Below, one piece after another: positions 1-64,000 of a stretch of 64,000 nt of DNA (positions within the stretch are counted from its first letter, which is position 1; every line of letters starts with the position of its first letter). Made by a program: the position numbers and the translations under genes. The notes beneath the pieces were generated by a model that was not told the origin of the DNA, ran no database searches, and saw only the letters and a list, made by a program, of their open reading frames with translations. The stretch comes from a virus. The DNA lies in the IMG/VR virus record IMGVR_UViG_3300035698_019747, positions 1 to 64,000 of that record; one strand, given 5' to 3'.

Positions 1-100
1 GTAAACAATTGAGGTTCTTATCATAAGTTAATACAATAGGTGGTCACCCAATCGTTCGATTGAAATATTCCTCATAATATGTGTTAACTAATGTTTTCAT
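1..100 (-). pseudogene. Left-edge gene fragment with an in-frame TGA
   Basis: Reading leftwards from an ATG at 98-100, the frame encodes MKTLVNTYYEEYFNRTIG, meets TGA at 44-46, and then stays open to the window edge with natural-looking sequence (PPIVLTYDKNLNCL). A TATATTTG promoter box lies 67 bases upstream. It may be a decayed or mis-sequenced gene whose remainder is outside the window, or only an 18-codon open frame. Function is not recognisable. Confidence 0.25.
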
Positions 101-166
101 AATAATAATCTTTTTATATATATAAAAGTTTTACCTCTTTGTTTACGTTATCGTTTAAATTCTTTG

Positions 167-174
167 CAAATATA
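167..174 (-). promoter_or_regulatory. TAnnTTTG promoter box (TATATTTG)
   Basis: Exact match to the Bacteroidota -7 consensus TAnnTTTG, pointing left towards the fragment that starts at position 100. The rest of 101-306 holds no gene that I can see; it is AT-rich spacer. Confidence 0.4.
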
Positions 175-306
175 TGAAAAAAAATCATATATGCAACTAA
201 TATTTAATAAATACTCATTTAATTTAAATGGATGACTCCACACCGGTAACAATTACCTTAGATTAATTATAACACAAAGATAATTAAATAAACTACATAA
301 ATACAT

Positions 307-1257
307 TTATGTGTCGGTATTTATCATTTGCTTAAATATATGTGTCACCATTCCTACCTCCCAACCATTCCCAGTGGCCTTTACAGTTTGGCTTAGGCTT
401 ATCACATCACAATAATTATCGGGTAAATTCATTAACCTACACCTTTCCACTTGTGTATAGTTTCTATATGGAAGTTTTTTATTAAAGGCATCTGGGTATC
501 TACCTATTGGCATTGGTGTTAATACAGTATCTTTTGAAACTGTTGTTAAGCAATTGCTTTTATCTGTGTTAGATGCTCTTACTTCAAGACATTGCGTAAT
601 GGGTATTTCTTTATCATAATCTTGTCGCTTACCTCTATCATCTAATCTTCTACCTAAAATAGTCGCTTTATTTAACCTTCTGCCACGTGTTGCACTAGGT
701 TCAATAAATTCAGTACTTTGTAAAATATCTTTAAGCTTTATTTTTTTATCAGTTGGTTCTGTGATATCAAAATTTGCCCAATAAAGTCTAACTCTATTTT
801 GTGCAGAAGTTAAGGTACTATTCAATTTAACTGGTTTTACACCTAAGTGCTCACTAATAATGTCTTGATATTCTTGTTTCATATCCACATTTTCCAGCAT
901 CCAATATTTAGGCTTTAATTCTTTCAACGCTTTCACAAATTCAAAAAATAATTTACTCCTTGGGTCTTCAAAATTAAGTTGCTTACCACTGAAACTGAAC
1001 CCTTGACATGGACTCCCACCCATTAGTAAATCAATCTTTGGTAATGTTTTAAAGTCAATGTCTAATACGCTGCCAATTTGTTTAGTATTTGGATAATTTG
1101 ATTGCGTTACTTTAATTGTGTGTTTATCAATCTCACTTGCAAAGTAATTATTTATCTTAATGTTCGCATTTTTGAGCGCAACCTGTCCACAACTTATTCC
1201 ATCAAACAATGATAACACGTTAATACCATTATCATTTTTATATATTTTATTATTCAT
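307..1257 (-). CDS. DNA cytosine-5 methyltransferase
   Basis: The protein transfers a methyl group from S-adenosylmethionine to C5 of cytosine in DNA, probably to protect phage DNA from host restriction. Visible family motifs, in order: motif I LFDGISCGQVA (SAM binding), motif IV GGSPCQGFS with the catalytic Cys of PCQ, motif VI ENV, motif VIII QNRVRLY, and a C-terminal GNGWEV block. At about 316 residues it is a compact monofunctional enzyme. An upstream ATG at 1287 would overlap the preceding gene by 22 bases, so the ATG at 1257, 8 bases after that gene's stop, is preferred. No cognate restriction endonuclease is adjacent, so it is best read as an orphan methylase. Target site unknown. Confidence 0.92.
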   Translation of the reverse strand: MNNKIYKNDNGINVLSLFDGISCGQVALKNANIKINNYFASEIDKHTIKVTQSNYPNTKQIGSVLDIDFKTLPKIDLLMGGSPCQGFSFSGKQLNFEDPRSKLFFEFVKALKELKPKYWMLENVDMKQEYQDIISEHLGVKPVKLNSTLTSAQNRVRLYWANFDITEPTDKKIKLKDILQSTEFIEPSATRGRRLNKATILGRRLDDRGKRQDYDKEIPITQCLEVRASNTDKSNCLTTVSKDTVLTPMPIGRYPDAFNKKLPYRNYTQVERCRLMNLPDNYCDVISLSQTVKATGNGWEVGMVTHIFKQMINTDT

Positions 1258-1265
1258 TATTCTAC

Positions 1266-1682
1266 CTATAATACATGATTTTCCCAATAAGCGTCTAAAT
1301 AATCAGGGTTAGTGTAACACTTTAAAGATACCCAACCCTTATTATCAATTTTCTTGAAATGTTGCATATAGGCATCTTCATCCATAAACAATTTAACCCC
1401 ACAACTATCTAAATCGTTAATAATAAACCTACATGTCTTTCTCAACACATCATCAGATAAGCCTTCTAATTCGGTTTCTATACAAAGCCATGGTACAATT
1501 TTATCATCATAGAATAAAAGCTCTGGGTATATAGCATAATATATATTAATACGTTCAGTACTAGTGAGTGTTATTCTTTTCTCAACTATACACTCATCTA
1601 TTAGATTATAACCAATTAACTTTAACTTATTAATTAAATCATTTGCCTCTTTTTCATAATCTTCGTTAATGTCTAATTTCAT
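1266..1682 (-). CDS. Unknown protein, 138 aa
   Basis: Acidic protein without a recognisable domain. It begins MKLDINEDYEKEANDL with a predicted helical N-terminus and contains a Trp/Cys-containing middle (VPWLCIETELEG). It lies directly upstream of the cytosine methyltransferase on the same strand and probably shares its transcript. It starts about 115 bases from the divergent terminase N-half gene, so the two promoters occupy 1683-1796. Confidence 0.6.
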   Translation of the reverse strand: MKLDINEDYEKEANDLINKLKLIGYNLIDECIVEKRITLTSTERINIYYAIYPELLFYDDKIVPWLCIETELEGLSDDVLRKTCRFIINDLDSCGVKLFMDEDAYMQHFKKIDNKGWVSLKCYTNPDYLDAYWENHVL

Positions 1683-1779
1683 ATTTCATATTTGTTTATT
1701 TTATATAGCACAATAAGTAAATGTTGCTTATTATATACGAAAATGATATTTTGTTTAAATAAAAGTTAGTATGCTAACT

Positions 1780-1790
1780 TTTAATATATA
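1780..1790 (+). promoter_or_regulatory. Late-promoter-like motif TTTAATATATA
   Basis: Exact copy of the 11-bp motif that recurs upstream of virion and leader-bearing genes in this window. It ends 6 bases before the ATG of the terminase N-half. The same motif precedes the C-half gene at 26758-26768, so the two halves could be co-expressed although far apart. Confidence 0.5.
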
Positions 1791-1796
1791 TACCAT

Positions 1797-2300
1797 ATGA
1801 ATACAAAGGGAAAGAACAAAATAACATGGGATAGTGGTAGCGTAGCACAAGTTGAAAAAGACATGGATGATGGTTATATATTAAAGGCTGCTGAAATACC
1901 CTTTTTCAAAAAAACAGTAGGTCTTCGAAAATCAGGATTACCATTTAGGTTATCAGAAGAAGAAGTAAATGAATATATGAAGTGTAAAGTGAATATATTC
2001 CACTTTATAGAGTCTTATTGTTTTGTTAAAAGTGAAGATGGTGAGTTTCATAAGATAACATTGCGGGATTATCAATCAGATATAATTGAATTATTTAATA
2101 ATAATAAGCTGAACATATTAATGGCAAGCCGACAGGTAGGTAAATGTGTTGATTTTTTAACAGATGTTGAAATTTATGACACAAAAAAAGAGAGTGAGTA
2201 TAAACTCCCCCTCTTTAAATTATATTTCAAAAATAAATCAAAAAATATATATGACTATATAAAATATGGTATATATTCAATAATTTATAAGTTATCCTAA
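1797..2300 (+). CDS. Terminase large subunit, N-terminal fragment fused to a split-intein N-half
   Basis: Residues 1-116 are the N-terminal part of a phage large terminase (TerL, gp17-like), the motor ATPase that packages DNA into proheads. The region includes LRDYQSDIIELFNNNK and the start of the Walker A loop, MASRQVGK. At C117 the terminase sequence stops exactly after the Walker A lysine and becomes 51 residues of intein N-half (CVDFLTDVEIYD, an intein block A with catalytic Cys1), then ends. The missing Thr of the Walker A motif and the rest of the ATPase and nuclease are encoded at 24507-26753 on the opposite strand behind the complementary C-intein. Trans-splicing would restore SRQVGK-TIISA. 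Its end overlaps the convergent HD gene by 9 bases. Confidence 0.93.
   Translation: MNTKGKNKITWDSGSVAQVEKDMDDGYILKAAEIPFFKKTVGLRKSGLPFRLSEEEVNEYMKCKVNIFHFIESYCFVKSEDGEFHKITLRDYQSDIIELFNNNKLNILMASRQVGKCVDFLTDVEIYDTKKESEYKLPLFKLYFKNKSKNIYDYIKYGIYSIIYKLS
2145..2297 (+). other. Split intein N-fragment (51 residues)
   Basis: It begins with the nucleophile Cys117 of the fragment and carries only block A (CVDFLTDVEIYD) plus about 39 residues. Block B (the usual TxxH region) is absent here and sits in the C-half, so the break lies between blocks A and B. Known families with this atypical early break are the AceL-TerL type split inteins, which also interrupt terminase genes. Confidence 0.88.
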
Positions 2301-2804
2301 TTCAACATCTCTGCCCATAATAGTTCCTAATAAATTCCAAGCTTTTGATAATTCACCCTTAGGGTGAAGTTCATTATGAATACCATACCTAAAAGCTGGG
2401 TATGCATTAATATATTCTTGGAATTTTTCGGGTGTATATTCCCTAGAATGTGTCATGTTAGCACATCTATCACAAAGTTTAACTGCCACTGCTTTCCAAT
2501 TTTCTTTAATTTTAGGATAGGTTTTTAATTTTCTCTCTTCTCCGTCTCTTCCTAGTTCATCGGTTACTGCAAAAACAATCTCTGCAACTTCAACATTAAA
2601 TGCATTTTTGATTTGCTTGTAACTTAGGCTATCATCTTCCATAGAGTCATGTAATATACACCCTATAATAACTGACTCATCAAATCCAAAACCTATTGCA
2701 AATTCTACTACCATTTTGATATGATACATATATGGATATATGTCATATTTTTGATTTATATGTGCTTGCTCAGCAATCATAAATGCTTTTTCAATGTTTG
2801 TCAT
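2292..2804 (-). CDS. SpoT/MESH1-like HD-domain phosphohydrolase
   Basis: This 170-aa single-domain protein resembles the ppGpp hydrolase domain of RelA/SpoT enzymes. Visible metal and nucleotide motifs: H28 in MYHIK, HDSMEDDSLSYKQI (His52-Asp53 and the ED pair at 56-57), AEIVFAVTDE, and VKLCDRCANM near residues 109-117, matching the SpoT pattern KLADRxxN. It could remove the starvation alarmone (p)ppGpp during infection or act on a related nucleotide. It is preceded by a TACCTTTG promoter box at 2827-2834, which suggests early, host-type transcription. Small alarmone hydrolases are the closest family; substrate is inferred only. Confidence 0.8.
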   Translation of the reverse strand: MTNIEKAFMIAEQAHINQKYDIYPYMYHIKMVVEFAIGFGFDESVIIGCILHDSMEDDSLSYKQIKNAFNVEVAEIVFAVTDELGRDGEERKLKTYPKIKENWKAVAVKLCDRCANMTHSREYTPEKFQEYINAYPAFRYGIHNELHPKGELSKAWNLLGTIMGRDVELG

Positions 2805-2826
2805 GTCTATAATATTTAATTTAAAT

Positions 2827-2834
2827 CAAAGGTA
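2827..2834 (-). promoter_or_regulatory. TAnnTTTG promoter box (TACCTTTG)
   Basis: Match to the Bacteroidota -7 consensus, 23 bases upstream of the ATG of the SpoT-like HD gene. Confidence 0.45.
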
Positions 2835-2842
2835 ATGAAAAT

Positions 2843-3985
2843 TTATGGGCGGGGGGTATTATGTCCCTTCTTTTTATTTTCTTTTTTGATGACTTCATAT
2901 TCTTTGTGCCAATATTGACTAACTCTTCTGATTAAACTCTTCTTATATTTGTCTGGTGTACGGTTGAATATATGTATATTAAACCTTCTCTCAAATTCAT
3001 TTATGACATCTTTAAGTGGATTCATAATATCATATACATCATCTTCTTCAGGTGTAAATTCCATTCTACTTAAATTTATATCCTTCATAACTTGTGAAAA
3101 TTTCGCATCTATTTCATGTGGTAGGTTTAGATATTTTTGTGATAATATATCTTGTGCAATGTCTTTTTCTATAGGTGTTACATCATCTGGAGTAGAATCT
3201 TCAATATCTTTCGTTAACTCATCAAAATCATATTGAGTTCGTAACGCATGTCCATTACTTCTCTGAGCATCATAAGCATGTTGTAGTTCATGTAATAAAG
3301 TACTATGCATATTCATATAGATATGAAAATATATATTATTAATTATTGATTTCTCAATATCAGATTCCGTTAAATTAGTGGAAGTCTTAACGCCAGAGAA
3401 ATAACCAGATTTCTCAGATAATATTTCTTTATTTCGCTGGCTTATATTTTTAATAATATCTTGATCATAATATAAATGTATAGTATAATCTGTATAATTA
3501 CCTAGTATATGTACTAGTGTACCCTTTAGACCTTTGCGGGTTTTATTTTTTTCTTTAAATAATAATCGGATATTAACTAGTTTTAAGAAGAAACTCAGCT
3601 CAGTATATTTACTTTTATCTTTTATCAACGGTATCACATTTTCCACATATGGTAAATTAATAAGCATATATTTGGTTTGATCTGCTAGTTTGAATTCTAA
3701 ATCAGCTTTATTGAAAGATTTCTCATATCCAAAAAAGGTCACTGTCCCATTACTATAAGACCCCCTTATTTTAAACACCGCACCGTTTGTGAATCCAGAC
3801 TCTTTGGGAAATCCATTTACTATATAATGCCCTTTAATAATTAAATGATCAGCAGTACTAGCATGCCAATACATATTATAATGCTCTCTATATACTTTCT
3901 TAGCATATGCCCTTATTATATCATCTGTGAGCATTTCCAATTCCTTCTGGGATTTATAGCTTTCAAATAGTTTAACATGATCCAT
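2843..3985 (-). CDS. Zinc metallopeptidase-like protein with capsid-targeting-like leader
   Basis: A 380-aa protein with a zincin signature, LLHELQHAYDAQR (HExxH at 232-236), and a downstream NLPHEIDAKF block (289-296) of the type that supplies a third metal ligand or conserved Glu in such families. The N-terminus MDHVKLFESYKS fits the shared leader found on many proteins here, and LFE|S matches the T4 prohead-protease consensus [LI]xE|[AGS]. The C-terminus is strongly basic. It follows the 547-aa leader-bearing gene and a SprT-like gene in a run of - strand genes. Likely a protease acting on host or virion proteins; the exact peptidase family is not identified. Confidence 0.65.
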   Translation of the reverse strand: MDHVKLFESYKSQKELEMLTDDIIRAYAKKVYREHYNMYWHASTADHLIIKGHYIVNGFPKESGFTNGAVFKIRGSYSNGTVTFFGYEKSFNKADLEFKLADQTKYMLINLPYVENVIPLIKDKSKYTELSFFLKLVNIRLLFKEKNKTRKGLKGTLVHILGNYTDYTIHLYYDQDIIKNISQRNKEILSEKSGYFSGVKTSTNLTESDIEKSIINNIYFHIYMNMHSTLLHELQHAYDAQRSNGHALRTQYDFDELTKDIEDSTPDDVTPIEKDIAQDILSQKYLNLPHEIDAKFSQVMKDINLSRMEFTPEEDDVYDIMNPLKDVINEFERRFNIHIFNRTPDKYKKSLIRRVSQYWHKEYEVIKKENKKKGHNTPRP

Positions 3986-3990
3986 ATATA

Positions 3991-5634
3991 TTATAATTTA
4001 TTTTTTATCTTGCCTATGAATAGTGACTTATCTATTTTAATATCACCCTTTTTGAAGGTTATTTTCATTTTATCATATTTAAAAACATAAAAAAATTTAT
4101 TATTACTAGTTGCTATATAATCAGTTTTTATATCAGATAGTATATTTATGTTTTCAAATACATAGTGAGATCCTTTAAACTTAACATCACTCGATATCTT
4201 ATATAACAAAGAACGGTAAATACCACCCTCTATAAACTTTATAAGTCCGATAGAATTCATATCATCTGTTAGATCTATCTCAACATCAGATATTTCAATA
4301 ACAGTATCTATTCTATCTGCTAGTTCTATAATATCCTTTCTCTGTTTGGATATCTCATTAAGTGAGCGTATAATTTGATTTATTACAATAGACCCTCCAT
4401 CGTTACTTATTTTAAGAAATATTTTATCACTATTTTTATCTAGGAATCTGATAAATCTTCTATATTCTCTTACAAAATCTGGTGTTTTAGTAACCCCTAT
4501 TTTTTTAAATTTAAAAAAGGATATTGTACTTTTTCTAGAATATAGTACATCATTTATATTATTAACCAATATAGTAAACGTTAGTGTATCATTTACTAAT
4601 TTATTTAATATACTTATATTTGACTTCTCCCAATCTAAATCTATTATACCCACCGAATCGTCCCATTTACCCCTTGGGCTATAAACCCCTTTAAGTATAG
4701 TTTTCATGTTCCTATGGTGCTTATTGAGAAACACGGTATCTAAAAACCAATGTTTAGTATCATTTAATGTTAATTTATTAGGTAAATTAAGATAAGATGT
4801 TTCTTCATTTAATTCATCTAAGAAGTTACTTAACATTTTAACTTTCTTAGGGTCATCTTTAACTCGCTTAATCTTATCACTTACTTCTTGTTCAATTGTC
4901 ATATCCTTAGGTAATATCTCAATTATATCTTTTTTATCTACCTCAAAATGCTGTCCATCATATTTACTAGTCAATCTTATAAAGTTATTATCTCTCAAAT
5001 TATCTTGATTATGTGAGAAAAACGCTATATTTTCTTCATCACTATCCTTATAATACCTAACCTCATCACCTGGTGATAATGCTCCCTCATCAAAACCTCT
5101 GTTCTCCACATCAGACATATCAAAAACAGTTTCTGGGTTTATTTCAATAACTCTTTTCAAAACCTCTTTTTTAATATCATCAATAAAAACAACCACATTT
5201 TCTCGTATATCATCTATATCATCTGGTTTAAAACAATCATAGAAATCTTGTGACACACTCTTAGTGAAATATACACTACCTTTAGAAAATATATCACTAC
5301 ACAATCTAAATATAGGGGCATAATTTTCCTCTTCAATAGATATTTTATAAAAAGTATCTTTCATCATAGATGTATTTATAAGGAATTCTTTCCAAAACTT
5401 ACGGATAACATCCTCATCACTACATAGTTTCACTTCCTCTATTAATGAATCAAAAGCACCTGTTAAGTATTCTATAATTGTTTTGTGTACTCTATCAGGA
5501 TCACTTTTATGATTATATTCTTCCCTTAATTCATCAATCATTTCTTCTATCTGATTGTTAAATGAATCCATTAAATATTGAAGAGAATTACACCATGTCT
5601 TTCTTTTTTTTTCGAGCCAGTTTAAGTATTTCAT
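3991..5634 (-). CDS. Unknown 547-aa protein with MKYLNWLE leader
   Basis: No domain recognised. It begins MKYLNWLEKKRKTW, similar to the short leader on neighbouring genes, then has a helical first 200 residues rich in Asp/Glu and Lys, a short loop region (ALSPGDEVRYY, typical of a small beta-barrel turn), and a mixed C-terminal half ending in basic residues. It sits 5 bases upstream of the metallopeptidase gene and likely shares its transcript. The leader and context suggest a virion-associated protein; this is inference. Confidence 0.6.
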   Translation of the reverse strand: MKYLNWLEKKRKTWCNSLQYLMDSFNNQIEEMIDELREEYNHKSDPDRVHKTIIEYLTGAFDSLIEEVKLCSDEDVIRKFWKEFLINTSMMKDTFYKISIEEENYAPIFRLCSDIFSKGSVYFTKSVSQDFYDCFKPDDIDDIRENVVVFIDDIKKEVLKRVIEINPETVFDMSDVENRGFDEGALSPGDEVRYYKDSDEENIAFFSHNQDNLRDNNFIRLTSKYDGQHFEVDKKDIIEILPKDMTIEQEVSDKIKRVKDDPKKVKMLSNFLDELNEETSYLNLPNKLTLNDTKHWFLDTVFLNKHHRNMKTILKGVYSPRGKWDDSVGIIDLDWEKSNISILNKLVNDTLTFTILVNNINDVLYSRKSTISFFKFKKIGVTKTPDFVREYRRFIRFLDKNSDKIFLKISNDGGSIVINQIIRSLNEISKQRKDIIELADRIDTVIEISDVEIDLTDDMNSIGLIKFIEGGIYRSLLYKISSDVKFKGSHYVFENINILSDIKTDYIATSNNKFFYVFKYDKMKITFKKGDIKIDKSLFIGKIKNKL

Positions 5635-5668
5635 GTACTATATATTATTTTATTATATTAGGTATGTA

Positions 5669-6370
5669 TTATATATCAATACCTGTTATTTTTTTACTAT
5701 CATTCATAAGTGTATTAAATGCCACATCATCTATTTTATAGGTAGTTAGCTCCTTATTTGTTGACATTTTTTTGAATTTATTAACCACACCATTCTCAGT
5801 ACTTCTTACTTCAATAGATACCTTGCCCTTATTATTCTGTTTTATTATCTCGATAATATTCTTATAATCAGTCTGTTCTGGGTTAAATTTAGCTATTTCA
5901 AAATTCTTATCACCCCTTTTAATCATAATAAATCCTAACGCTTTATCTAAATCTGGGTTTAGGAATTTAAGGTGTGACATAGGTTGTTTAACTAATATCT
6001 GAATTCCCCATTTACTTTTCTTATTTACCTCTGCTGCTTTATCCGTAAATTGTTTAGCATGTCCAGCACTCTTTTTATATTGAACTTCCCACACATGTAT
6101 CATTTCATGTGCTAATACCGACAATGTTTCTTCCTTAGTTAATTTAAATTGTCTAGATACTCCCAAGTACTCTATTTTACTTGACTTCTTATCGTATTTA
6201 ACAACTCCTAATTCTGTCTTAGATTGTGTCCACCTAAGTTCAACTTTCTTTAGTTTCCCACCAAAATATTGAGTATTTATTTTGTCATACCAAGACTGTA
6301 AATTAAAGTTTTTAAAATCAACAAAACTGTTCTTTCTTTCAAAAATTATATATTTCTTTAGATATTTCAT
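5669..6370 (-). CDS. SprT-like zinc metalloprotease
   Basis: A 233-aa protein with the SprT-like arrangement: an N-terminal segment WYDKINTQYFGGKL (typical of the helix before the zincin core), strand-turn sequence VELRW and LGVVKYD, then SVLAHEMIHVWEVQ (HExxH at 88-92) followed by H104 in AGHAKQF as third zinc ligand. SprT-like domains (Spartan, SprT) cleave DNA-bound or other proteins. The first residues, MKYLKKYIIFERKNS, resemble the shared leader. A TTTAATATATA motif at 6392-6402 lies 22 bases upstream. Residues 110-233 form an extra C-terminal region of unknown role. Confidence 0.85.
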   Translation of the reverse strand: MKYLKKYIIFERKNSFVDFKNFNLQSWYDKINTQYFGGKLKKVELRWTQSKTELGVVKYDKKSSKIEYLGVSRQFKLTKEETLSVLAHEMIHVWEVQYKKSAGHAKQFTDKAAEVNKKSKWGIQILVKQPMSHLKFLNPDLDKALGFIMIKRGDKNFEIAKFNPEQTDYKNIIEIIKQNNKGKVSIEVRSTENGVVNKFKKMSTNKELTTYKIDDVAFNTLMNDSKKITGIDI

Positions 6371-6380
6371 ATTTAATAAG

Positions 6381-6388
6381 TATATTTG
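6381..6388 (+). promoter_or_regulatory. TAnnTTTG promoter box (TATATTTG)
   Basis: Host-type -7 box, 24 bases upstream of the ATG of the 2H phosphoesterase gene at 6412. Confidence 0.45.
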
Positions 6389-6391
6389 CAG

Positions 6392-6402
6392 TATATATTA
6401 AA
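6392..6402 (-). promoter_or_regulatory. Late-promoter-like motif TTTAATATATA
   Basis: Exact copy of the recurring 11-bp motif on the - strand, 22 bases upstream of the SprT-like gene. It lies 4 bases from an oppositely directed TAnnTTTG box, so this short gap appears to hold a divergent pair of two promoter classes. Confidence 0.5.
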
Positions 6403-6411
6403 TATTTTGAT

Positions 6412-6918
6412 ATGGATATACACAGTATGGGTAAATTAATATTTAACCCAAAAAATCATACCAAGAAGCATGAGAAACAATCTACATGGAAGAAATCCGC
6501 TATTATAATGGTTGATGATGATACCTCTTTATACTATAGAAGTATCATAGAAAAACGTTATCCATTAATACAAGGTGTGGGGGGTGATATAAATTGGATG
6601 AACCCACCATTGAGAGGTACACATGTTACTATAATCAATGATAAATTTGAAGATTTAGATAAATGGAATAAATTAAAAGAGATGTTCAATAATAAACCAA
6701 TAGATTTCTCTTTTAATTGGGGTGGTCTTAGGAATAATGGGAAACACATATACTTTAAAGTAGATTGTCAGAATGGGCAAAGTATAAGAGATATTATGGG
6801 ATTGGGTAATCCTTATTTCGGGTTCCACTTAACTATCGGACTAGTTCCCAAAGAAAGTAATATAAAAAGTGAGCACTTAGAGCAAGTAAGAAAATATATG
6901 TTAAAATATAAACAATGA
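6412..6918 (+). CDS. 2H phosphoesterase, Acb1-like candidate
   Basis: The 168-aa protein carries the two HxT motifs that define the 2H phosphoesterase superfamily: H71-V-T73 in RGTHVTII and H139-L-T141 in FGFHLTIGLV. Family members open or hydrolyse 2',3'- and cyclic-nucleotide phosphodiesters. Length and motif spacing (68 residues) are close to the T4 anti-CBASS protein Acb1 (about 150 residues, two HxT motifs about 69 apart), which destroys cyclic oligonucleotide immune signals. The promoter is of host type, consistent with early expression. RNA-repair or tRNA-processing roles (LigT-like) are alternatives. Its TGA overlaps the next ATG. Confidence 0.75.
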   Translation: MDIHSMGKLIFNPKNHTKKHEKQSTWKKSAIIMVDDDTSLYYRSIIEKRYPLIQGVGGDINWMNPPLRGTHVTIINDKFEDLDKWNKLKEMFNNKPIDFSFNWGGLRNNGKHIYFKVDCQNGQSIRDIMGLGNPYFGFHLTIGLVPKESNIKSEHLEQVRKYMLKYKQ

Positions 6919-7064
6919 ATGAAATATTAGAAAACTTAATATGGTTAATTTTATTATCCCCTTGGATAGTACTATCCATACTATTTGTAATAGTATCCAT
7001 GGGATTTCTATTGGTAATAAGTCACCAACTATATAAGTCTATTATACGCGATAGAAACAAATAA
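6915..7064 (+). CDS. Small membrane protein, 49 aa
   Basis: Starts within the stop of the 2H gene (ATGA overlap), so it is translationally coupled. It encodes one long hydrophobic segment (roughly residues 7-38, with a Pro-Trp break) and a basic tail, SHQLYKSIIRDRNK, giving a single-pass or hairpin inner-membrane protein. Function unknown. Confidence 0.6.
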   Translation: MNEILENLIWLILLSPWIVLSILFVIVSMGFLLVISHQLYKSIIRDRNK

Positions 7065-7074
7065 ATATATTTAT

Positions 7075-7761
7075 ATGAAAGAAATTAAATGTACTAGCTG
7101 CGGATCTACCGATATTATGGTTAGAAAAGTTGAATTAAACGCTGAATTATCTAAGAAGGATATAAAAAGATTAAAGAAGTATCTAAACGATGACATAGAT
7201 GATATTATAATAGAATGTCATGGTGATTGTGAGGATGAAGTAAGTGTTATATTTAAGCACGAATCAAAGGAATTAAAGGATGTTTATGATATCTTAAATA
7301 CATTAGTGGGAAATAATATATCAAATGATATCATTACTGTTTTAAGTACAAATGATGTAGAGGGTATTAAAAAGTATATAGAGAAATTTATTACAGAGGG
7401 AATAAGCCTTGATTCATCATTAAGTGATATTGATTCAGAAGAATATGATAAGGAGGAGGGATGTTTTTGTTGGCCCATATTAATATACGCCATTGATGAG
7501 AATGCACATAAAGTTGCTATTGAACTAATAAAGGCGGGTGCTAATCCCAATATAACAATCCCGTGGACTGGTTTGACACCATTGATGAAATTGTGTGCAC
7601 AGCGAGGCAAAAGTGATGAGAAATTAGAACTAACTAAAGTATTATTAGATTTTGGTGCTGACTTATCTATAACAGATGATGATGGGCGTGATGTATTTAG
7701 ATGGCTAAAAAATTGGGGTGGAAGAAGTAAAAAAATGGCAAAATTAATTGATAATTATTAA
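7075..7761 (+). CDS. Ankyrin-repeat protein with N-terminal Cys motif
   Basis: Residues 1-60 hold a zinc-ribbon-like pattern, CTSCGS followed by CHGDCED. Residues about 90-228 contain ankyrin-type repeats, the clearest being AIDENAHKVAIELIKAGANPN, GLTPLMKLCAQRG with ELTKVLLDFGADLS, and a capping GRDVFRWL. Ankyrin repeats mediate protein binding, so this may bind a host protein. It ends just before a bidirectional terminator shared with nrdB. A second ankyrin protein lies at 34682-35245. Confidence 0.8.
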   Translation: MKEIKCTSCGSTDIMVRKVELNAELSKKDIKRLKKYLNDDIDDIIIECHGDCEDEVSVIFKHESKELKDVYDILNTLVGNNISNDIITVLSTNDVEGIKKYIEKFITEGISLDSSLSDIDSEEYDKEEGCFCWPILIYAIDENAHKVAIELIKAGANPNITIPWTGLTPLMKLCAQRGKSDEKLELTKVLLDFGADLSITDDDGRDVFRWLKNWGGRSKKMAKLIDNY

Positions 7762-7764
7762 AAT

Positions 7765-7803
7765 AAAAATCCCCATCTGAAAATTATCAAATGGGGATTT
7801 TTT
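7765..7803. terminator. Bidirectional rho-independent terminator
   Basis: Inverted repeat AAATCCCCAT / ATGGGGATTT around a short AT loop, flanked by A and T tracts, placed between the convergent ankyrin and nrdB genes. Confidence 0.85.
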
Positions 7804-7818
7804 ATGCTATAAAACAAT

Positions 7819-8904
7819 TTAGAAATCGAAGCCACTGAAGTCTGAATCATTTAAATCAGATTTAATAGCACCAACATTATATGATGTTATCTCAGTTTCT
7901 TGGGGTGCTGGTTGCTTCTTATTATCCAACCAGTTATTTATCCAAGGAATAGGGTTTTTAGTTTTCTCAAAAATAGGCTCAATTTCAATAGCTTTCATTC
8001 TATTGTTGGTTAAGTATTTCATAAATTGGATTAAAATATTGGCATTTAAACCCATTAATGAGCCATTTCTGAATAAGTACTTCGCCCACTCCATTTCTTC
8101 CGCAGCAGCATCTTCATACATTTTGATAATAGTTGGCTCTAACTCTTTCCAGATTTCCACAAAACCTTCTTCTGGGTTATTCTTTAACTGTCTAAGGACA
8201 AATTGGGTAAATCCAAGGTGTAAATTCTCATCTCGCGCAATTAAAGATATTATCTTCGCATTACCTTCCATTTTATTATTTTCACCAAATGCCCAAGAAC
8301 AAGCAAAAGATACATAGAAACGGATACCCTCAAGTATATTAATAGATACTAATGTTAATAATAATTTTCTCTTTAATTCTTCTTCACTATCTCCCTGAGA
8401 GTTTATTAAATCATCATAATATTTAGTAACTGATACGGTTCTCTTAATGATTTCTTCATTATCCATAACATGGTCTAATACCTCTGATGGTTTAGAATAT
8501 ACTCCTTTAATAATATGAGTATAACTTTGTGAGTGTAAAGTTTCAAATGCTGCCCACCAAGAACAAAATGCCTCGGTTTCTGGATTACTTAGGTGCTCAA
8601 CTAAGTTAGGAATTCCCCTAGACTGAACTGAGTCTAGTAAAATCTGATACTTTAAGTTATCTGTGAATATCTCTTTTTCAAAATCTTGTAATTTCTTAAA
8701 ATCTTTCCTATCATTTGAAGTATCTACTTCATTTGGTCGCCAAAAGGATTCCATCTGTTGATCAACCATCTTATAGATGTTATGATATCTAAATTTATCA
8801 TATCTTTCGATATTCAGTTTCTCACCAAAAAATATTGGTTCTTTTGTGAAATCTATATTTGTTTTAAAATTAATTAACCCACGCACTTTTTTCTCTTCTT
8901 TCAT
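7819..8904 (-). CDS. nrdB: Ribonucleotide reductase class I, small (beta) subunit
   Basis: The 361-aa radical-generating subunit works with NrdA to reduce ribonucleotides to deoxyribonucleotides for phage DNA synthesis. Characteristic sequence: FWRPNEVD near the N-terminus, ETEAFCSWWAAFETLHSQSY with a metal-ligand Glu and Glu-x-x-His, EGIRFYVSFACSWAF, and ISLIARDENLHLGFTQ with a Glu-x-x-His pair. The C-terminal tail SDLNDSDFSGFDF is the type of peptide that docks into the alpha subunit. It lies 28 bases downstream of nrdA and ends at a terminator. Confidence 0.95.
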   Translation of the reverse strand: MKEEKKVRGLINFKTNIDFTKEPIFFGEKLNIERYDKFRYHNIYKMVDQQMESFWRPNEVDTSNDRKDFKKLQDFEKEIFTDNLKYQILLDSVQSRGIPNLVEHLSNPETEAFCSWWAAFETLHSQSYTHIIKGVYSKPSEVLDHVMDNEEIIKRTVSVTKYYDDLINSQGDSEEELKRKLLLTLVSINILEGIRFYVSFACSWAFGENNKMEGNAKIISLIARDENLHLGFTQFVLRQLKNNPEEGFVEIWKELEPTIIKMYEDAAAEEMEWAKYLFRNGSLMGLNANILIQFMKYLTNNRMKAIEIEPIFEKTKNPIPWINNWLDNKKQPAPQETEITSYNVGAIKSDLNDSDFSGFDF

Positions 8905-8932
8905 TTTCTCTTATTTTATGTTTATTTTACTT

Positions 8933-11239
8933 TTATAATGCACATGCACCACCTTCACAATTATCTTCATCCATATCAATAATGATATCCTTATCATTAT
9001 TATCAGTATTCTCTTGTTCCTTCATACTCTTAGAGTTATCTAATGAGTTTGAGTAATAAAGTTGTTTCCCCCCATATTTATAAAATTCTAAAATATCATT
9101 TACAACGATACTTAATGGTAATATACTATCATCATAACCCCTCTTATCGTAATAGTGATTTACTGATATCCCCTGATCAATCCACTTCTGCATAACACTA
9201 ACAACCTTATTCATATGTGTGTTGTCAAATGTGAATGCTAATTGGTATTTATTTCTCAATTTTTGTATCTCTGGTACTACTAATGGCAGTGGCTCATTTG
9301 CCTTAGACGATTTAATTGTAATGAGTGATTTAATTGGTTCAATACCATTAGTAGAATTAGTAACTAGTGACGAACTCTCACATGGCATAAGTGCCATTAC
9401 GGTGGAATTTCGCATACCATACTTCATAACATCTTTTTTCAATCCCTCCCAATCTAAAGAATGTTTTCTATTTTGAGTTAGTTTATCAATATGTTTGTTA
9501 TAATTAAATACAGGTAAAATTCCTAATGAATATTTAGTTCTATCAAACCACTCACATGCACCTCTTTCCTTAGCTAGTTCCATACTAGCCTCAATTAGAC
9601 TGAACGAAATATGTTCGAACAATTCATCTACTCTAACTAATGTTTCTGGATCATCGTATGTTAGGTCATTTTTAGCTAACCAATAAGCAAAGTTTGTAAC
9701 ACCAACACCAACACTTCTTCTTTTGACCATTTTCTTTGCTGCCTCAACTATATAATCTTGTATATCAATAACTCTATCTAGAGTTCGTATAATATGTTTA
9801 GCAATTTTAGGTATATCAGAAAGGTTCTTAATCTTACCCAAGTTAAACGCTGCTAATACACAAAGTGCGATTTCACCCTCTGTATCATCAATTGACTTTA
9901 ATGGTGTAGTTGGTAATGTAATTTCAGTACAAAGATTTGATTGTCTAATAGCATCTAAGAATGAAGAATAAGTATTAGCGTTATCTATATTTTGAATATA
10001 AATTCTACCAGTTTCAACTCTTTCTTTAGCAATATGTGACATTAAATCTCTAGCATTAATAGTTTCTTTTTCAATACTTGGATCATTTTCATATTCCACA
10101 TATAATTTTTCAAAAACCTCTATTGGTTCAGCAGAAAAGGCATCATATAAATCAGCTACATCATTTAGTTGAAAAAGCGTAATGTTTTCATTTTTAATAA
10201 ATCTATTATAAAATAGTCTATTCAATTGGATAGCATGATCCATTCTACGAGCAGAGTTTATATCATTATTAGCATTATTTTTCAGAGTAACAATGTCCTC
10301 AATTTCGATATGGAAGAATGGATAAAATGCAGTAGCTGATCCCTTTCTAATACCACCCTGTGAGCAACTGTTAACAGTCGTTTCAATTGTTTTAATAAAT
10401 GGAATGACACCTGTGTGGACCTTTTCGCCATTATTAACTGATGCACCAACACCACGAATTCCTATATTAACCCCGATACCTGCTTTATTAGCTACATATC
10501 TCATAATAGCATGATTACCCGCTGCAATCGATTCTAAGCTATCCCCAATATTAATTAGTGTGCAGCTAGAGAACTGCTTATTAGGGGTTCTTATACCCGC
10601 TATAACAGGCGTAGAAAGAGATATAAATCTGTTAGAAAGAAGGTCATAATGTTCTTTGATCATTTTAAGTCGCTCTCTCTTATCGTCTACATCAGAATAA
10701 ATTGCCATAGATATTAACATAAAAGCAAATTGGGGGGTTTCGTAATACTGCCCTGTGTATCTATCTCTAACAAGATACTTATCAATTAATTGTTGAATTC
10801 CAGCATATGTAAATTCTTCATCTCTATCATGTTTGATATAACTCTCAATTTTCTCAATTTCTACTTTAGTATAATTTATGAGAAACCCATCCTCATAAAC
10901 ACCACGTTCAATGTTATTAGAAATAAGATCAAAAAATCTAGGAAAGCTATCATATGTATTAAATACTTCTTTTCTAAGTAAATAGTTTACTAACTTAGAA
11001 CCCACATACTGGTAATTAGGAGTTTCTACTGTAATAAGCTCAGAAGTTGATTTAATTAATATTTTATGTATATCTTTAGTGCTTACACCATCTTCAATTT
11101 TAAGTTCAGCATTCATTGCTATATCTGATGCATTAACACCATTAATACCTTCTGTTGCCCAAAGTAAAACTTTATTTACTTTTTCATAATTAAGGAGTTC
11201 TTTACTTCCATCTCTTTTTACTACAAAAATTTCGTTCAT
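8933..11239 (-). CDS. nrdA: Ribonucleotide reductase class I, large (alpha) subunit
   Basis: A 768-aa catalytic subunit. An N-terminal ATP-cone region (residues 1-90, VVKRDGSKELLNYEKVNKVL) suggests allosteric control of overall activity. FSSCTLINIGDS holds one active-site Cys, QSNLCTEITLPT the NxCxE catalytic triad, and ALMPCESSS further active-site sequence. The tail DNCEGGACAL carries the redox-relay Cys pair. No intein or intron interrupts it, although phage nrdA genes often carry one. First gene of the nrdA-nrdB pair. Upstream 11240-11337 holds no gene. Confidence 0.96.
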   Translation of the reverse strand: MNEIFVVKRDGSKELLNYEKVNKVLLWATEGINGVNASDIAMNAELKIEDGVSTKDIHKILIKSTSELITVETPNYQYVGSKLVNYLLRKEVFNTYDSFPRFFDLISNNIERGVYEDGFLINYTKVEIEKIESYIKHDRDEEFTYAGIQQLIDKYLVRDRYTGQYYETPQFAFMLISMAIYSDVDDKRERLKMIKEHYDLLSNRFISLSTPVIAGIRTPNKQFSSCTLINIGDSLESIAAGNHAIMRYVANKAGIGVNIGIRGVGASVNNGEKVHTGVIPFIKTIETTVNSCSQGGIRKGSATAFYPFFHIEIEDIVTLKNNANNDINSARRMDHAIQLNRLFYNRFIKNENITLFQLNDVADLYDAFSAEPIEVFEKLYVEYENDPSIEKETINARDLMSHIAKERVETGRIYIQNIDNANTYSSFLDAIRQSNLCTEITLPTTPLKSIDDTEGEIALCVLAAFNLGKIKNLSDIPKIAKHIIRTLDRVIDIQDYIVEAAKKMVKRRSVGVGVTNFAYWLAKNDLTYDDPETLVRVDELFEHISFSLIEASMELAKERGACEWFDRTKYSLGILPVFNYNKHIDKLTQNRKHSLDWEGLKKDVMKYGMRNSTVMALMPCESSSLVTNSTNGIEPIKSLITIKSSKANEPLPLVVPEIQKLRNKYQLAFTFDNTHMNKVVSVMQKWIDQGISVNHYYDKRGYDDSILPLSIVVNDILEFYKYGGKQLYYSNSLDNSKSMKEQENTDNNDKDIIIDMDEDNCEGGACAL

Positions 11240-11292
11240 TTTATTTATTATTTTTTAATTAGGTACTAGTATATAGTCATGTTTTTTTTTAT

Positions 11293-11317
11293 AAAAAAAC
11301 TTATCAAAAACGATAAA
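11293..11317 (-). terminator. Weak terminator-like hairpin
   Basis: On the - strand a 5-bp stem TTATC / GATAA is followed by seven T residues, just beyond the stop of the 242-aa gene at 11338. The stem is short, so the call is tentative. Confidence 0.35.
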
Positions 11318-11337
11318 ATGACTTTGGAAATTATATA

Positions 11338-12066
11338 CTAAAGAAAATCTATATTGTTTAATTTATTCAGGTTATATTTGAATTTTCTATTATTTAGAAT
11401 CTTTGTCACTTCACTGATATCAATTAAATAAATATTTTCAAAGCTATCCACTTTAAAAATTTTATCATCCACATCATAATCAAGGATAATCCCAGTTATT
11501 AATTTTTCTTCTTCTTCTATTTCATCTAAGACAGAAAATTCTATCTCAGAACCATTAGATAAATTCTTAACATTAATATCAGTTGATTCTTCTGGGACTT
11601 TACCAATAAAATCCTGTAACTCTTTTAGAATAATATTTCTCCACTGGTTATCTAATAATTGGAATATTGGGAATAGGTTATCAGAGAAATAATACGCTAA
11701 TTCTGTAATTATCTCTGAATTACTAAACCCATGTTCTTGGAGTTCATTTTTTAATAATATAAAATAATTATTCAAATCTATTTTTGATGGTTTTCGCCTA
11801 GGTGCACTAAAGTCTATATCAGTTTTTTGTTCTAATACTTCAAATACTTTAATAGTGACCTTTAATTCCCTTTCCTTTTCACCACTTCTATAAACACTAT
11901 CATAAGCAGCAGATGATGGATCGTAGTTAAAATTATCTTGTGTGGGTGATATATACCCCCCCCTATCTTCCTCTTCTGTTATCACTTCTCTCTTTCCCTT
12001 GAAAAAGACATCATAACCTAAACTATGTTTACCTGTTTGCTGGTGTTTAGATATTTTCTTTGCCAT
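11338..12066 (-). CDS. Unknown 242-aa protein
   Basis: No recognised domain. The N-terminus is basic and low-complexity (MAKKISKHQQTGKHSLGYD), the middle is helical (FILLKNELQEHGFSN), and the C-terminal third looks like a small beta domain with LITGIILDYDVDDKIFKV. It is divergently arranged with a baseplate-like gene at 12129 and lies in the tail gene region, so a structural or assembly role is possible. Confidence 0.55.
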   Translation of the reverse strand: MAKKISKHQQTGKHSLGYDVFFKGKREVITEEEDRGGYISPTQDNFNYDPSSAAYDSVYRSGEKERELKVTIKVFEVLEQKTDIDFSAPRRKPSKIDLNNYFILLKNELQEHGFSNSEIITELAYYFSDNLFPIFQLLDNQWRNIILKELQDFIGKVPEESTDINVKNLSNGSEIEFSVLDEIEEEEKLITGIILDYDVDDKIFKVDSFENIYLIDISEVTKILNNRKFKYNLNKLNNIDFL

Positions 12067-12128
12067 ATAAATTATTCTTTTTAATTATACTATTTTTTTT
12101 ATTAAATGTTTATAATATATATAATAGT

Positions 12129-12857
12129 ATGAATAACATATTTAGAAAAATATTTAGTAATGATAAGATTATAGTAAATAACTATTATTTACCATCTAGA
12201 GGACTGTTTTACCCCATCGATTTAGAAATATGCTTAGAAAGGGCGAGTATTGAAAATAAAATTAAATATAACTATAGTGTGAATAATACGGACATAGAAA
12301 ACCTAATACCAACAGTAACGGAGATACTGGAAGAGTATATTAATTTTAATGAAAAATGGTTTAAATTTGATATGATAATATCAATAGATATATTGTTTTT
12401 GTTTATAGAACTTATTAAACACTCTGATAGAAAGAAGGTATTTTTTGATGAAATGGAATTCGATAAAGACACCTTTAATTATTTCAATTATAATCAGTTT
12501 GATGCTATATATGATGATAATAAGAGAGTGTATATATTTGATGAATGGGAATTTAAACTACCATCCATTGGAATATATAAAAGCTTGCTTAATTTCCAGT
12601 TCTTATCTAAAGCTAGGGGGGAAGAACACCTCTTAAATGAGGATGTTAGTTTAATATATTTTTTGAAAAATGAATTCTTGTTAAATTATAAACAAATAGT
12701 TAACCTAATAGAGTGTTATAAAGACCTTGAAATTAATGAGCGTAACTTATTATCTAATAAATCTAATATATTTAGTTCCTCATCCATATATGAAATAACA
12801 GATGGTTTTAGAAAGGTTGTGATAGAACCCAATATGTTTCTTGATATATGGGTATAA
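12129..12857 (+). CDS. Baseplate protein, T4 gp26/gp51-like
   Basis: Residues 16-40 contain YLPSRGLFYPIDLEICLERAS, in line with the T4 baseplate gp26/gp51 family pattern of LPSxGxFY followed by a strand and an acidic helical domain. Such proteins build or assemble the baseplate hub. The ATG at 12129 is chosen because the family motif begins soon after; the frame is open further upstream but that stretch is hydrophobic and overlaps the divergent gene. A distant homologue of the same type appears at 14237-15154. Confidence 0.6.
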   Translation: MNNIFRKIFSNDKIIVNNYYLPSRGLFYPIDLEICLERASIENKIKYNYSVNNTDIENLIPTVTEILEEYINFNEKWFKFDMIISIDILFLFIELIKHSDRKKVFFDEMEFDKDTFNYFNYNQFDAIYDDNKRVYIFDEWEFKLPSIGIYKSLLNFQFLSKARGEEHLLNEDVSLIYFLKNEFLLNYKQIVNLIECYKDLEINERNLLSNKSNIFSSSSIYEITDGFRKVVIEPNMFLDIWV

Positions 12858-12867
12858 TAGACAATAT

Positions 12868-13128
12868 TTATCTAAACATTTCTTTAAATGTAGTTCTAAT
12901 TTGTTTTATTAAAACATTAAAAACTAGTATGAACAGTTCATATATAACTATCCCATAAAAAGTATACCAGATATATTCCTCATATCCTATCACCTGAGGA
13001 AACCTTTCGGTAATATCGGGCATAGAGAATGTTAGAATATACCATTCAATAACTATTAACATCCCAAATGATGCAATGAATAAAAGTATGGCTAAAATTG
13101 TCCTTGTTATGAAGGCAAGTGTTCTCAT
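12868..13128 (-). CDS. Small membrane protein, 86 aa
   Basis: Two predicted transmembrane segments, about residues 8-34 and 50-74, joined by a loop (DITERFPQVIGYEEY), with a basic cytoplasmic tail IRTTFKEMFR. A TACATTTG box at 13143-13150 lies 15 bases upstream, suggesting its own host-type promoter. Function unknown; a lysis or membrane-protection role cannot be told from sequence. Confidence 0.65.
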   Translation of the reverse strand: MRTLAFITRTILAILLFIASFGMLIVIEWYILTFSMPDITERFPQVIGYEEYIWYTFYGIVIYELFILVFNVLIKQIRTTFKEMFR

Positions 13129-13142
13129 AATTAAAATTTTTA

Positions 13143-13150
13143 CAAATGTA
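13143..13150 (-). promoter_or_regulatory. TAnnTTTG promoter box (TACATTTG)
   Basis: Match to the Bacteroidota -7 consensus, upstream of the two-pass membrane protein gene. Confidence 0.45.
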
Positions 13151-13202
13151 CAATATAAAGGGGGAATTTATAAAAAATATATAGACTAAATAAATATATT
13201 TT

Positions 13203-13409
13203 ATGAAAGCGAAAGTAAAAGATTTTAAAGCTTATTTAGAATCAATGAAATCTAACAGTAATACTAAGAGTTATGATGAGCTTGATTTAGATAATCCAGA
13301 AAAGGCTGATTTAGACCAAGATGGTAAACTATCTGATTATGAATACAAGCGAGCAAAAAGTATTGAGAAATCAGAATCAGAATCAGAAGAAGAGCGAGAT
13401 TGTGAATAA
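13203..13409 (+). CDS. EF-hand-like small protein with leader
   Basis: A 68-aa acidic protein. Residues 36-47, DLDQDGKLSDYE, match the EF-hand calcium loop at every key position (D1, D3, D5, G6, hydrophobic 8, S9, E12). The start MKAKVKDFKAYLESMKS resembles the shared leader (YLE|S). The tail is a Ser/Glu run. It may bind calcium inside the virion or after delivery. Located just upstream of the tail tube gene but probably on a different transcript, because a late-promoter-like motif lies between them. Confidence 0.7.
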   Translation: MKAKVKDFKAYLESMKSNSNTKSYDELDLDNPEKADLDQDGKLSDYEYKRAKSIEKSESESEEERDCE

Positions 13410-13443
13410 AACCTTGATAAAGAGGGGTTGGTGATATTTGATT

Positions 13444-13454
13444 TTTAATATATA
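13444..13454 (+). promoter_or_regulatory. Late-promoter-like motif TTTAATATATA
   Basis: Exact copy of the recurring motif, 36 bases upstream of the tail tube ATG. The tube protein is made in high copy number late in infection, so this supports a late role for the motif. Confidence 0.55.
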
Positions 13455-13490
13455 ATATATAAAGAAAGAAATAAAAAATAATTAATAAAA

Positions 13491-14126
13491 ATGCCTTTAC
13501 CACATTTTAGCCAAGTACAGAGTCATGGTACTACCCATCCGAATACAAGTCAAATATTTGAACCAGTATACCCATCTCTATTTGAGATAACATTTGTCTT
13601 ACCAACATTAGTTCAAAATCAAGGTAGGAATCCTTTGTTATTATTAGAAAATACAGTTGGTATTGATGGTATCGCAGTACATAAAGATTTACAAAGCGCA
13701 AAACAACGTTTTAAATATTCCACAAGATTATTTTTAACAATGCCTGATGACACATCCCTTGAAAGTGTTGATATTGATTTTAATGTAAACGTAGGAAACG
13801 CAGGTGATGTTTTCAACTACAATGCATTAAGAAGTTGGTATGATCTTGCATGGAACTCTCAAAACGGTAGTTTGCACTATAAAAGAGATATGGTTGGTAC
13901 TATAATAGTTAACCACCACGATAGGAAAGGATTTGTTGTTCGTAGAATAACATTACATAATTGTCAAATGAAAAATATTACAGGATTCTATGATAGTGTG
14001 AGCTGGGACGATACTACAAGTATTGTTGAAAAAGTAAAAGGTAGTTTTGTTGTTGATTACTGGACTGATGAAAGAGTTGACCTTGATAGCTCATTGGCTA
14101 ACGACCCTATTAATCTTTACAACTAA
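13491..14126 (+). CDS. Tail tube protein, gp19-like
   Basis: A 211-aa protein of the contractile-tail tube family, which stacks as hexamers inside the sheath. Consistent features: an N-terminal FEPVYPSLFEITFVLP, the central turn AVHKDLQSAKQRFKYSTRLFL, a helix FNYNALRSWYDLAWN and the C-terminal VRRITLHNCQMKNITGFYDSVSWDDTTS, typical of tube proteins that describe a tube-interface beta sheet. It is preceded by a late-promoter-like motif and followed by a strong terminator, so it is monocistronic. The sheath gene lies at 20097-23825 on the other strand. Confidence 0.8.
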   Translation: MPLPHFSQVQSHGTTHPNTSQIFEPVYPSLFEITFVLPTLVQNQGRNPLLLLENTVGIDGIAVHKDLQSAKQRFKYSTRLFLTMPDDTSLESVDIDFNVNVGNAGDVFNYNALRSWYDLAWNSQNGSLHYKRDMVGTIIVNHHDRKGFVVRRITLHNCQMKNITGFYDSVSWDDTTSIVEKVKGSFVVDYWTDERVDLDSSLANDPINLYN

Positions 14127-14149
14127 TATACATATACATATAATATTTT

Positions 14150-14187
14150 TTAAAACCTCCTTAAGTTTATTTAAGGAGGTTTTTTAA
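14150..14187 (+). terminator. Rho-independent terminator after the tail tube gene
   Basis: Stem AAACCTCCTTAA / TTAAGGAGGTTT with a 5-6 base loop and a T tract, 25 bases after the tube stop codon. Confidence 0.88.
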
Positions 14188-14236
14188 TAGGAACAAAGAA
14201 TTAAAAACTATATACATCAAATTAAAAATATTAAAC

Positions 14237-15154
14237 ATGAGTGCAACAGCTAGTAATTCAGATGATTATCTGAGAAAATATATAGATTCAAAGGATGATA
14301 TTGATAACAATACAGGTCTTAAATCATCTTTAACAGAACAACATAAAGAATTTTCTTCTGTTAAAGACTTACAGTTTATGGCTATAAATGTAGAGGAATT
14401 ACCATGTAAATGGTTCTACGCTGCGGGAACAACTGTTATGGTCAGACCTGCTGATATAAAAGAAATCCAAGCTTTTAGTGTAGTTAATGAAACAAATTTT
14501 TATGATATATTTGAAAAAGTTAACTATATGATATCTAAATGTGTATTTCTAAAATTACCAGATGGTAGAAAAGTACCACATACTCATTTAGTAGATGGTG
14601 ATAGGTGGTACATGTTATTTATAATTAGAGACCTAACTTTTCAGAAAGGTACTGAACTAATGACAAAGGCTGATGATTCAGGTGATATGATTCCAATTAA
14701 AAGAGGTAATTTCAGATTCCATGAAATGGAACCCACACTAGAAAAGTATTATGATAAAGTTAATGGTGTGTTTGATATAAAAACTAAAATAGGTGATTTC
14801 ACCCTAGCCCCACCTAAAATTGGTCTACAAAAATCATTCACAGATTATATGTTAGAGATAGCAAAGAAAGGAGAAACTATTGATAAAAGTTTTCTTAAAA
14901 TAATACCATACACACTAACAGATAGGTTAAGTATAACCAAGCAAGGAATAGAAAAATATTTAAAAGAATACGAAATTATAGGTAAACCAGAATTTCAGGT
15001 ACTTAACCAATTAGTTGAAAAGATGAAATTTGGTATAAAAAGTGTGAGCATAATAAACGAGAGTGGTGAGGAGGTCCACTCCACCAATATGTTTCCCGAT
15101 GGGATTGCAGGATTATTCGTGGAACATGATACCCTTTCTGATTACCTTATATAA
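14237..15154 (+). CDS. Baseplate hub protein, T4 gp26/gp51-like
   Basis: A 305-aa protein. Residues around 54-75 read ELPCKWFYAAGTTVMVRP, the LPxxxFY(x)nG pattern of the T4 gp26/gp51 baseplate family, followed by DIFEKVNYMISKC and DRWYMLFIIRDLTFQKG, matching the family's acidic helix and IRDxT segment. It likely forms part of the baseplate hub. The stop at 15152-15154 lies 29 bases inside the next reading frame, so either two overlapping genes or a frameshift product is made. Confidence 0.65.
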   Translation: MSATASNSDDYLRKYIDSKDDIDNNTGLKSSLTEQHKEFSSVKDLQFMAINVEELPCKWFYAAGTTVMVRPADIKEIQAFSVVNETNFYDIFEKVNYMISKCVFLKLPDGRKVPHTHLVDGDRWYMLFIIRDLTFQKGTELMTKADDSGDMIPIKRGNFRFHEMEPTLEKYYDKVNGVFDIKTKIGDFTLAPPKIGLQKSFTDYMLEIAKKGETIDKSFLKIIPYTLTDRLSITKQGIEKYLKEYEIIGKPEFQVLNQLVEKMKFGIKSVSIINESGEEVHSTNMFPDGIAGLFVEHDTLSDYLI

Positions 15155-15461
15155 AGAAGATTATACCGAAGAGGTTAAATTTCTAAAAAAGTTCTTTTCA
15201 TTATTTATGGTAGATCAACGCAATCTAGATACTAATATACTTAGGTTGAGTGATAGGTTTTCAGGACTCAGCGTTGAAAAAATAGAGAACTTACCTTTTT
15301 GGCGTTATGAGCAATTCATAGATATAGCTAATGAGTTAGCCAAAGAAGATAAAGCTAGACAAGAAGAACAGAAACCAGAAAAATCTCCACAAATGCCCAA
15401 TACAAATAGTATGTTAAGTAAAATGGGGAATATGGCAAATAAGTTTAAGAGTGGTCGTTAA
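15126..15461 (+). CDS. Overlapping downstream baseplate or tail-assembly frame
   Basis: A 111-aa product from an ATG at 15126, in the +1 frame relative to the preceding gene, overlapping it by 29 bases. It contains a helical block (YTEEVKFLKKFFSLFMVDQRN) and LENLPFWRYEQFID-like sequence (actual ENLPFWRYEQFIDIANEL), reminiscent of the C-terminal part of gp26-type proteins, then a Pro/Gln/Met-rich tail. It may be a separate protein or the C-terminal extension of the 305-aa protein reached by frameshifting. The start is chosen as the first ATG before the conserved-looking region. Confidence 0.6.
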   Translation: MIPFLITLYKEDYTEEVKFLKKFFSLFMVDQRNLDTNILRLSDRFSGLSVEKIENLPFWRYEQFIDIANELAKEDKARQEEQKPEKSPQMPNTNSMLSKMGNMANKFKSGR

Positions 15462-15843
15462 TATAATTAATCATAAACTCAATTGAATTTGATGTTAATT
15501 TATCAAAAATTATAGCTTCTTCTGAGTTTTGTTTACATTTTATTTGGTAGTCTTGATGTAATTGATTAATTTCGTCCTCGTGTAACATTTTCCCATTAAC
15601 GGGGTCAAATAATACACTTGGGAACTTAAGTGATCCGTTTGGTTTTGGCATTATATTGGGATCACCATCACCCTTTTCACCGAAATTATTACGAACACTT
15701 TTAGAAGTATTACCATAGTTAACACCCCAATTGCCAACATGAGCACCCTGACCATAACCAGGTGAATTAACACCACCCGATGAGGCTGGACTTTGATGAT
15801 TAAGTTCATTAAACTTTTTAAATGATTTTAAAATTTTAAACAT
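15445..15843 (-). CDS. Gly/Asn-rich protein with FNE leader
   Basis: A 132-aa protein. It begins MFKILKSFKKFNELNHQS, one of the clearest FNE-type leaders, then has a Gly/Asn/Ser-rich segment (residues 20-60) and a helical C-terminus. A TTTAATATATA motif lies 5 bases upstream of the ATG. The low-complexity segment resembles that of the 131-aa protein at 41967. It overlaps the convergent baseplate gene by 17 bases. Probably virion-associated by leader and promoter; function unknown. Confidence 0.6.
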   Translation of the reverse strand: MFKILKSFKKFNELNHQSPASSGGVNSPGYGQGAHVGNWGVNYGNTSKSVRNNFGEKGDGDPNIMPKPNGSLKFPSVLFDPVNGKMLHEDEINQLHQDYQIKCKQNSEEAIIFDKLTSNSIEFMINYINDHS

Positions 15844-15847
15844 ACTA

Positions 15848-15858
15848 TATATATTAAA
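15848..15858 (-). promoter_or_regulatory. Late-promoter-like motif TTTAATATATA
   Basis: Exact copy of the recurring motif immediately upstream of the 132-aa FNE-leader gene; the spacing to the ATG is short. Confidence 0.45.
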
Positions 15859-15862
15859 AAAT

Positions 15863-16126
15863 ATGATTGTAAATGATATTATGCCTGACTGTGAAAGTAA
15901 TCAGGATTCAGACAAAGCGAGAAGTTTTATATACCACTTAAAGGGTGTATTAGATAATTATGCAATGAGTGAGGGGATGACATGCATGAAAATAACAGAG
16001 AAAGATACTATTGTTAGTATATTAAAAGCTATGACGAAAAGATATGAAAATGGTACGTATACAGATGAAGATATAACTCTTAAAGAAAGACAAGAAAATA
16101 TAGATAAAATTATATTAAATAAATAA
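15863..16126 (+). CDS. Unknown 87-aa protein
   Basis: Small helical acidic protein with no recognised domain (central MTCMKITEKDTIVSILKAM, KRYENGTYTDEDI). The C-terminal ERQENIDKIILNK looks like a helix. It is followed after 8 bases by another unknown gene, forming a two-gene + strand unit. Confidence 0.55.
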   Translation: MIVNDIMPDCESNQDSDKARSFIYHLKGVLDNYAMSEGMTCMKITEKDTIVSILKAMTKRYENGTYTDEDITLKERQENIDKIILNK

Positions 16127-16134
16127 GACACATT

Positions 16135-16521
16135 ATGAATTACAAAGAAAAAAAATATATATTATACATAAATCCTAAGAAGTCTGAGAAGCTTTCAGAA
16201 CCAATTGTTGATGATTTAACAATCCTTATGAATAAAGCTATTAGCGAGTCTAAAAAGGGTATTATGCGTGATGATGGAAGGGCATTTAATATTGGTGAAA
16301 GTTTTAAAGAGGTACATATAAGTGATGATGGGGAAGTATCAACAAATTATGATTTATTACTTAAAAATGGAATGGTTACGAACAGCTTAGCTATACACTA
16401 TTTAAAATGGTACAGAAACTCTATACCAGATGTGGATTTCAATAAACTCTTATTACTGAGACATTTTTATAATAATAACGATAGTAAAAAGTGTAAGTGC
16501 ACAGAGTGTAAATGTAAGTAA
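16135..16521 (+). CDS. Unknown 128-aa protein with Cys-rich tail
   Basis: No recognised domain. The body contains KAISESKKGIMRDDGRAFNI and FKEVHISDDGEVSTNYDLLL; the extreme C-terminus CKCTECKCK is a compact Cys cluster that could bind a metal. Second gene of the unit that starts at 15863. Confidence 0.55.
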   Translation: MNYKEKKYILYINPKKSEKLSEPIVDDLTILMNKAISESKKGIMRDDGRAFNIGESFKEVHISDDGEVSTNYDLLLKNGMVTNSLAIHYLKWYRNSIPDVDFNKLLLLRHFYNNNDSKKCKCTECKCK

Positions 16522-16523
16522 TA

Positions 16524-17108
16524 CTATTTATTTACATTTACTCCCTTAATGATATCATCTATTGCATTTCTACCATAATTGTTTAACTGCCTTGTACCAA
16601 TCCCCGCGAAATTATTTGATAATATATTAGCACTTTCTATTTCTATAAATCCGAAGGCATCTTTATATACATACCACTTATTTTCTTCTTGGTCAAATAC
16701 ATTAACTATTTTATTATTCATTATACCCATAGAAACCGCATATCCCGTCCCACCACTTACTATCCCCTTTACTTTATCCTTTATAGTAGAAATGGCTATA
16801 ATTTGACCCGAATACTTCACTTGTGACCAGTTTCTTGCCGTTAAATTGACATATTTGGGACTAAACCTTCTACCAAGCATTTTTGATGCAATTTTAACTT
16901 TTTCAATCCCCTCTAAATAATCTTCGTTAGATATCTCAACTTTATTAACTGAATTATGATAATCAGTTTTATAACTATATGCTTTACAACAACCCCCGTG
17001 CAATATTATCTTATTTTCCCAATATATATCAGAACCAATTGCACCACCACTATGACAAACTAAATTTTTAATATCTGGTATAAACACCTCATCAAATAAC
17101 CCTCTCAT
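16524..17108 (-). CDS. SLOG/YspA-like nucleotide-binding protein
   Basis: A 194-aa protein. VCHSGGAIGSDIYWEN near the N-terminus matches the SGGAxGxD loop of the SLOG (YspA/YpsA/DprA-related) Rossmann-like superfamily that binds nucleotides or sugar-nucleotides. IVSGGTGYAVSMGI and FAGIGTRQLNNYGRNAI supply further glycine loops. The family occurs widely in phages with largely undefined roles, some linked to NAD- or ADP-ribose-type ligands. Convergent with the 128-aa gene, and followed on the same strand by a membrane protein gene upstream. Confidence 0.6.
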   Translation of the reverse strand: MRGLFDEVFIPDIKNLVCHSGGAIGSDIYWENKIILHGGCCKAYSYKTDYHNSVNKVEISNEDYLEGIEKVKIASKMLGRRFSPKYVNLTARNWSQVKYSGQIIAISTIKDKVKGIVSGGTGYAVSMGIMNNKIVNVFDQEENKWYVYKDAFGFIEIESANILSNNFAGIGTRQLNNYGRNAIDDIIKGVNVNK

Positions 17109-17113
17109 AATTA

Positions 17114-17557
17114 CTATTTATTAATTGATTCAAAGTGTCTGCGTACTAAAAAGTTTTTAATAATACTAGCAACCATAAATGTTAGTGTTATGCCACCTAT
17201 ATTCAACATCGGCACATTTATATTAAAGTATGGATATATCCACACACTTGACCAAAAGCTTAATACTGTACCGAATATTGTCTGAAACCCACTCTCTAAT
17301 AAAGATTGATATCTATTTTGTATAGAATCCAAGAAAAATTTTGGATTATTATGTAAATAGTTAAATACTCTTCTTATCACAAAATTTTTAATTAGCCCAA
17401 TAAATAAAAATATAAGGGTTATGCCTAGGATATTCTGAGTACTAGTATATACACCAAATAATGGGAATATTATAAATGATAATGTGAAGCCTATCAATGT
17501 CCCAAATAAGGTAACTGTTAGGCTCTCTATTATAGATTTTTTAGTTGTTTGTGACAT
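17114..17557 (-). CDS. Four-helix membrane protein with internal duplication
   Basis: A 147-aa protein with four hydrophobic segments arranged as two similar halves. Each half has the pattern ES...FGT..SF, then I.P.F, then GITL.F, then IKNF..RR.F (compare residues 10-65 with 87-143). This matches a phage and plasmid membrane family usually annotated as DUF7220-like, normally present as a single two-helix unit; here the unit is doubled. Function unknown. Confidence 0.6.
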   Translation of the reverse strand: MSQTTKKSIIESLTVTLFGTLIGFTLSFIIFPLFGVYTSTQNILGITLIFLFIGLIKNFVIRRVFNYLHNNPKFFLDSIQNRYQSLLESGFQTIFGTVLSFWSSVWIYPYFNINVPMLNIGGITLTFMVASIIKNFLVRRHFESINK

Positions 17558-17636
17558 ATATAATATAAATTAATTAGTAAAAATCATATTGATAAATTTA
17601 TAAAAAGTTTATAAAAATATTTCACGAATTGATATT

Positions 17637-17773
17637 TTAACCAGAACCACCCACCCGTAGTTTTTTAATAATATCTATATCTAAAATAATAACACCCCTA
17701 TCAGTTGGATATTCTTCCACTTTATTTAAATATCCACCTTTTTTGCCTTAATATGTTTATTTATTTTTCTCAT
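17637..17773 (-). pseudogene. Small gene with a frameshift in an A6 tract
   Basis: From an ATG at 17773 the frame reads MRKINKHIKAKK and then terminates. Adding one A in the six-A run (T run at 17739-17744 on the + strand) restores about 45 codons continuing GGYLNKVEEYPTDRGVII and ending LRVGGSG. The downstream part has no start of its own in that frame. It is either a recent one-base deletion, a sequencing error in a homopolymer, or a slippage-dependent gene. Function unknown. Confidence 0.5.
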
Positions 17774-17775
17774 TT

Positions 17776-18318
17776 TTATATGGGGTACTTTATTATATAA
17801 TTTATAAAAATACCGATACGCGAGTCATTTAAATCAGTAATATAATTATCTAGATACATAACATATTTACCTAGATTTTTTATTTCTTTATATATTCTTT
17901 CCTCAAATTCTTCGTCATCTAAATTAATACCAATAGGATTATCCACTACAGGTAAATTAAGACCATTGAGTATATTTTTGAAATTTCTGAAATGCATAGA
18001 CTTAGATGTGACCAGTCTTTTTTTTTCTATTAGCAGCGGTAGAAAATTCATCAAATGGTTCTGGCACATAACCACCTCGTATTAATTTATCAGTATCAAA
18101 TACAATTCTTTTATCACTATAATATGTTAGGTTAGAACTCCTTGTTAATGATATTGATTTAATTGCTTTAGAATATGACCTGAGATTTTTATCCATACAA
18201 GAAGGTGTATTTAGTTTAAATAAATCATCTTTTATTATAGAATAAATATTGACAAGGACACATATAATGGTGCTTTTGGCCCACCAAGGTAAGATTCATA
18301 GGTTTTTATGTGTTCCAT
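17776..18318 (-). pseudogene. Leader-bearing gene broken by two frameshifts
   Basis: An ATG at 18318 begins MEHIKTYESYLGG, a leader like those on neighbouring genes (TYE|S). The frame then shifts to WAKSTIICVLVNIYSIIKDD and continues through MDKNLRSYSKAIKSISL to FSTAANRKK. At a nine-A run (+ strand 18018-18026) it shifts again to RLVTSKSMHFRNFKNILNG and runs to a stop at 17776. Joined, the product is roughly 180 residues. The second shift lies in a homopolymer, the first near GGTGGGCC. Decay, assembly error or slippage are all possible. Confidence 0.5.
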
Positions 18319-18328
18319 ATGTTATATA

Positions 18329-20041
18329 TTAATTTTTGAATATCCATTTATCTTGACCAGAATTCCACACTCTATAACCACCAACATCTTCATACATTAT
18401 ATCTTTTTCTGATTTATTAGAATCATAACCCATTGAAACTAACTTATCCTTTCGAAAATTATATCTATGATATCTTTTTTTATTAACAACCCAATTGTAA
18501 TTTATTTTACTAGTCTTATTAAATACAAAACCTAATTTTTTATATAAATTACCAGAGCTATATGACCTATCACTAAAAGAATGTATATCAATTACATCAT
18601 AGTTCCTAATGAAATGTTTAAATAATTTAGAAGCCCCGCCAACAACATTAGTGAATTTAGAATTACAAAATCTACTTAACTCATATGATCCAGCCTTAGA
18701 TTTTTGTGACATAAATTTTCTTGGTTTAGAGAAAGTCATAATAGATACTAAATTATCTTCGAAATATAAACCCAAATAAACTGATGCAGAACTAAACCCT
18801 TGTATATGACTATTATCTAAAAACAATCTCGCGGCCTTTGATTTAACATCTTTTACCACACACTTTCTTGCATATATCTTATTATTTGATTTTCCTAACT
18901 TATTGGCCACCATTGACTTTATAATATCTGTCCTAAATACCCAATCATCTTCCCATATATGTAATACATTATAATCACTTTCATATATCATATCAGTCTT
19001 AACCTTATGATAATCTCTTTTTTTATATATTTCTGAATGCCAATATACCCCATTATATTCTATTGCTAATTTATGCTCAGGTATTATTATATCAATCTCA
19101 TAAGGTTTTATTAATTCTCTATCATTAGATATCGTAATACCACTATATATACTCTTAATATATTTTAATAGATTAGATTCAGCTCCTGATTTATTAAAAT
19201 TGTTACCTATGGGATTACACCTTTCACATAATAAGCTCTCATTGTTCACCCTATAATAGAAGTTATAATCACTCAATTCATATAAATGCTCACAATCCTC
19301 ACCATTGATAGTATATACCCCATTATTAATATCAACGACTCTGTGGTTTATATTTTTAGAAACTAGTTTATTATTTAATTTATCTATTCTATCACTCTTA
19401 GAGGTAACATCACTTTTCAATCTTATTTCGGGTAACATCCAAGGGTGTTTAACACCATATCTATCTAATGAAGTTTGTATATAAGATAACTTATACTGCC
19501 CTATATTATCTTTAAAACTACTAACTCTTTTATTATTTATTTCTTTATTTCTAGATGGGTTATCAACCCCCCAATTTTTATTTAAAGTAATTTTAGATTT
19601 TTCTTGTATTAATTTATTAGACATTGGTGAGTTATTACCATATCTTTTTAAATTAGTATTAATAATTTTTTCTTTTATGCCTTTATTCTCAGATGGGGTT
19701 TTATAACCATACTTTTCAATAGATGATAATTCTTTTCTTTTTATGATATTAGGATCGCTTGATACACATTTTGTGGAACAAAATTCTCTATATCCGAGTG
19801 TAGAATTTATATATTTCACTTTACTTTCACAATTAGGGTGTTTACATTTAGGCACACATGCTATGTTATTTTTAAAAAGGTATACCAATTCTTTGAAAGC
19901 GATATCCTCTATAAAATTAATTTTAGAGAATTTAACAACTTCATATAGTTCATCAGGGTAATTATTCTCTAAAAATTTCTTATTAGAAAACTTACCACTG
20001 GGGTCTTTTTTATTAAAAATATTTAAATCCATACTATTCAT
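18329..20041 (-). CDS. Vsr-like (EDxHD family) homing endonuclease
   Basis: A 570-aa free-standing endonuclease. Residues 60-92 hold a Cys cluster (C62, C66, C71, C88, C92) like a zinc finger. Residues 105-205 contain about four repeats of the type KYGxxxPSENKEI (helical DNA-binding modules seen in homing enzymes). CERC at 272-275 follows. The nuclease core includes EIDIIIPEHKLAIEYNGVYW (about 315-334) and LHIWEDDW (360-367), matching the Vsr/very-short-patch-repair fold of I-Bth0305I-type enzymes. This family is known to accompany fractured, split-intein genes. Here it lies between the two terminase halves, 6.4 kb from the C-half. A terminator separates it from the sheath gene. Confidence 0.8.
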   Translation of the reverse strand: MNSMDLNIFNKKDPSGKFSNKKFLENNYPDELYEVVKFSKINFIEDIAFKELVYLFKNNIACVPKCKHPNCESKVKYINSTLGYREFCSTKCVSSDPNIIKRKELSSIEKYGYKTPSENKGIKEKIINTNLKRYGNNSPMSNKLIQEKSKITLNKNWGVDNPSRNKEINNKRVSSFKDNIGQYKLSYIQTSLDRYGVKHPWMLPEIRLKSDVTSKSDRIDKLNNKLVSKNINHRVVDINNGVYTINGEDCEHLYELSDYNFYYRVNNESLLCERCNPIGNNFNKSGAESNLLKYIKSIYSGITISNDRELIKPYEIDIIIPEHKLAIEYNGVYWHSEIYKKRDYHKVKTDMIYESDYNVLHIWEDDWVFRTDIIKSMVANKLGKSNNKIYARKCVVKDVKSKAARLFLDNSHIQGFSSASVYLGLYFEDNLVSIMTFSKPRKFMSQKSKAGSYELSRFCNSKFTNVVGGASKLFKHFIRNYDVIDIHSFSDRSYSSGNLYKKLGFVFNKTSKINYNWVVNKKRYHRYNFRKDKLVSMGYDSNKSEKDIMYEDVGGYRVWNSGQDKWIFKN

Positions 20042-20043
20042 AT

Positions 20044-20075
20044 AAAAAAAAGGCCCAATGTTTAATTGGGTCTTT
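20044..20075 (-). terminator. Rho-independent terminator after the sheath gene
   Basis: On the - strand, stem GACCCAAT / ATTGGGCC with a 5-base loop and an eight-T tract, between the sheath stop (20097) and the endonuclease start (20041). Confidence 0.85.
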
Positions 20076-20096
20076 AATTTTAATCTTTATTTTTAA

Positions 20097-23000
20097 TTAA
20101 ATAAATCCACCACTCTGTATTCCACCAGTTTTAAGTGCGTTTATATTATTTACAATAATACCCATACCCTTGGTAACTTCAACATATGTATCAATTACAC
20201 CCATCTGGTTATCAATTATCTTAGGTGTGTTATTTTCAGAATCTATCTTATTAAAGAATGTGAATAACCCCTTTCTACTAACATAATCTTCACAAATAGC
20301 ATCCGCTCTTAGTTTTATTTCTGATCTAGTCTCTGGGGTATTATATTTCCATTGATAAACAGTTAGCATATCAATTAAATCTCTTTCTAATTCAATAAGA
20401 ACTTCTCTGGCATGTATAAACGATAAAGATGAACGACTCAATTTTTGAGCAGTATTCTCCGTTTCAATCGCATAACCTCTATTTTTCTTAGAAACAATAG
20501 GGTTGATTTTAGCACCAACTAAGTTCTCAATATCCTCTGATGTGAAGTTATATTCAAGACCTGATATATTGGTAACTCTACCATCTGTAACACCCGCAGC
20601 AATAGTCCATGGAGTAACCGATGGAATAGAAGCGTTATGCTTTCTAAGGAATGTTGTTGCCACATAAGCAGCAGGTGGTATATTTATAGGTCTTCCATTA
20701 TCATTAACTGTTACATAAGGTGCAAAATAGCCAACGGTTGTTGAGCCATCACCATCTGCTAGTGTGTAATTAAAAGCTGGATTACTATTAGGATCACCAC
20801 CAAGTTCAATAAACGAACTGTTTAATGAACCATCAGCATTAGTAAAGGTGGGTGAACTAGAATTTCTAAAATTCTTGATACTCGGTGCATTTAATATACC
20901 AAACGCATCTAATCTTTTCCCAGTAATGTTAGCAAAAACCTGCTTACTTCTTTCTACTAAACCAAGACCATAACTATCTACTAAATATCTGAAGTCTATA
21001 ATATTTTTATCAGTCAATGCTTTAAACAATGAAGAGCCATTTTCTATTATACTTAAAATTTCGGATAACCTAGCATCAGTTTTATTAGGCATAGAATCAG
21101 ATCTTTTAACAAATCCCTTTAGTGTAATTGCTTGATATTCTGTAACATAATCATCTACCTCAGTAAATCTTGTTGTTTGTATATTTGCTGTTTGTGGATC
21201 TGTACCAAAAGTTCTGATAAAAATCTCACTATCACAAGTTATTGTCATATTTCCATTACCAAATGGTTTTTTAGATAAAATCCTTGTCATATTTCTAGGA
21301 ACTTCACCAATCTCTAAGTCCGCACTAACCGCTGCTTGTAAGAAATCACCTGCTTTTAATTCACTGTATCTAGCAGTATTAACAACAATGGTATTTGGTG
21401 TAGGATTAAGTACTACATCAATTGTCTGACGGAAATTACTACTCTGGCTAAACACTTTGATATTTTTATCATCAGTTAGGTTAGCCGTTTCTAAATTGGC
21501 ATTCTTAAAGGTTACATTTAAGTTATTACCACCGTATTCATATATTCTAATATAAGATTTATCATCTAAATTTAAAATTTCAGAAACGATTAAGTTTTCT
21601 AGTGAAGCACGCTCTACCATTCTGTTTACATATCCAGTAACACCACCGATACTTGAAGTAGCACCACCTGAGGTTGTCGCAAATGTTATCACTCCCTTAT
21701 TATTTAATGACTCAGGTAATTTTATCCTTTGTCCAGTTGTGAAACTAATATCTGTATCTGTAACTAGGTAGTTGTTACCACTTAATGATACAATAGATAT
21801 ACTGCTTGTACTACCGCTTGTAACTAAATTCTCAAAGAAGTAGTCACCAGTATTTATATTACCATTCATATAATCTATATACATCTCACTTTGCATAGAT
21901 ATAATACCATTAGTTGCACTTGGTGCACCATTAGTTGTAGTAAGTGCAGTTGTACCCATTATGAATTCATCATCTATTTGGTGAATTACTAAACCATTAT
22001 TCACAACTAAATCAATATTAACAGCACCTAAATAAGTTATAGTAATCGTTTTATTAGTATCTGTACTATCGTCAAATTCAAACCTAACTTGTGTGGTTGC
22101 ACTTAGGTTAAGTTTACTTGTTTTACTAAGTAATAGTGTACCATTTCCATAAGTACTACTAGATATTATATTAGATAATTGGTTATAAGTCTTCCAAATT
22201 CTATATTTGGCACAGTCATTAACATCTGGTAATCCAGTTGTTCCAAGAAACTCATATGTAATATTAAGTGCATTGCTTGTAACGGTTATTTCGCTATTAC
22301 CATTCTCATTAAAATATACAAAACCACTATTATCAATATTTATAGCATTATGTACAGAACTTAATATCTCTAATGAGACTCCCACCCTTCTAATAATTAA
22401 ATCTAAGGTATTTAAAACTAACCCAGCTTCTAATTGCGCACTTGTAGGGCTTTTACCAACAGTACCATCAGTATCAATGAAAAATACTTCTGTGTGACTA
22501 ACTGTTCCACCATTTGCCATATCTGTGTATACTTCATAATCATCAGCAGTTATGGTAAATGACGTATCTTCTAAAATAACTACTGATCCACCAATAACTG
22601 CATATGGATCACTTCCCGCTGTGAAATCCACCACAACACTAGTTGTTGCACCAGAACTAGTAAGACCAGCAGTTGCTCCTATATAATCATGTATAAAACC
22701 CTCAGCAAATAACGCACCTCTATTATACCCTGTTAAAGAGGTGTGATAATGATCGTTAAATAACATCTGGGTAGTATTACCAGCTCTATCTAATACTGTT
22801 TCTGAATAATCATCAGTTTCTATAATGTCTTTTTTATAAGATAAGAAATCAATACTTTCAACTTCATTATTATTAATTAAACCACTTCCCAATAAATCTA
22901 AAACACCCGTTCTAAAAGTTTCCTCAACCAAATCCATGTTATATGCACAATACAATCCTGTTGAATCAGTATCATTATTTAAAACATTTTCAATAAAAAT

Positions 23001-23825
23001 ATTTTGTCCATTAGCGTCTCTAAAATAAGGAATTAATGATAAGTTTCTATAAACACCTAAAGTGTTTACGTTTTTATCATTCGCTAAGTCAAATAATTTA
23101 CTTTTAATAAGTCCATTAATATTGAAGTAAGGACTCCATTTAATATCAGACCTTAAAGAAAAATAGTTTGACCAATCACCCTTTAAAATAACAACATCAA
23201 CTAAGTAGTCCGAGGCATAATCTTTACCTGACACATAGAAAGGGACTTTATCCTCACTAACATACCACTCTAATAAAGTAATATCAAACCCAGTTGTAAC
23301 CTGTGATTTAACTATAAATACAGTGATTGTTTGATCATCCATGTTTGTGAAGTGGATAGGTCTATTACTATCCCCGCTATTCCCATCAGTTATAGATAAG
23401 AAAGCTTCTCTATCTCTTTTCCAAAAAGAAGATTTATCAAAGAAATCTCTATAAGATGATTCTCTCTTAATATCACTAGTATTACCAGTAGAAGTAGATA
23501 ATGACTTATACTCCAAAGTATCTAGATCATCATCTGGATTATAAACGTTAAATGCGATAACTGGTGTACTCTCTAAAATTTTAGAAGCTGTTCTATGGAA
23601 ATAAGATTCCTTAGCTTCTAACATTCTATCTAAATCCCCAAATATATTTTTAAGGTCTGTCTGTGAGTTTAAAACCACAGGAGTGTTAACTGGTCCCTTC
23701 TTCGCTGATCCAATAACTAAAACTTGATTACCACTAACAACTGGCGAATCTTCTAGTTGTGATCTATCGAATTCCTCTATGAAAATCCCAGGTCTTTTAT
23801 ACTTCCCAATTTGTACTGATGACAT
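20097..23825 (-). CDS. Tail sheath protein, gp18-like, enlarged
   Basis: A 1242-aa contractile sheath subunit. The N-terminus KYKRPGIFIEEFDRSQ is the classic sheath start (yxxPGvyveE). The first 130 residues contain VLVIGSAKKGPVNTPVVLNS, and the C-terminal 250 residues contain NPIVSKKNRGYAIETENTAQ, the helical REVLIELERDLIDML and VEVTKGMGIIVNNINAL, all typical of the polymerisation domain. Myovirus sheaths are commonly 400-700 residues, so about 500 extra residues (roughly 330-900, rich in Ser/Thr/Asn/Gly beta-type sequence) form surface insertions. No exact TTTAATATATA precedes it, but a related ATAATATATA lies upstream. Confidence 0.9.
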   Translation of the reverse strand: MSSVQIGKYKRPGIFIEEFDRSQLEDSPVVSGNQVLVIGSAKKGPVNTPVVLNSQTDLKNIFGDLDRMLEAKESYFHRTASKILESTPVIAFNVYNPDDDLDTLEYKSLSTSTGNTSDIKRESSYRDFFDKSSFWKRDREAFLSITDGNSGDSNRPIHFTNMDDQTITVFIVKSQVTTGFDITLLEWYVSEDKVPFYVSGKDYASDYLVDVVILKGDWSNYFSLRSDIKWSPYFNINGLIKSKLFDLANDKNVNTLGVYRNLSLIPYFRDANGQNIFIENVLNNDTDSTGLYCAYNMDLVEETFRTGVLDLLGSGLINNNEVESIDFLSYKKDIIETDDYSETVLDRAGNTTQMLFNDHYHTSLTGYNRGALFAEGFIHDYIGATAGLTSSGATTSVVVDFTAGSDPYAVIGGSVVILEDTSFTITADDYEVYTDMANGGTVSHTEVFFIDTDGTVGKSPTSAQLEAGLVLNTLDLIIRRVGVSLEILSSVHNAINIDNSGFVYFNENGNSEITVTSNALNITYEFLGTTGLPDVNDCAKYRIWKTYNQLSNIISSSTYGNGTLLLSKTSKLNLSATTQVRFEFDDSTDTNKTITITYLGAVNIDLVVNNGLVIHQIDDEFIMGTTALTTTNGAPSATNGIISMQSEMYIDYMNGNINTGDYFFENLVTSGSTSSISIVSLSGNNYLVTDTDISFTTGQRIKLPESLNNKGVITFATTSGGATSSIGGVTGYVNRMVERASLENLIVSEILNLDDKSYIRIYEYGGNNLNVTFKNANLETANLTDDKNIKVFSQSSNFRQTIDVVLNPTPNTIVVNTARYSELKAGDFLQAAVSADLEIGEVPRNMTRILSKKPFGNGNMTITCDSEIFIRTFGTDPQTANIQTTRFTEVDDYVTEYQAITLKGFVKRSDSMPNKTDARLSEILSIIENGSSLFKALTDKNIIDFRYLVDSYGLGLVERSKQVFANITGKRLDAFGILNAPSIKNFRNSSSPTFTNADGSLNSSFIELGGDPNSNPAFNYTLADGDGSTTVGYFAPYVTVNDNGRPINIPPAAYVATTFLRKHNASIPSVTPWTIAAGVTDGRVTNISGLEYNFTSEDIENLVGAKINPIVSKKNRGYAIETENTAQKLSRSSLSFIHAREVLIELERDLIDMLTVYQWKYNTPETRSEIKLRADAICEDYVSRKGLFTFFNKIDSENNTPKIIDNQMGVIDTYVEVTKGMGIIVNNINALKTGGIQSGGFI

Positions 23826-23966
23826 ATCTTTATAATTTCTTTTTTATATGTTATATATTATTGTTTTATAATCACATTTTGATTTTTGGCTAGATATAAC
23901 ATCTCTTCTGTATATATTAAAACATTTTCCCTATTAAAATATTTATCGTATATTTACCAATTAATA

Positions 23967-24002
23967 TACATACATACATACATACATACATACATACATA
24001 CA
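23967..24002 (+). repeat. Tetranucleotide microsatellite (TACA)9
   Basis: Nine perfect tandem copies of TACA, ending directly before the ATG at 24003. Length changes by slipped-strand mispairing would alter the leader of the downstream gene. Confidence 0.95.
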
Positions 24003-24173
24003 ATGACTGATAAAGAGTTCGATAAGCTATTTGAATATCCAGTTAGTGTGGGATATATCGGGAAATTTTTAAAAAAAGATAAACAAACTACTCTTAAAAT
24101 AATAAAAGAGTTAATAATAGAAAATAAAATAAAAGAAAGTTATTATGGAAGAGGATTTTACGAGAAGTTTTGA
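24003..24173 (+). CDS. Small HTH-like protein, 56 aa
   Basis: Contains YPVSVGYIGKFLKKDKQTTLKIIKELIIENKIKES, which has the spacing of a winged-helix or helix-turn-helix (recognition helix about residues 25-40, then a wing GRGFY). The ATG at 24003 directly follows the TACA repeat; the frame is open upstream but there it would encode repeat-derived IHTYIHTY. It overlaps the next gene by 29 bases. Possible small DNA-binding regulator. Confidence 0.55.
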   Translation: MTDKEFDKLFEYPVSVGYIGKFLKKDKQTTLKIIKELIIENKIKESYYGRGFYEKF

Positions 24174-24510
24174 TAAAATAGGGAGAGAAATTGATGGATA
24201 TATTTTAGTAAATACAAATTATGATATCTTATTCACATCCATTAATGATATGTTAATGGAATTATATGGTATAAATGAACCAACTATGATTTTCCAAGCA
24301 ATAGAATATCTAAATAGAAATCACGATAAATATCGTTTTGGTGAAAGTGCGGATGGTAATATTATATGTCTAGAAGATAATATTACCTCTCATATAAGTG
24401 AAATGCGCACAGATGCCATTAAAGATATGCAAATAGAACTAGAAAAGTGTGTTAAAGTTGAAGACTATGAAGGTGCTGGTGAATGGCTGAGAATTATTAA
24501 TGAATCCTAA
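24145..24510 (+). CDS. Unknown 121-aa protein with UVR-like C-terminus
   Basis: The N-terminal part holds a helical domain (NDMLMELYGINEPTMIFQAIEYLN). The last 30 residues, IELEKCVKVEDYEGAGEWLR, resemble the UVR motif found in UvrB/UvrC and ClpC (lexAvxxEDYExAaxLRd). It overlaps both the small HTH-like gene and, by 4 bases, the convergent terminase C-half. Confidence 0.55.
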   Translation: MEEDFTRSFDKIGREIDGYILVNTNYDILFTSINDMLMELYGINEPTMIFQAIEYLNRNHDKYRFGESADGNIICLEDNITSHISEMRTDAIKDMQIELEKCVKVEDYEGAGEWLRIINES

Positions 24511-26753
24511 AATAAATCAGATGGTTTTATCAAACCATTGGTATGGGGAGTTAAATTAAGTTGACTATTTTTCATAGATTTGAAAAAATTAGTATAATCT
24601 GTCCCCATACCTATATCCCTTTCTAATATAGTTTTCATTTTTGTTTTCATTATTTCAGTACCTTTATCTACATGGAATTCTTCGATAAGTCCCTTTACTT
24701 TACTATTACTCCAACCCTGTGATAAGTTCACAAGAGTCATAGCAATATCATCATTACCGCCATCCCCTTTATAGGTGATATTACCCGCATTAGTTTTATG
24801 TGCAATAAAAGTACTTATCTCTTTAATAGTACCTTCTTCTCTTACAAGGAAATTTTCTTGTTCGAACATCATTTGGTAGTCTTTCACATATCTGTTCTTC
24901 TGAGGACCAACCTTAAGACCTACCTCTGAATCTTTAGCATCCATTCTATGTTTGAATTTTAACATAACATGATTACTATAATCATTATTACTCTCAAATA
25001 CACTTCTAATAGACTTTAAGAAGGCTTTACCATCGTTATTATACTCGACTAATACCTTTATCTTATCTGGGTCAAAAAAGTGGAAAACAAGTAAGTATAC
25101 AAACTCTGCCAATTGATCCACACTAATTATATTACCCCTAAATAAAGCAAATTGTTCTAATTTAAAAAAGTCTTGAAAAGTGGATATTGTGTCTTTTTGT
25201 GACTCAATTAACTCCATACTTTTATAACCTAATTCTGTCATATTAACCACACTATAATCCTGTCCAAGCCCCTCCGATATATCAATAGATAATACACCAT
25301 ATACCTCTTTTCTTCTATCTGGGTTAAATACCTCATCAAATTTGAGATGAGACCTCCAATCCCACTTTAATATCTTAAATATATCAATATCATTTATAGT
25401 AATGAACTTTCGTTTACCTTCGTTTATTCTCTCAATTGATGTCTCCGATAAGACACTTCTACTCCCAGAGGCAAACCTAAGGTCATATTCTTGATTAAAA
25501 TTATCCTCACCACCAATATCTTTTATCGCATCTAATTTCCAGCTAGATACAACTGATATTTCTCTAACATGTACTTCATTACCATCTTTGTTTATAAATA
25601 CCTTATTTATTATATCTTCATATTTTATAGTAGTGGTATTTTGTATATTGATTATTTTATTTCCACTATCAACATCCTTTTTTAACTCAATTATTTTTTT
25701 CTTGTTAGGTGCGTAAATCTTATTTTGGGGATCATACTCTTTATTACACTGCTCAATAAGCATATCTATTGTTATATTATATTGTGGTAAAATATGCTCA
25801 TTTAATTTAATATAAGTGACATTGCGCCCAGGTACTTGGTACCAATATACTGTCATAGAAGCAAAGTTATTTTTCATTGGGTCTGTTTTCTCTCTCTCTG
25901 AATCACTTAGGAGTTTATGGAAAAGATTAAATCCATTCGGTGTAGATGTTATAATCATTTTAGAATTTTCAATAGATGCTAGAGTAGGGAAAATTGATTT
26001 ATAGAAATTATTTGCCAAAGTATCTGAAATGTGAGCAAACTCATCTATATACACAAAGTCAGCAGTATTACCAATTGATACAGATTTAGTCATAGCAAAT
26101 GCCTTTACCCTAGTACCATTTTCTAGTTTAATCTGCTTAATGTTCCACACCTTGATTCCTTGCTTTAGAAAAAATGGTAGAAATTGATAAATTATTTTAA
26201 TCTTATCCAACACTTCTTGTGATGTGTCAAATATGTTAGCTGCAATAAGCACACTTTTATTATTATTGAACAATATATAATGTAAAATATATAGTGCAGA
26301 AATAATCGTATTGTGACTCAATATACCATTGGTATAATACCTGTGGTTATGTGAGTTTATTGTTACATCAACCATTGAAGTTTTTCTACTCGTTCTTTCT
26401 AAACTAGTGACTTTTGAATATCCGCTATTAGTAGATACTTTATCACCCATTTTTAAGTTTTTAATGAAAACCTCACTCATATCAGATTTGAAAATGATGT
26501 GATTATCTGCACAGCTCATAGACATACCATTTTCTAATATTAAATGGTAATGTGTATATGGCTGTGTTATGAATATATCCGAAGCCTCTTCATACCCAGT
26601 GTCAGTTTTTATATGTATATCTTTAAGTTTATTACCCGATATGATTTTCTTGGATATATCACTTTCATCTAAATCGTTATTCCTATATTCTATCTGTTCT
26701 ATAAACTCAATTAAATTATACAGTTTATTTACTAAAATCCTTTTAATATTCAT
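24507..26753 (-). CDS. Split-intein C-half fused to the terminase large subunit ATPase/nuclease
   Basis: Residues 1-148 are an intein C-half and residues 149-748 the main body of TerL. The C-extein starts TIISALYILHY, whose Thr completes the Walker A motif begun by SRQVGK in the gene at 1797. Walker B is VYIDEF (234-239), followed by MIITSTPNGFN (motif III). The RNase H-like nuclease domain shows LSIDISEGLGQDYSVV and a late acidic DDIAMTLVN. Splicing would give a 716-residue terminase, near the 610 of T4 gp17. It starts with MNIKRILVNKLYN and is preceded by TTTAATATATA, as is the N-half. Alone it has no complete ATP-binding loop. Confidence 0.95.
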   Translation of the reverse strand: MNIKRILVNKLYNLIEFIEQIEYRNNDLDESDISKKIISGNKLKDIHIKTDTGYEEASDIFITQPYTHYHLILENGMSMSCADNHIIFKSDMSEVFIKNLKMGDKVSTNSGYSKVTSLERTSRKTSMVDVTINSHNHRYYTNGILSHNTIISALYILHYILFNNNKSVLIAANIFDTSQEVLDKIKIIYQFLPFFLKQGIKVWNIKQIKLENGTRVKAFAMTKSVSIGNTADFVYIDEFAHISDTLANNFYKSIFPTLASIENSKMIITSTPNGFNLFHKLLSDSEREKTDPMKNNFASMTVYWYQVPGRNVTYIKLNEHILPQYNITIDMLIEQCNKEYDPQNKIYAPNKKKIIELKKDVDSGNKIINIQNTTTIKYEDIINKVFINKDGNEVHVREISVVSSWKLDAIKDIGGEDNFNQEYDLRFASGSRSVLSETSIERINEGKRKFITINDIDIFKILKWDWRSHLKFDEVFNPDRRKEVYGVLSIDISEGLGQDYSVVNMTELGYKSMELIESQKDTISTFQDFFKLEQFALFRGNIISVDQLAEFVYLLVFHFFDPDKIKVLVEYNNDGKAFLKSIRSVFESNNDYSNHVMLKFKHRMDAKDSEVGLKVGPQKNRYVKDYQMMFEQENFLVREEGTIKEISTFIAHKTNAGNITYKGDGGNDDIAMTLVNLSQGWSNSKVKGLIEEFHVDKGTEIMKTKMKTILERDIGMGTDYTNFFKSMKNSQLNLTPHTNGLIKPSDLF
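26310..26753 (-). other. Split intein C-fragment (148 residues)
   Basis: Contains a block B-like stretch (SMSCADNHIIF), a GD turn (NLKMGDKVST), block F (MVDVTINSHNHRYYTNG) and block G (ILSHN), with the terminal Asn148 followed by Thr149 as +1 nucleophile. No endonuclease domain is present. Blocks B, F and G are all in this half, so the break is of the atypical type with a short N-half. Confidence 0.9.
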
Positions 26754-26757
26754 AAAC

Positions 26758-26768
26758 TATATATTAAA
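26758..26768 (-). promoter_or_regulatory. Late-promoter-like motif TTTAATATATA
   Basis: Exact copy of the recurring motif, 5 bases upstream of the terminase C-half start; matches the motif upstream of the N-half at 1780-1790. Confidence 0.5.
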
Positions 26769-26802
26769 GAACTGTCCCTTTAAACTATAAGTGGTTTAAT
26801 GG

Positions 26803-27109
26803 TTAATTATCTAAAATGTCTATATATTTGAACTCAATCACATCGGAAATATATGCAGCAATTAGACGGTGGTAACCATCGAGTAACATACATACCATCA
26901 TTTAATAGAATTATAGAATTTTGTAACTCAGTCAGATTATCGCAATAATATTGTATTATATTTGATTGATTAGCAGTTACATACTCTTCATATATATCAA
27001 GTAAAGACTCACTATTATGATTCTTTTTAGTGACTGTGTTTTTAGTATTACCTATTTGTATTTCATAAATATTATCTAAATCTGATATATTTATAAATTC
27101 CCACATCAT
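26803..27109 (-). pseudogene. ParB/sulfiredoxin-like domain gene with one frameshift
   Basis: The frame from 27109 encodes MMWEFINISDLDNIYEIQIG and on to SIILLNDGMYV, then drifts into a short unrelated tail. Removing one base near 26885-26886 gives GMYVLDGYHRLIAAYISDV and a natural stop at 26803. DGYHRLIAAY is the ParB/Srx nuclease-like signature (DGxHRLxAA). The full product would be about 101 residues. Either the gene has recently been inactivated or the base call is wrong. Confidence 0.65.
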
Positions 27110-27172
27110 CTCATCACTAGAAGGCAGTGTGTTATATAAGTCTCTTAATCTAATTAATTTGTGTATTAATTT

Positions 27173-27880
27173 TTATAATAATTTAGTCCATTTACTGAAA
27201 CTCAGCACTTTTTCAGTTATATCAACATCGGCACTTTTTTGAAAATTAAAAATTTCGAAATTTTCCATAACATCATACATATATGTTTCACTCAGTTCAT
27301 CAAAATCTAATTCTTTTGTATAAATATAATGTAAAATAATGGAAACTGCTTGGTCAGGACTTTCCTTCGTGTATGTTTCTATAAATTCATTTAAATCTCT
27401 AGGAACAAAACTCACATAGCCATCTCTACTTTTATGTGTATTTTTCATATACTCAAAAAAATCGTTAATATCATATTTAGATACAATATCTACAATTAAC
27501 TGTTTAGGAGTTTTATCAATATACATATTATAATTTATGCTATCACTACTGTAATTATAACTTTTAGGACTATGTATCCCAACCGCCTCAAACTTATAAA
27601 TATTAATACCATTATCTATTAACATAGGATTAATATATTTATTAAATAAAGACTCATATTTTTCACAAAGAAATTTTTCGAAAAGGTCATCATCAAAATT
27701 ATCACTTAATCTATCGCTATACTCATATATTTCGTCTTGGCTTATTTCATTCCCACTATCATCATCTTCTGGGTAATTTTCTACATAATCATCTATTAAA
27801 TATTGAGATGAGTAAGGTGAATTATATAGGGAAAAGCTTATTACATCTAACATTGATGTTGAAAGTTCATATTTGTTCAT
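27173..27880 (-). CDS. Unknown 235-aa phage protein, SPKSYN family
   Basis: No assigned function. An acidic N-terminal half (PEDDDSGNEISQDEIYEYSD) is followed by AVGIHSPKSYNYSSDSINYNM, a pattern (SPKxYNxxxDxI) that I recall from uncharacterised phage proteins. The C-terminus ends basic (SFSKWTKLL). It is transcribed towards the broken ParB-like gene. Confidence 0.6.
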   Translation of the reverse strand: MNKYELSTSMLDVISFSLYNSPYSSQYLIDDYVENYPEDDDSGNEISQDEIYEYSDRLSDNFDDDLFEKFLCEKYESLFNKYINPMLIDNGINIYKFEAVGIHSPKSYNYSSDSINYNMYIDKTPKQLIVDIVSKYDINDFFEYMKNTHKSRDGYVSFVPRDLNEFIETYTKESPDQAVSIILHYIYTKELDFDELSETYMYDVMENFEIFNFQKSADVDITEKVLSFSKWTKLL

Positions 27881-27948
27881 GTACTATATATTATATAATA
27901 GTTTTCGAATACTATAATATCTATTAATTGTAGTGAAATTTCTTATAA

Positions 27949-28473
27949 TCACAGTACTTCAAAACACTTACCATATTCACTAAATATATTATCAAATCGT
28001 TCTGATTGATTTCCCCAATATACTATACAACAACTCATAGGTGCGCCCTTCTTTGATAACTCCCCATCTATCATAAATTTAAGTCTAGTATCTTCCAAAA
28101 AACATATTGAATTAGCACTTTTAAATATCATTTCTTTAAAGTGTGATGAACTAGTTGCTACTGGGATTAGTGCTATTATTTCACTACCAAAATTTTTATT
28201 AGCATTTTCTGCCTTTATAATCCATTTTTTAATTGATGTCTTTCTCTCTTTATCTCTACCATATGGTGGGTTCATATATATTTTTTTAAAATCCCATTCT
28301 TCTAGTAGTCCATCGGTTGGTAATATAAATTCAGTCTTAGCACCAACAATAGATAGGATATTAGAACATGGGTCTAAATCTATCTCACCGAAAAACTCTC
28401 TTACAGCTTCTGTATATTTTGGTGGTGTGTTCCAGTCTTTTTTTTCTGAAATGTGTTTCCTACCTGCTGACAT
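27949..28473 (-). CDS. Phage-type DNA N6-adenine methyltransferase
   Basis: A 174-aa Dam-type enzyme of the phage family. Diagnostic segments: DWNTPPKYTEAVREFFGEIDLDPCSN at the N-terminus, DGLLEEWDFKKIYMNPPYG carrying the catalytic NPPY motif (residues about 65-80), and a C-terminal GAPMSCCIVYWG. It probably methylates adenine in GATC-like sites to evade host restriction. Together with the cytosine-5 enzyme at 307 the phage encodes two kinds of base methylation. Confidence 0.9.
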   Translation of the reverse strand: MSAGRKHISEKKDWNTPPKYTEAVREFFGEIDLDPCSNILSIVGAKTEFILPTDGLLEEWDFKKIYMNPPYGRDKERKTSIKKWIIKAENANKNFGSEIIALIPVATSSSHFKEMIFKSANSICFLEDTRLKFMIDGELSKKGAPMSCCIVYWGNQSERFDNIFSEYGKCFEVL

Positions 28474-28501
28474 TATTTTATTTTATTTTATTGCTATTAT
28501 A

Positions 28502-29137
28502 TTAACTAGTACTATCAATGAATTTAATGTCTTTAATAGTTATCTTATCTGGTGTTTCGTAACTTTTGGAGCTACCTCTATGAGTATGTATAAAGTATCC
28601 CTCTCCATTTATCCCCATGTCAAATCCTGATGGTAAACCACCTTCCCTGATTTTCTTTTTTAAATCTTTATGTAGTTTTAGACCATATATAGCACCTTTT
28701 TTGGCTTCAGTATAATCACCAATATGTTCTAATGCAACTTCCTTTAGTTCTTTGGGTATTTTTCTAACATATTTAATATCATCCTTTATATTAGTAGACT
28801 TCCCAATTGACTTTCCAGTATTGTTAAACTTCTCAAAGGTCATAACAGATAAAGACTCATTAAGTGGGGTGTTTCTGAAAATCTCATCATATTTAATCTC
28901 ATAAAATATCTGCATTCTTTTACCTGATTGTAAATGGAGTTCAGTTTCTACTAATAAGTTATTATCTATTTTTCTATTTACCCTATCCATCGCACCATCT
29001 ATTCTTGAAAAGTCTTTCTCACTGATATTTTCTTCTTGCATTAATATATGTAATATACCATCTAGTAAATCTTTTCTAAGTGCTTCTTTATGTGATACCT
29101 TCTTTCCGAAAAAACTCGTATATGATAAATCTTTCAT
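28502..29137 (-). CDS. Unknown 211-aa protein
   Basis: No domain is named with confidence. The N-terminal region is helical and charged. The C-terminus contains GYFIHTHRGSSKSYETPDKI followed by IKDIKFIDSTS, a block that looks conserved in form (HTHR with a SKSY turn). It shows no leader. It is divergent from the gene at 29187; the TATATATA-rich gap between them is the probable promoter region. Confidence 0.55.
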   Translation of the reverse strand: MKDLSYTSFFGKKVSHKEALRKDLLDGILHILMQEENISEKDFSRIDGAMDRVNRKIDNNLLVETELHLQSGKRMQIFYEIKYDEIFRNTPLNESLSVMTFEKFNNTGKSIGKSTNIKDDIKYVRKIPKELKEVALEHIGDYTEAKKGAIYGLKLHKDLKKKIREGGLPSGFDMGINGEGYFIHTHRGSSKSYETPDKITIKDIKFIDSTS

Positions 29138-29186
29138 TTTATTTAAATAATTTTAGGTTATATATATAAATTAACTACCTCTGTAT

Positions 29187-29834
29187 ATGAAAAATATAAA
29201 TATTATGAATCAGAAAAGGGGATCAGAAGTAATTTACGTGGATGGTAAAGGGTTTTTACCAAGTACTGACACACCCAAAAAACTTTTCACATTTGATGTA
29301 GAAAAGAAACAAATGGTTTGTGATTTTATTTTTGTTGAAAATATAAATAGTGCTGGACTGTATAAGACAAAGAACACCGAGAATATAATCAATAAATTAA
29401 AAAATGATGGATATACTAACGCTATCAGTATTAAAATCATTGATAAAAAAATAGAAAGATATAGTTTATCATTTTCTACTGATGACCATACATTTGATGT
29501 ATTAAAAGTAGAAAAATCAATATTTCATCCAAATGATAGTATTATTGGAAATATAAATGATATACCGAGTATTATATCAAGAATCGATGAATTATCAAAA
29601 GGGGATTATGGAAAGTGGGAAATAATATCATATATAAATAGTATCATATTTGATGACAAATTCACCACATTAGTAGTTGGTGGGCTTATAGGTTCTAAAC
29701 TATTAGAAAATGAGATAAAAAGGTTATCAGAGTTTAGAAATGAACAAATCATTGGTATGCGAAGCTTTATTAGTAAAGATAGTGCAGAAGCAGTAGCTAG
29801 AGAAATAAATACACAAAAAATAATATTACACTAA
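29187..29834 (+). CDS. Unknown 215-aa protein
   Basis: Mixed alpha/beta protein with no recognised family. Segments include GSEVIYVDGKGFLPSTDTP, KLFTFDVEKKQMVCDFIFVE and a helical C-terminal half, FTTLVVGGLIGSKLLENEIKRLSEF. It is convergent with the 174-aa gene at 29837 (2-base gap). Confidence 0.5.
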   Translation: MKNINIMNQKRGSEVIYVDGKGFLPSTDTPKKLFTFDVEKKQMVCDFIFVENINSAGLYKTKNTENIINKLKNDGYTNAISIKIIDKKIERYSLSFSTDDHTFDVLKVEKSIFHPNDSIIGNINDIPSIISRIDELSKGDYGKWEIISYINSIIFDDKFTTLVVGGLIGSKLLENEIKRLSEFRNEQIIGMRSFISKDSAEAVAREINTQKIILH

Positions 29835-29836
29835 CC

Positions 29837-30361
29837 TTAATTATTCCCACCTAAGTATTCCATTAGAGATATAGCATTTTTAATGGAATATTGGTAACTT
29901 TCTAATGTTTTTAGACACTCTCTAAGAAATTCAATATGTGCTTCTATTATCTCAGATTGTCTAACATTCTCTCTTAGATTACCATCTATCATTATTTTCT
30001 TGGCTCTATCACTTGTCAATTTTATAGACACCCCAATTGAATAAAATAAGTATTTCTCTTGTTCTAGGAAATTATTCTCTGATTTGACCTTAAATAAACT
30101 ATATGTATGTTTGGCTATACTCTCATTTATAGATTGTCTAAGGGATAGTGAACTTGCCTGAGCATCTATTAAGTCTTTTGATTTATTAGTTGCGAAATTC
30201 TTACTAAAAATCGCGTTAAATATAGGCTCTAGCCTAGTAGATATTTGATTACGGCTTTTTTCAAGAACTGTTTCTCTTTTATCGTTAAGCAATTCCATTT
30301 GTTCAATTCTTTCTATTTCTTCTTTTGGGTACATTTGATTCCAAAGATTTTTATCCATCAT
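29837..30361 (-). CDS. Helical protein, possible UvsY-like recombination mediator
   Basis: A 174-aa, almost entirely helical, basic/acidic protein. Its C-terminal half (DRAKKIMIDGNLRENVRQSE, then HIEFLRECLKTLESYQYSIKNAI, then a Gly-Gly-Asn end) resembles in layout T4 UvsY, which loads the recombinase on single-stranded DNA. The match is by pattern only and other small coiled-coil proteins would look similar. The start overlaps the upstream P-loop gene stop by 4 bases. Confidence 0.4.
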   Translation of the reverse strand: MMDKNLWNQMYPKEEIERIEQMELLNDKRETVLEKSRNQISTRLEPIFNAIFSKNFATNKSKDLIDAQASSLSLRQSINESIAKHTYSLFKVKSENNFLEQEKYLFYSIGVSIKLTSDRAKKIMIDGNLRENVRQSEIIEAHIEFLRECLKTLESYQYSIKNAISLMEYLGGNN

Positions 30362-30873
30362 AGGTGTTTAATTACGTCTTTTTTTAATATATCTATTCCA
30401 GTATTAATATCATATTCTATATATTCTATATTAAAGTGTTCTAAATGTTTAATTATATTTTTATCAACTAAAATAGCATCTTCTTCACTCTGTGCCCTTC
30501 CATTAACATCATATATAGTGCTTCGGTTAATAATGATATTAATATTAGTAAATTTATTATGTTCCTCAATAACTAATTTATAAAAAGTGTCTTGAAAACT
30601 ATAACCACCGTATATTGGACTCAATATTAAAGGTGAATCACATACTAAAACATCAACTTTATCATTTACAATAAACATTTTATGATGTTGTTTACCAAAT
30701 ACATATAATTGGTTATTTAAAACATTAGTAGACCCTTCCCAAGTTTTATCCTTAGCATATTCTGTTATATATTCACAGCTAATACGCTCTTTTCTAAGAG
30801 CAACAAAAAGTTCAGCAGCTATGGTGCTTTTACCCACACCAGGGCCACCGAAAAGGTTAATAATTACTGACAT
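30358..30873 (-). CDS. P-loop AAA/NadR-type kinase-like protein
   Basis: A 171-aa protein with Walker A GGPGVGKST at residues 9-17 and VLVCDSPLILSPIYGG as the Asp-containing second motif, the layout of the AAA_28/NadR ribosylnicotinamide-kinase-like family common in phages. EYITEYAKDKTWEG corresponds to the usual substrate region. It may phosphorylate a nucleoside or nicotinamide riboside. A NadD-like adenylyltransferase at 50088 would be the next step if the substrate is nicotinamide riboside; this is inference. The gap 30874-30990 holds no gene. Confidence 0.7.
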   Translation of the reverse strand: MSVIINLFGGPGVGKSTIAAELFVALRKERISCEYITEYAKDKTWEGSTNVLNNQLYVFGKQHHKMFIVNDKVDVLVCDSPLILSPIYGGYSFQDTFYKLVIEEHNKFTNINIIINRSTIYDVNGRAQSEEDAILVDKNIIKHLEHFNIEYIEYDINTGIDILKKDVIKHL

Positions 30874-30990
30874 ATTTATTCTTTTTAAATTATATTTAAT
30901 TATTACCCAAAAGTTTAAATACTAATGGGGATGTTCGTGGGAAGCAGTTAGATATGAAGATACAACAGACAGTGCAACCAAATAATATTA

Positions 30991-31647
30991 CTAGTATGGC
31001 TTAATTGAAACTATTGCCTCATATGGTATTGGCTCATATGTCATTAAACAATCAAGCCTATCCATATTAAAATCTATCCACCACTTATTATTTATTTTTG
31101 ATGTATCTATTTTTAACATTAAATTATTATATTTGTGGAATGGGTTATAATCAGTTACCACAAATATACTAGGGGGGTAAATCAAATCTATAATATCCTT
31201 ATAATTGCCCATATTATGATGTTTAAGAATTATACCGTCCTTCTTTATATTATCTATATTCTCTTTTGATGTACTATGATATACAAATCTAGGGACATTG
31301 GCTCTACTACCTTTAGCATCTTTAACTATTAAAACTAATTTACTATATGGTGCAACACACACATAACCCAATAAATACCCAGATTTCAATAAGTGTATAG
31401 CCTGACTATCTAAATATTTAAATATCTTATTTACATGGGTTCCTTTAACCTCTTGTTCGTTAATATTAAGTGTTATAAGAGATTTATAATGTTTAGTTGA
31501 GTCTTTATGAGTAGATAAAAAGGGGGTTATCTTACTATTGATAACTAAGCCACGATGTTTACTTTCAATATAATTTATTATTTTATTAATAATAAATACG
31601 GTATTTTTTTCATTCTTAACTAGTTCAAACAATTTTATATACTTCAT
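30991..31647 (-). CDS. ADP-ribosyltransferase-like protein A with LFE leader
   Basis: A 218-aa protein that begins MKYIKLFELVKNEKN, identical over 15 residues to its neighbour. The C-terminal half contains RFVYHSTSKENIDNIKKDGI (YHST at 123-126), then PSIFVVTD, LMLKIDTSKI, WWIDFN and a late YEPIPYEAI. This order (Y-H-x-T with following helix and Gly, a beta strand, then a late acidic x-I-P-x-x-x-I strand) is that of ADP-ribosyltransferase-fold families such as Tpt1/KptA and DarT-type enzymes. T4 packages its ADP-ribosyltransferase Alt behind a similar leader. Activity is inferred; the NAD contacts are not proven. Confidence 0.5.
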   Translation of the reverse strand: MKYIKLFELVKNEKNTVFIINKIINYIESKHRGLVINSKITPFLSTHKDSTKHYKSLITLNINEQEVKGTHVNKIFKYLDSQAIHLLKSGYLLGYVCVAPYSKLVLIVKDAKGSRANVPRFVYHSTSKENIDNIKKDGIILKHHNMGNYKDIIDLIYPPSIFVVTDYNPFHKYNNLMLKIDTSKINNKWWIDFNMDRLDCLMTYEPIPYEAIVSIKPY

Positions 31648-32312
31648 GTGTTAATTTCATTTTGCTGGAATGGTTTTATAGCCTCAGGTGGTATTGCTTC
31701 AAATGTCATTATATGATAAAAGTTCTCAGTATTCAAATCTATCCACCATTTGTTATTAATTTTATGTGTATCTATTTCAAGTATTAGTTCAATACCAAAA
31801 GTCTTATATGAGTCTGTTGCTGCAAATATGCTAGGAACGTATATTAAATCTGTTTGGTCACTATAATTCCCATCTTTTATGGATTTTAACACTAACCCAT
31901 CTTTTTTAATTGATTCTAAATTAGATAAAGCTGTTGCATGGTAAACAAATCTAGGGGGTTTAATTCTTAAACTTGTTATATCCTTAATAACTATTTCAAA
32001 ACGACTATTAGAACCTTTATTATTACTATATCCTAATAAGAGACCAGATTTAAATAAATATATAGCTTGGTTGTCTATATACTTAATCATTTTTTTAAAT
32101 CTAGCTTCAAACCCCAAATTTATAATATCAAATTTATAGCTTTGTGATAAATTAATGTACCTATATAAATGTAATTTAGAACGTTGATTATATGGGTTTT
32201 CACTTATAATTATATCACTAAAATTCTCCCTTATATATTTTATTATTTTATTAAATATATATAGCGTATTTTTTTCATTCTTAACTAATTCAAATAATTT
32301 TATATACTTCAT
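31644..32312 (-). CDS. ADP-ribosyltransferase-like protein B with LFE leader
   Basis: A 222-aa paralogue of the previous gene, overlapping it by 4 bases. Shared blocks: leader MKYIKLFELVKNEKNT, QAIYLFKSGLLLGY, RFVYHATALSNLESIKKDGL (YHAT 124-127), PSIFAATD, INNKWWID and MTFEAIPPEAI. The middle (residues 30-75) has diverged strongly. The pair is a tandem duplication and may target two host proteins. The family call rests on the YHxT motif and late Glu-rich strand only. Confidence 0.5.
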   Translation of the reverse strand: MKYIKLFELVKNEKNTLYIFNKIIKYIRENFSDIIISENPYNQRSKLHLYRYINLSQSYKFDIINLGFEARFKKMIKYIDNQAIYLFKSGLLLGYSNNKGSNSRFEIVIKDITSLRIKPPRFVYHATALSNLESIKKDGLVLKSIKDGNYSDQTDLIYVPSIFAATDSYKTFGIELILEIDTHKINNKWWIDLNTENFYHIMTFEAIPPEAIKPFQQNEINT

Positions 32313-32313
32313 G

Positions 32314-33033
32314 TTATATCATCCCATCACTTTTTAATGCACTATATAATTGCTCTAAATCTTCACAATCAGAATAATCAATTTTATATTTATTTTTCAT
32401 TTTTTTAATAAGTCCCTTTATATCTCCGTGAGTTTTAAGAAGGTTTTTAAATTCCTCATCATTTTTCCATGGCATATCATCAGTTACTTCATTTCTAGCC
32501 AACCTATTTATTTCATAGTGCTGCATTCCTTCTTTAATACCCTCTATCCATTCCATTTTAGTTGTATATAATATACCATCTATTGATACAGTTATAATAC
32601 CATTTGTATCAATATCTACTGGTAAGTAACCCACACCTCTTTTGTGTTCTGGATAATCTTGAATATATTTAAAAAATAATTCCTTTCCATCCTTTATAAA
32701 TTCAATTACTTGATTTTGTTCAAAAGATTCTTTTATGAAACTATTTGGGAGGATATTTATCTTATATTTTTTTGCTAATGCGATTAAGAATGGTAATATT
32801 AAGGTAGATCCAGGTAGTATAATTATACTAGTTAATCCAAGCATTTTAAGTAGACTTAAAGTTTGTTTTTTCACAAAATCCCCTTCTTCTTCTGTTATAC
32901 TCTTTTTATCAGTAACATATCTAGCAAGTATCTTCCTAAGTTTAGTATTCTGAGAAATCTCTTCTTTTAATTTACTTAGGAAAATAACCGCACTTTTATT
33001 AAAGTTATCAAATTTCTTAATATACTTCTTCAT
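32314..33033 (-). CDS. LETM1-like membrane protein with leader-like start
   Basis: A 239-aa protein. After MKKYIKKFDNFNKS, a leader-like start, residues 62-99 form a hydrophobic segment with LPGSTLILPFLIALAKKYKINILPNSF, strongly reminiscent of LETM1-domain proteins (lxPGgsllxpllxkxxxnxLPSaF). LETM1-type proteins are membrane-associated, in bacteria of unclear role. The remaining 140 residues are soluble and charged. It lies 1 base upstream of the ART-like pair and probably shares the transcript. Confidence 0.55.
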   Translation of the reverse strand: MKKYIKKFDNFNKSAVIFLSKLKEEISQNTKLRKILARYVTDKKSITEEEGDFVKKQTLSLLKMLGLTSIIILPGSTLILPFLIALAKKYKINILPNSFIKESFEQNQVIEFIKDGKELFFKYIQDYPEHKRGVGYLPVDIDTNGIITVSIDGILYTTKMEWIEGIKEGMQHYEINRLARNEVTDDMPWKNDEEFKNLLKTHGDIKGLIKKMKNKYKIDYSDCEDLEQLYSALKSDGMI

Positions 33034-33035
33034 AA

Positions 33036-33455
33036 TTATTTAGCTTCATTAAATATAACAACCTCACCATTAGCTAATAAACGAACAAAATCTTCTACCA
33101 TATAGCTATTATAAAAATATACATGAGAATCATCTTTTTCAATGAATCCACCTTTATCTGATGTATCATAATTACAAAGTATACCTGGTGCTTCTGTTAG
33201 ACCAAATCCAACATTTCCCAAATTTTCAACATAATCATAGCAACTATTTGCTTGAATATCTTCAAATAATTCCATAAAAATGCCCTCTGCATTTTCCTCA
33301 CCTTCTGGTAACATGTCTTTAACCTCTTCCAATTTACTTGGGTGAACAGATAGTCTTAATTCATCACCTGTTATTTCAAGTTTTAAATATTGACCATTTT
33401 CCTCACCTGTAAAGTGAAAATATTCAAATAATTTAACATATTTCATTTTTTTCAT
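33036..33455 (-). CDS. Unknown 139-aa protein with LFE leader
   Basis: Begins MKKMKYVKLFEYFHF; the fourth residue (ATG at 33446) may be the true start because MKYVKLFE then aligns with the neighbours' leaders. The body is acidic and beta-rich with no known domain (GQYLKLEITGDELRLSV, NSCYDYVENLGNVGFG). A TTTAATATATA motif at 33476-33486 precedes this gene, which would be the first of a four-gene, leader-bearing operon running down to 30991. Confidence 0.6.
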   Translation of the reverse strand: MKKMKYVKLFEYFHFTGEENGQYLKLEITGDELRLSVHPSKLEEVKDMLPEGEENAEGIFMELFEDIQANSCYDYVENLGNVGFGLTEAPGILCNYDTSDKGGFIEKDDSHVYFYNSYMVEDFVRLLANGEVVIFNEAK

Positions 33456-33475
33456 GTTGGTATATCATTTTCTTT

Positions 33476-33486
33476 TATATATTAAA
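33476..33486 (-). promoter_or_regulatory. Late-promoter-like motif TTTAATATATA
   Basis: Exact copy of the recurring motif, 20 bases upstream of the four-gene leader-bearing operon. Confidence 0.55.
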
Positions 33487-33495
33487 TAAAAATGT

Positions 33496-33503
33496 TACAT
33501 TTG
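33496..33503 (+). promoter_or_regulatory. TAnnTTTG promoter box (TACATTTG)
   Basis: Host-type -7 box upstream of the CCA-adding enzyme. It lies only 4 bases before an ATG at 33508, which favours the next in-frame ATG at 33535 as the true start. Confidence 0.45.
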
Positions 33504-33534
33504 TAGAATGAAATATATTAGAAACAGAACCGAT

Positions 33535-34632
33535 ATGAATAAAATAGTTATACCAAGTGATGTATTGACATTAAATGATATATTTAATAGAAATGGGCAT
33601 AAGCTATATGTTGTTGGTGGGGCAATTAGAGACTTCATAAAGGGTGATAAACCTAAAGATTATGACCTATGTACTGATGCAGTGCCCGATAGGATAATGG
33701 AAATACTTAAGGATAAATATAAATTCCAATTACAAGGCGAGAGTTTTGGTGTTGTGGTTGTTTACACAGATGAAACACCTGAAGGAATGGAAATTGCCAC
33801 ATTTAGAGAAGATATAACTAAGGGACGCAATCCTGAGGTTAGATTTGGTAATGTAACTATTGAACAAGATGTTAAACGAAGAGACATCACGTTTAATGGT
33901 CTATTTTATGACATTGAGAGTAAAGAGATAATTGATCTAGTTGGTGGCAAGGAAGATCTCTTAAACAAGGTTGTTAGAATGATTGGGAATCCTATGGAAA
34001 GAATTGCTGAAGATCCTCTTAGAATATTTCGTGTGTTTAGATTTGCTACAAGATATGGTAGTATAATTGATAAAGTAACTAAAAATGCTATTCATAAACA
34101 CAATGATATTTCATCTGTTTCTATGGAACGTATTTGGGATACTGAAAATGGGGAGTTTATGAAGAGTTTTAAACAAGCTAAAAACTTCCAACAATACTTG
34201 GACTTATTATCCGAGTTTAATTTATGGGATCAAATATTGCCTGATATGCATGTAAACACAAAAATATCTAATTCAGATAATATTGAGCTAGTTCTTGCAC
34301 AAATGTTTTTGTCAGAGTCAGTTGAAAATATAAACAATCTTCCTATAAGCAGTAAGATTTTAGGAAAAGTTACATTCTTGATTTCTTTATTGAATTTCAG
34401 TTCTGATGACCTGTTAGGTTTTTATAAAACTAGAAAACGCACTGATACTGATAATAAAACCATTAGTACTTGGTTAAATTTAAACAATATATCTGGATTA
34501 GCACGTAAATTTATTAACTTCAAACCTTCTATTAATTCATCTAAAGTTATGAGTGATTTCAACTTAACCCCAAGCAAAGAATTGGGAGATAAAATCAAAG
34601 AATTAGAAATAAATAAGTTTTTAAATAGTTAA
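33535..34632 (+). CDS. cca: CCA-adding tRNA nucleotidyltransferase
   Basis: A 365-aa class II nucleotidyltransferase that adds or repairs the 3' CCA of tRNAs. The head domain has KLYVVGGAIRDFIKG with the catalytic DYDLCTDA (DxD), then EIATFRED, RDITFNGLFYD and the neck AEDPLRIFRVFRFATRYG. The C-terminal body (residues 230-365) is less conserved. The five tRNA genes in this window carry no encoded CCA, so the enzyme is consistent with processing them. The start is moved from 33508 to 33535 because of the promoter position. Confidence 0.93.
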   Translation: MNKIVIPSDVLTLNDIFNRNGHKLYVVGGAIRDFIKGDKPKDYDLCTDAVPDRIMEILKDKYKFQLQGESFGVVVVYTDETPEGMEIATFREDITKGRNPEVRFGNVTIEQDVKRRDITFNGLFYDIESKEIIDLVGGKEDLLNKVVRMIGNPMERIAEDPLRIFRVFRFATRYGSIIDKVTKNAIHKHNDISSVSMERIWDTENGEFMKSFKQAKNFQQYLDLLSEFNLWDQILPDMHVNTKISNSDNIELVLAQMFLSESVENINNLPISSKILGKVTFLISLLNFSSDDLLGFYKTRKRTDTDNKTISTWLNLNNISGLARKFINFKPSINSSKVMSDFNLTPSKELGDKIKELEINKFLNS

Positions 34633-34681
34633 GTGAAGATACAAGATTATGGTCATATTACTAACTTAAAATATTGAATAT

Positions 34682-35245
34682 ATGAATTTACAAGAAAGAT
34701 TTATTATGACTGCTATACGTACTAATAATATTGAGAAAGTAAAAAAGTTACTACTATCGGGCTTTGATCCAAGTGTTGATGATAACTATAGTATTGTAGC
34801 CGCATCTGAACATGGACATATTGAGATAGTTAAATTATTATTACAAGATGATAGAGTTGGTTCTAGTAATGATAATCTTAGTATAAGATTCGCATCTATT
34901 AATGGACATATTGAGATACTTAACCTATTATTACAAGATAATAGGTTTGATCCAAGTGATAGAAGTAATTATGCTATTAGATTGTCAGCTTATAACGGTC
35001 AGACCATGGCAGTTAAACTTTTATTAAAAGATAAAAGAGTTAACCCTAGTGATTGTGGTAATCAAGCTATTATATCAGCATCTAGTTATGGACACCTAGA
35101 GGTAGTTAACCTGTTATTAACAGATAAACGTATAGATATTCATAAACTACTTCAACAAGATATTACTAATAAATTAAGAGAAGAAATAGATGAATACATA
35201 GTTAAACAAAGGCAGATAAATATTGATAAAACATTAGATAAATAA
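34682..35245 (+). CDS. Ankyrin-repeat protein
   Basis: A 187-aa protein with four or five ankyrin repeats, the clearest SEHGHIEIVKLLLQDDRVG, SINGHIEILNLLLQDNRFD, AYNGQTMAVKLLLKDKRVN and SSYGHLEVVNLLLTDKRID. These are regular 33-residue-type units with canonical GHxEVVxLLL helices, capped by a charged C-terminal helix. Likely binds a host protein. It belongs to the + strand run from cca to the exonuclease. Confidence 0.88.
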   Translation: MNLQERFIMTAIRTNNIEKVKKLLLSGFDPSVDDNYSIVAASEHGHIEIVKLLLQDDRVGSSNDNLSIRFASINGHIEILNLLLQDNRFDPSDRSNYAIRLSAYNGQTMAVKLLLKDKRVNPSDCGNQAIISASSYGHLEVVNLLLTDKRIDIHKLLQQDITNKLREEIDEYIVKQRQINIDKTLDK

Positions 35246-35251
35246 ATAAAT

Positions 35252-35917
35252 ATGAAAAGAGGAATAATGTATCTTGATATAGAAACAAGAGGAAAATACC
35301 CAGATTATGGGACTTATTGTATAGAAGATGAAAGAGGCGCAATCCTTTTTAAACAAAAATATGAGAAAACCTTCATCAATGAATATACAACTGTTGAGGA
35401 AGCATATATATCTTTATGTGGATTATTATCTACATATGGGGAAATATGCTGTATCACATTAGGTTTCAGAACAAAAGATGGTTCATTTAATATTAAGTCA
35501 CTATACTCTTATGATGAGGTTGAATTAATCAAAGATTTTAGTGAAACTATTAAAAAAATAGATGATAGTGGGTTTAGTTTAGCTGGGTTTGGGTTATCCA
35601 GATTTGATATACCATGGATAAATAAAAAGTTAATAAAAAATAATATTGAAATACCCCCAATGCTTTCCACATACAATAAGAAGCCATGGGAATATAGTTT
35701 TATAGAGCTTTCCGATATATGGAAATCAGGTAGTTATTATAGTGGAACATTAGATGAAGCTTGCTATGAACTAGGCATAGATTCCCCCAAGAGTGATTTA
35801 TCTGGAAAAGATGTACATAAACACTTTTGGGATAATAAACTAGATGATATTGTCACTTATTGTGAAAAAGATGTATTAGCGACTATTTTATTAGGGGAAA
35901 GATTGCTCAACCCGTAA
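35252..35917 (+). CDS. DnaQ-like 3'-5' exonuclease
   Basis: A 221-aa RNase H-fold exonuclease. ExoI is YLDIETRG (D9, E11), ExoII is in AGFGLSRFDIPWINKK and ExoIII is YCEKDVLAT with the YxxKD-type acidic residue, giving a complete DEDDy-type set. The protein is a free-standing proofreading or repair nuclease, not joined to a polymerase. The start follows the ankyrin stop by 6 bases. Confidence 0.85.
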   Translation: MKRGIMYLDIETRGKYPDYGTYCIEDERGAILFKQKYEKTFINEYTTVEEAYISLCGLLSTYGEICCITLGFRTKDGSFNIKSLYSYDEVELIKDFSETIKKIDDSGFSLAGFGLSRFDIPWINKKLIKNNIEIPPMLSTYNKKPWEYSFIELSDIWKSGSYYSGTLDEACYELGIDSPKSDLSGKDVHKHFWDNKLDDIVTYCEKDVLATILLGERLLNP

Positions 35918-35924
35918 ATTTTCA

Positions 35925-35932
35925 TATATTTG
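35925..35932 (+). promoter_or_regulatory. TAnnTTTG promoter box (TATATTTG)
   Basis: Host-type -7 box, 40 bases upstream of the second 2H phosphoesterase gene. Confidence 0.45.
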
Positions 35933-35971
35933 CCAAGTATAAATTTATATATACTAAAAAATTAGATAAAT

Positions 35972-36676
35972 ATGGAATATAGAGTAGAATATTTGAAAGA
36001 TATATTAAATAATAACTACATTGGGATTAAGTTTCACTACGGCATTGTGATTAAATACCTTAATACTTTAAAGGATATTGTGGACGAGGACTTATATGAA
36101 GAGTTAATCGATAATCAACGAAAGCGTGATAAGCGTTCCACATATACACACCACATGACACTTTTAAGTGTGGGTGAATTTAATAAACTATCAGGTATTT
36201 GGGGGTCTAAATTTATAGATATGATGGAATCCATATTTTCTATGGACATAACAGATTTGAATATAAAGGGTTTAGGTACAGCTACTAGAAATGGTAATAT
36301 TACTTACTTTGTGGTATTGAAATCTGATACATTAGATCAGGCACGGAAGACTTTTGAATTACCCCCTAAAGATTTCCACATAACATTGGGATTTGAAAAG
36401 AAAGATGTATTTGGTGTACGTAAAAACCAAGTGATTAAAACTGTACCTAAATTACAGAGCCTTATCAATAGCTTGACAGAGGAAAAGGGGGATTTAAGTT
36501 GGATATATAGTATCAGCAATTTAAGCCCAGAGTTAAAAAAGATACCTATTGATCAAATAGAATTTGAAAAAAATAGTGTTAGTGAATTTACTGGATATTT
36601 CTCAATTGGACGGTATATGATAGGTATATCTATAATAGAAGATCAATTGAGAATATCAAACTTATACGAAAAATAA
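35972..36676 (+). CDS. 2H phosphoesterase-like protein, second copy
   Basis: A 234-aa protein with two HxT motifs, H61-M-T63 in YTHHMTLLSV and H136-I-T138 in KDFHITLGF, 75 residues apart, as in 2H phosphoesterases. It differs from the 168-aa protein at 6412 in length and sequence; the last 80 residues (LSPELKKIPIDQIEF, FTGYFSIGRYMIGIS) form an additional small domain. It may be an RNA-repair or cyclic-nucleotide phosphodiesterase. A host-type promoter precedes it, as for the other copy. Confidence 0.68.
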   Translation: MEYRVEYLKDILNNNYIGIKFHYGIVIKYLNTLKDIVDEDLYEELIDNQRKRDKRSTYTHHMTLLSVGEFNKLSGIWGSKFIDMMESIFSMDITDLNIKGLGTATRNGNITYFVVLKSDTLDQARKTFELPPKDFHITLGFEKKDVFGVRKNQVIKTVPKLQSLINSLTEEKGDLSWIYSISNLSPELKKIPIDQIEFEKNSVSEFTGYFSIGRYMIGISIIEDQLRISNLYEK

Positions 36677-36686
36677 AAAATTATAC

Positions 36687-36959
36687 ATGAAGAGAAGTTT
36701 CTATTACCTAGAAAGTGAAAAAACCATTGAGGATATATTAGTATATGTCCAAGAATATGAAGATGAGGGTTTAATACAACATTATATAGATTACTCAAAC
36801 TGTATTATAGTAATCAATGACCTAGAAATTGAAGATATAGAAGATTTATATGATCTTCTTGATATAGATGGACTAATTGAAGATTTCGATTATGAAGATG
36901 ATATAGATGATCATAGTTTTGATGATTTCCATAATGATGATGATGATGATGATTTATAA
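36687..36959 (+). CDS. Highly acidic 90-aa protein
   Basis: No recognised domain. The protein becomes progressively acidic, ending in NDDDDDDL from six GAT codons (36936-36953). It contains a strand IIVINDLEIEDIEDLYDLLD. Acidic small phage proteins can act as DNA mimics; there is no direct evidence here. Confidence 0.55.
   Translation: MKRSFYYLESEKTIEDILVYVQEYEDEGLIQHYIDYSNCIIVINDLEIEDIEDLYDLLDIDGLIEDFDYEDDIDDHSFDDFHNDDDDDDL
36936..36953 (+). repeat. (GAT)6 codon repeat
   Basis: Six GAT codons at the end of the acidic 90-aa gene, encoding poly-Asp; one of four such runs in the window. Confidence 0.9.
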
Positions 36960-36968
36960 TATTATGTT

Positions 36969-37148
36969 ATGAGTAGAAAAATAATAAATTTAGAAAAAAT
37001 TTTTGATGCTGATTTAAATGAACATGTGATATGTATTTGTAGTTCAAATGACAATTCTGTTCTTAAAAGGTATGAAACCGTTCAAGAAGCAAGTGATAAA
37101 TTCGAAGAGTTAAAAGATTGTTTAGGACGTAAAATGTTTGAATTATGA
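36969..37148 (+). CDS. Small protein of a paralogous pair (first)
   Basis: A 59-aa product, MSRKIINLEKIFDADL, with a core SSNDNSVLKRYETVQEASDKF resembling the next gene's core. It overlaps the next gene by 4 bases (ATGA), so the two are coupled. Function unknown. Confidence 0.5.
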   Translation: MSRKIINLEKIFDADLNEHVICICSSNDNSVLKRYETVQEASDKFEELKDCLGRKMFEL

Positions 37149-37351
37149 TAAAGGGAGTATTTTTTAAAGACATATCCGCGATATCATGTGGCAGGGGAAC
37201 TAATAGTAAAAAACCAACTATTATAATAACACACATATCTAATAACTCACAAACAGTAATTGAATATAATACAACAGAAGAAATGATGTCTAAGTATAAT
37301 GAATTATTAGATCGTGGTGGTGGGATGGATATGATGATAGAAAAAGAATAA
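37145..37351 (+). CDS. Small protein of a paralogous pair (second)
   Basis: A 68-aa product. Its middle, ISNNSQTVIEYNTTEEMMSKYNELLD, parallels the first protein's SNDNSVLKRYETVQEASDKFEELKD, suggesting a shared small beta-beta-alpha fold. Function unknown. Confidence 0.55.
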   Translation: MIKGVFFKDISAISCGRGTNSKKPTIIITHISNNSQTVIEYNTTEEMMSKYNELLDRGGGMDMMIEKE

Positions 37352-37408
37352 ATAAACTCTTAATTTTTAAACTTTTAATATAAATAATACTATAATAAGA
37401 AAAAAGCT

Positions 37409-37984
37409 ATGGGAAAAAAATTAGAAGTTTATTCTGAATTATTAGATCAAGATGATTTATACGAATTAATAAAGAAATATGCAGAAATAAATGAGGAACA
37501 GGTTCGTCTAAAAAGTGATTCAGACAAAATCAAAAGTGATTTAAGGATAATTGGTAAAGATGAATACTTAGCAGAATATGAGATTAGTGGTAACAATCCT
37601 AATAGCATTATAATAAAGGCACTTTCATCTGAAGGAAATATAGCAGAGTTTTTATTTGTACCAAATGATAAATATCTATCAATTACGGATAAAGAAGAAT
37701 ATGAAAATATATTAAATATATATGGGGATGAATCCATTGATAAAATATCAATTAGTACACTAAACCCAATCATATTAAAGAAGTATCAAAATCAAATAGT
37801 TAACTTATTAAAGAATGCTGATTTCTTAGAAGAACACGAACATGAAGATATTTTAAAAAAAAGTGAAACTTACTCAATAAAAAAAGGTACAATAAATAGA
37901 CTAAATGAATATGAATCAATAACAGAAGCATATAGAGATTTGCGTGTTATTGATAGTATTAAAAGTGCAAAGGTTTTTAAATAA
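37409..37984 (+). CDS. Unknown 191-aa protein
   Basis: No domain recognised. The N-terminal helices (YELIKKYAEINEEQVRLKSD) may form a coiled coil. A central beta segment (AEYEISGNNPNSIIIKALSSEGN) is followed by a C-terminal helical tail. It lies 20 bases before the ClpC-like gene. A near-match to the late motif (TTTTAATATAAATA) lies upstream. Confidence 0.5.
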   Translation: MGKKLEVYSELLDQDDLYELIKKYAEINEEQVRLKSDSDKIKSDLRIIGKDEYLAEYEISGNNPNSIIIKALSSEGNIAEFLFVPNDKYLSITDKEEYENILNIYGDESIDKISISTLNPIILKKYQNQIVNLLKNADFLEEHEHEDILKKSETYSIKKGTINRLNEYESITEAYRDLRVIDSIKSAKVFK

Positions 37985-38004
37985 TTAAACACAAATATAT
38001 ATAT

Positions 38005-40041
38005 ATGAGTTCAGAAAATGAGTATAGTGGGTTTGATCACCCAGATGGTGAGTCCCCTAGAAAAAAAAATGAAAATGAAGGGTCAAGAACCCCCACTTTA
38101 GATAACTTTGGTAAGGATTTATCAAAATTAGCAGAAGATGGTAAGATCGATCCCATAATCGGTAGAGATAATATAATTGAGCGTGTTTCCCAAATTCTAA
38201 GTAGGCGAAAGAAAAATAACCCCATTTTAATTGGTGAACCTGGCGTTGGTAAATCAGCAATAGCAGAAGGTTTAGCAATTCGGATTAAGGATAAGAAAGT
38301 TCCCAGAACATTATTTAATAAGAGAGTCATATCATTAGATATGGGATCACTTGTAGCAGGGACAAAATACCGTGGACAATTTGAGGACAGAATGAAATCA
38401 ATCCTTAATGAGTTGGAGAAAGCAGATGATATTATAATTTTCATTGATGAAATTCACACACTGGTGGGTGCTGGTGGGGCTAGTGGTAGTTTAGATGCTG
38501 CTAATATGATTAAGCCAGCATTAGCGAGAGGACAAATACAATGTATTGGTGCTACAACTATCAATGAGTACCGTGAAAATATAGAAAAAGATGGTGCACT
38601 CGTTAGAAGATTCCAGAAAGTTTTAATTGAACCAACAAGCGTTGAGGATACTAGAAAGATTTTAAATGCAATTAAAAATATATACGAAGAACATCATAAT
38701 GTAGAATATACCCCAGAAGCCATTGAGGCATGCGTTACATTAACAGAACGCTATATCACTGATAGAAACTTACCAGATAAAGCTATTGATGCTTTAGATG
38801 AGGCGGGTAGTCGTGTCAATATACATTCTGATGATGTCCCAATGGACATAATTATCTTAGAAAAGAAGTTAGTATTAATAGCTGAACAAAAAGTTCAAAG
38901 CGTTAAAACACAAAAATATGAAGATGCTGCACAGCTTAGAGATAATGAGAAAGTTCTTTTAAAACTTTTAGAACAACATAAACAAGAGTGGGAAGAAGAT
39001 ATCAAAAAGAATAAAAAACCTGTTGAGGAACACCATATCAGTGAAGTTGTTTCAATGATAACTGGCATTCCCGTTGATAAAATATCTAAACAAGAAAGTA
39101 AGACACTTCAGGATATGGGCACTAAAATAAAGGGCTCTGTCATCGGTCAAGATGATGCGATAGCTAAGGTTGTTAAAGCCATTAAGCGAAACCGAGCAGG
39201 GTTAAAAGACCCAAATAGACCAATTGGTAGTTTTATGTTTCTAGGACCAACAGGTGTTGGTAAAACACAGTTATCTAAAATCATATCAACTCATATGTTC
39301 CAAGGAAGGGATAGTTTAATTAGAATTGATATGAGTGAATATATGGAGAAGTTTTCTGTTAGTAGATTATTAGGTGCACCTCCTGGTTATGTTGGATATG
39401 AAGAAGGCGGTGTTTTAACAGAAGCAGTTAGGAATAAACCATATTCTGTTATTTTATTGGATGAGATTGAGAAAGCACACCCAGACGTATATAATATTCT
39501 ACTTCAAGTTTTAGATGAAGGTCACTTAACTGATAGTATCGGTAGAAAGGTGGATTTCAAAAACACTATAATTATTATGACATCTAATGTTGGTGCGAGA
39601 AAAATTCAACAATTTGGATCAGGTGTCGGTTTTAAAGCTGCTGGACTCGAAGTAGAAAAAAAATCCGAGGATTTAATTAAAACCGAAATGAAGAAATTAT
39701 TTTCACCTGAGTTCTTAAATAGGATAGATGAGGTAATTATATTTAACGCACTTACTGAAAAAGATTTATCAAAAATTGTTAAAATTGAACTTAATATTTT
39801 AGAAGAGAGAGTTTCTGATTTGGGTTATAAAATTAACTTTACTGAAAAGTCGATTGAATATATATGTGAGAAGGGATTTGATCCTGAATATGGTGCTAGA
39901 CCACTCAAGAGAGCTATTCAGAAATATGTTGAAGACCCCATCGCAGAACTTATTATTGATAATCCTGATTTAAGAGAAGGTATCATTAATATAGGGTATT
40001 CTAAAAGGGATAGTGGCAGCTTGACAGTTAAACTTAAATAA
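38005..40041 (+). CDS. ClpC-like AAA+ unfoldase lacking the N-terminal domain
   Basis: A 678-aa double-ring AAA+ unfoldase. D1 starts at about residue 47 with DPIIGRDNIIERV and Walker A GEPGVGKS (77-84), IIFIDEIHTLVGAG is Walker B, and the middle contains a UVR motif (KYEDAAQLRDNEK). D2 has GPTGVGKTQ and VILLDEIEKAHP. A VGF tripeptide in QQFGSGVGFKAAG sits where ClpC proteins carry the ClpP-docking loop. Bacterial ClpC is about 810-850 residues with a two-repeat N domain for substrates or adaptors; here that is replaced by about 35 Ser/Glu/Lys-rich residues. It may redirect the host ClpP protease. A terminator follows. Confidence 0.9.
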   Translation: MSSENEYSGFDHPDGESPRKKNENEGSRTPTLDNFGKDLSKLAEDGKIDPIIGRDNIIERVSQILSRRKKNNPILIGEPGVGKSAIAEGLAIRIKDKKVPRTLFNKRVISLDMGSLVAGTKYRGQFEDRMKSILNELEKADDIIIFIDEIHTLVGAGGASGSLDAANMIKPALARGQIQCIGATTINEYRENIEKDGALVRRFQKVLIEPTSVEDTRKILNAIKNIYEEHHNVEYTPEAIEACVTLTERYITDRNLPDKAIDALDEAGSRVNIHSDDVPMDIIILEKKLVLIAEQKVQSVKTQKYEDAAQLRDNEKVLLKLLEQHKQEWEEDIKKNKKPVEEHHISEVVSMITGIPVDKISKQESKTLQDMGTKIKGSVIGQDDAIAKVVKAIKRNRAGLKDPNRPIGSFMFLGPTGVGKTQLSKIISTHMFQGRDSLIRIDMSEYMEKFSVSRLLGAPPGYVGYEEGGVLTEAVRNKPYSVILLDEIEKAHPDVYNILLQVLDEGHLTDSIGRKVDFKNTIIIMTSNVGARKIQQFGSGVGFKAAGLEVEKKSEDLIKTEMKKLFSPEFLNRIDEVIIFNALTEKDLSKIVKIELNILEERVSDLGYKINFTEKSIEYICEKGFDPEYGARPLKRAIQKYVEDPIAELIIDNPDLREGIINIGYSKRDSGSLTVKLK

Positions 40042-40048
40042 CTAAATT

Positions 40049-40085
40049 AAGTGGGGAATATTAAATATTTCCCACTTTTTTTTTT
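40049..40085 (+). terminator. Rho-independent terminator after the ClpC-like gene
   Basis: Stem AGTGGGGAATATT / AATATTTCCCACT followed by a run of ten T residues. Confidence 0.88.
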
Positions 40086-40096
40086 ATATATAACTT

Positions 40097-40453
40097 ATGT
40101 CAACAACAGTAAATACATTTAAGAGTTTTAATCATATGTCTAATTACCAACACTATAATGATAATTTACCATCAATCAGAGGAATTGAATTAGGAAGAAT
40201 GGTAGATGATATATTCACATATGATGATGGTGATCAAGATGAAATTGATATTGATAATACAGATATTGATAAAGAAATTGAACTTGACCTAGAACCAGAT
40301 AGAAATAATGATGGGTTAGCAATATATGGTGATCAAGATAAAACACCAAGTGAAAATACGCAGCCGTTTGGGTTCGCAACACCCGTACCCAGTTTTGGTA
40401 TGGGTAGTATGTCTTCAATAGCTACTTTTGAGGAATTTAAATTAAAGATGTGA
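40097..40453 (+). CDS. Acidic 118-aa protein with leader-like start
   Basis: The N-terminus MSTTVNTFKSFNHMSN resembles the shared leader in spacing (FKSFN). The middle is Asp/Glu-rich and the C-terminal third is Gly/Pro/Ser-rich low complexity (TPVPSFGMGSMSS). The last residues overlap the convergent gene by 17 bases. A TTTTATATATAA promoter-like stretch lies upstream. Confidence 0.5.
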   Translation: MSTTVNTFKSFNHMSNYQHYNDNLPSIRGIELGRMVDDIFTYDDGDQDEIDIDNTDIDKEIELDLEPDRNNDGLAIYGDQDKTPSENTQPFGFATPVPSFGMGSMSSIATFEEFKLKM

Positions 40454-41372
40454 CTTTCTCATTATTTATATCTTGTTTTAAATCCTTCAAATCATCAATT
40501 ATTTTAGATAAAATGTAATTAGATTCTATTATATCATTCTCTAATATTTGTGTCTTTTTAAATTTATTTATATCTTGTTTTATATAATTCCACCTATTTA
40601 CATCATCTGAACTAACATCTGAATATTTAATTTTATCCAATATAGTTCTATATAAACTCCCCTTTGAACTGTCTATCTCAGATGCCAATTGCTGAATATT
40701 ATCTTCTGAGTTTAAGAATTTATCTTTAAGTCTTAACGGCTCATTTAATAATATTTCTAATTTACAATGTATTGTGCTTATCTCCTTAAATATATCCCTT
40801 ATTATAATCACATTTAATCTATTATATTCTTGATCACATATCTTAACCAACTCATTTAACGTTTTAATTTGATTATCTTTAATACTAGTATATTCACAAA
40901 AATCTATAAGATATTTATCAACATTTTTATATTTAATATTTAATTCCTCAATACATTTAATAGAGCGTTTATACAGTGTTCTATATTTAGATTTTTTTCC
41001 TTTAAAACTATTACTGAAAACTTTATAATTATCCATTAATCTCAAATTTTGCATTAATGTCATGTATATACTATCAGTTTTTTTATACAGTTCTTCATAT
41101 TTTATTAAGTTTTTTGTAGATGGATTTATTTCATCTAATTTAACCCTTTTTATTCTATATTTTTTTATTAAAATATCAATATATGGTTCTTTATCCCTAG
41201 ATACTAACTCACTCTCAATTTCATTAATAACCTTATTTATCTTCTCCTCTAATTTATTTATGAATATTTTATTATATTTCCTTTCTTTTGAAAATTTTAA
41301 TTTATAGTATAAAAATAACCCAGTGAATGCTAATATGATTACTGTGATTATGGGATATAAAGTTGGACTCAT
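40437..41372 (-). CDS. Single-pass membrane coiled-coil protein
   Basis: A 311-aa protein. Residues 5-23 (LYPIITVIILAFTGLFLYY) form one N-terminal transmembrane helix. The remaining 285 residues are a lysine-rich helical, coiled-coil region with little beta structure, predicted to face the cytoplasm or periplasm. No family assigned; the topology recalls EzrA-like or phage membrane scaffold proteins, but similarity is only in layout. Confidence 0.6.
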   Translation of the reverse strand: MSPTLYPIITVIILAFTGLFLYYKLKFSKERKYNKIFINKLEEKINKVINEIESELVSRDKEPYIDILIKKYRIKRVKLDEINPSTKNLIKYEELYKKTDSIYMTLMQNLRLMDNYKVFSNSFKGKKSKYRTLYKRSIKCIEELNIKYKNVDKYLIDFCEYTSIKDNQIKTLNELVKICDQEYNRLNVIIIRDIFKEISTIHCKLEILLNEPLRLKDKFLNSEDNIQQLASEIDSSKGSLYRTILDKIKYSDVSSDDVNRWNYIKQDINKFKKTQILENDIIESNYILSKIIDDLKDLKQDINNEKVTSLI

Positions 41373-41455
41373 TATTAATATTATTTATTTTAATTATATA
41401 TAAAATTATCAGAGCCATATGTTAAACATAATCAGCCACTTTATATATAATACAT

Positions 41456-41989
41456 ATGAAAAATAAAGTAATATTAGTAGGACATGGTGGTAGTGGTAAA
41501 GACCACTTAGTAAAATACTTAAATGACAAAGGATTTATGAAAAATATTGGGTACACTACTCGCCCAATTAGATCAGGGGAGACTGATGGTAAAGACTATT
41601 ACTACATTTCAAATGAATCATTTCAACAAAAAATAAATGATAATTTCTGGCACGAATATAATATTTTTGTGCCAGAAAAAGAATGGTACTATGGTTCTTC
41701 CATTGAGCAATTTAAAGAAAAAAATCTTTTTATAAAGGAACCAATTGGTATATTAAAATTGACTACTACTCAACGTGCACAATCTATGATAATTTTTATA
41801 AATATAAATGAGGGCACGAGAAGAGAACGGATGTTATCTAGGGGGAGTGATGATTCGGTCACTAGGCGAATAAATGGTGATAGAAAAGATTTCAAAGACT
41901 ATAATGATTTTGATTTAGAAATAATTAACCCATATTTTAAATGTGATGAAGTATACGAGGACATAATTAATTATTTAAAAAACTCTTGA
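41456..41989 (+). CDS. gmk: Guanylate kinase-like protein
   Basis: A 177-aa nucleotide kinase. LVGHGGSGKDHL is the P-loop (GxxGxGK), IGYTTRPIRSGETDGKDYYYIS is the highly characteristic guanylate kinase GMP-binding block (TTRPxRxGExdGxDYxF), and RRERMLSRGSDD near the C-terminus the lid. It phosphorylates GMP to GDP. Together with IMPDH/GMPR, thymidylate synthase and ribonucleotide reductase it supports dNTP supply. Its 3' end overlaps the 131-aa gene by 23 bases. Confidence 0.82.
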   Translation: MKNKVILVGHGGSGKDHLVKYLNDKGFMKNIGYTTRPIRSGETDGKDYYYISNESFQQKINDNFWHEYNIFVPEKEWYYGSSIEQFKEKNLFIKEPIGILKLTTTQRAQSMIIFININEGTRRERMLSRGSDDSVTRRINGDRKDFKDYNDFDLEIINPYFKCDEVYEDIINYLKNS

Positions 41990-42362
41990 AATCCTTAACC
42001 TTACCCACACCCAAAGTGTCCTTTATCTTATTTACCCTAGCCATAAACTTAGTATCAACTTTCATTTTATCCATTTTAGTGAATTTATTACCTGTCATCC
42101 CACCCGCGTTTTTAGTATAAGTATTGAAGGGTATACCCACATCACCACTACCTGCTTCTGAACCCTTTGGATCACCTGGAATAGGTGAAACGGTCGCATT
42201 CTTGATAGCACCCATACCAGATACATTACCATTATTAGCATATGCGACACCACCATTACTAGCATCAGAAGTAGTAGCACCAGAGTCACCACCCCCATCT
42301 TCTTCATTTATCCTGTTCTCATATTCTGAGTAATATTTTATTTGGTTTTTAGTTGTTTTCAT
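41967..42362 (-). CDS. Gly/Asn-rich protein with INE leader
   Basis: A 131-aa protein. The leader is longer than usual, MKTTKNQIKYYSEYENRINE then EDGGG; INE|E fits the [LI]xE pattern but with Glu after. A Gly/Ala/Asn/Ser-rich segment (residues 25-80) follows, then a basic helical C-terminus. Similar in composition to the 132-aa protein at 15445. Probably a virion-associated protein with a disordered body. Confidence 0.55.
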   Translation of the reverse strand: MKTTKNQIKYYSEYENRINEEDGGGDSGATTSDASNGGVAYANNGNVSGMGAIKNATVSPIPGDPKGSEAGSGDVGIPFNTYTKNAGGMTGNKFTKMDKMKVDTKFMARVNKIKDTLGVGKVKDFKSFLNN

Positions 42363-42367
42363 AATTT

Positions 42368-45300
42368 TTATTTATTTTTAAAGTCTATAAATTTATATAC
42401 TATTCTTTCTGTTATACCGTTAGTAGCATCTATATCATTTAACATGATTTCATTTAAATAATCAATGTCAAATTCAGTGTCATTGACACCTAAATAAGAA
42501 TCGTAATCGGGTATTGTTATTTCATTGTTTAGCCTATATATATCTATTAAATTATCGTAAGTTAATTGATTAGCATCCAATCCTATTTGTTCCTCACAAC
42601 CATCTAAGAAATATCTTGTATTTTTAAAAATCTTTTCCAAGTCTGGTTTAACTAGTAGTATAAGATTATCATTTTTATCTTGGTCATATTTTATATATCC
42701 ATATTTTTCATCATCCCATTTAAAAAGAAATTCTTCCCCATAATATTCTATCACTGAATTGTGAAACTTATTAGTAGAAGCACTAGAATAACAAGATGAA
42801 AATGCACTATTAAAAGCGGTTTCTACCTCTTCTATAAAGTCATATATATCATCATATTCTGAATATTCACCTTTACTAGTAATAATATCGATTACTCTGT
42901 CATATTCCTTTTTTGCATCCTTATTTTTAATTAATAATAGTTTAAATTCCTCAATATTTATATACTTATCATTATTAAGTTGCGTAAATAGCCCAGTATC
43001 TATATTATCAATATCATAATCATTATCATTAATATATTGGTTTATTTTATTTGATATACTTATTATTACCTCATACCCTATAGTATCTGAATCCATGCTA
43101 TTATTATGCGCATCATCATAATAGTAATAGCTATCCATAGTATCATTCTCTGGGTCTATATTAACATCTTCATCAAAAGGGATACTTATATCATCATATG
43201 TTATTGATGTGTAATACTCACCAGACTCCGAATCTTTTGCTAAATCAAAATATTCTTCCTTTAAATTAAAGTGTTTCACATTATCTATTATACCAGTAGT
43301 GACAATATCGCTTATTATCACTGTTAAGTATTCATAAATATAATCATTCTCACCCTTTTTAATAGCATATTTATCAAGTGCTTTAAATCTATCTAAAATA
43401 ACTTTCTTAAATGCTTCAACACCTTTGGTTTTTATTTTAATAACTTCGGTTGAACTACCATACATACCAATATAGTATAACTCATTTTCTCCAAATACAG
43501 TGATAAATTCCCTAAATATATTATCACCTATATACTCTTTAAGTAAGTCATAGTATGAGTTAAACTCATCATCATCTATAATGCCATATATCATATTATT
43601 AACTATCATTTTAATTATATGATCACTACATTGTTCAACAGCTTCTAAACGCTTTAACATATCCATAATAAGTCTAGTGTCTGTGATATTAATATTCAAT
43701 GGTTTACCGTCATCATCATCCATCTTTAATACCATATCTCTAACAAAACTTTGTGCTACTGAAAATGATACCCCATTTTCTATGTCTATATTCATTATAG
43801 TATTATATACATTTTTTAATTCTAAAATATTATCTGGCAATGAATCTATCCTAAACCTTGAAGTATCATTAGAAAAATCCCTCTCAAGTATGCTAATAGT
43901 CTGTAAATAATAACCTAAGTTATCAGCACTTTGTGCTATATAATCAATCATTGTTAAAGACATAACCCTTTTTGTCTTTTTGTCAACTTTGCTTAAAAAA
44001 GAAGTATAGAATTCAAGGATTTTATATGAATATCCTTTTTCAGACTCTATCATATGTGGTAGATTATTAAATATAAAAATCAATTTATATTCACTTTCTG
44101 TGGCTTCTACATACTCACTTATAGCATCATAATCTTTATTATCAAACATTTCTTTAACACCCTTTACTATATTAACAGATTCCGAAATATCTTTTTCCCA
44201 TTCTCTTAATGGACTTTTGATGTCATTATTTGTAGTATTAGTAATAAAGAAATTAAATACTTTTTTATATTTAGCCATCATGTTAGTATCACAAACACTT
44301 ATATTTAATAGTGCAGTTGAAATAATCCGATCGTTTATAGATCTATGACCCATTATATAATAATTTAAAAATTCTGTTATCACAATCAATTCTGGGCTTT
44401 CCTTTAAGAGTGGGAATCTTTCCTGACGTGTGGAAAATAAAGTATAATCCACCGTCATTTCATTTAAGCATAATAATAAATATCTATTAGTTGCATCAAT
44501 ACCATCAACATCATTATAGTCATATATATTTTTTAAAAATAATTTATTAGTAGCCCCCTTTATTATAGAATATAAATCATTTTTAATTTTACTGAAATCA
44601 TTAGCTTTTTCTTTAAGTGTCATATAAAGTTCCTCAAAATCAGCATCCCACAACTCTTTTATTTTCTCATGAAATGGGTTTCCTATTATAAGGGAAAGTC
44701 TATTATTTAGTAATTTAGTGTGTTCTGGGAACTTATCAACTTCACTTAATATTACTTCATAGTTCTTTTTTATATATGAATCATTATCAGAGACATATAA
44801 TGATTTTTTCAATTTCTCTTCCAACTCAAAGAACCTTTCAAATTTAGATTTAAATATAGACCTATCCAAACCTAAATTATCACAAATTTCACTAATTGGT
44901 ACATACTCATTTCTTTTATTCTGCGATGAACCATTGTTATATACATCTCCTTTTTCATTTAAGGTTATTCCAAATTCTGAATTAAAATTACTGATAGGTA
45001 AATTAAAGTCAAATATCATATATTGTGTATTTAGCTTGGATGTTATATATGATACATAATGTGAATCATTATATACCATACACCATTTCTGTGACCCTAG
45101 TTCACATATATTATCTTTACCAGATACTATAACTACTAATACATCATCTTTAAAATATATTTTATCTACACCATCACCTTCTTTTATTTTCTTGAATACT
45201 AAATCTCTTTTAGCATTGACAACATTTCCTGTAATAAAAGACTCTATCGCATCCATGAAATCAAAAATTGACACTTTATTCTTTCTTAAATAATATAGAG

Positions 45301-45778
45301 GTGTGAAAGTGTTTATTATATTTTTATCTAATTCCATAAAAGCTGTAGCTAAACCCACATACCTATTTAACTTATCACCCTTTAACTTCTTTACCTCATC
45401 TCGCATTTCTCTATATAAAGAATTCGTGAATTTCTTTACCTTTTTAGCTTCATTTATATCTCCTATACTATCTGATATTTTTTCTAAACTATCAAAATCA
45501 ATTAGTGGCATTGGTAGTTTATCCACGCTCCCCTTATTGTTCTCCATCCACGTAATTATTTCATCAAAATTTTTATATGCATCTATTGTTGAATAGTTTT
45601 CTTCACCAAATATCAATTCAGTGAACTTCCCAATAAGGCTAGGGAATTTCTTTAATCTATTAATAATATTATTAAATATTTCATTATCTTCAATATTAAT
45701 ATTATTGTCATTTAAATATTTCTTTCCCTGTTTGATATTCTCGTTTAATAAAAACACCCTTTTACCTTGTATAAACAT
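42368..45778 (-). CDS. Unknown 1136-aa protein with LLNE leader
   Basis: Begins MFIQGKRVFLLNENIKQ, with LNE|N near the T4 prohead-protease pattern. The N-terminal region (about residues 200-280) contains CELGSQKWCMVYNDSHYVSYI, then QYMIFDFNLPIS and FGITLNEKGDVYNNG, a W-C(M/I)-Y type block that I recall in large uncharacterised phage proteins. The rest is a long helical, acidic, Asp/Asn-rich region with no domain named. TTTAATATATA lies 21 bases upstream. Large virion-associated protein by inference. Confidence 0.55.
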   Translation of the reverse strand: MFIQGKRVFLLNENIKQGKKYLNDNNINIEDNEIFNNIINRLKKFPSLIGKFTELIFGEENYSTIDAYKNFDEIITWMENNKGSVDKLPMPLIDFDSLEKISDSIGDINEAKKVKKFTNSLYREMRDEVKKLKGDKLNRYVGLATAFMELDKNIINTFTPLYYLRKNKVSIFDFMDAIESFITGNVVNAKRDLVFKKIKEGDGVDKIYFKDDVLVVIVSGKDNICELGSQKWCMVYNDSHYVSYITSKLNTQYMIFDFNLPISNFNSEFGITLNEKGDVYNNGSSQNKRNEYVPISEICDNLGLDRSIFKSKFERFFELEEKLKKSLYVSDNDSYIKKNYEVILSEVDKFPEHTKLLNNRLSLIIGNPFHEKIKELWDADFEELYMTLKEKANDFSKIKNDLYSIIKGATNKLFLKNIYDYNDVDGIDATNRYLLLCLNEMTVDYTLFSTRQERFPLLKESPELIVITEFLNYYIMGHRSINDRIISTALLNISVCDTNMMAKYKKVFNFFITNTTNNDIKSPLREWEKDISESVNIVKGVKEMFDNKDYDAISEYVEATESEYKLIFIFNNLPHMIESEKGYSYKILEFYTSFLSKVDKKTKRVMSLTMIDYIAQSADNLGYYLQTISILERDFSNDTSRFRIDSLPDNILELKNVYNTIMNIDIENGVSFSVAQSFVRDMVLKMDDDDGKPLNINITDTRLIMDMLKRLEAVEQCSDHIIKMIVNNMIYGIIDDDEFNSYYDLLKEYIGDNIFREFITVFGENELYYIGMYGSSTEVIKIKTKGVEAFKKVILDRFKALDKYAIKKGENDYIYEYLTVIISDIVTTGIIDNVKHFNLKEEYFDLAKDSESGEYYTSITYDDISIPFDEDVNIDPENDTMDSYYYYDDAHNNSMDSDTIGYEVIISISNKINQYINDNDYDIDNIDTGLFTQLNNDKYINIEEFKLLLIKNKDAKKEYDRVIDIITSKGEYSEYDDIYDFIEEVETAFNSAFSSCYSSASTNKFHNSVIEYYGEEFLFKWDDEKYGYIKYDQDKNDNLILLVKPDLEKIFKNTRYFLDGCEEQIGLDANQLTYDNLIDIYRLNNEITIPDYDSYLGVNDTEFDIDYLNEIMLNDIDATNGITERIVYKFIDFKNK

Positions 45779-45798
45779 TTATTATATTCTATTTTCAT

Positions 45799-45809
45799 TA
45801 TATATTAAA
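45799..45809 (-). promoter_or_regulatory. Late-promoter-like motif TTTAATATATA
   Basis: Exact copy of the recurring motif, 21 bases upstream of the 1136-aa gene. A divergent copy for the + strand lies at 45844-45854. Confidence 0.55.
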
Positions 45810-45843
45810 CATTACTACTTATAAAGATTATTGATAATAATTT

Positions 45844-45854
45844 TTTAATATATA
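45844..45854 (+). promoter_or_regulatory. Late-promoter-like motif TTTAATATATA
   Basis: Exact copy of the recurring motif, 22 bases upstream of the ATG at 45876; divergent partner of the copy at 45799. Confidence 0.55.
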
Positions 45855-45875
45855 ATAAAAAACAGTTTCTAAACG

Positions 45876-46095
45876 ATGAAAAAATTAAAAAGTTGGAGAA
45901 AATTTAACGAAGAGACTACTAGTCCTGAAGTTAAACCTGCCATAGCACCATCTAGACCTAAGCCAGTTAGACCCAATCCATTCAAAAAGAATATGCCTGT
46001 TACAACACCTAAGCCTAAAGCTGAACTAGATGATGTCTTAAGTAAGTTAAGTAAGTTAGCAGATGACGATTTTAAAAAACAATTAATTAGTAGAT

Positions 46096-46112
<17 letters not shown>
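45876..46112 (+). CDS. Small Pro/Lys-rich protein with FNE leader
   Basis: A 78-aa protein, MKKLKSWRKFNEETTS, with the FNE leader followed by a Pro/Lys-rich linker (SRPKPVRPNPFKKNMP) and a C-terminal helix (DDVLSKLSKLADDDFKK). It overlaps the next gene by 17 bases. Possibly an internal virion protein. Confidence 0.6.
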
Positions 46113-47550
<1,438 letters not shown>

Positions 47551-47558
47551 TATAAAAA

Positions 47559-47622
47559 TTAGTATATATAAATAAATAAAGGCGTATATATTAATACGCC
47601 TTTATTTATTTATATATACTAA
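47559..47622. terminator. 29-bp perfect inverted repeat, terminator-like
   Basis: Arms 47559-47587 and 47594-47622 are perfect 29-base inverted repeats around a six-base loop, with a core AAGGCGTAT / ATACGCCTT. It lies between two + strand genes and is followed by AAAAAA. It probably terminates the 484-aa transcript; the great length of the stem is unusual. Confidence 0.7.
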
Positions 47623-47631
47623 AAAAGTAAT

Positions 47632-48042
47632 ATGAAAATAACCAGTAATAACCTTTTAATAGGTATTGTAGCAGTGCTATTTGGATACATTATATTTAAT
47701 TATATTTTTAGTGAAACAGTTGACCCTAATGTAGAGCTCAAAACTAAAGTAGAACTATTAGAACATAATAATAAAATATTAGATAATGAAATAGCAGAGT
47801 CTAGTAGAAAAGTGATAATATTTAAGAATATAAGTGATAGTTTAAGAGTTCAAGACTCTATAAAAAACTCGGAGATATTAGTATATAAAGAATCTGAAGT
47901 TAAATTAAAAGTTAAATTAGGGAAAATATATAGACAGCGAAATATCATTCAAAAGGAATTAGAATATCTTAAAGGTAATCCAATAGTGATTAAAAATGAT
48001 ATTGACTTAATAAGAAATGTAAAAAATAATTTAGAAAAATGA
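47632..48042 (+). CDS. Membrane coiled-coil protein, possible inner-membrane spanin
   Basis: A 136-aa protein with an N-terminal transmembrane helix (residues 5-26, LLIGIVAVLFGYIIFNYIF) followed by a charged helical periplasmic domain (KVELLEHNNKILDNEIAES). This is the topology of i-spanin (Rz) proteins. Its stop overlaps the start of the next gene by 4 bases. The spanin idea is from layout only. Confidence 0.45.
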   Translation: MKITSNNLLIGIVAVLFGYIIFNYIFSETVDPNVELKTKVELLEHNNKILDNEIAESSRKVIIFKNISDSLRVQDSIKNSEILVYKESEVKLKVKLGKIYRQRNIIQKELEYLKGNPIVIKNDIDLIRNVKNNLEK

Positions 48043-48584
48043 AAAAGTTTTTAATATGTATAATTATGTCATTAATATCACATACTATGTTATATTCACA
48101 GAGCAGAGTGGATAGTACTATCACAGATAGTGTTGAATTAGTATATGTTGGTTCTATCCAAGAACCATCTATTATGAAACACAAAAGCACTACTTATTTT
48201 ATATTTACTAATGATCAGGTTCAGAAAATAAATAATGACCAACAATTAATGATTGTTATGGCGAACTTAATTAGGAAGTTTAATATAGAGGGTAATATAA
48301 GTGTGCGTGTTCTCAGTAATCTAGAATCACAAGTATTAATTTTAGAAGAAAATGTGAAAATAAAAGATTTACTCATATCCATACAAGATAGTACAGTGGC
48401 TTCATTAGAGGATAAGATTAAAAACTTAGAGTCAAAAAGTGAGAATTATGATAACATAGTAGGTAATCTTAATGAGCAAAATGATAACTTAGAAAAAGAA
48501 ATAAAAAAAGAGAAGTTAAAAAGTATTTTATCTCTTTCTGGTAGTGCTATTTTAATAGTATTAATGCTATTCATTCTAATATAA
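48039..48584 (+). CDS. Exported coiled-coil protein with C-terminal membrane anchor
   Basis: A 181-aa protein. The start MKKFLICIIMSLISHTMLYSQS looks like a signal peptide cleaved near the YSQ site. The middle is a coiled coil and the end (SILSLSGSAILIVLMLFILI) a transmembrane anchor. It has no lipobox Cys, so it is not a typical outer-membrane spanin. Coupled by a 4-base overlap to the preceding membrane protein; the pair may act in lysis or host-envelope interaction. Confidence 0.5.
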   Translation: MKKFLICIIMSLISHTMLYSQSRVDSTITDSVELVYVGSIQEPSIMKHKSTTYFIFTNDQVQKINNDQQLMIVMANLIRKFNIEGNISVRVLSNLESQVLILEENVKIKDLLISIQDSTVASLEDKIKNLESKSENYDNIVGNLNEQNDNLEKEIKKEKLKSILSLSGSAILIVLMLFILI

Positions 48585-48600
48585 ATAAAGGGATTAGAAA

Positions 48601-48611
48601 TTTAATATATA
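48601..48611 (+). promoter_or_regulatory. Late-promoter-like motif TTTAATATATA
   Basis: Exact copy of the recurring motif, 24 bases upstream of the LNE-leader gene at 48635. Confidence 0.55.
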
Positions 48612-48634
48612 GTATATAAAAAATAAACAATAAA

Positions 48635-49162
<528 letters not shown>

Positions 49163-49181
49163 ATAATAAACCATATAAAAT

Positions 49182-49214
49182 AAAACCCCATATAATTCAA
49201 TTATATGGGGTTTT
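49182..49214. terminator. Bidirectional terminator
   Basis: Stem AAAACCCCATATAAT / ATTATATGGGGTTTT with a 3-base loop, between the convergent acidic-protein gene and the gp25-like gene. Confidence 0.88.
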
Positions 49215-49217
49215 ATT

Positions 49218-49595
49218 TTATTGGAAAAATGCATTGACTTCAATTTCCTTAATCCTGAAATTTATAAACATTATATCAGAAAAGTTATTTGGATTTTGCT
49301 CAAAACTAACAGATAATTCATAATTTATACCTGTTAATTCTGGTATAAATTCTGTTATCTGTTCATTTACAATACGCTCAACATATCTACCACTCACTCT
49401 GGTTTTATGTAGAAGTCTATCTAAATCCGCGCCCATATTAGGCTCACCTAATACCTCACCCTTATTAGTGAATAATACCATTTCATATTTCTGAACAATT
49501 ACCCTTAATATTTCATCCTCGACTATCTGTTCACTATTATATGATGGATGTTCGGGATATCGTATATATATGTCGCTAAAATCAAAGTTTATCAT
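49218..49595 (-). CDS. Baseplate wedge protein, gp25-like
   Basis: A 125-aa protein of the T4 gp25/lysozyme-like wedge family. EDEILRVIVQKYEMVLFTNKGE followed by VLGEPNMGADLDRLLHKT matches the family's characteristic GExxxxPxfGxdlxxll segment, and the C-terminal half has the alternating beta pattern INYELSVSFEQNP. gp25 forms part of the baseplate inner ring around the hub. It lies downstream of the DUF1353-type gene and far from the other tail genes, showing dispersed structural genes. Confidence 0.8.
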   Translation of the reverse strand: MINFDFSDIYIRYPEHPSYNSEQIVEDEILRVIVQKYEMVLFTNKGEVLGEPNMGADLDRLLHKTRVSGRYVERIVNEQITEFIPELTGINYELSVSFEQNPNNFSDIMFINFRIKEIEVNAFFQ

Positions 49596-49606
49596 ATTGT
49601 ATATAT

Positions 49607-50038
49607 TTATTTATCCTTTGACCATACTGGACCACCAAACACTCTAACAGCAAAGTATCTTATGTGATTATCAATATTTTTAATGGATATTTTATTAGTT
49701 GAGTTTATTACCTTACTCCATATATACATCTCCTTATCCGCAAATTTCCTAGAATATGGCTTCATTTGATATAGATAATCATGTATTAGACTAGCTAATT
49801 CAAAATCACCATCTGGTGGAACAATTGACCAAAATATTCTGGGCACTGATGCTAAATCCCATTCAAACCCCTTTAATATACTTATTGTCTCACCATTTGA
49901 TAATTTAATATAAACATTCTTTAAAAGCTTAAACTGCTTCCACTTATCAGTACTCCAATATAACCGCTCACGTTGTATAACCCCGCCAATTTCAAGTTCA
50001 TATTTAGCATTTTCTAATGTAATAATTCTTTTTTTCAT
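49607..50038 (-). CDS. DUF1353-type protein
   Basis: A 143-aa protein with SILKGFEWDLASVPRIFWSIVPP followed by SLIHDYLY, the signature of the DUF1353 family (G-xxx-DxASxPrxfw ... HDxLY), common in phages near tail or lysis genes and of undefined biochemical role. The conserved His-Asp pair may coordinate a ligand. Its stop is 11 bases before the gp25-like gene, so both share a transcript. Confidence 0.82.
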   Translation of the reverse strand: MKKRIITLENAKYELEIGGVIQRERLYWSTDKWKQFKLLKNVYIKLSNGETISILKGFEWDLASVPRIFWSIVPPDGDFELASLIHDYLYQMKPYSRKFADKEMYIWSKVINSTNKISIKNIDNHIRYFAVRVFGGPVWSKDK

Positions 50039-50048
50039 ATTTAAACTT

Positions 50049-50056
50049 TATCTTTG
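50049..50056 (+). promoter_or_regulatory. TAnnTTTG promoter box (TATCTTTG)
   Basis: Host-type -7 box, 32 bases upstream of the NadD-like gene that heads a nucleotide-metabolism operon. Confidence 0.5.
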
Positions 50057-50087
50057 TAGTTATATATAAAAAGAAAAGAATAATATT

Positions 50088-50789
50088 ATGGAATATAATG
50101 CAGTTTATTTCGGTAGCTTTAACCCAGTTCACCGTGGACATATAGAAGCTATGCGATCTATATTTTCCTTTCCAAATATAAAATCAATCGATATTGTGTT
50201 AACCCCACACAATCCAGACAAAGATGAGTCTTCAATATATCCATATAGTATAAGAAAGGAATTAATTAAAAAATCATTTTATAGAATGCAATATGGTGAC
50301 ACTTCGGATCACACATCAGGGTTAAAGAACCATATTAATACTGACCTCTCAATATACAATGATGATTCAAAATATATGATAGTGAATGATATAGAAACTA
50401 CCCTAACTAAACCTAACCACACTTATAAGACTATTAGAGAACTTAAAAATACTTTACCAAATATAGCAATAGTTTTGGGGACTGATACAATAAATGATAT
50501 CCATAATTGGGAAAATAGTGAGGAATTAATATGTCTACCAATCATACACTTAAAGAGATGTGGATACGAAATAAGTGAGAATGCTAGTAATTATAATATA
50601 ATACACACTCTTGTAAACTTGCCAAATGTATCAAGCACCGAAATAAGGAATAAAATAAAAAATGATGATTACACAGAACTACAAAATTATATACCATATT
50701 ATATGGCAGATTTTTTTAAAGATGAAATGAAAGGCTATAACAGACAGATAAATATTGATACTATTTTAAATAAAAATGAAAATGAATGA
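50088..50789 (+). CDS. nadD: Nicotinate/nicotinamide mononucleotide adenylyltransferase (NadD-like)
   Basis: A 233-aa nucleotidyltransferase. VYFGSFNPVHRGHIEAM is the HxGH-containing ATP-binding motif and SSTEIRNKIK the C-terminal SxTxxR motif; AIVLGTDTINDIHNW is the central GxD(T) segment. The enzyme joins ATP and (nicotinate) mononucleotide to form (deamido-)NAD. It heads a + strand operon with IMPDH/GMPR and thymidylate synthase. A phage NAD supply could offset host NAD depletion; that is inference. Confidence 0.85.
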   Translation: MEYNAVYFGSFNPVHRGHIEAMRSIFSFPNIKSIDIVLTPHNPDKDESSIYPYSIRKELIKKSFYRMQYGDTSDHTSGLKNHINTDLSIYNDDSKYMIVNDIETTLTKPNHTYKTIRELKNTLPNIAIVLGTDTINDIHNWENSEELICLPIIHLKRCGYEISENASNYNIIHTLVNLPNVSSTEIRNKIKNDDYTELQNYIPYYMADFFKDEMKGYNRQINIDTILNKNENE

Positions 50790-51810
50790 TATAAAATTTG
50801 ATTGGAATGATGTGACAATTGCACCATCACCAACATTTACTGATATAAATAGTAGGAAAAAAGAAGTGAACCCATATAAATATGGTAAGATGTTACCATT
50901 AATTGCAGCCCCAATGGATACCGTAATTGATGCCGATAGCTATGAAAACTTTTTAAATGCTGGTATAGAAGTTTGTACACCAAGAGGTGTTGATGTAAAT
51001 GATGATAGAACATTTAAATCAATCGGCATTAAAGAGATTGAAGATATATTAAAATTAGGTAAAAGTCCTAAAAAAGTCCTATTGGATGTTGCTAATGGGC
51101 ATATGAAGTTAGTATATGATTTGGCTAAAAGTTTTAAAACTAAATTCCCAGATAGTGAGTTAATGGTCGGTAATATAGCACACCCAGATATATTTTTAGA
51201 ATATGAAAATATTGGTGTCGATTACGTTAGATGTGGAATTGGAGGTGGGTCAGCATGTACTACATCAGCAAACACTTCCGTACATTACCCCATGGGTTCA
51301 CTGATTAAAGAATGTAATAATTTAAGATCAGTACACACAGATACAAGACTAAATACTAAAATAGTTGCTGATGGCGGGTTTAAGAACTATAGTGATATTA
51401 TTAAAGCACTTGGAATGGGTGCTGATTATGTTATGTTAGGTAGTATTCTTAATAAAACTTTAGAATCCTGCTCACCTTCTTATGATAGAACCATAACAGG
51501 GAACTATAGCCAAATTGATAAAATAACTGCTGAGAATAATTTTGATAAAAATTTAGAAATATATAAATATTATAGGGGCATGAGCACCAAAGAAGTGCAG
51601 CGAGATTGGGGTAAAAAGGTTCTTACTACTAGTGAGGGTATATCTATGTATAATAAAGTAGAATATAAATTAGATGGTTGGGTTGAAAATTTAACTGACT
51701 ATTTGATGAGCACTATGAGTTATTGTGGTAAAAGAAAATTAGAGGATTTTATAGGCGGTGTTGATTTCGTTAGAATTACTCAACAAGCGTTTAATAGATT
51801 TAATAAATAA
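50776..51810 (+). CDS. IMP dehydrogenase / GMP reductase family enzyme
   Basis: A 344-aa TIM-barrel enzyme. CGIGGGSACTTSANT carries the catalytic Cys loop (GIGxGSxCTT), VADGGFKNYSDIIKALGMGADYVMLG is the phosphate-binding region, and YYRGMSTKEV the flap. There are no CBS domains and the length is close to GMP reductase (GuaC, about 347), though a short IMPDH cannot be excluded. It interconverts guanine and adenine nucleotide pools. It overlaps the NadD-like gene by 14 bases; an ATG at 50782 is an alternative start. Confidence 0.85.
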   Translation: MKMNDIKFDWNDVTIAPSPTFTDINSRKKEVNPYKYGKMLPLIAAPMDTVIDADSYENFLNAGIEVCTPRGVDVNDDRTFKSIGIKEIEDILKLGKSPKKVLLDVANGHMKLVYDLAKSFKTKFPDSELMVGNIAHPDIFLEYENIGVDYVRCGIGGGSACTTSANTSVHYPMGSLIKECNNLRSVHTDTRLNTKIVADGGFKNYSDIIKALGMGADYVMLGSILNKTLESCSPSYDRTITGNYSQIDKITAENNFDKNLEIYKYYRGMSTKEVQRDWGKKVLTTSEGISMYNKVEYKLDGWVENLTDYLMSTMSYCGKRKLEDFIGGVDFVRITQQAFNRFNK

Positions 51811-51814
51811 AATT

Positions 51815-52660
51815 ATGAATATAGAAAAACAATATTTAGAACTATTACAGAATGTCATTGATAACGGCTTTCTTAAAAGTAATAGAACTGGTGTGAGTGC
51901 ATACACCATACCAAATGCAATGGTACAACATGATATGTCAGAGGGCTTCCCATTATTAACAACTAAAAAAATGGGTATTAAGAATATCTCTGCTGAATTA
52001 GAATTTTTCATCAAGGGATTAACTGATAAGAATTGGTTAAAAGAAAGAAGATGTCATATTTGGGATGAGTGGTGCAACCCTTCTTTAATCCCTGATAACC
52101 TTGATGAAGAAGAAAGAAAAGAATTTCAACTATCAGAAAGTGATTTAGGTAAAGTTTATGGATACCAATGGAGAAATTTCAACTCTCAGGAATATGATCA
52201 ATTGAGAAATGTTATGGATACTTTGAGAATAAATCCAAATGATAGGAGAATGGTAGTATCTGCTTGGAATCCTCTTCAGTTTGATGAGATGGCACTACCA
52301 CCATGCCATATGATGTGGGGTGTTACCGTAGTTGGGGGTAAGTTAAATCTATGGTGGGTTCAGAGATCGGTTGATATATTTTTGGGACTACCATATAATA
52401 TAGCATCCTATGCTTTATTACTTAAATTGCTATGTGAGGCAAGTGGTTACGAGGCAGGTATATTGACAGGATTTTTATCTGATGTGCACCTATACGGGAA
52501 CCATATAGACCAAGCAAAATTACAATTATCAAGAACACCAAATGTGACACCATCTTTAGATATAATAGATTTTAAGAATATATATGAGTGGGAATATAAG
52601 CAAGTAGAAATATCAGGGTATGATCCACATAACCCAATAAAAGCACCAATCGCAGTATAA
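51815..52660 (+). CDS. thyA: Thymidylate synthase
   Basis: A 281-aa ThyA-type enzyme converting dUMP and methylene-tetrahydrofolate to dTMP. Family segments: an N-terminal KSNRTGVSAYTIP, QWRNFNS after GKVYGY, DRRMVVSAWNPLQFDEMALPPCHMMW with the nucleophile Cys of PCH, then GLPYNIASYALL and a C-terminal GYDPHNPIKAPIAV with the terminal AV typical of ThyA. The ATG at 51815 is chosen as it lies 4 bases after the upstream stop; the frame is open further 5' inside IMPDH. Confidence 0.95.
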   Translation: MNIEKQYLELLQNVIDNGFLKSNRTGVSAYTIPNAMVQHDMSEGFPLLTTKKMGIKNISAELEFFIKGLTDKNWLKERRCHIWDEWCNPSLIPDNLDEEERKEFQLSESDLGKVYGYQWRNFNSQEYDQLRNVMDTLRINPNDRRMVVSAWNPLQFDEMALPPCHMMWGVTVVGGKLNLWWVQRSVDIFLGLPYNIASYALLLKLLCEASGYEAGILTGFLSDVHLYGNHIDQAKLQLSRTPNVTPSLDIIDFKNIYEWEYKQVEISGYDPHNPIKAPIAV

Positions 52661-52663
52661 ATT

Positions 52664-52951
52664 ATGATAGAATTCACATTACAACCGTCTAATAAAAAAG
52701 CTAAATATATTTTTGAAAAAAATATAGATGTACTAAATTTAATAACTATTCATGAGTTAATTTATATCAAGTCACTTAATTGTGCTATTATAACTAATAA
52801 CGCAAACTACTCAATATTATCAACAAATATTTTTATTGATGTTGATGATTATAGTAAAACATGGAGGTGTGTGCTTTCTGATAACAGAAACAAAGTTAGT
52901 TCATATAATTCAGATAGTATTAGTAAATATAATCCAAGGTCGCTAAGTTGA
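52664..52951 (+). CDS. Unknown 95-aa protein
   Basis: No domain recognised; a mixed alpha/beta protein (FTLQPSNKKAKYIFEKNIDV, IITNNANYSILSTNIFIDVD). Last gene before the 260-aa gene and likely on the thyA transcript. Confidence 0.5.
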   Translation: MIEFTLQPSNKKAKYIFEKNIDVLNLITIHELIYIKSLNCAIITNNANYSILSTNIFIDVDDYSKTWRCVLSDNRNKVSSYNSDSISKYNPRSLS

Positions 52952-52984
52952 TCATATAAATAATAATAAAAATAAAATAAAAAT

Positions 52985-53767
52985 ATGGATGGAGAAAGAC
53001 AGAGAAATATAAACAAAATATTAATGACACCCTTTAAATATAAGGTATATATAATTGGTCAACACACAGAAGAAATATGGTCAAAAACAAAAAAATACTT
53101 TAATGAACATAAGTCAACCCGATATAAATGGGGTGAGATATCAACAGGGTTTTCTGGATTAGGTTTATCATATCAAGAAGCGGGTGACGATAGTTATGCA
53201 CATTTACATATTATGCCAATATTTGGGAATATTTTTATACACCTAAATAGAAAATATAATTATGATAATACATATGAAGAAGAAAGGCAGTGGGGATTTA
53301 CCTATTACTTCTCACGAGATATGCGGCATGACATTCATTTAAAATTTGGAGATAAATCAAAAATAATAGAATTACCCACTATGTGGGAATGGCAGAGAAC
53401 TTCTACATTACTTAATGATGGTACGTGGGATAATGAAACAAAAGGGAATAGGAAACCATTCACAGGTGAGGAAAACTTAAATATTTTTAAAGAGACACAT
53501 ACTTACACATATACTTTAGAATCGGGTGTAGTACAAAGAAGGAAAGCCACTATAACAGTAAGAGAGATGGAGTGGCGAAGACGAGCTTTACAATGGACGA
53601 ATAAGTTTAACATGGTTATAAAGTCCATAGATATAAATTTTGATGAGGAAGTGGGTGAGCGCAGTGGATCATGGAAAGGTGGGTGCATAGGATGTGGTTA
53701 TAATATGAATAAAAATGAAACTCCTTATGAAACATTAAAAAGAATGCAAAAAGAGCGAAAGTTTTAA
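52985..53767 (+). CDS. Unknown 260-aa protein
   Basis: No family recognised. It contains many Trp and charged residues (WGFTYYFSRDMRHDI, WEWQRTSTLLNDGTW), a C-terminal GGCIGCGYNMNKNE with a Cys pair, and basic RRR segments. The 5' gap of 33 bases separates it from the 95-aa gene. It is followed by a promoter, leader peptide and terminator before the tRNA cluster. Confidence 0.55.
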   Translation: MDGERQRNINKILMTPFKYKVYIIGQHTEEIWSKTKKYFNEHKSTRYKWGEISTGFSGLGLSYQEAGDDSYAHLHIMPIFGNIFIHLNRKYNYDNTYEEERQWGFTYYFSRDMRHDIHLKFGDKSKIIELPTMWEWQRTSTLLNDGTWDNETKGNRKPFTGEENLNIFKETHTYTYTLESGVVQRRKATITVREMEWRRRALQWTNKFNMVIKSIDINFDEEVGERSGSWKGGCIGCGYNMNKNETPYETLKRMQKERKF

Positions 53768-53777
53768 AACTTTTTAG

Positions 53778-53785
53778 TATATTTG
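53778..53785 (+). promoter_or_regulatory. TAnnTTTG promoter box (TATATTTG)
   Basis: Host-type -7 box, 45 bases upstream of the short leader ORF at 53831 and about 200 bases upstream of the tRNA cluster. Confidence 0.5.
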
Positions 53786-53830
53786 CATTATAATAAGAAA
53801 TGGGAAACCAAAAATAATATATATACAGTA

Positions 53831-53908
53831 ATGAAAAAATTAGTAATAACATCAAGTTCACGTAGTAGTCGCAAACACCATTCTGGGGTCAGTTTACTCG
53901 TGCTATAA
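53831..53908 (+). CDS. Ser/Arg-rich 25-codon ORF, possible attenuator leader peptide
   Basis: Encodes MKKLVITSSSRSSRKHHSGV and five further residues, with seven Ser (TCA, AGT, TCA, AGT, AGT, TCT, AGT) and two Arg (CGT, CGC) codons. A terminator hairpin follows after 23 bases and then tRNA-Arg(ACG) and four tRNA-Ser genes, which read exactly those codon families. No promoter of its own is apparent for the tRNAs after the terminator. Alternatives: a chance ORF, or a relic of a flavodoxin-type gene whose start looks alike. Confidence 0.4.
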   Translation: MKKLVITSSSRSSRKHHSGVSLLVL

Positions 53909-53931
53909 CTTTTGTTATAACTAATTAAGTA

Positions 53932-53957
53932 AAGCCTCACATATGTGAGGCTTTTTT
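53932..53957 (+). terminator. Rho-independent terminator upstream of the tRNA cluster
   Basis: Perfect stem AAGCCTCAC / GTGAGGCTT with a four-base loop and a six-T tract. A weaker six-base inverted repeat (TATAAC / GTTATA) lies just upstream at about 53904-53919. The position between a Ser/Arg-rich ORF and the tRNA genes suggests an attenuator; it may also simply end the upstream operon. Confidence 0.9.
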
Positions 53958-53979
53958 GGTTTAAAATGTAATATAATAT

Positions 53980-54051
53980 ACCTTTGTCGTCTAACGGATA
54001 AGATACGGTGCTACGGACACTGGGATGGGAGTTCGATTCTCCCCAAGGGCA
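53980..54051 (+). tRNA. tRNA-Arg (ACG)
   Basis: Cloverleaf with D-stem GTCT/AGAT, anticodon stem CGGTG/CACTG around CTACGGA, and T-arm GGGAG TTCGATT CTCCC. Acceptor stem CCTTTG pairs with CAAGGG; the first pair is A.C mismatched. ACG after A-to-I editing reads CGT, CGC and CGA. CCA is not encoded. Confidence 0.88.
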
Positions 54052-54065
54052 CTAATAATAAATAT

Positions 54066-54154
54066 GGTAGAATGACAGAGTGGTAATGTGCTGGTTTGCT
54101 AAACCAAGACCATCGGGTAAGACTGATGCAGGGGTTCGATTCCCTTTTCTACCG
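54066..54154 (+). tRNA. tRNA-Ser (GCT)
   Basis: Acceptor GGTAGAA/TTCTACC with discriminator G, a long class II variable arm (CATCGGGTAAGACTGATG) and anticodon loop TTGCTAA, reading AGT/AGC. First of a duplicated pair. CCA is not encoded. Confidence 0.93.
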
Positions 54155-54167
54155 CAAGTAAACAAAT

Positions 54168-54256
54168 GGAGGTGCGCAAGGTTGGCGTGCTTATCGGTCT
54201 TGAAAACCGTGATGTCGGGTAAGACTGACGTGGAGGTTCGATCCCTCTCATCTCCG
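54168..54256 (+). tRNA. tRNA-Ser (TGA)
   Basis: Acceptor GGAGGTG/CATCTCC (one G.T pair) with discriminator G, long variable arm, anticodon loop CTTGAAA, reading TCA and other TCN codons by wobble. Near-identical to the tRNA at 54363. Confidence 0.93.
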
Positions 54257-54260
54257 CAAA

Positions 54261-54349
54261 GGTGAAGTGACAGAGTGGTAATGTACCTGCTTGGAAAGCA
54301 GAGATCATCGGGTAAGACTGATGCGGGGGTTCGATTCCCTCTTTCACCG
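54261..54349 (+). tRNA. tRNA-Ser (GGA)
   Basis: Acceptor GGTGAAG/CTTTCACC-type stem, long variable arm and anticodon loop TTGGAAA, reading TCT/TCC. It is the duplicated counterpart of the GCT gene at 54066, with a changed anticodon arm. Confidence 0.93.
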
Positions 54350-54362
54350 CAAGTAAACAAAT

Positions 54363-54451
54363 GGAGGTGCGCAAGGCTGGCGTGCTTATCGGTCTCGAAA
54401 ACCGTGATGTCGGGTAAGACTGACGTGGAGGTTCAATCCCTCTCATCTCCG
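54363..54451 (+). tRNA. tRNA-Ser (CGA)
   Basis: Almost the same sequence as the TGA gene at 54168 with anticodon CGA (loop CTCGAAA), reading TCG. The T-loop is TTCAATC where the others have TTCGATC. Completes a set of four Ser isoacceptors. Confidence 0.92.
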
Positions 54452-54489
54452 CAACACAGTTTTTATAATAACTAAAAAAATATTAAAAT

Positions 54490-54612
54490 ATGAAAAATAT
54501 ATTCGGAACATATAATATAAAATCAGGGCAATCAGTGTACTTAGAGAAATATTTAAATATTAATTTTATTGAATATATAAAAGTTGATAAGTGTACATTT
54601 ATTTTTTTATGA
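54490..54612 (+). CDS. Possible 40-aa ORF
   Basis: MKNIFGTYNIKSGQSVYLEK and a further 20 residues. It overlaps a second short ORF by 4 bases (ATGA), which favours translation. No function can be inferred. Confidence 0.3.
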   Translation: MKNIFGTYNIKSGQSVYLEKYLNINFIEYIKVDKCTFIFL

Positions 54613-54698
54613 ATCAATCACAATCAGAATACGTACTGAGGATGCTATCACCATATATTGAGAGCAATGAATCTGAGGGGATAATAATAGGGTTATAA
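54609..54698 (+). CDS. Possible 29-aa ORF
   Basis: MNQSQSEYVLRMLSPYIESN and nine further residues, starting in the stop of the previous ORF. Unknown; may be the second part of one short gene. Confidence 0.3.
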   Translation: MNQSQSEYVLRMLSPYIESNESEGIIIGL

Positions 54699-54716
54699 TA
54701 ATATATATATATATAT

Positions 54717-55184
54717 CTAAGTCTCTTTAATAGGAACAAATAATGAAAAGTTATCATCATCCTCAAAATGGTTACAAGTATCTTGAAAAGTTATGCCAAA
54801 TTTTAACCGATCATATATAAAGTGCTCACCATCCCATGTTGCAATCTTTGCATTTCTATGCCTTCCCACATATGATGTGCCTATTTCCAATTCTTTTTTA
54901 GGAATAGCACCACATCTTATAAGTGCTGGTAATATATAATTTTGATAATCTACCCCCCTTAAGTTCAGTTGTGGGACATCATATATGGATTCAAATTTAA
55001 TATCTAAATCTTTCCAATATTCAATACATAGTTGTCTTTTCTCTTCTACTAAAAATGGCATTAAATCATTTTTTATAGATAAATAATAATCTTTATTATT
55101 AGGATCAGTTATAATCTCTTTAATTAAGTGCTCATACATTTCTTTATATGAATTAAAAGTTTGATTATTATATGTTTTCTCCAT
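54717..55184 (-). CDS. Unknown 155-aa protein
   Basis: Helical N-terminal half; the C-terminal part contains LEIGTSYVGRHRNAKIATWDGEHFIYDR and LKFGITFQDTCNHFEDDDNF, a beta-rich block with a basic GRHRNA core like that in small uncharacterised phage proteins. Function unknown. The upstream gene in the operon, at 55187-55414, is interrupted by a stop codon. Confidence 0.6.
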   Translation of the reverse strand: MEKTYNNQTFNSYKEMYEHLIKEIITDPNNKDYYLSIKNDLMPFLVEEKRQLCIEYWKDLDIKFESIYDVPQLNLRGVDYQNYILPALIRCGAIPKKELEIGTSYVGRHRNAKIATWDGEHFIYDRLKFGITFQDTCNHFEDDDNFSLFVPIKET

Positions 55185-55186
55185 TA

Positions 55187-55414
55187 CTATCTGTTTATAG
55201 AATTTATCTTTTTACCCGCAATAAATTTTACCTTTCCAAATGGATTAGTAGCGTCCAATTCTATTAAGTCACCACTTATAGAAAACTTAATAACAGATAC
55301 TCTAGTTTCGCATATATTCCAATATCAAATAAGTGGAACCATAGGTAGCTGATTTCGGAAAATAAAAGAGGCTAAAATTGATAGAAGCCCAATGAGCGTT
55401 AATACAATGTACAT
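55187..55414 (-). pseudogene. Small membrane-protein gene with in-frame TGA
   Basis: The frame from 55414 encodes MYIVLTLIGLLSILASFIFR, continues to QLPMVPLI, meets TGA at 55325-55327, and then runs on in the same frame as YWNICETRVSVIKFSISGD to a natural TAG at 55187. A Trp at the TGA (TGG to TGA) would make one 75-codon gene: an N-terminal membrane helix and a small beta-strand tail. Either a nonsense mutation or a base-call error. Confidence 0.5.
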
Positions 55415-55505
55415 AATTTTTAAGTTTTAGATTATAAGACTACGAAATTAAAACAAAAAATCCAGATATAAAAATTTTATATATAAAAAAAGATTATTAT
55501 TATTT

Positions 55506-55763
55506 ATGCCTCTAATAGAAGATAAGGAAATAAAGGAACTATATGACCTTAAGCATCGCAACGATAATTATCCAAAAGGATACAACTATTTTGATAAAGT
55601 TCTTAAAAACTCAATCACACCCTTTTTATATAATAACCCAAATGTTAGTGGGTTTCTGTCCTATCTAGAACCCATGGTTGCTCATTTATTTGACAGGGTT
55701 AATTTGATTAGAAACTGGAAAAATTGGTATGTAGATAAGTATAAGAACGATCACATAAAATAA
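55506..55763 (+). CDS. Unknown 85-aa protein
   Basis: MPLIEDKEIKELYDLKHRND start, then an aromatic helical body (NYFDKVLKNSITPFLYNN, LFDRVNLIRNWKNWYVDKY). No family recognised. It may be read with the leader-bearing genes downstream, although a late-promoter-like motif separates them. The gap 55415-55505 holds no gene. Confidence 0.5.
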   Translation: MPLIEDKEIKELYDLKHRNDNYPKGYNYFDKVLKNSITPFLYNNPNVSGFLSYLEPMVAHLFDRVNLIRNWKNWYVDKYKNDHIK

Positions 55764-55777
55764 ATAGGGAAATAATA

Positions 55778-55788
55778 TTTAATATATA
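55778..55788 (+). promoter_or_regulatory. Late-promoter-like motif TTTAATATATA
   Basis: Exact copy of the recurring motif, 20 bases upstream of the INE-leader gene at 55808. Confidence 0.55.
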
Positions 55789-55807
55789 ACTAAAATAAAC
55801 GTCTACA

Positions 55808-56506
55808 ATGGCTATAAAAAGTTGGAATAACTTTAATAAAAAAAATATTAACGAAGGTTTGAAAAGATTTAGTGATAATAAAAAAGTAAAAGGCAATAAT
55901 ACAACACCTAAAAAAGTTGCTAGAGGTAATGCTAGTGCTTCATCTGAATATGCAGATGATGTTAATCAAAACATATTAAAGAATAAAACAAATAAACCAT
56001 CTACCAGTAATGTTAGAAATTATTCCAGTAAAAAAGCAGAACAAACTATTAAAGATAAGTCTTTATATCCACCAGAAACAGAAGATAGAGGACTAGATAA
56101 TCTATCTGAAAGCAATGTTGAGATATATGGACGGGTTGCCAAATTCCCAGACGGTATTAAAGCATCTAAGGCATATAGTTGGGCACACAATTTACAAGAT
56201 CCCAAATTAGCAAAGAAAGATATTTGGTATTTAATGGTTGAGAAACAGGATAATGAATTACAGATGATTAAATATCATCAAAAAGAAGGTGTTAATTTAA
56301 CCAAGTTTATATATGATCTAAAAACTTATTATAATAGTAAGTATAGTAATAGTCCTAAAATAGTTGAGGCTGTTAATAAGATTAAACTAGGTGGTGATGA
56401 AGAAGGTAATATTTCTGCTATTTCCAATATACCTAATATTAAAGTAGAGGGGGATAAGAAACTGATACATAAAATCACCGAAGATTTAATAAAACTACTT
56501 AGTTAA
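55808..56506 (+). CDS. 232-aa protein with INE|G leader
   Basis: Begins MAIKSWNNFNKKNINEGLKR; INE|G matches the T4 prohead-protease consensus. After a Lys/Ser/Asn-rich, probably flexible region (residues 20-90), it has a mixed alpha/beta body (AKFPDGIKASKAYSWAHN, DIWYLMVEKQDNELQMIKYH). Likely virion-packaged by leader and promoter class; catalytic motif not seen. Confidence 0.6.
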   Translation: MAIKSWNNFNKKNINEGLKRFSDNKKVKGNNTTPKKVARGNASASSEYADDVNQNILKNKTNKPSTSNVRNYSSKKAEQTIKDKSLYPPETEDRGLDNLSESNVEIYGRVAKFPDGIKASKAYSWAHNLQDPKLAKKDIWYLMVEKQDNELQMIKYHQKEGVNLTKFIYDLKTYYNSKYSNSPKIVEAVNKIKLGGDEEGNISAISNIPNIKVEGDKKLIHKITEDLIKLLS

Positions 56507-56525
56507 AAAAAAATATTCCCCAAAA

Positions 56526-56855
56526 ATGAAGTATTTACAAATATTTGAAAAGTTCACATCTTTATCTGATGATGAGAAAATTCAACTCCATAAAATTGTT
56601 GATAAAATAAAAGAGGGATCTACTGATATGGTAACCACTAATAGCGAGGTTTCTAAACCAAGTGGTGTTAGAAAATTACAAGGACTTGGACAACCATTTG
56701 CATCAATAATACCTGGTAGCGTTTCCAAAGATAGTAAAATAATAACTGCGGAGGTAGAACACGGAATGGAGTATGAAAGTGGAAGAAAAGTGGAATTAAA
56801 GTCAACTATAACACTAGACACTAGTGATATGACTCACGATATCCAGAAAAAATAA
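56526..56855 (+). CDS. 109-aa protein with IFE-type leader
   Basis: MKYLQIFEKFTSLSDD resembles the leader of the ART-like and SprT-like proteins. The body has a beta-rich middle (GLGQPFASIIPGSVSKDSKI) and a C-terminal strand-rich segment. Second gene of the 55808 unit. Function unknown. Confidence 0.55.
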   Translation: MKYLQIFEKFTSLSDDEKIQLHKIVDKIKEGSTDMVTTNSEVSKPSGVRKLQGLGQPFASIIPGSVSKDSKIITAEVEHGMEYESGRKVELKSTITLDTSDMTHDIQKK

Positions 56856-56877
56856 CAATTTATTAAATTATTTTTGT

Positions 56878-56885
56878 TATATTTG
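56878..56885 (+). promoter_or_regulatory. TAnnTTTG promoter box (TATATTTG)
   Basis: Host-type -7 box, 24 bases upstream of the 184-aa gene at 56909. Confidence 0.45.
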
Positions 56886-56908
56886 TTAATTAAATTGAAA
56901 AACATATT

Positions 56909-57463
56909 ATGAGAGTATTTAAGTTCGAATTAACTATCACAGAAGAAGATGTTAGAGGTGATGAGTTTTGGGAAGAAGCATTAATGCGCGATGGTACGGG
57001 CAAAGCCACTCTATCTGAAGCAATTATAGATGCTATTGAAGAGAGTAACCTTATATGTAACAGTATCAGAAAACCCATTGATATACTAGAACTTAAAGAA
57101 TATAGTATCGTAGAAGAGTATGAGTATAATTATAAATCATTACATTTAATATTTAAAGAATTACCCAAACTGGGATTTGGTGATCCAAAAGATTTCAAAG
57201 GGTCAAAAGAAGATTTATCTTTCGCACATGATATTCTAGAGACTTTAGGAAGTGGTGGGATAATCTTTAAAAGATCTGATTATTTAGAGGGTGGTGGTGA
57301 ACTGAATATAGACGAGTGGTTTGACCTAATTAAAAAAGAAGATACCTTTCAATCATGGATGTTAGCTAATTTCCCATTTCAAAATGGAGAATTTGTATTT
57401 AGTGCGGATATTGATGAATTAGAAAAAATCGCAACTAAATATATTAAATTATCTAAAATATGA
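56909..57463 (+). CDS. Unknown 184-aa acidic protein
   Basis: A helical N-terminal half (EAIIDAIEESNLICNSI) with an N-terminal beta strand (MRVFKFELTITEEDV). The C-terminal half contains GSGGIIFKRSDYLEGGGELN. No named family. It overlaps the next gene by 4 bases (ATGA). Confidence 0.55.
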   Translation: MRVFKFELTITEEDVRGDEFWEEALMRDGTGKATLSEAIIDAIEESNLICNSIRKPIDILELKEYSIVEEYEYNYKSLHLIFKELPKLGFGDPKDFKGSKEDLSFAHDILETLGSGGIIFKRSDYLEGGGELNIDEWFDLIKKEDTFQSWMLANFPFQNGEFVFSADIDELEKIATKYIKLSKI

Positions 57464-57684
57464 AGGATGTTTTAAAAAATATAATTAAAACACAAGATAG
57501 TGATGGTCATTGGTATTGGATACCTGAAAAGTTATCTACTGATTTTATAAATGGTGTTGAAAAGATATCTGGAATTGAATATATGGATGATCCAGATGCA
57601 TTTGATTTATTTAGTGGAAAGTATGAACAATACCGAACACTTGGCGATCCTAATAATATACCACATTTTTTTAAAGACATTTAA
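57460..57684 (+). CDS. Unknown 74-aa protein
   Basis: MKDVLKNIIKTQDSDGHWYW with an aromatic-rich turn (DGHWYWIPEKLSTDFING). It is translationally coupled to the 184-aa gene. Function unknown. Confidence 0.5.
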   Translation: MKDVLKNIIKTQDSDGHWYWIPEKLSTDFINGVEKISGIEYMDDPDAFDLFSGKYEQYRTLGDPNNIPHFFKDI

Positions 57685-57685
57685 T

Positions 57686-57877
57686 ATGAAAGATAAAATA
57701 GTAGAATTTTTACAATGGTCTTTGTCAGTTGTTAATATTCAAATATATACCCACACACAGTTGGATAATCAACTTACTAAGTAGAGAGAAATATGTTCCG
57801 ATAAAATGGATGATTGGTATGAGTATAATAACTTAACAAAGTGTGGACATATAGTATTATATGTACCAAAACCATAA
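57686..57877 (+). pseudogene. Small gene with in-frame TAG
   Basis: An ATG at 57686 encodes MKDKIVEFLQWSLSVVNIQI and twelve further residues, meets TAG at 57782-57784, then stays open in frame (REICSDKMDDWYEYNNLTKC and on) to TAA at 57877. It may be a 63-codon gene disrupted by one substitution. Confidence 0.45.
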
Positions 57878-57878
57878 A

Positions 57879-58406
57879 TTATTTACTTTTTAAAATCATT
57901 GGTATTTCATATTCACCAATTTCAATTTTATAATTTTTTACAAATGAATCAAAGTATTCAATATCATCCCACTTATTTTCAGGGTTATCTTTAGAAATAC
58001 CAGATGAATGGAAAGTATATTCTGTAAAATCTGCATTGGGTTTAAATAAATAACCACAATCTCTAAAATATATTAATATATCACCAATACTTATATCACT
58101 TATACCATCTCGCTTAACAGGTGTTGATTTATTTTCATCTTTATAATTCTTAGGATAATTAAATCCTCTTACCCAAGTGCCACCCTCTCTAGCGACTACC
58201 TTTTCATCATATATAAAAATAGTTTCGGGTAAATCATCATGGAATCTATATATGTTTTTCACCTTTTTATATAAATCACCATTCAACTCCTTTCTTTTCT
58301 TATTTCTAAGCATTTTGAATTTCTGAATAAAATCTTTCCAGAAATTGAGTGAATTTGGGCGAACTAATGTTGATTCTGTTATGAACTCTGAAAATTTAAA
58401 AACCAT
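57879..58406 (-). CDS. 175-aa protein with ITE|S leader
   Basis: The start MVFKFSEFITESTLVR is the closest of all to the T4 capsid-targeting sequence (MKTYQEFIAE-A): an aromatic-acidic segment followed by FITE|S. The body is a compact alpha/beta fold of unknown type (FKMLRNKKRKELNGDLYKKV, GDILIYFRDCGYLF). TTTAATATATA at 58426-58436 lies 20 bases upstream. A strong candidate for an internal head protein. Confidence 0.65.
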   Translation of the reverse strand: MVFKFSEFITESTLVRPNSLNFWKDFIQKFKMLRNKKRKELNGDLYKKVKNIYRFHDDLPETIFIYDEKVVAREGGTWVRGFNYPKNYKDENKSTPVKRDGISDISIGDILIYFRDCGYLFKPNADFTEYTFHSSGISKDNPENKWDDIEYFDSFVKNYKIEIGEYEIPMILKSK

Positions 58407-58425
58407 GATATAATATATTTTAGTA

Positions 58426-58436
58426 TATATATTAAA
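58426..58436 (-). promoter_or_regulatory. Late-promoter-like motif TTTAATATATA
   Basis: Exact copy of the recurring motif upstream of the ITE|S-leader gene. A divergent copy for the + strand lies at 58450-58460. Confidence 0.55.
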
Positions 58437-58449
58437 ATCATTTTTTGCT

Positions 58450-58460
58450 TTTAATATATA
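58450..58460 (+). promoter_or_regulatory. Late-promoter-like motif TTTAATATATA
   Basis: Exact copy of the recurring motif, directly upstream of the secreted-protein gene at 58465. Confidence 0.5.
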
Positions 58461-58464
58461 TTAT

Positions 58465-58971
58465 ATGAGAAAATTAGCACTTATTTTATTATTACTATTT
58501 ATAACACCCAAATCATTTAATAATGGTATGGGCACAGAAAGTTCAGGTATATTTAATAATAATAGGGGAAGTAACTCTGATGTGTGGGTAACTGAGTGGA
58601 TACCATCAGATTCTGGGACACCTGACTATGCTAAGGGAAGGTTTTTTTATAGAACTGCTAGAAGTACATTTAAAGTGAATGTAGGGGGTGTTTACTACTA
58701 TAAATACTCAATGTATTTTATTTCGGAAAGTTACTATGAGTATTATGCATATACTGAGGGTGATATGTATATTGCGCCTACTAAAATAGATAACGCCACC
58801 ATATTTGTTAATGGACAAGCACAAATAAACGTATTAACACATACTTCGGATTTTTGGTTATTATTCAATGGTGATTTTATTAGTGGTGTCGGAGAACTCA
58901 GAGCAGTTTTTTATATGACTTCCTCAGAAGTATATATTGAACTATCTCATACAAACCCATATCCCTTTTAA
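58465..58971 (+). CDS. Secreted or periplasmic protein, 168 aa
   Basis: MRKLALILLLLFITPKSF is a signal peptide or membrane anchor; the rest is a Tyr/Gly/Ser-rich beta protein (VNVGGVYYYKYSMYFISESY). Probably exported or virion-surface located. Function unknown. The next gene follows after 2 bases. Confidence 0.6.
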   Translation: MRKLALILLLLFITPKSFNNGMGTESSGIFNNNRGSNSDVWVTEWIPSDSGTPDYAKGRFFYRTARSTFKVNVGGVYYYKYSMYFISESYYEYYAYTEGDMYIAPTKIDNATIFVNGQAQINVLTHTSDFWLLFNGDFISGVGELRAVFYMTSSEVYIELSHTNPYPF

Positions 58972-58973
58972 TT

Positions 58974-59381
58974 ATGAATGAAAATGAAAAATATGATGGT
59001 GAATATAAAGTAGAGATATCCGATAAAGGTAGAATATCATTTGACCTTAACTGGAAATGGTTGCTAGGTATATCTATATCTATAATTGGGTTTGTATCAT
59101 ATCTTCTAATAGATGAATACTTCATAGAACCAATGGATAAACTAAAGAAAGAAAATATTGAGTTAAAATTAGACCTCAAAAATGAGAAGAGTCGAAGAGT
59201 AACCAAAGAAGAAGAATATGATAATATATTCAAGGTTCTTGATCAGACACAGAAACTGTTAGTATCTAAAACTGATATGACTTATAGTATAGTTATGAAG
59301 TTAGTCCCAGAGAATAATAGTGGGATGAATGTTAATAATATAATTCCCATATCTGGGAATGCTCCTGGATCTAGTGAATGA
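58974..59381 (+). CDS. Single-pass membrane coiled-coil protein, 135 aa
   Basis: An N-terminal soluble stretch, a transmembrane helix at about residues 29-48 (WLLGISISIIGFVSYLLI) and a charged coiled coil (KLKKENIELKLDLKNEKSRR). Topology like an inner-membrane phage protein (spanin-like or holin partner). It follows the secreted protein gene. A non-coding stretch 59382-59522 separates it from the next gene. Confidence 0.5.
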   Translation: MNENEKYDGEYKVEISDKGRISFDLNWKWLLGISISIIGFVSYLLIDEYFIEPMDKLKKENIELKLDLKNEKSRRVTKEEEYDNIFKVLDQTQKLLVSKTDMTYSIVMKLVPENNSGMNVNNIIPISGNAPGSSE

Positions 59382-59522
59382 AAATATATATAATTAAGGG
59401 AAAAGATTTTTATTATATATATGTTAATTGATTCTTTAATGTCCTGTTATTTTTGAGTAACAGTTGAGAAATACCTAGTGTTTCAAAGATATTAGAATAA
59501 ATATAAAAATAAAATATCGATT

Positions 59523-60407
59523 ATGAAAATCCAGAAAGGAAACCCTAGTGCATTCATATGTACTAATGAAACAGAACGTCAAACAAGAGGACGTAAAAAA
59601 GTTTATGAGCCTAATTCTAAGGTATATTTAAACGACAATGATGAGTTTGAAATTGAACTATTCAACCCAACAACAAGTAACTTAAAAGCTGATATTAGTA
59701 TTGATGGTAAACCAATTGCTTCTGGTGGTATTGTTATACGCAGTGGTGAGAGAATGTATTTAAATTGTTTTCCAGATAGTAGAAAAAAATTTATTTTTAA
59801 AACTTATAAAGTAGAAAACAGCGAAGATGCAAAAAAGGCTATTTCAAATAATGGAAAAGTGGAAGTTAAATTTTACAAAGAAAAAGTTATTTCATTTCCT
59901 ATCATAACCACAACTGGTAATGCTATATGGAACAATTCTTATTATTATTATGATATATGGAACAATCCTAATAATTATGGTGGTACATGGTACAACACTA
60001 AATGTACTACTAATAATAATATTAATAGTACTTATAATAATACTAGCATGGGTTTGGGGATATCTAGTGGGTTTAAATCAAGTGATTTATCAAAATCACC
60101 TAATAGAAGCAAAAAATCTAAAAAATCTATTGAAACTGGACAAATAAGTGGTGGTGGTATATCTGATCAGACATTTATAACAGTTGATATGAAATTTGAT
60201 ACATATGTATATACATCATATATATTTACCATTCTACCTTATTCACAAAAACCTCTTGAAAGAAAGGATGTTATGATTACTAATAAACCTATAAAAAATA
60301 GCACAATCAGTAAATTAGATAAAATTAAACAAATCGCAGACTTATTAGAACAGGGTAATATAAATGCTGATGAATATGAAGTTCTGAAAGAAGAAATATT
60401 TAAATAA
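59523..60407 (+). CDS. Beta-domain protein with C-terminal SHOCT motif
   Basis: A 294-aa protein. The first 130 residues look like a beta-sandwich (FEIELFNPTTSNLKADISID, GGIVIRSGERMYLNCFPDS), the middle is Asn/Tyr/Ser low-complexity, and the last 30 residues, LDKIKQIADLLEQGNINADE followed by YEVLKEEIF, match the SHOCT motif (short C-terminal domain). SHOCT is a small oligomerisation or membrane-associated motif. Similar architectures occur in tailed phages; the role is not known. Confidence 0.6.
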   Translation: MKIQKGNPSAFICTNETERQTRGRKKVYEPNSKVYLNDNDEFEIELFNPTTSNLKADISIDGKPIASGGIVIRSGERMYLNCFPDSRKKFIFKTYKVENSEDAKKAISNNGKVEVKFYKEKVISFPIITTTGNAIWNNSYYYYDIWNNPNNYGGTWYNTKCTTNNNINSTYNNTSMGLGISSGFKSSDLSKSPNRSKKSKKSIETGQISGGGISDQTFITVDMKFDTYVYTSYIFTILPYSQKPLERKDVMITNKPIKNSTISKLDKIKQIADLLEQGNINADEYEVLKEEIFK

Positions 60408-60410
60408 ATA

Positions 60411-60450
60411 AAAAGGGGGATTAAATAAATAATTATTTAATCCCCCTTTA
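60411..60450. terminator. Bidirectional terminator
   Basis: Long stem AAAGGGGGATTAAATAA / TTATTTAATCCCCCTTT between the convergent SHOCT gene and the 195-aa gene. Confidence 0.88.
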
Positions 60451-60452
60451 TT

Positions 60453-61040
60453 TTATGGTATATATAGATTTGTTGGAGTATCCTTTTTTATTTCAACCGT
60501 GGGGAATTTATCTTTGAACCCCCGTGGGTCAAATGGTTTGACGATAATATGTCTACCACTTTTACTTGATATAAGTCCATATAGTTTACTACCCAATGGT
60601 TGTAAACCTTCTATATACGTAATTATTTCTAAAGCTAAATCCAAATTATCATCATCATTATCTAAATCTAAAATCCACTTATTTGTTTTCTCACTGCTAT
60701 ATTTACCACAACATGAACTGAAGCAACTCTTAATAGAATGGCTTTGACCACTATCAATTATTTTAGCAATTTCAATATTCATTTTCTTCGCCAAATTATC
60801 GTAGTTTCTTTTGTTCAATATGATAGTGGCTCTGGCATTATTAGAATCACATAATTTTATTATCTCTTCTTCTTTCTTTCTATAATATTCCATATTCCCC
60901 ACATAATATTCCTTAATAGTCTTTGAATGTGTGGGCATGTCAGGGTTATCTTTTCTTCTTTTAAGAATTTGAATAAAGTAGAATTCAGCTTCATCAGTAA
61001 ACTTTAAATATTCTTCAATTGTATTGAAATTATTTATCAT
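60453..61040 (-). CDS. Possible primase-like (AEP-type) protein
   Basis: A 195-aa protein. A helical start (YLKFTDEAEFYFIQILKRRK) is followed by NKWILDLDNDDDNLDLALEI and SSKSGRHIIVKPFDP, an order seen in archaeo-eukaryotic primase-type catalytic modules (DxD strand then GxH followed by Pro-Phe). Cys pairs (SCFSSCCGKY) lie between. The match is by pattern; a different nucleotidyltransferase or nuclease fold is possible. The first gene of the run 60453-62658 to be transcribed is at 62658. Confidence 0.4.
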   Translation of the reverse strand: MINNFNTIEEYLKFTDEAEFYFIQILKRRKDNPDMPTHSKTIKEYYVGNMEYYRKKEEEIIKLCDSNNARATIILNKRNYDNLAKKMNIEIAKIIDSGQSHSIKSCFSSCCGKYSSEKTNKWILDLDNDDDNLDLALEIITYIEGLQPLGSKLYGLISSKSGRHIIVKPFDPRGFKDKFPTVEIKKDTPTNLYIP

Positions 61041-61046
61041 AATTAA

Positions 61047-61757
61047 TTATCTAATAATTTTTTTAATATCATTTGGATTCCACCACTTTGGTAAGAATCT
61101 GGGCTTAGCATATTCGATGAAATGAGATTTCCAAAGTCTTATCAAACTCTCAACACCCTCACGCTCTACCACTAATTTAGTTAAATTAAGAATTTCTAAA
61201 TCATTAATACCATTTATTCTAAATTTCTTAATAGTTTCACTTATATTATATAAATTTTTAGCAGGTATGGAATCCATGTGGTTTCTTAATATCCTAACAT
61301 TCTTCTCATAGCTATAGATGTTCCTATTATTTTCTATCTCGGCACTTGATATATGTTTGTCTAATAGATCCTTCTTCAAGTCATCTGCAAACCTCTCATA
61401 TATACTATGTTCCCCTTCCGTTAATAAAACTAAATCTGTTGAGTTTTTATCTTTATATTTAATTGGAAATAATTTTCTATACATATAAGGAACTACGTGA
61501 TGCTTAGTTAAATTATCTTTACTACCACTGACTACACACATATTTCTTCGTTGATTAAGGTATTTAATAGGCTCACCTTCCCCACCGGGTACAAAAGTCA
61601 ATTGATACTTTTTATGACCTATCTTTTCAGCTAAGCCTTTATTGAGGTACCAATCAACTCTCTTCATCTTACAATAGAACATGAGGTTACCATTGGGATG
61701 GTAAACCTCATTGTTCTCATATAAATTAGATTTTAATATTTTATCGTCATCATCCAT
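61047..61757 (-). CDS. HNH-type endonuclease-like protein
   Basis: A 236-aa protein. RRNMCVVSGSKDNLTKHHVVPYMYRKLFP and TDLVLLTEGEHSIYE show an HNH-like core (HHxVP near residues 96-100, with a second His in EH). HH-VP-type nucleases occur in phage and mobile elements. The ATG at 61757 (MDDDDK) is favoured over 61787 because it overlaps the upstream gene by only 8 bases. A free-standing nuclease with no nearby intron visible. Confidence 0.55.
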   Translation of the reverse strand: MDDDDKILKSNLYENNEVYHPNGNLMFYCKMKRVDWYLNKGLAEKIGHKKYQLTFVPGGEGEPIKYLNQRRNMCVVSGSKDNLTKHHVVPYMYRKLFPIKYKDKNSTDLVLLTEGEHSIYERFADDLKKDLLDKHISSAEIENNRNIYSYEKNVRILRNHMDSIPAKNLYNISETIKKFRINGINDLEILNLTKLVVEREGVESLIRLWKSHFIEYAKPRFLPKWWNPNDIKKIIR

Positions 61758-62658
61758 TTTCTTGACACATTTCCAGAATTTTATCAATATTATCTTTACG
61801 TATTTTATAAATAGTTAGATTTTTTATTTTATCACTTTCACGTTTTATTGTCACGCAGTCTTCCCCAACAAAGCTTCTCATATAAGTTTTAAACACCTCA
61901 TAGCTATCAAATATGGGATCTTGTACCATTTTTGATATTCTATCAATGAAAACACGTGATGAAAACCCATACCCAAATCTAGGTAACATATCTAGTTGAG
62001 TCTTATCTAGACTAGTACTTCTATACCTAATACGGCCAATAAATTTTTCCAACCTTTTAAGATTAGTTACAGAAGCCTCATTAATATCCTTTCCATCTAA
62101 AATTATTTTAACAACATTACTGAAACGAATACTATGTCCAATTATACCATCAAGTGTTTCAATTATTTCATTAAATGGAGCATCATCTAAATCAACACGT
62201 TCATTTACTAGGTCAGTTATTCCCTTATAATGCCTTTTAACTAAGCTACCCTTCTTTGTGATATAGTGATAAGCGTTATCACAAAATGATATACCATAAC
62301 TCATGTTAAGTGCGCGACTCTTATCAGAACTATTTAATAGGTAAAATACTTTACGGAATTTCTCATCACTCACACAAATCTCTTCAGAGTATAATCGGAT
62401 TTCTTGAAGACCCCCGATAATATATATGTCATAACTAGCAATCTCAAATTTTTCTGAAATTTCATTAATACACTTGGTGATAAATGGCTTAAAGTCAAAA
62501 ATCTCATAGCGATCCGAAACTACTTTACGAGCTACCTGTTTTTTATCATAATAAGTAACAACTTCACCCCCCTCTTTTCGAATTTCAATATTATTAAGAT
62601 ATCCAATAACTTCTTCGTAGTTAAATACTTGGTTAATTTTTCTTACTTTATGATACAT
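61750..62658 (-). CDS. Unknown 302-aa protein
   Basis: No family named. It contains a central IRLYSEEICVSDEKFRKVFYL and SFCDNAYHYITKKGSLVKRHYKG, with a C-terminal positively charged region. The first gene of the - strand run that reads into the HNH and primase-like genes. A TATATTTG box lies 22 bases upstream. Confidence 0.5.
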   Translation of the reverse strand: MYHKVRKINQVFNYEEVIGYLNNIEIRKEGGEVVTYYDKKQVARKVVSDRYEIFDFKPFITKCINEISEKFEIASYDIYIIGGLQEIRLYSEEICVSDEKFRKVFYLLNSSDKSRALNMSYGISFCDNAYHYITKKGSLVKRHYKGITDLVNERVDLDDAPFNEIIETLDGIIGHSIRFSNVVKIILDGKDINEASVTNLKRLEKFIGRIRYRSTSLDKTQLDMLPRFGYGFSSRVFIDRISKMVQDPIFDSYEVFKTYMRSFVGEDCVTIKRESDKIKNLTIYKIRKDNIDKILEMCQENG

Positions 62659-62680
62659 ATGTATGATTTTTATTAGAGTA

Positions 62681-62688
62681 CAAATATA
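62681..62688 (-). promoter_or_regulatory. TAnnTTTG promoter box (TATATTTG)
   Basis: Host-type -7 box, upstream of the 302-aa gene. Confidence 0.5.
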
Positions 62689-62727
62689 TACAAAAAAAAA
62701 CTACTCTACCTAAATTTTTGTAATTCT

Positions 62728-63022
62728 TTAATTATTCTCATCAAGGTCGTTAACTATATTTAAAAATTCGTATTCTGGTAAATTGTTTTCCGATACGACA
62801 TACCACGTAAAAATATCATCACCACCCCAATATGAATTAAGTACTTTATCATTCAAGTTATTTTCTTTTAGAAATTCAAAAATAAGTATAGGTGTGTTCC
62901 TATCATCATCAACCCATACCCTCCATTATAGCATCTAAACACGCATGGTATACCAATATAGAATTAATCTCAACTTTATGAAAGTTTAAATATTTTTGTA
63001 ATAATATTCTAGCTTCTTCCAT
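62728..63022 (-). pseudogene. Small gene with one frameshift
   Basis: From an ATG at 63022 the frame gives MEEARILLQKYLNFHKVEIN and on to HACLDAIMEGMG, then stops. Shifting one base near 62916-62922 gives VWVDDDRNTPILIFEFLKEN through DDIFTWYVVSENNLPEY to a TAA at 62728. The second part has no ATG in its own frame, so it is one broken gene of about 97 codons. Function unknown. Confidence 0.55.
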
Positions 63023-63032
63023 TTATACATAT

Positions 63033-63212
63033 TTAATTAACTTCATATTTATCTGACTTACCATTTAAAACATCATCTAATGATCCACCATTATTTAAAT
63101 ATTTCTGGAACTCCTCTGAAATTAGAGGTTCATTTACTTGAAAGACTTCACTCGCTACTTTAAAGGTACTTTCAATTAATTTAAAACCCTTTATAATAAT
63201 ATTATCACTCAT
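63033..63212 (-). CDS. Small protein, 59 aa
   Basis: MSDNIIIKGFKLIESTFKVA start with SEEFQKYLNNGGSLDDVLNG. Overlaps the upstream gene by 4 bases, so coupled. Function unknown. Confidence 0.5.
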   Translation of the reverse strand: MSDNIIIKGFKLIESTFKVASEVFQVNEPLISEEFQKYLNNGGSLDDVLNGKSDKYEVN

Positions 63213-63499
63213 AACCCAAGTGCACTCAATTCATCACCAGATAGTTTAGATAAAGCACTTTTTCTATGATATTCAGTATCTTTAATCACATCTAATACTT
63301 TTATAGGAGTCCCATCACCTTCCCACCCAACATCAACACTACCATATTGCACATAACCATCTTTATCTTTTTCTAAAAATGATAAATAAATATTATGATC
63401 CGTATTTATTGTCATGCCATATTTTTCTTGAATGACTATTAAATCCTTTATGAATTCATTTGATTTAATTATCGCTTCATTTTTAGTATATTTCTTCAT
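63209..63499 (-). CDS. Unknown 96-aa protein
   Basis: Start chosen at 63499 (MKKYTKNEAIIKSNEF) because sequence upstream of that ATG in the same frame is unnatural and overlaps the next gene. Contains YLSFLEKDKDGYVQYGSVDV. Function unknown. Confidence 0.55.
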   Translation of the reverse strand: MKKYTKNEAIIKSNEFIKDLIVIQEKYGMTINTDHNIYLSFLEKDKDGYVQYGSVDVGWEGDGTPIKVLDVIKDTEYHRKSALSKLSGDELSALGL

Positions 63500-63515
63500 A
63501 TATGTTATTAATAAA

Positions 63516-63734
63516 TTATTCTTCTTTCTCATACCATTTAGGATTTGGTAGATCACTATAACTATCCCACATATCCTCATCAATTGGTGTGAAATCATCA
63601 TTAGATATATCAATAGATGTTACTAACAATGCCATCTCACTTCTCAATTCAGATAACCTTTTCTCATCACGAGTATCAGTATACTCTTCTAGTAAATCTG
63701 AATGTCTTTCTCTCATTTCAGTTAAATTTTCCAT
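63516..63734 (-). CDS. Unknown 72-aa protein
   Basis: Helical acidic protein, MENLTEMRERHSDLLEEYTD, ending LPNPKWYEKEE. Function unknown; first gene of a small - strand operon with the two genes that follow. Confidence 0.5.
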   Translation of the reverse strand: MENLTEMRERHSDLLEEYTDTRDEKRLSELRSEMALLVTSIDISNDDFTPIDEDMWDSYSDLPNPKWYEKEE

Positions 63735-63770
63735 GGTAATTTAATTTAATTAGTTAATCTATAACGTTTT

Positions 63771-63997
63771 TTATACTACACTCAATACAGAGTATATACC
63801 ATAAAACACAATCCCATTATTATTTCTACAAAAACTTTTTGACTCTTCAATACGCTTTTTAATAGGCATTGTATTATCATTAAGTATATTTTTTATTTTA
63901 TGTATTGAATTACGTAAATCTTTTAAAAAGTAAGGTATATTATATACACAAATGATAGCACTAATATCACCATCATAAATATATTAAATTTATCCAT
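63771..63997 (-). pseudogene. Right-edge small gene with a probable frameshift
   Basis: An ATG at 63997 begins MDKFNI. Two bases later (an AT repeat at about 63985) the natural-looking frame is different and reads YDGDISAIICVYNIPYFLKD and onwards to TAA at 63771. Skipping two bases, or adding one, joins them into about 75 codons. It may be broken or misread; a truncated 24-codon product is the alternative. Confidence 0.4.
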
Positions 63998-64000
63998 TAC

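What the first reader, a model, noticed from the sequence alone, without database searches (positions are those of the whole stretch)
1797..26753. Terminase encoded as two genes on opposite strands, joined by an atypical split intein
Seen: the + strand gene ends its terminase part at SRQVGK then Cys117 and 51 intein-like residues; the - strand gene starts with 148 intein-like residues ending SHN, then Thr149-IISA and a full TerL body. The junction reassembles the Walker A loop. Known: split inteins exist in phage genes, and early-break AceL-TerL-type inteins interrupt terminases. Inferred: packaging ATPase activity in this phage depends on protein trans-splicing between products of two loci 24 kb apart in opposite orientation, with the break inside the ATP-binding loop so neither half can work alone. 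The two halves share the same promoter-like motif.
Basis: partly seen in the sequence, partly recalled or inferred. Interest (0 to 1): 0.93.

Follow-up and report, generated by a model that had tools for sequence, protein, structure and literature searches.

The report
Phage motor encoded as two halves
In this large phage the DNA-packaging motor is encoded by two separate genes on opposite strands whose protein products very probably splice themselves together, and relatives show how an ordinary interrupted gene was repeatedly pulled apart across phage genomes.

Summary
Window 1797-2300(+) encodes the first 116 residues of a T4-type terminase ATPase (to SRQVGK) plus a 51-aa intein N-part. 24507-26753(-) encodes a 148-aa intein C-part ending SHN, then Thr and the remaining terminase. 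It is not an assembly artefact. A relative at about 57% identity (270-kb record) has the same two proteins about 67 kb apart on one strand; another contig has them on opposite strands; the isolate Salicola phage SCTP-2 has its terminase at three loci. Many other environmental phages keep the halves adjacent, usually with an endonuclease gene between them ('fractured gene'), and the window's closest clade contains that form, an uninterrupted gene and dispersed forms. All four segments are under similar purifying selection (dN/dS about 0.2 against the 270-kb relative). No other terminase was found in the record, which may be incomplete. I conclude that a fractured terminase gene was secondarily dispersed and the enzyme is restored by protein trans-splicing across its ATP-binding loop. 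Trans-splicing is inferred, not shown. Split terminase inteins, fractured genes and dispersed split DnaE are already known; repeated dispersal of a phage terminase, even into three pieces, is the new part.

The parts
1797..2144 (+). N-extein: first 116 residues of terminase large subunit, ending in Walker A SRQVGK
   Evidence: profile match to T4 gp17, E 2e-19
2145..2297 (+). Intein N-part (51 aa, Cys1 = residue 117) with C-terminal amphipathic helix
   Evidence: Cys1 in 60 of 60 family members with an N half; 58% identical to the relative G002
26310..26753 (-). Intein C-part (148 aa), N-terminal helix, block-B His (CADNH), ends SHN
   Evidence: solved inteins gp41-1, CatC, VidaL at E 1e-6 to 1e-4 by sequence
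24510..26309 (-). C-extein: 600 residues of terminase from +1 Thr149 (Walker A Thr), Walker B and nuclease motifs
   Evidence: PF03237 E 1.2e-11; T4 gp17 E 2e-24
1780..1790 (+). Promoter-like motif TTTAATATATA upstream of N half
26758..26768 (-). Promoter-like motif TTTAATATATA upstream of C half
20097..23825 (-). Tail sheath gene, conserved neighbour downstream of the C half (also in L027, G002); marks the terminase's native place
18329..20041 (-). Free-standing homing-endonuclease-like gene with MTES_1575 nuclease domain, near but not inside the terminase gene

Best explanation
The terminase large subunit gene was first interrupted at the Walker A loop by an intein that became a 'fractured' gene (N half, endonuclease gene, C half, side by side). 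In this lineage the two halves were later separated by genome rearrangement: the C half stayed beside the tail sheath gene, the N half now stands alone on the opposite strand. The two proteins are made separately, bind through the intein parts (probably helped by the helices at the break), form a HINT fold, and splice: Cys117 attacks, the chain is passed to Thr149, Asn148 cyclises, and ...SRQVGK joins T-IISALY... to rebuild an active T4-type packaging motor. Shown: gene anatomy, homology, catalytic residues, selection, and the series of arrangements in relatives. Inferred: that splicing occurs, its efficiency, docking by the helices, and dependence of packaging on it.
For: Anatomy. gp17 and intein matches. 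Family-wide Cys1 in 60/60, terminal SHN in 65 of 72 and LN in the rest. Adjacent N-endonuclease-C forms with a DUF559/MTES_1575 nuclease domain. Closest clade (support 100) holds adjacent L027, uninterrupted L004, dispersed G002. In G002 the N half keeps the upstream neighbours and the C half the downstream sheath gene that L027 has on either side of its adjacent halves. dN/dS window vs G002: IntN 0.18, IntC 0.23, exteins 0.21-0.22. Only these two terminase pieces in G000 and G002. An unsplit relative's intein folds as HINT, pLDDT 87. SCTP-2, an isolate, has the same kind of dispersal.
Against: No splice product has been observed. The record has no end repeats and may be incomplete, so an intact terminase outside it is not excluded. 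The N half lies 1.8 kb from the record's end. No near-identical independent assembly of this phage was found. dS is near saturation, so the dN/dS values are rough.
Confidence: 0.9

Rival explanations
1. The halves do not splice; they associate non-covalently, as the split ribonucleotide reductase of a T4-like phage does, and the intein is only a docking tag.
For: Genes-in-pieces enzymes that work unspliced exist (cited in PMC10448857). The conserved helices at the break could be a docking device.
Against: Nucleophile Cys1, block-B His, terminal Asn and +1 Thr are kept across the family, which docking alone would not require. The cut is between the Lys and Thr of the Walker A loop, with about 200 intein residues in the way.
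Confidence: 0.05
2. Assembly or recombination artefact: a single continuous or adjacent gene was misjoined.
For: Metagenomic record; N half near the record's end; no second assembly of this phage.
Against: The two halves have separate start codons, stops and upstream motifs; the N ORF overlaps its convergent neighbour's end by 9 nt; relatives show both adjacent and dispersed split halves.
Confidence: 0.03
3. The two ORFs are remnants; a complete terminase lies outside the 152-kb record.
For: Record not shown to be complete. Two huge-phage relatives carry a second, ATPase-domain-only terminase paralogue.
Against: Those paralogues lost the Walker A lysine (RQMGI) and have no nuclease domain. No extra copy in G002 (270 kb). 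All segments are under purifying selection with intact active-site motifs.
Confidence: 0.04
4. RNA-level interruption (group I intron) rather than protein splicing, as in Jug phages or ICP1.
For: Phage terminase genes are split at the RNA level in other phages (PMC12363816; PMC10448857).
Against: No group I intron match in the window. The extra residues are a conserved translated intein.
Confidence: 0.01

Closest known systems
Fractured genes with split inteins and a free-standing endonuclease (Dassa et al. 2009, recalled; text not held)
   Same: Essential gene broken inside an intein; relatives L009, L027 and LR756500 show exactly N half - endonuclease - C half
   Different: In the window the halves are 22 kb apart on opposite strands with no endonuclease attached to either half
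AceL-TerL / GOS-TerL / Cat atypical split inteins
   Same: Naturally split inteins of phage terminase with a short N-part; CatC is a sequence match to the window's C-part (E 2.5e-6)
   Different: IntN 51 aa (family 42-73) against 25-37; conserved helices on both sides of the break; Cys1/Thr+1 rather than the Ser1/Cys+1 of GOS-TerL (PMC11766414)
Split DnaE of cyanobacteria
   Different: Host replicase, different intein and split site; here a phage packaging ATPase cut in its P-loop
Salicola phage SCTP-2 terminase (record MF360958)
   Same: Dispersed terminase pieces on opposite strands, cut at the same Walker A site
   Different: Three pieces: a second split intein interrupts the Walker B region, plus a cis intein in the last piece; the record names the pieces but I found no paper describing this
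Contiguous terminase inteins of Ackermannviridae (VAP7, KWBSE43-6)
   Same: Same insertion site in Walker A, related intein
   Different: Single gene, cis-splicing, no recognisable helical extension at the break position

Membership tests
Naturally split intein | Nucleophile Cys/Ser at position 1 | tested here: met
   Cys117; 60/60 family members with an N half
Naturally split intein | Block-B His, C-terminal Asn, +1 Cys/Ser/Thr | tested here: met
   CADNH, SHN, Thr149; aligned
Naturally split intein | HINT fold | tested here: inconclusive
   C-part matches solved inteins by sequence and fold; the joined pair could not be folded; an unsplit relative gives HINT at pLDDT 87
[quoted passage not shown]
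Naturally split intein | Trans-splicing activity | not testable with these tools
   needs co-expression and mass spectrometry
Fractured gene (Dassa type) | Halves adjacent with an endonuclease gene between them | tested here: not met
   Window halves are far apart; no close match of the relatives' endonuclease in the record, best E 0.045
AceL/GOS-TerL type atypical split intein | Very short IntN (25-37 aa), split soon after block A | tested here: inconclusive
   IntN is 51 aa; break lies in the same interval of the intein but inside an added helix; the AceL letters were from memory
T4-type terminase large subunit | Walker A, Walker B, nuclease acidic residues, place beside the tail sheath gene | tested here: met
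   SRQVGK/T; VYIDEF; D491, E570, D668/D669 invariant; sheath gene next but one

The most novel reading that the evidence does not exclude
A widespread, apparently uncatalogued class of naturally split terminase inteins carries conserved helices at the break that let the halves find each other, so that phages can scatter an essential gene over their genome; dispersal has happened several times and even into three pieces, and may make assembly of the packaging motor depend on joint late expression of distant genes.
Probability: 0.4. Interest if true: 0.75.

Novelty: new variant of a known kind. Interest (0 to 1): 0.62.

Why it matters
It shows how an essential phage enzyme can go from intact gene to fractured gene to scattered pieces, with present-day examples of each stage. 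An annotation can easily label the C half as the terminase and miss the short N half, so phage genomes can look as if they have a defective motor. The family supplies many natural split inteins with a distinctive helix at the break, possibly useful as tools, and SCTP-2 gives an isolated phage in which terminase trans-splicing can be tested directly.

Tried and rejected
Assembly artefact: rejected for the split by relatives. RNA intron: no Rfam group I match in the window. Intact second terminase: none found in the record or in G002; paralogues in LR756501 and LR756500 have a dead Walker A. Endonuclease remnant beside either half in this record: none convincing (best E 0.045 at 18941-19063, inside the free-standing endonuclease gene). 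Synteny around the N half with relatives: none, so how this lineage's N half reached its place is unresolved. Terminal repeats to show a complete genome: none in G000 or G002. Dassa 2009 and the GOS-TerL paper are not in the library.

Full report
Observation. The + strand ORF 1797-2300 (167 aa) and the - strand ORF 24507-26753 (748 aa) are as described. The first ends its terminase part at SRQVGK and continues with Cys117 and 50 more residues. The second has 148 residues ending SHN and then Thr149 and the rest of a terminase (600 residues in all). Start-to-start distance is 24,957 bp and the gap between the ORFs is 22,206 bp. The window is the first 64 kb of a 152,402-bp virus record without end repeats.

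What the parts are. A profile of the N half and its relatives matches T4 gp17 up to the insertion site (E 2e-19). The C half matches gp17 (E 2e-24) and, in its first 148 residues, the solved inteins gp41-1, CatC and VidaL (E 1e-6 to 2e-4; family profile 7e-9 for gp41-1). The AF2 model of the C half (mean pLDDT 69, limited confidence) finds gp17 at E 1e-19 and VidaL at 2e-5 in the PDB. The insertion lies between Lys and Thr of the Walker A motif, and all later terminase motifs are in the C half, so each half lacks essential residues.

Relatives: the series. Uninterrupted terminases occur in L004 and PTm1. Contiguous inteins at the same site occur in Ackermannviridae and in L032 and L053. In L009 and LR756500 the N half, an endonuclease gene with a DUF559/MTES_1575 domain, and the C half stand in a row. 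Across 84 dereplicated representatives, 43 have the halves adjacent with such an endonuclease, 18 adjacent without a detected one, 4 are cis, 3 uninterrupted, 6 dispersed, and 10 have no N half in the fetched stretch, mostly because the contig ends. These loci were chosen by similarity to the query and capped, so the numbers are not frequencies in nature.

Dispersed cases. G002 (270,756 bp) has the halves about 67 kb apart on one strand. LR756501 has them 12 kb apart, G016 about 9 kb, G010 about 12 kb and G008 about 11 kb, all on one strand; in G010 the endonuclease still follows the N half (locus L160). G011 has the C half at 1996 (+) and the N half at 26924-26412 (-), opposite strands, with largely different genes between. 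SCTP-2, an isolated phage, has N at 429356-429748 (-), a middle piece at 256428-257321 (+) and a last piece at 215993-218077 (-); a second split intein lies in the Walker B region (LLY / CDEF) and a cis intein further on.

Origin of the dispersal. In the C-extein tree the window falls in a clade of five (SH-aLRT 100) with L027 (adjacent, endonuclease between), L004 (uninterrupted), G002 (dispersed) and L031 (no N half within 9 kb upstream). On the whole tree dispersal needs several changes, at least three forced by well-supported branches. L027 has a 403-aa gene upstream of its N half and the tail sheath downstream of its C half. In G002 the N half keeps the homologue of the 403-aa gene and two further upstream genes typical of the adjacent forms, while the C half keeps the sheath gene. 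So the rearrangement in G002 broke between the halves. In the window the C half also keeps the sheath gene, but the N half's neighbours (C5 DNA methylase, HD domain gene) are not the ancestral ones, so its path is not resolved.

Is it functional? Between the window and G002, dN is 0.28-0.37 and dS about 1.5-1.6 for all four segments: intein parts and exteins are under similar constraint although the halves lie in different places (dS is near saturation). Cys1 is present in 60 of 60 members with an N half; the last residues are SHN in 65 and SLN or NLN in 7. LR756500 ends SSQ. No other terminase was found in the 152-kb record or in G002. The extra terminase-like proteins of LR756501 and LR756500 have a dead Walker A (RQMGI) and no nuclease domain.

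The break. The intein N-part is 42-73 aa (median 55) and the C-part 143-157 (median 148). Both carry a conserved hydrophobic helix-like stretch at the break. In the unsplit relative L032 (AF2 pLDDT 87) these form one helix, residues 37-68, spanning the break position, on a HINT fold that matches VidaL, gp41-1 and Cat. I infer that the two helix segments help the halves dock. This differs from the 25-37 aa N-parts of AceL-TerL and GOS-TerL.

Expression. TTTAATATATA stands 6 and 4 nt before the two start codons and within 60 nt upstream of 24 genes of 172, against 0.8 expected. It may be a promoter; its class is not shown.

Novelty. Split terminase inteins, fractured genes and a dispersed split DnaE are known. 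I found no paper in the library on terminase halves at distant loci, but the library lacks most subscription journals. I file this as a new variant of a known kind.

Noticed in passing
SCTP-2 MF360958: 429356-429748 (-), 256428-257321 (+), 215993-218077 (-): Terminase of an isolated jumbo phage in three pieces at three loci, with two split inteins and one cis intein.
   Followed up: yes
LR756501 699854-701026 (-); LR756500 193332-194144 (-): Second terminase-like protein: ATPase domain only, Walker A lysine replaced (RQMGI), no nuclease domain; possible regulatory pseudo-ATPase.
   Followed up: partly
window motif TTTAATATATA, whole record: Upstream motif at 24 genes with two preferred distances (about 4 and about 20 nt before ATG); candidate phage promoter.
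   Followed up: partly
window 18329-20041 (-): Free-standing homing-endonuclease-like gene with MTES_1575 domain next to the tail sheath gene; homologues near the C half in G002 and directly beside it in G011.
   Followed up: partly
LR756501 N/C halves and relatives L075, L081, L086: Intein C-part ends NLN or SLN: the usual penultimate His is lost in this mostly dispersed clade.
   Followed up: no
L031 9008-12421 (+): C half whose ORF is 1137 aa, with what looks like a further insertion (probably a cis intein) in the nuclease part; L113, L155 and L166 are similar.
   Followed up: no
window 53980-54452 (+): Five tRNA genes in a row: one Arg and four Ser with different anticodons.
   Followed up: no
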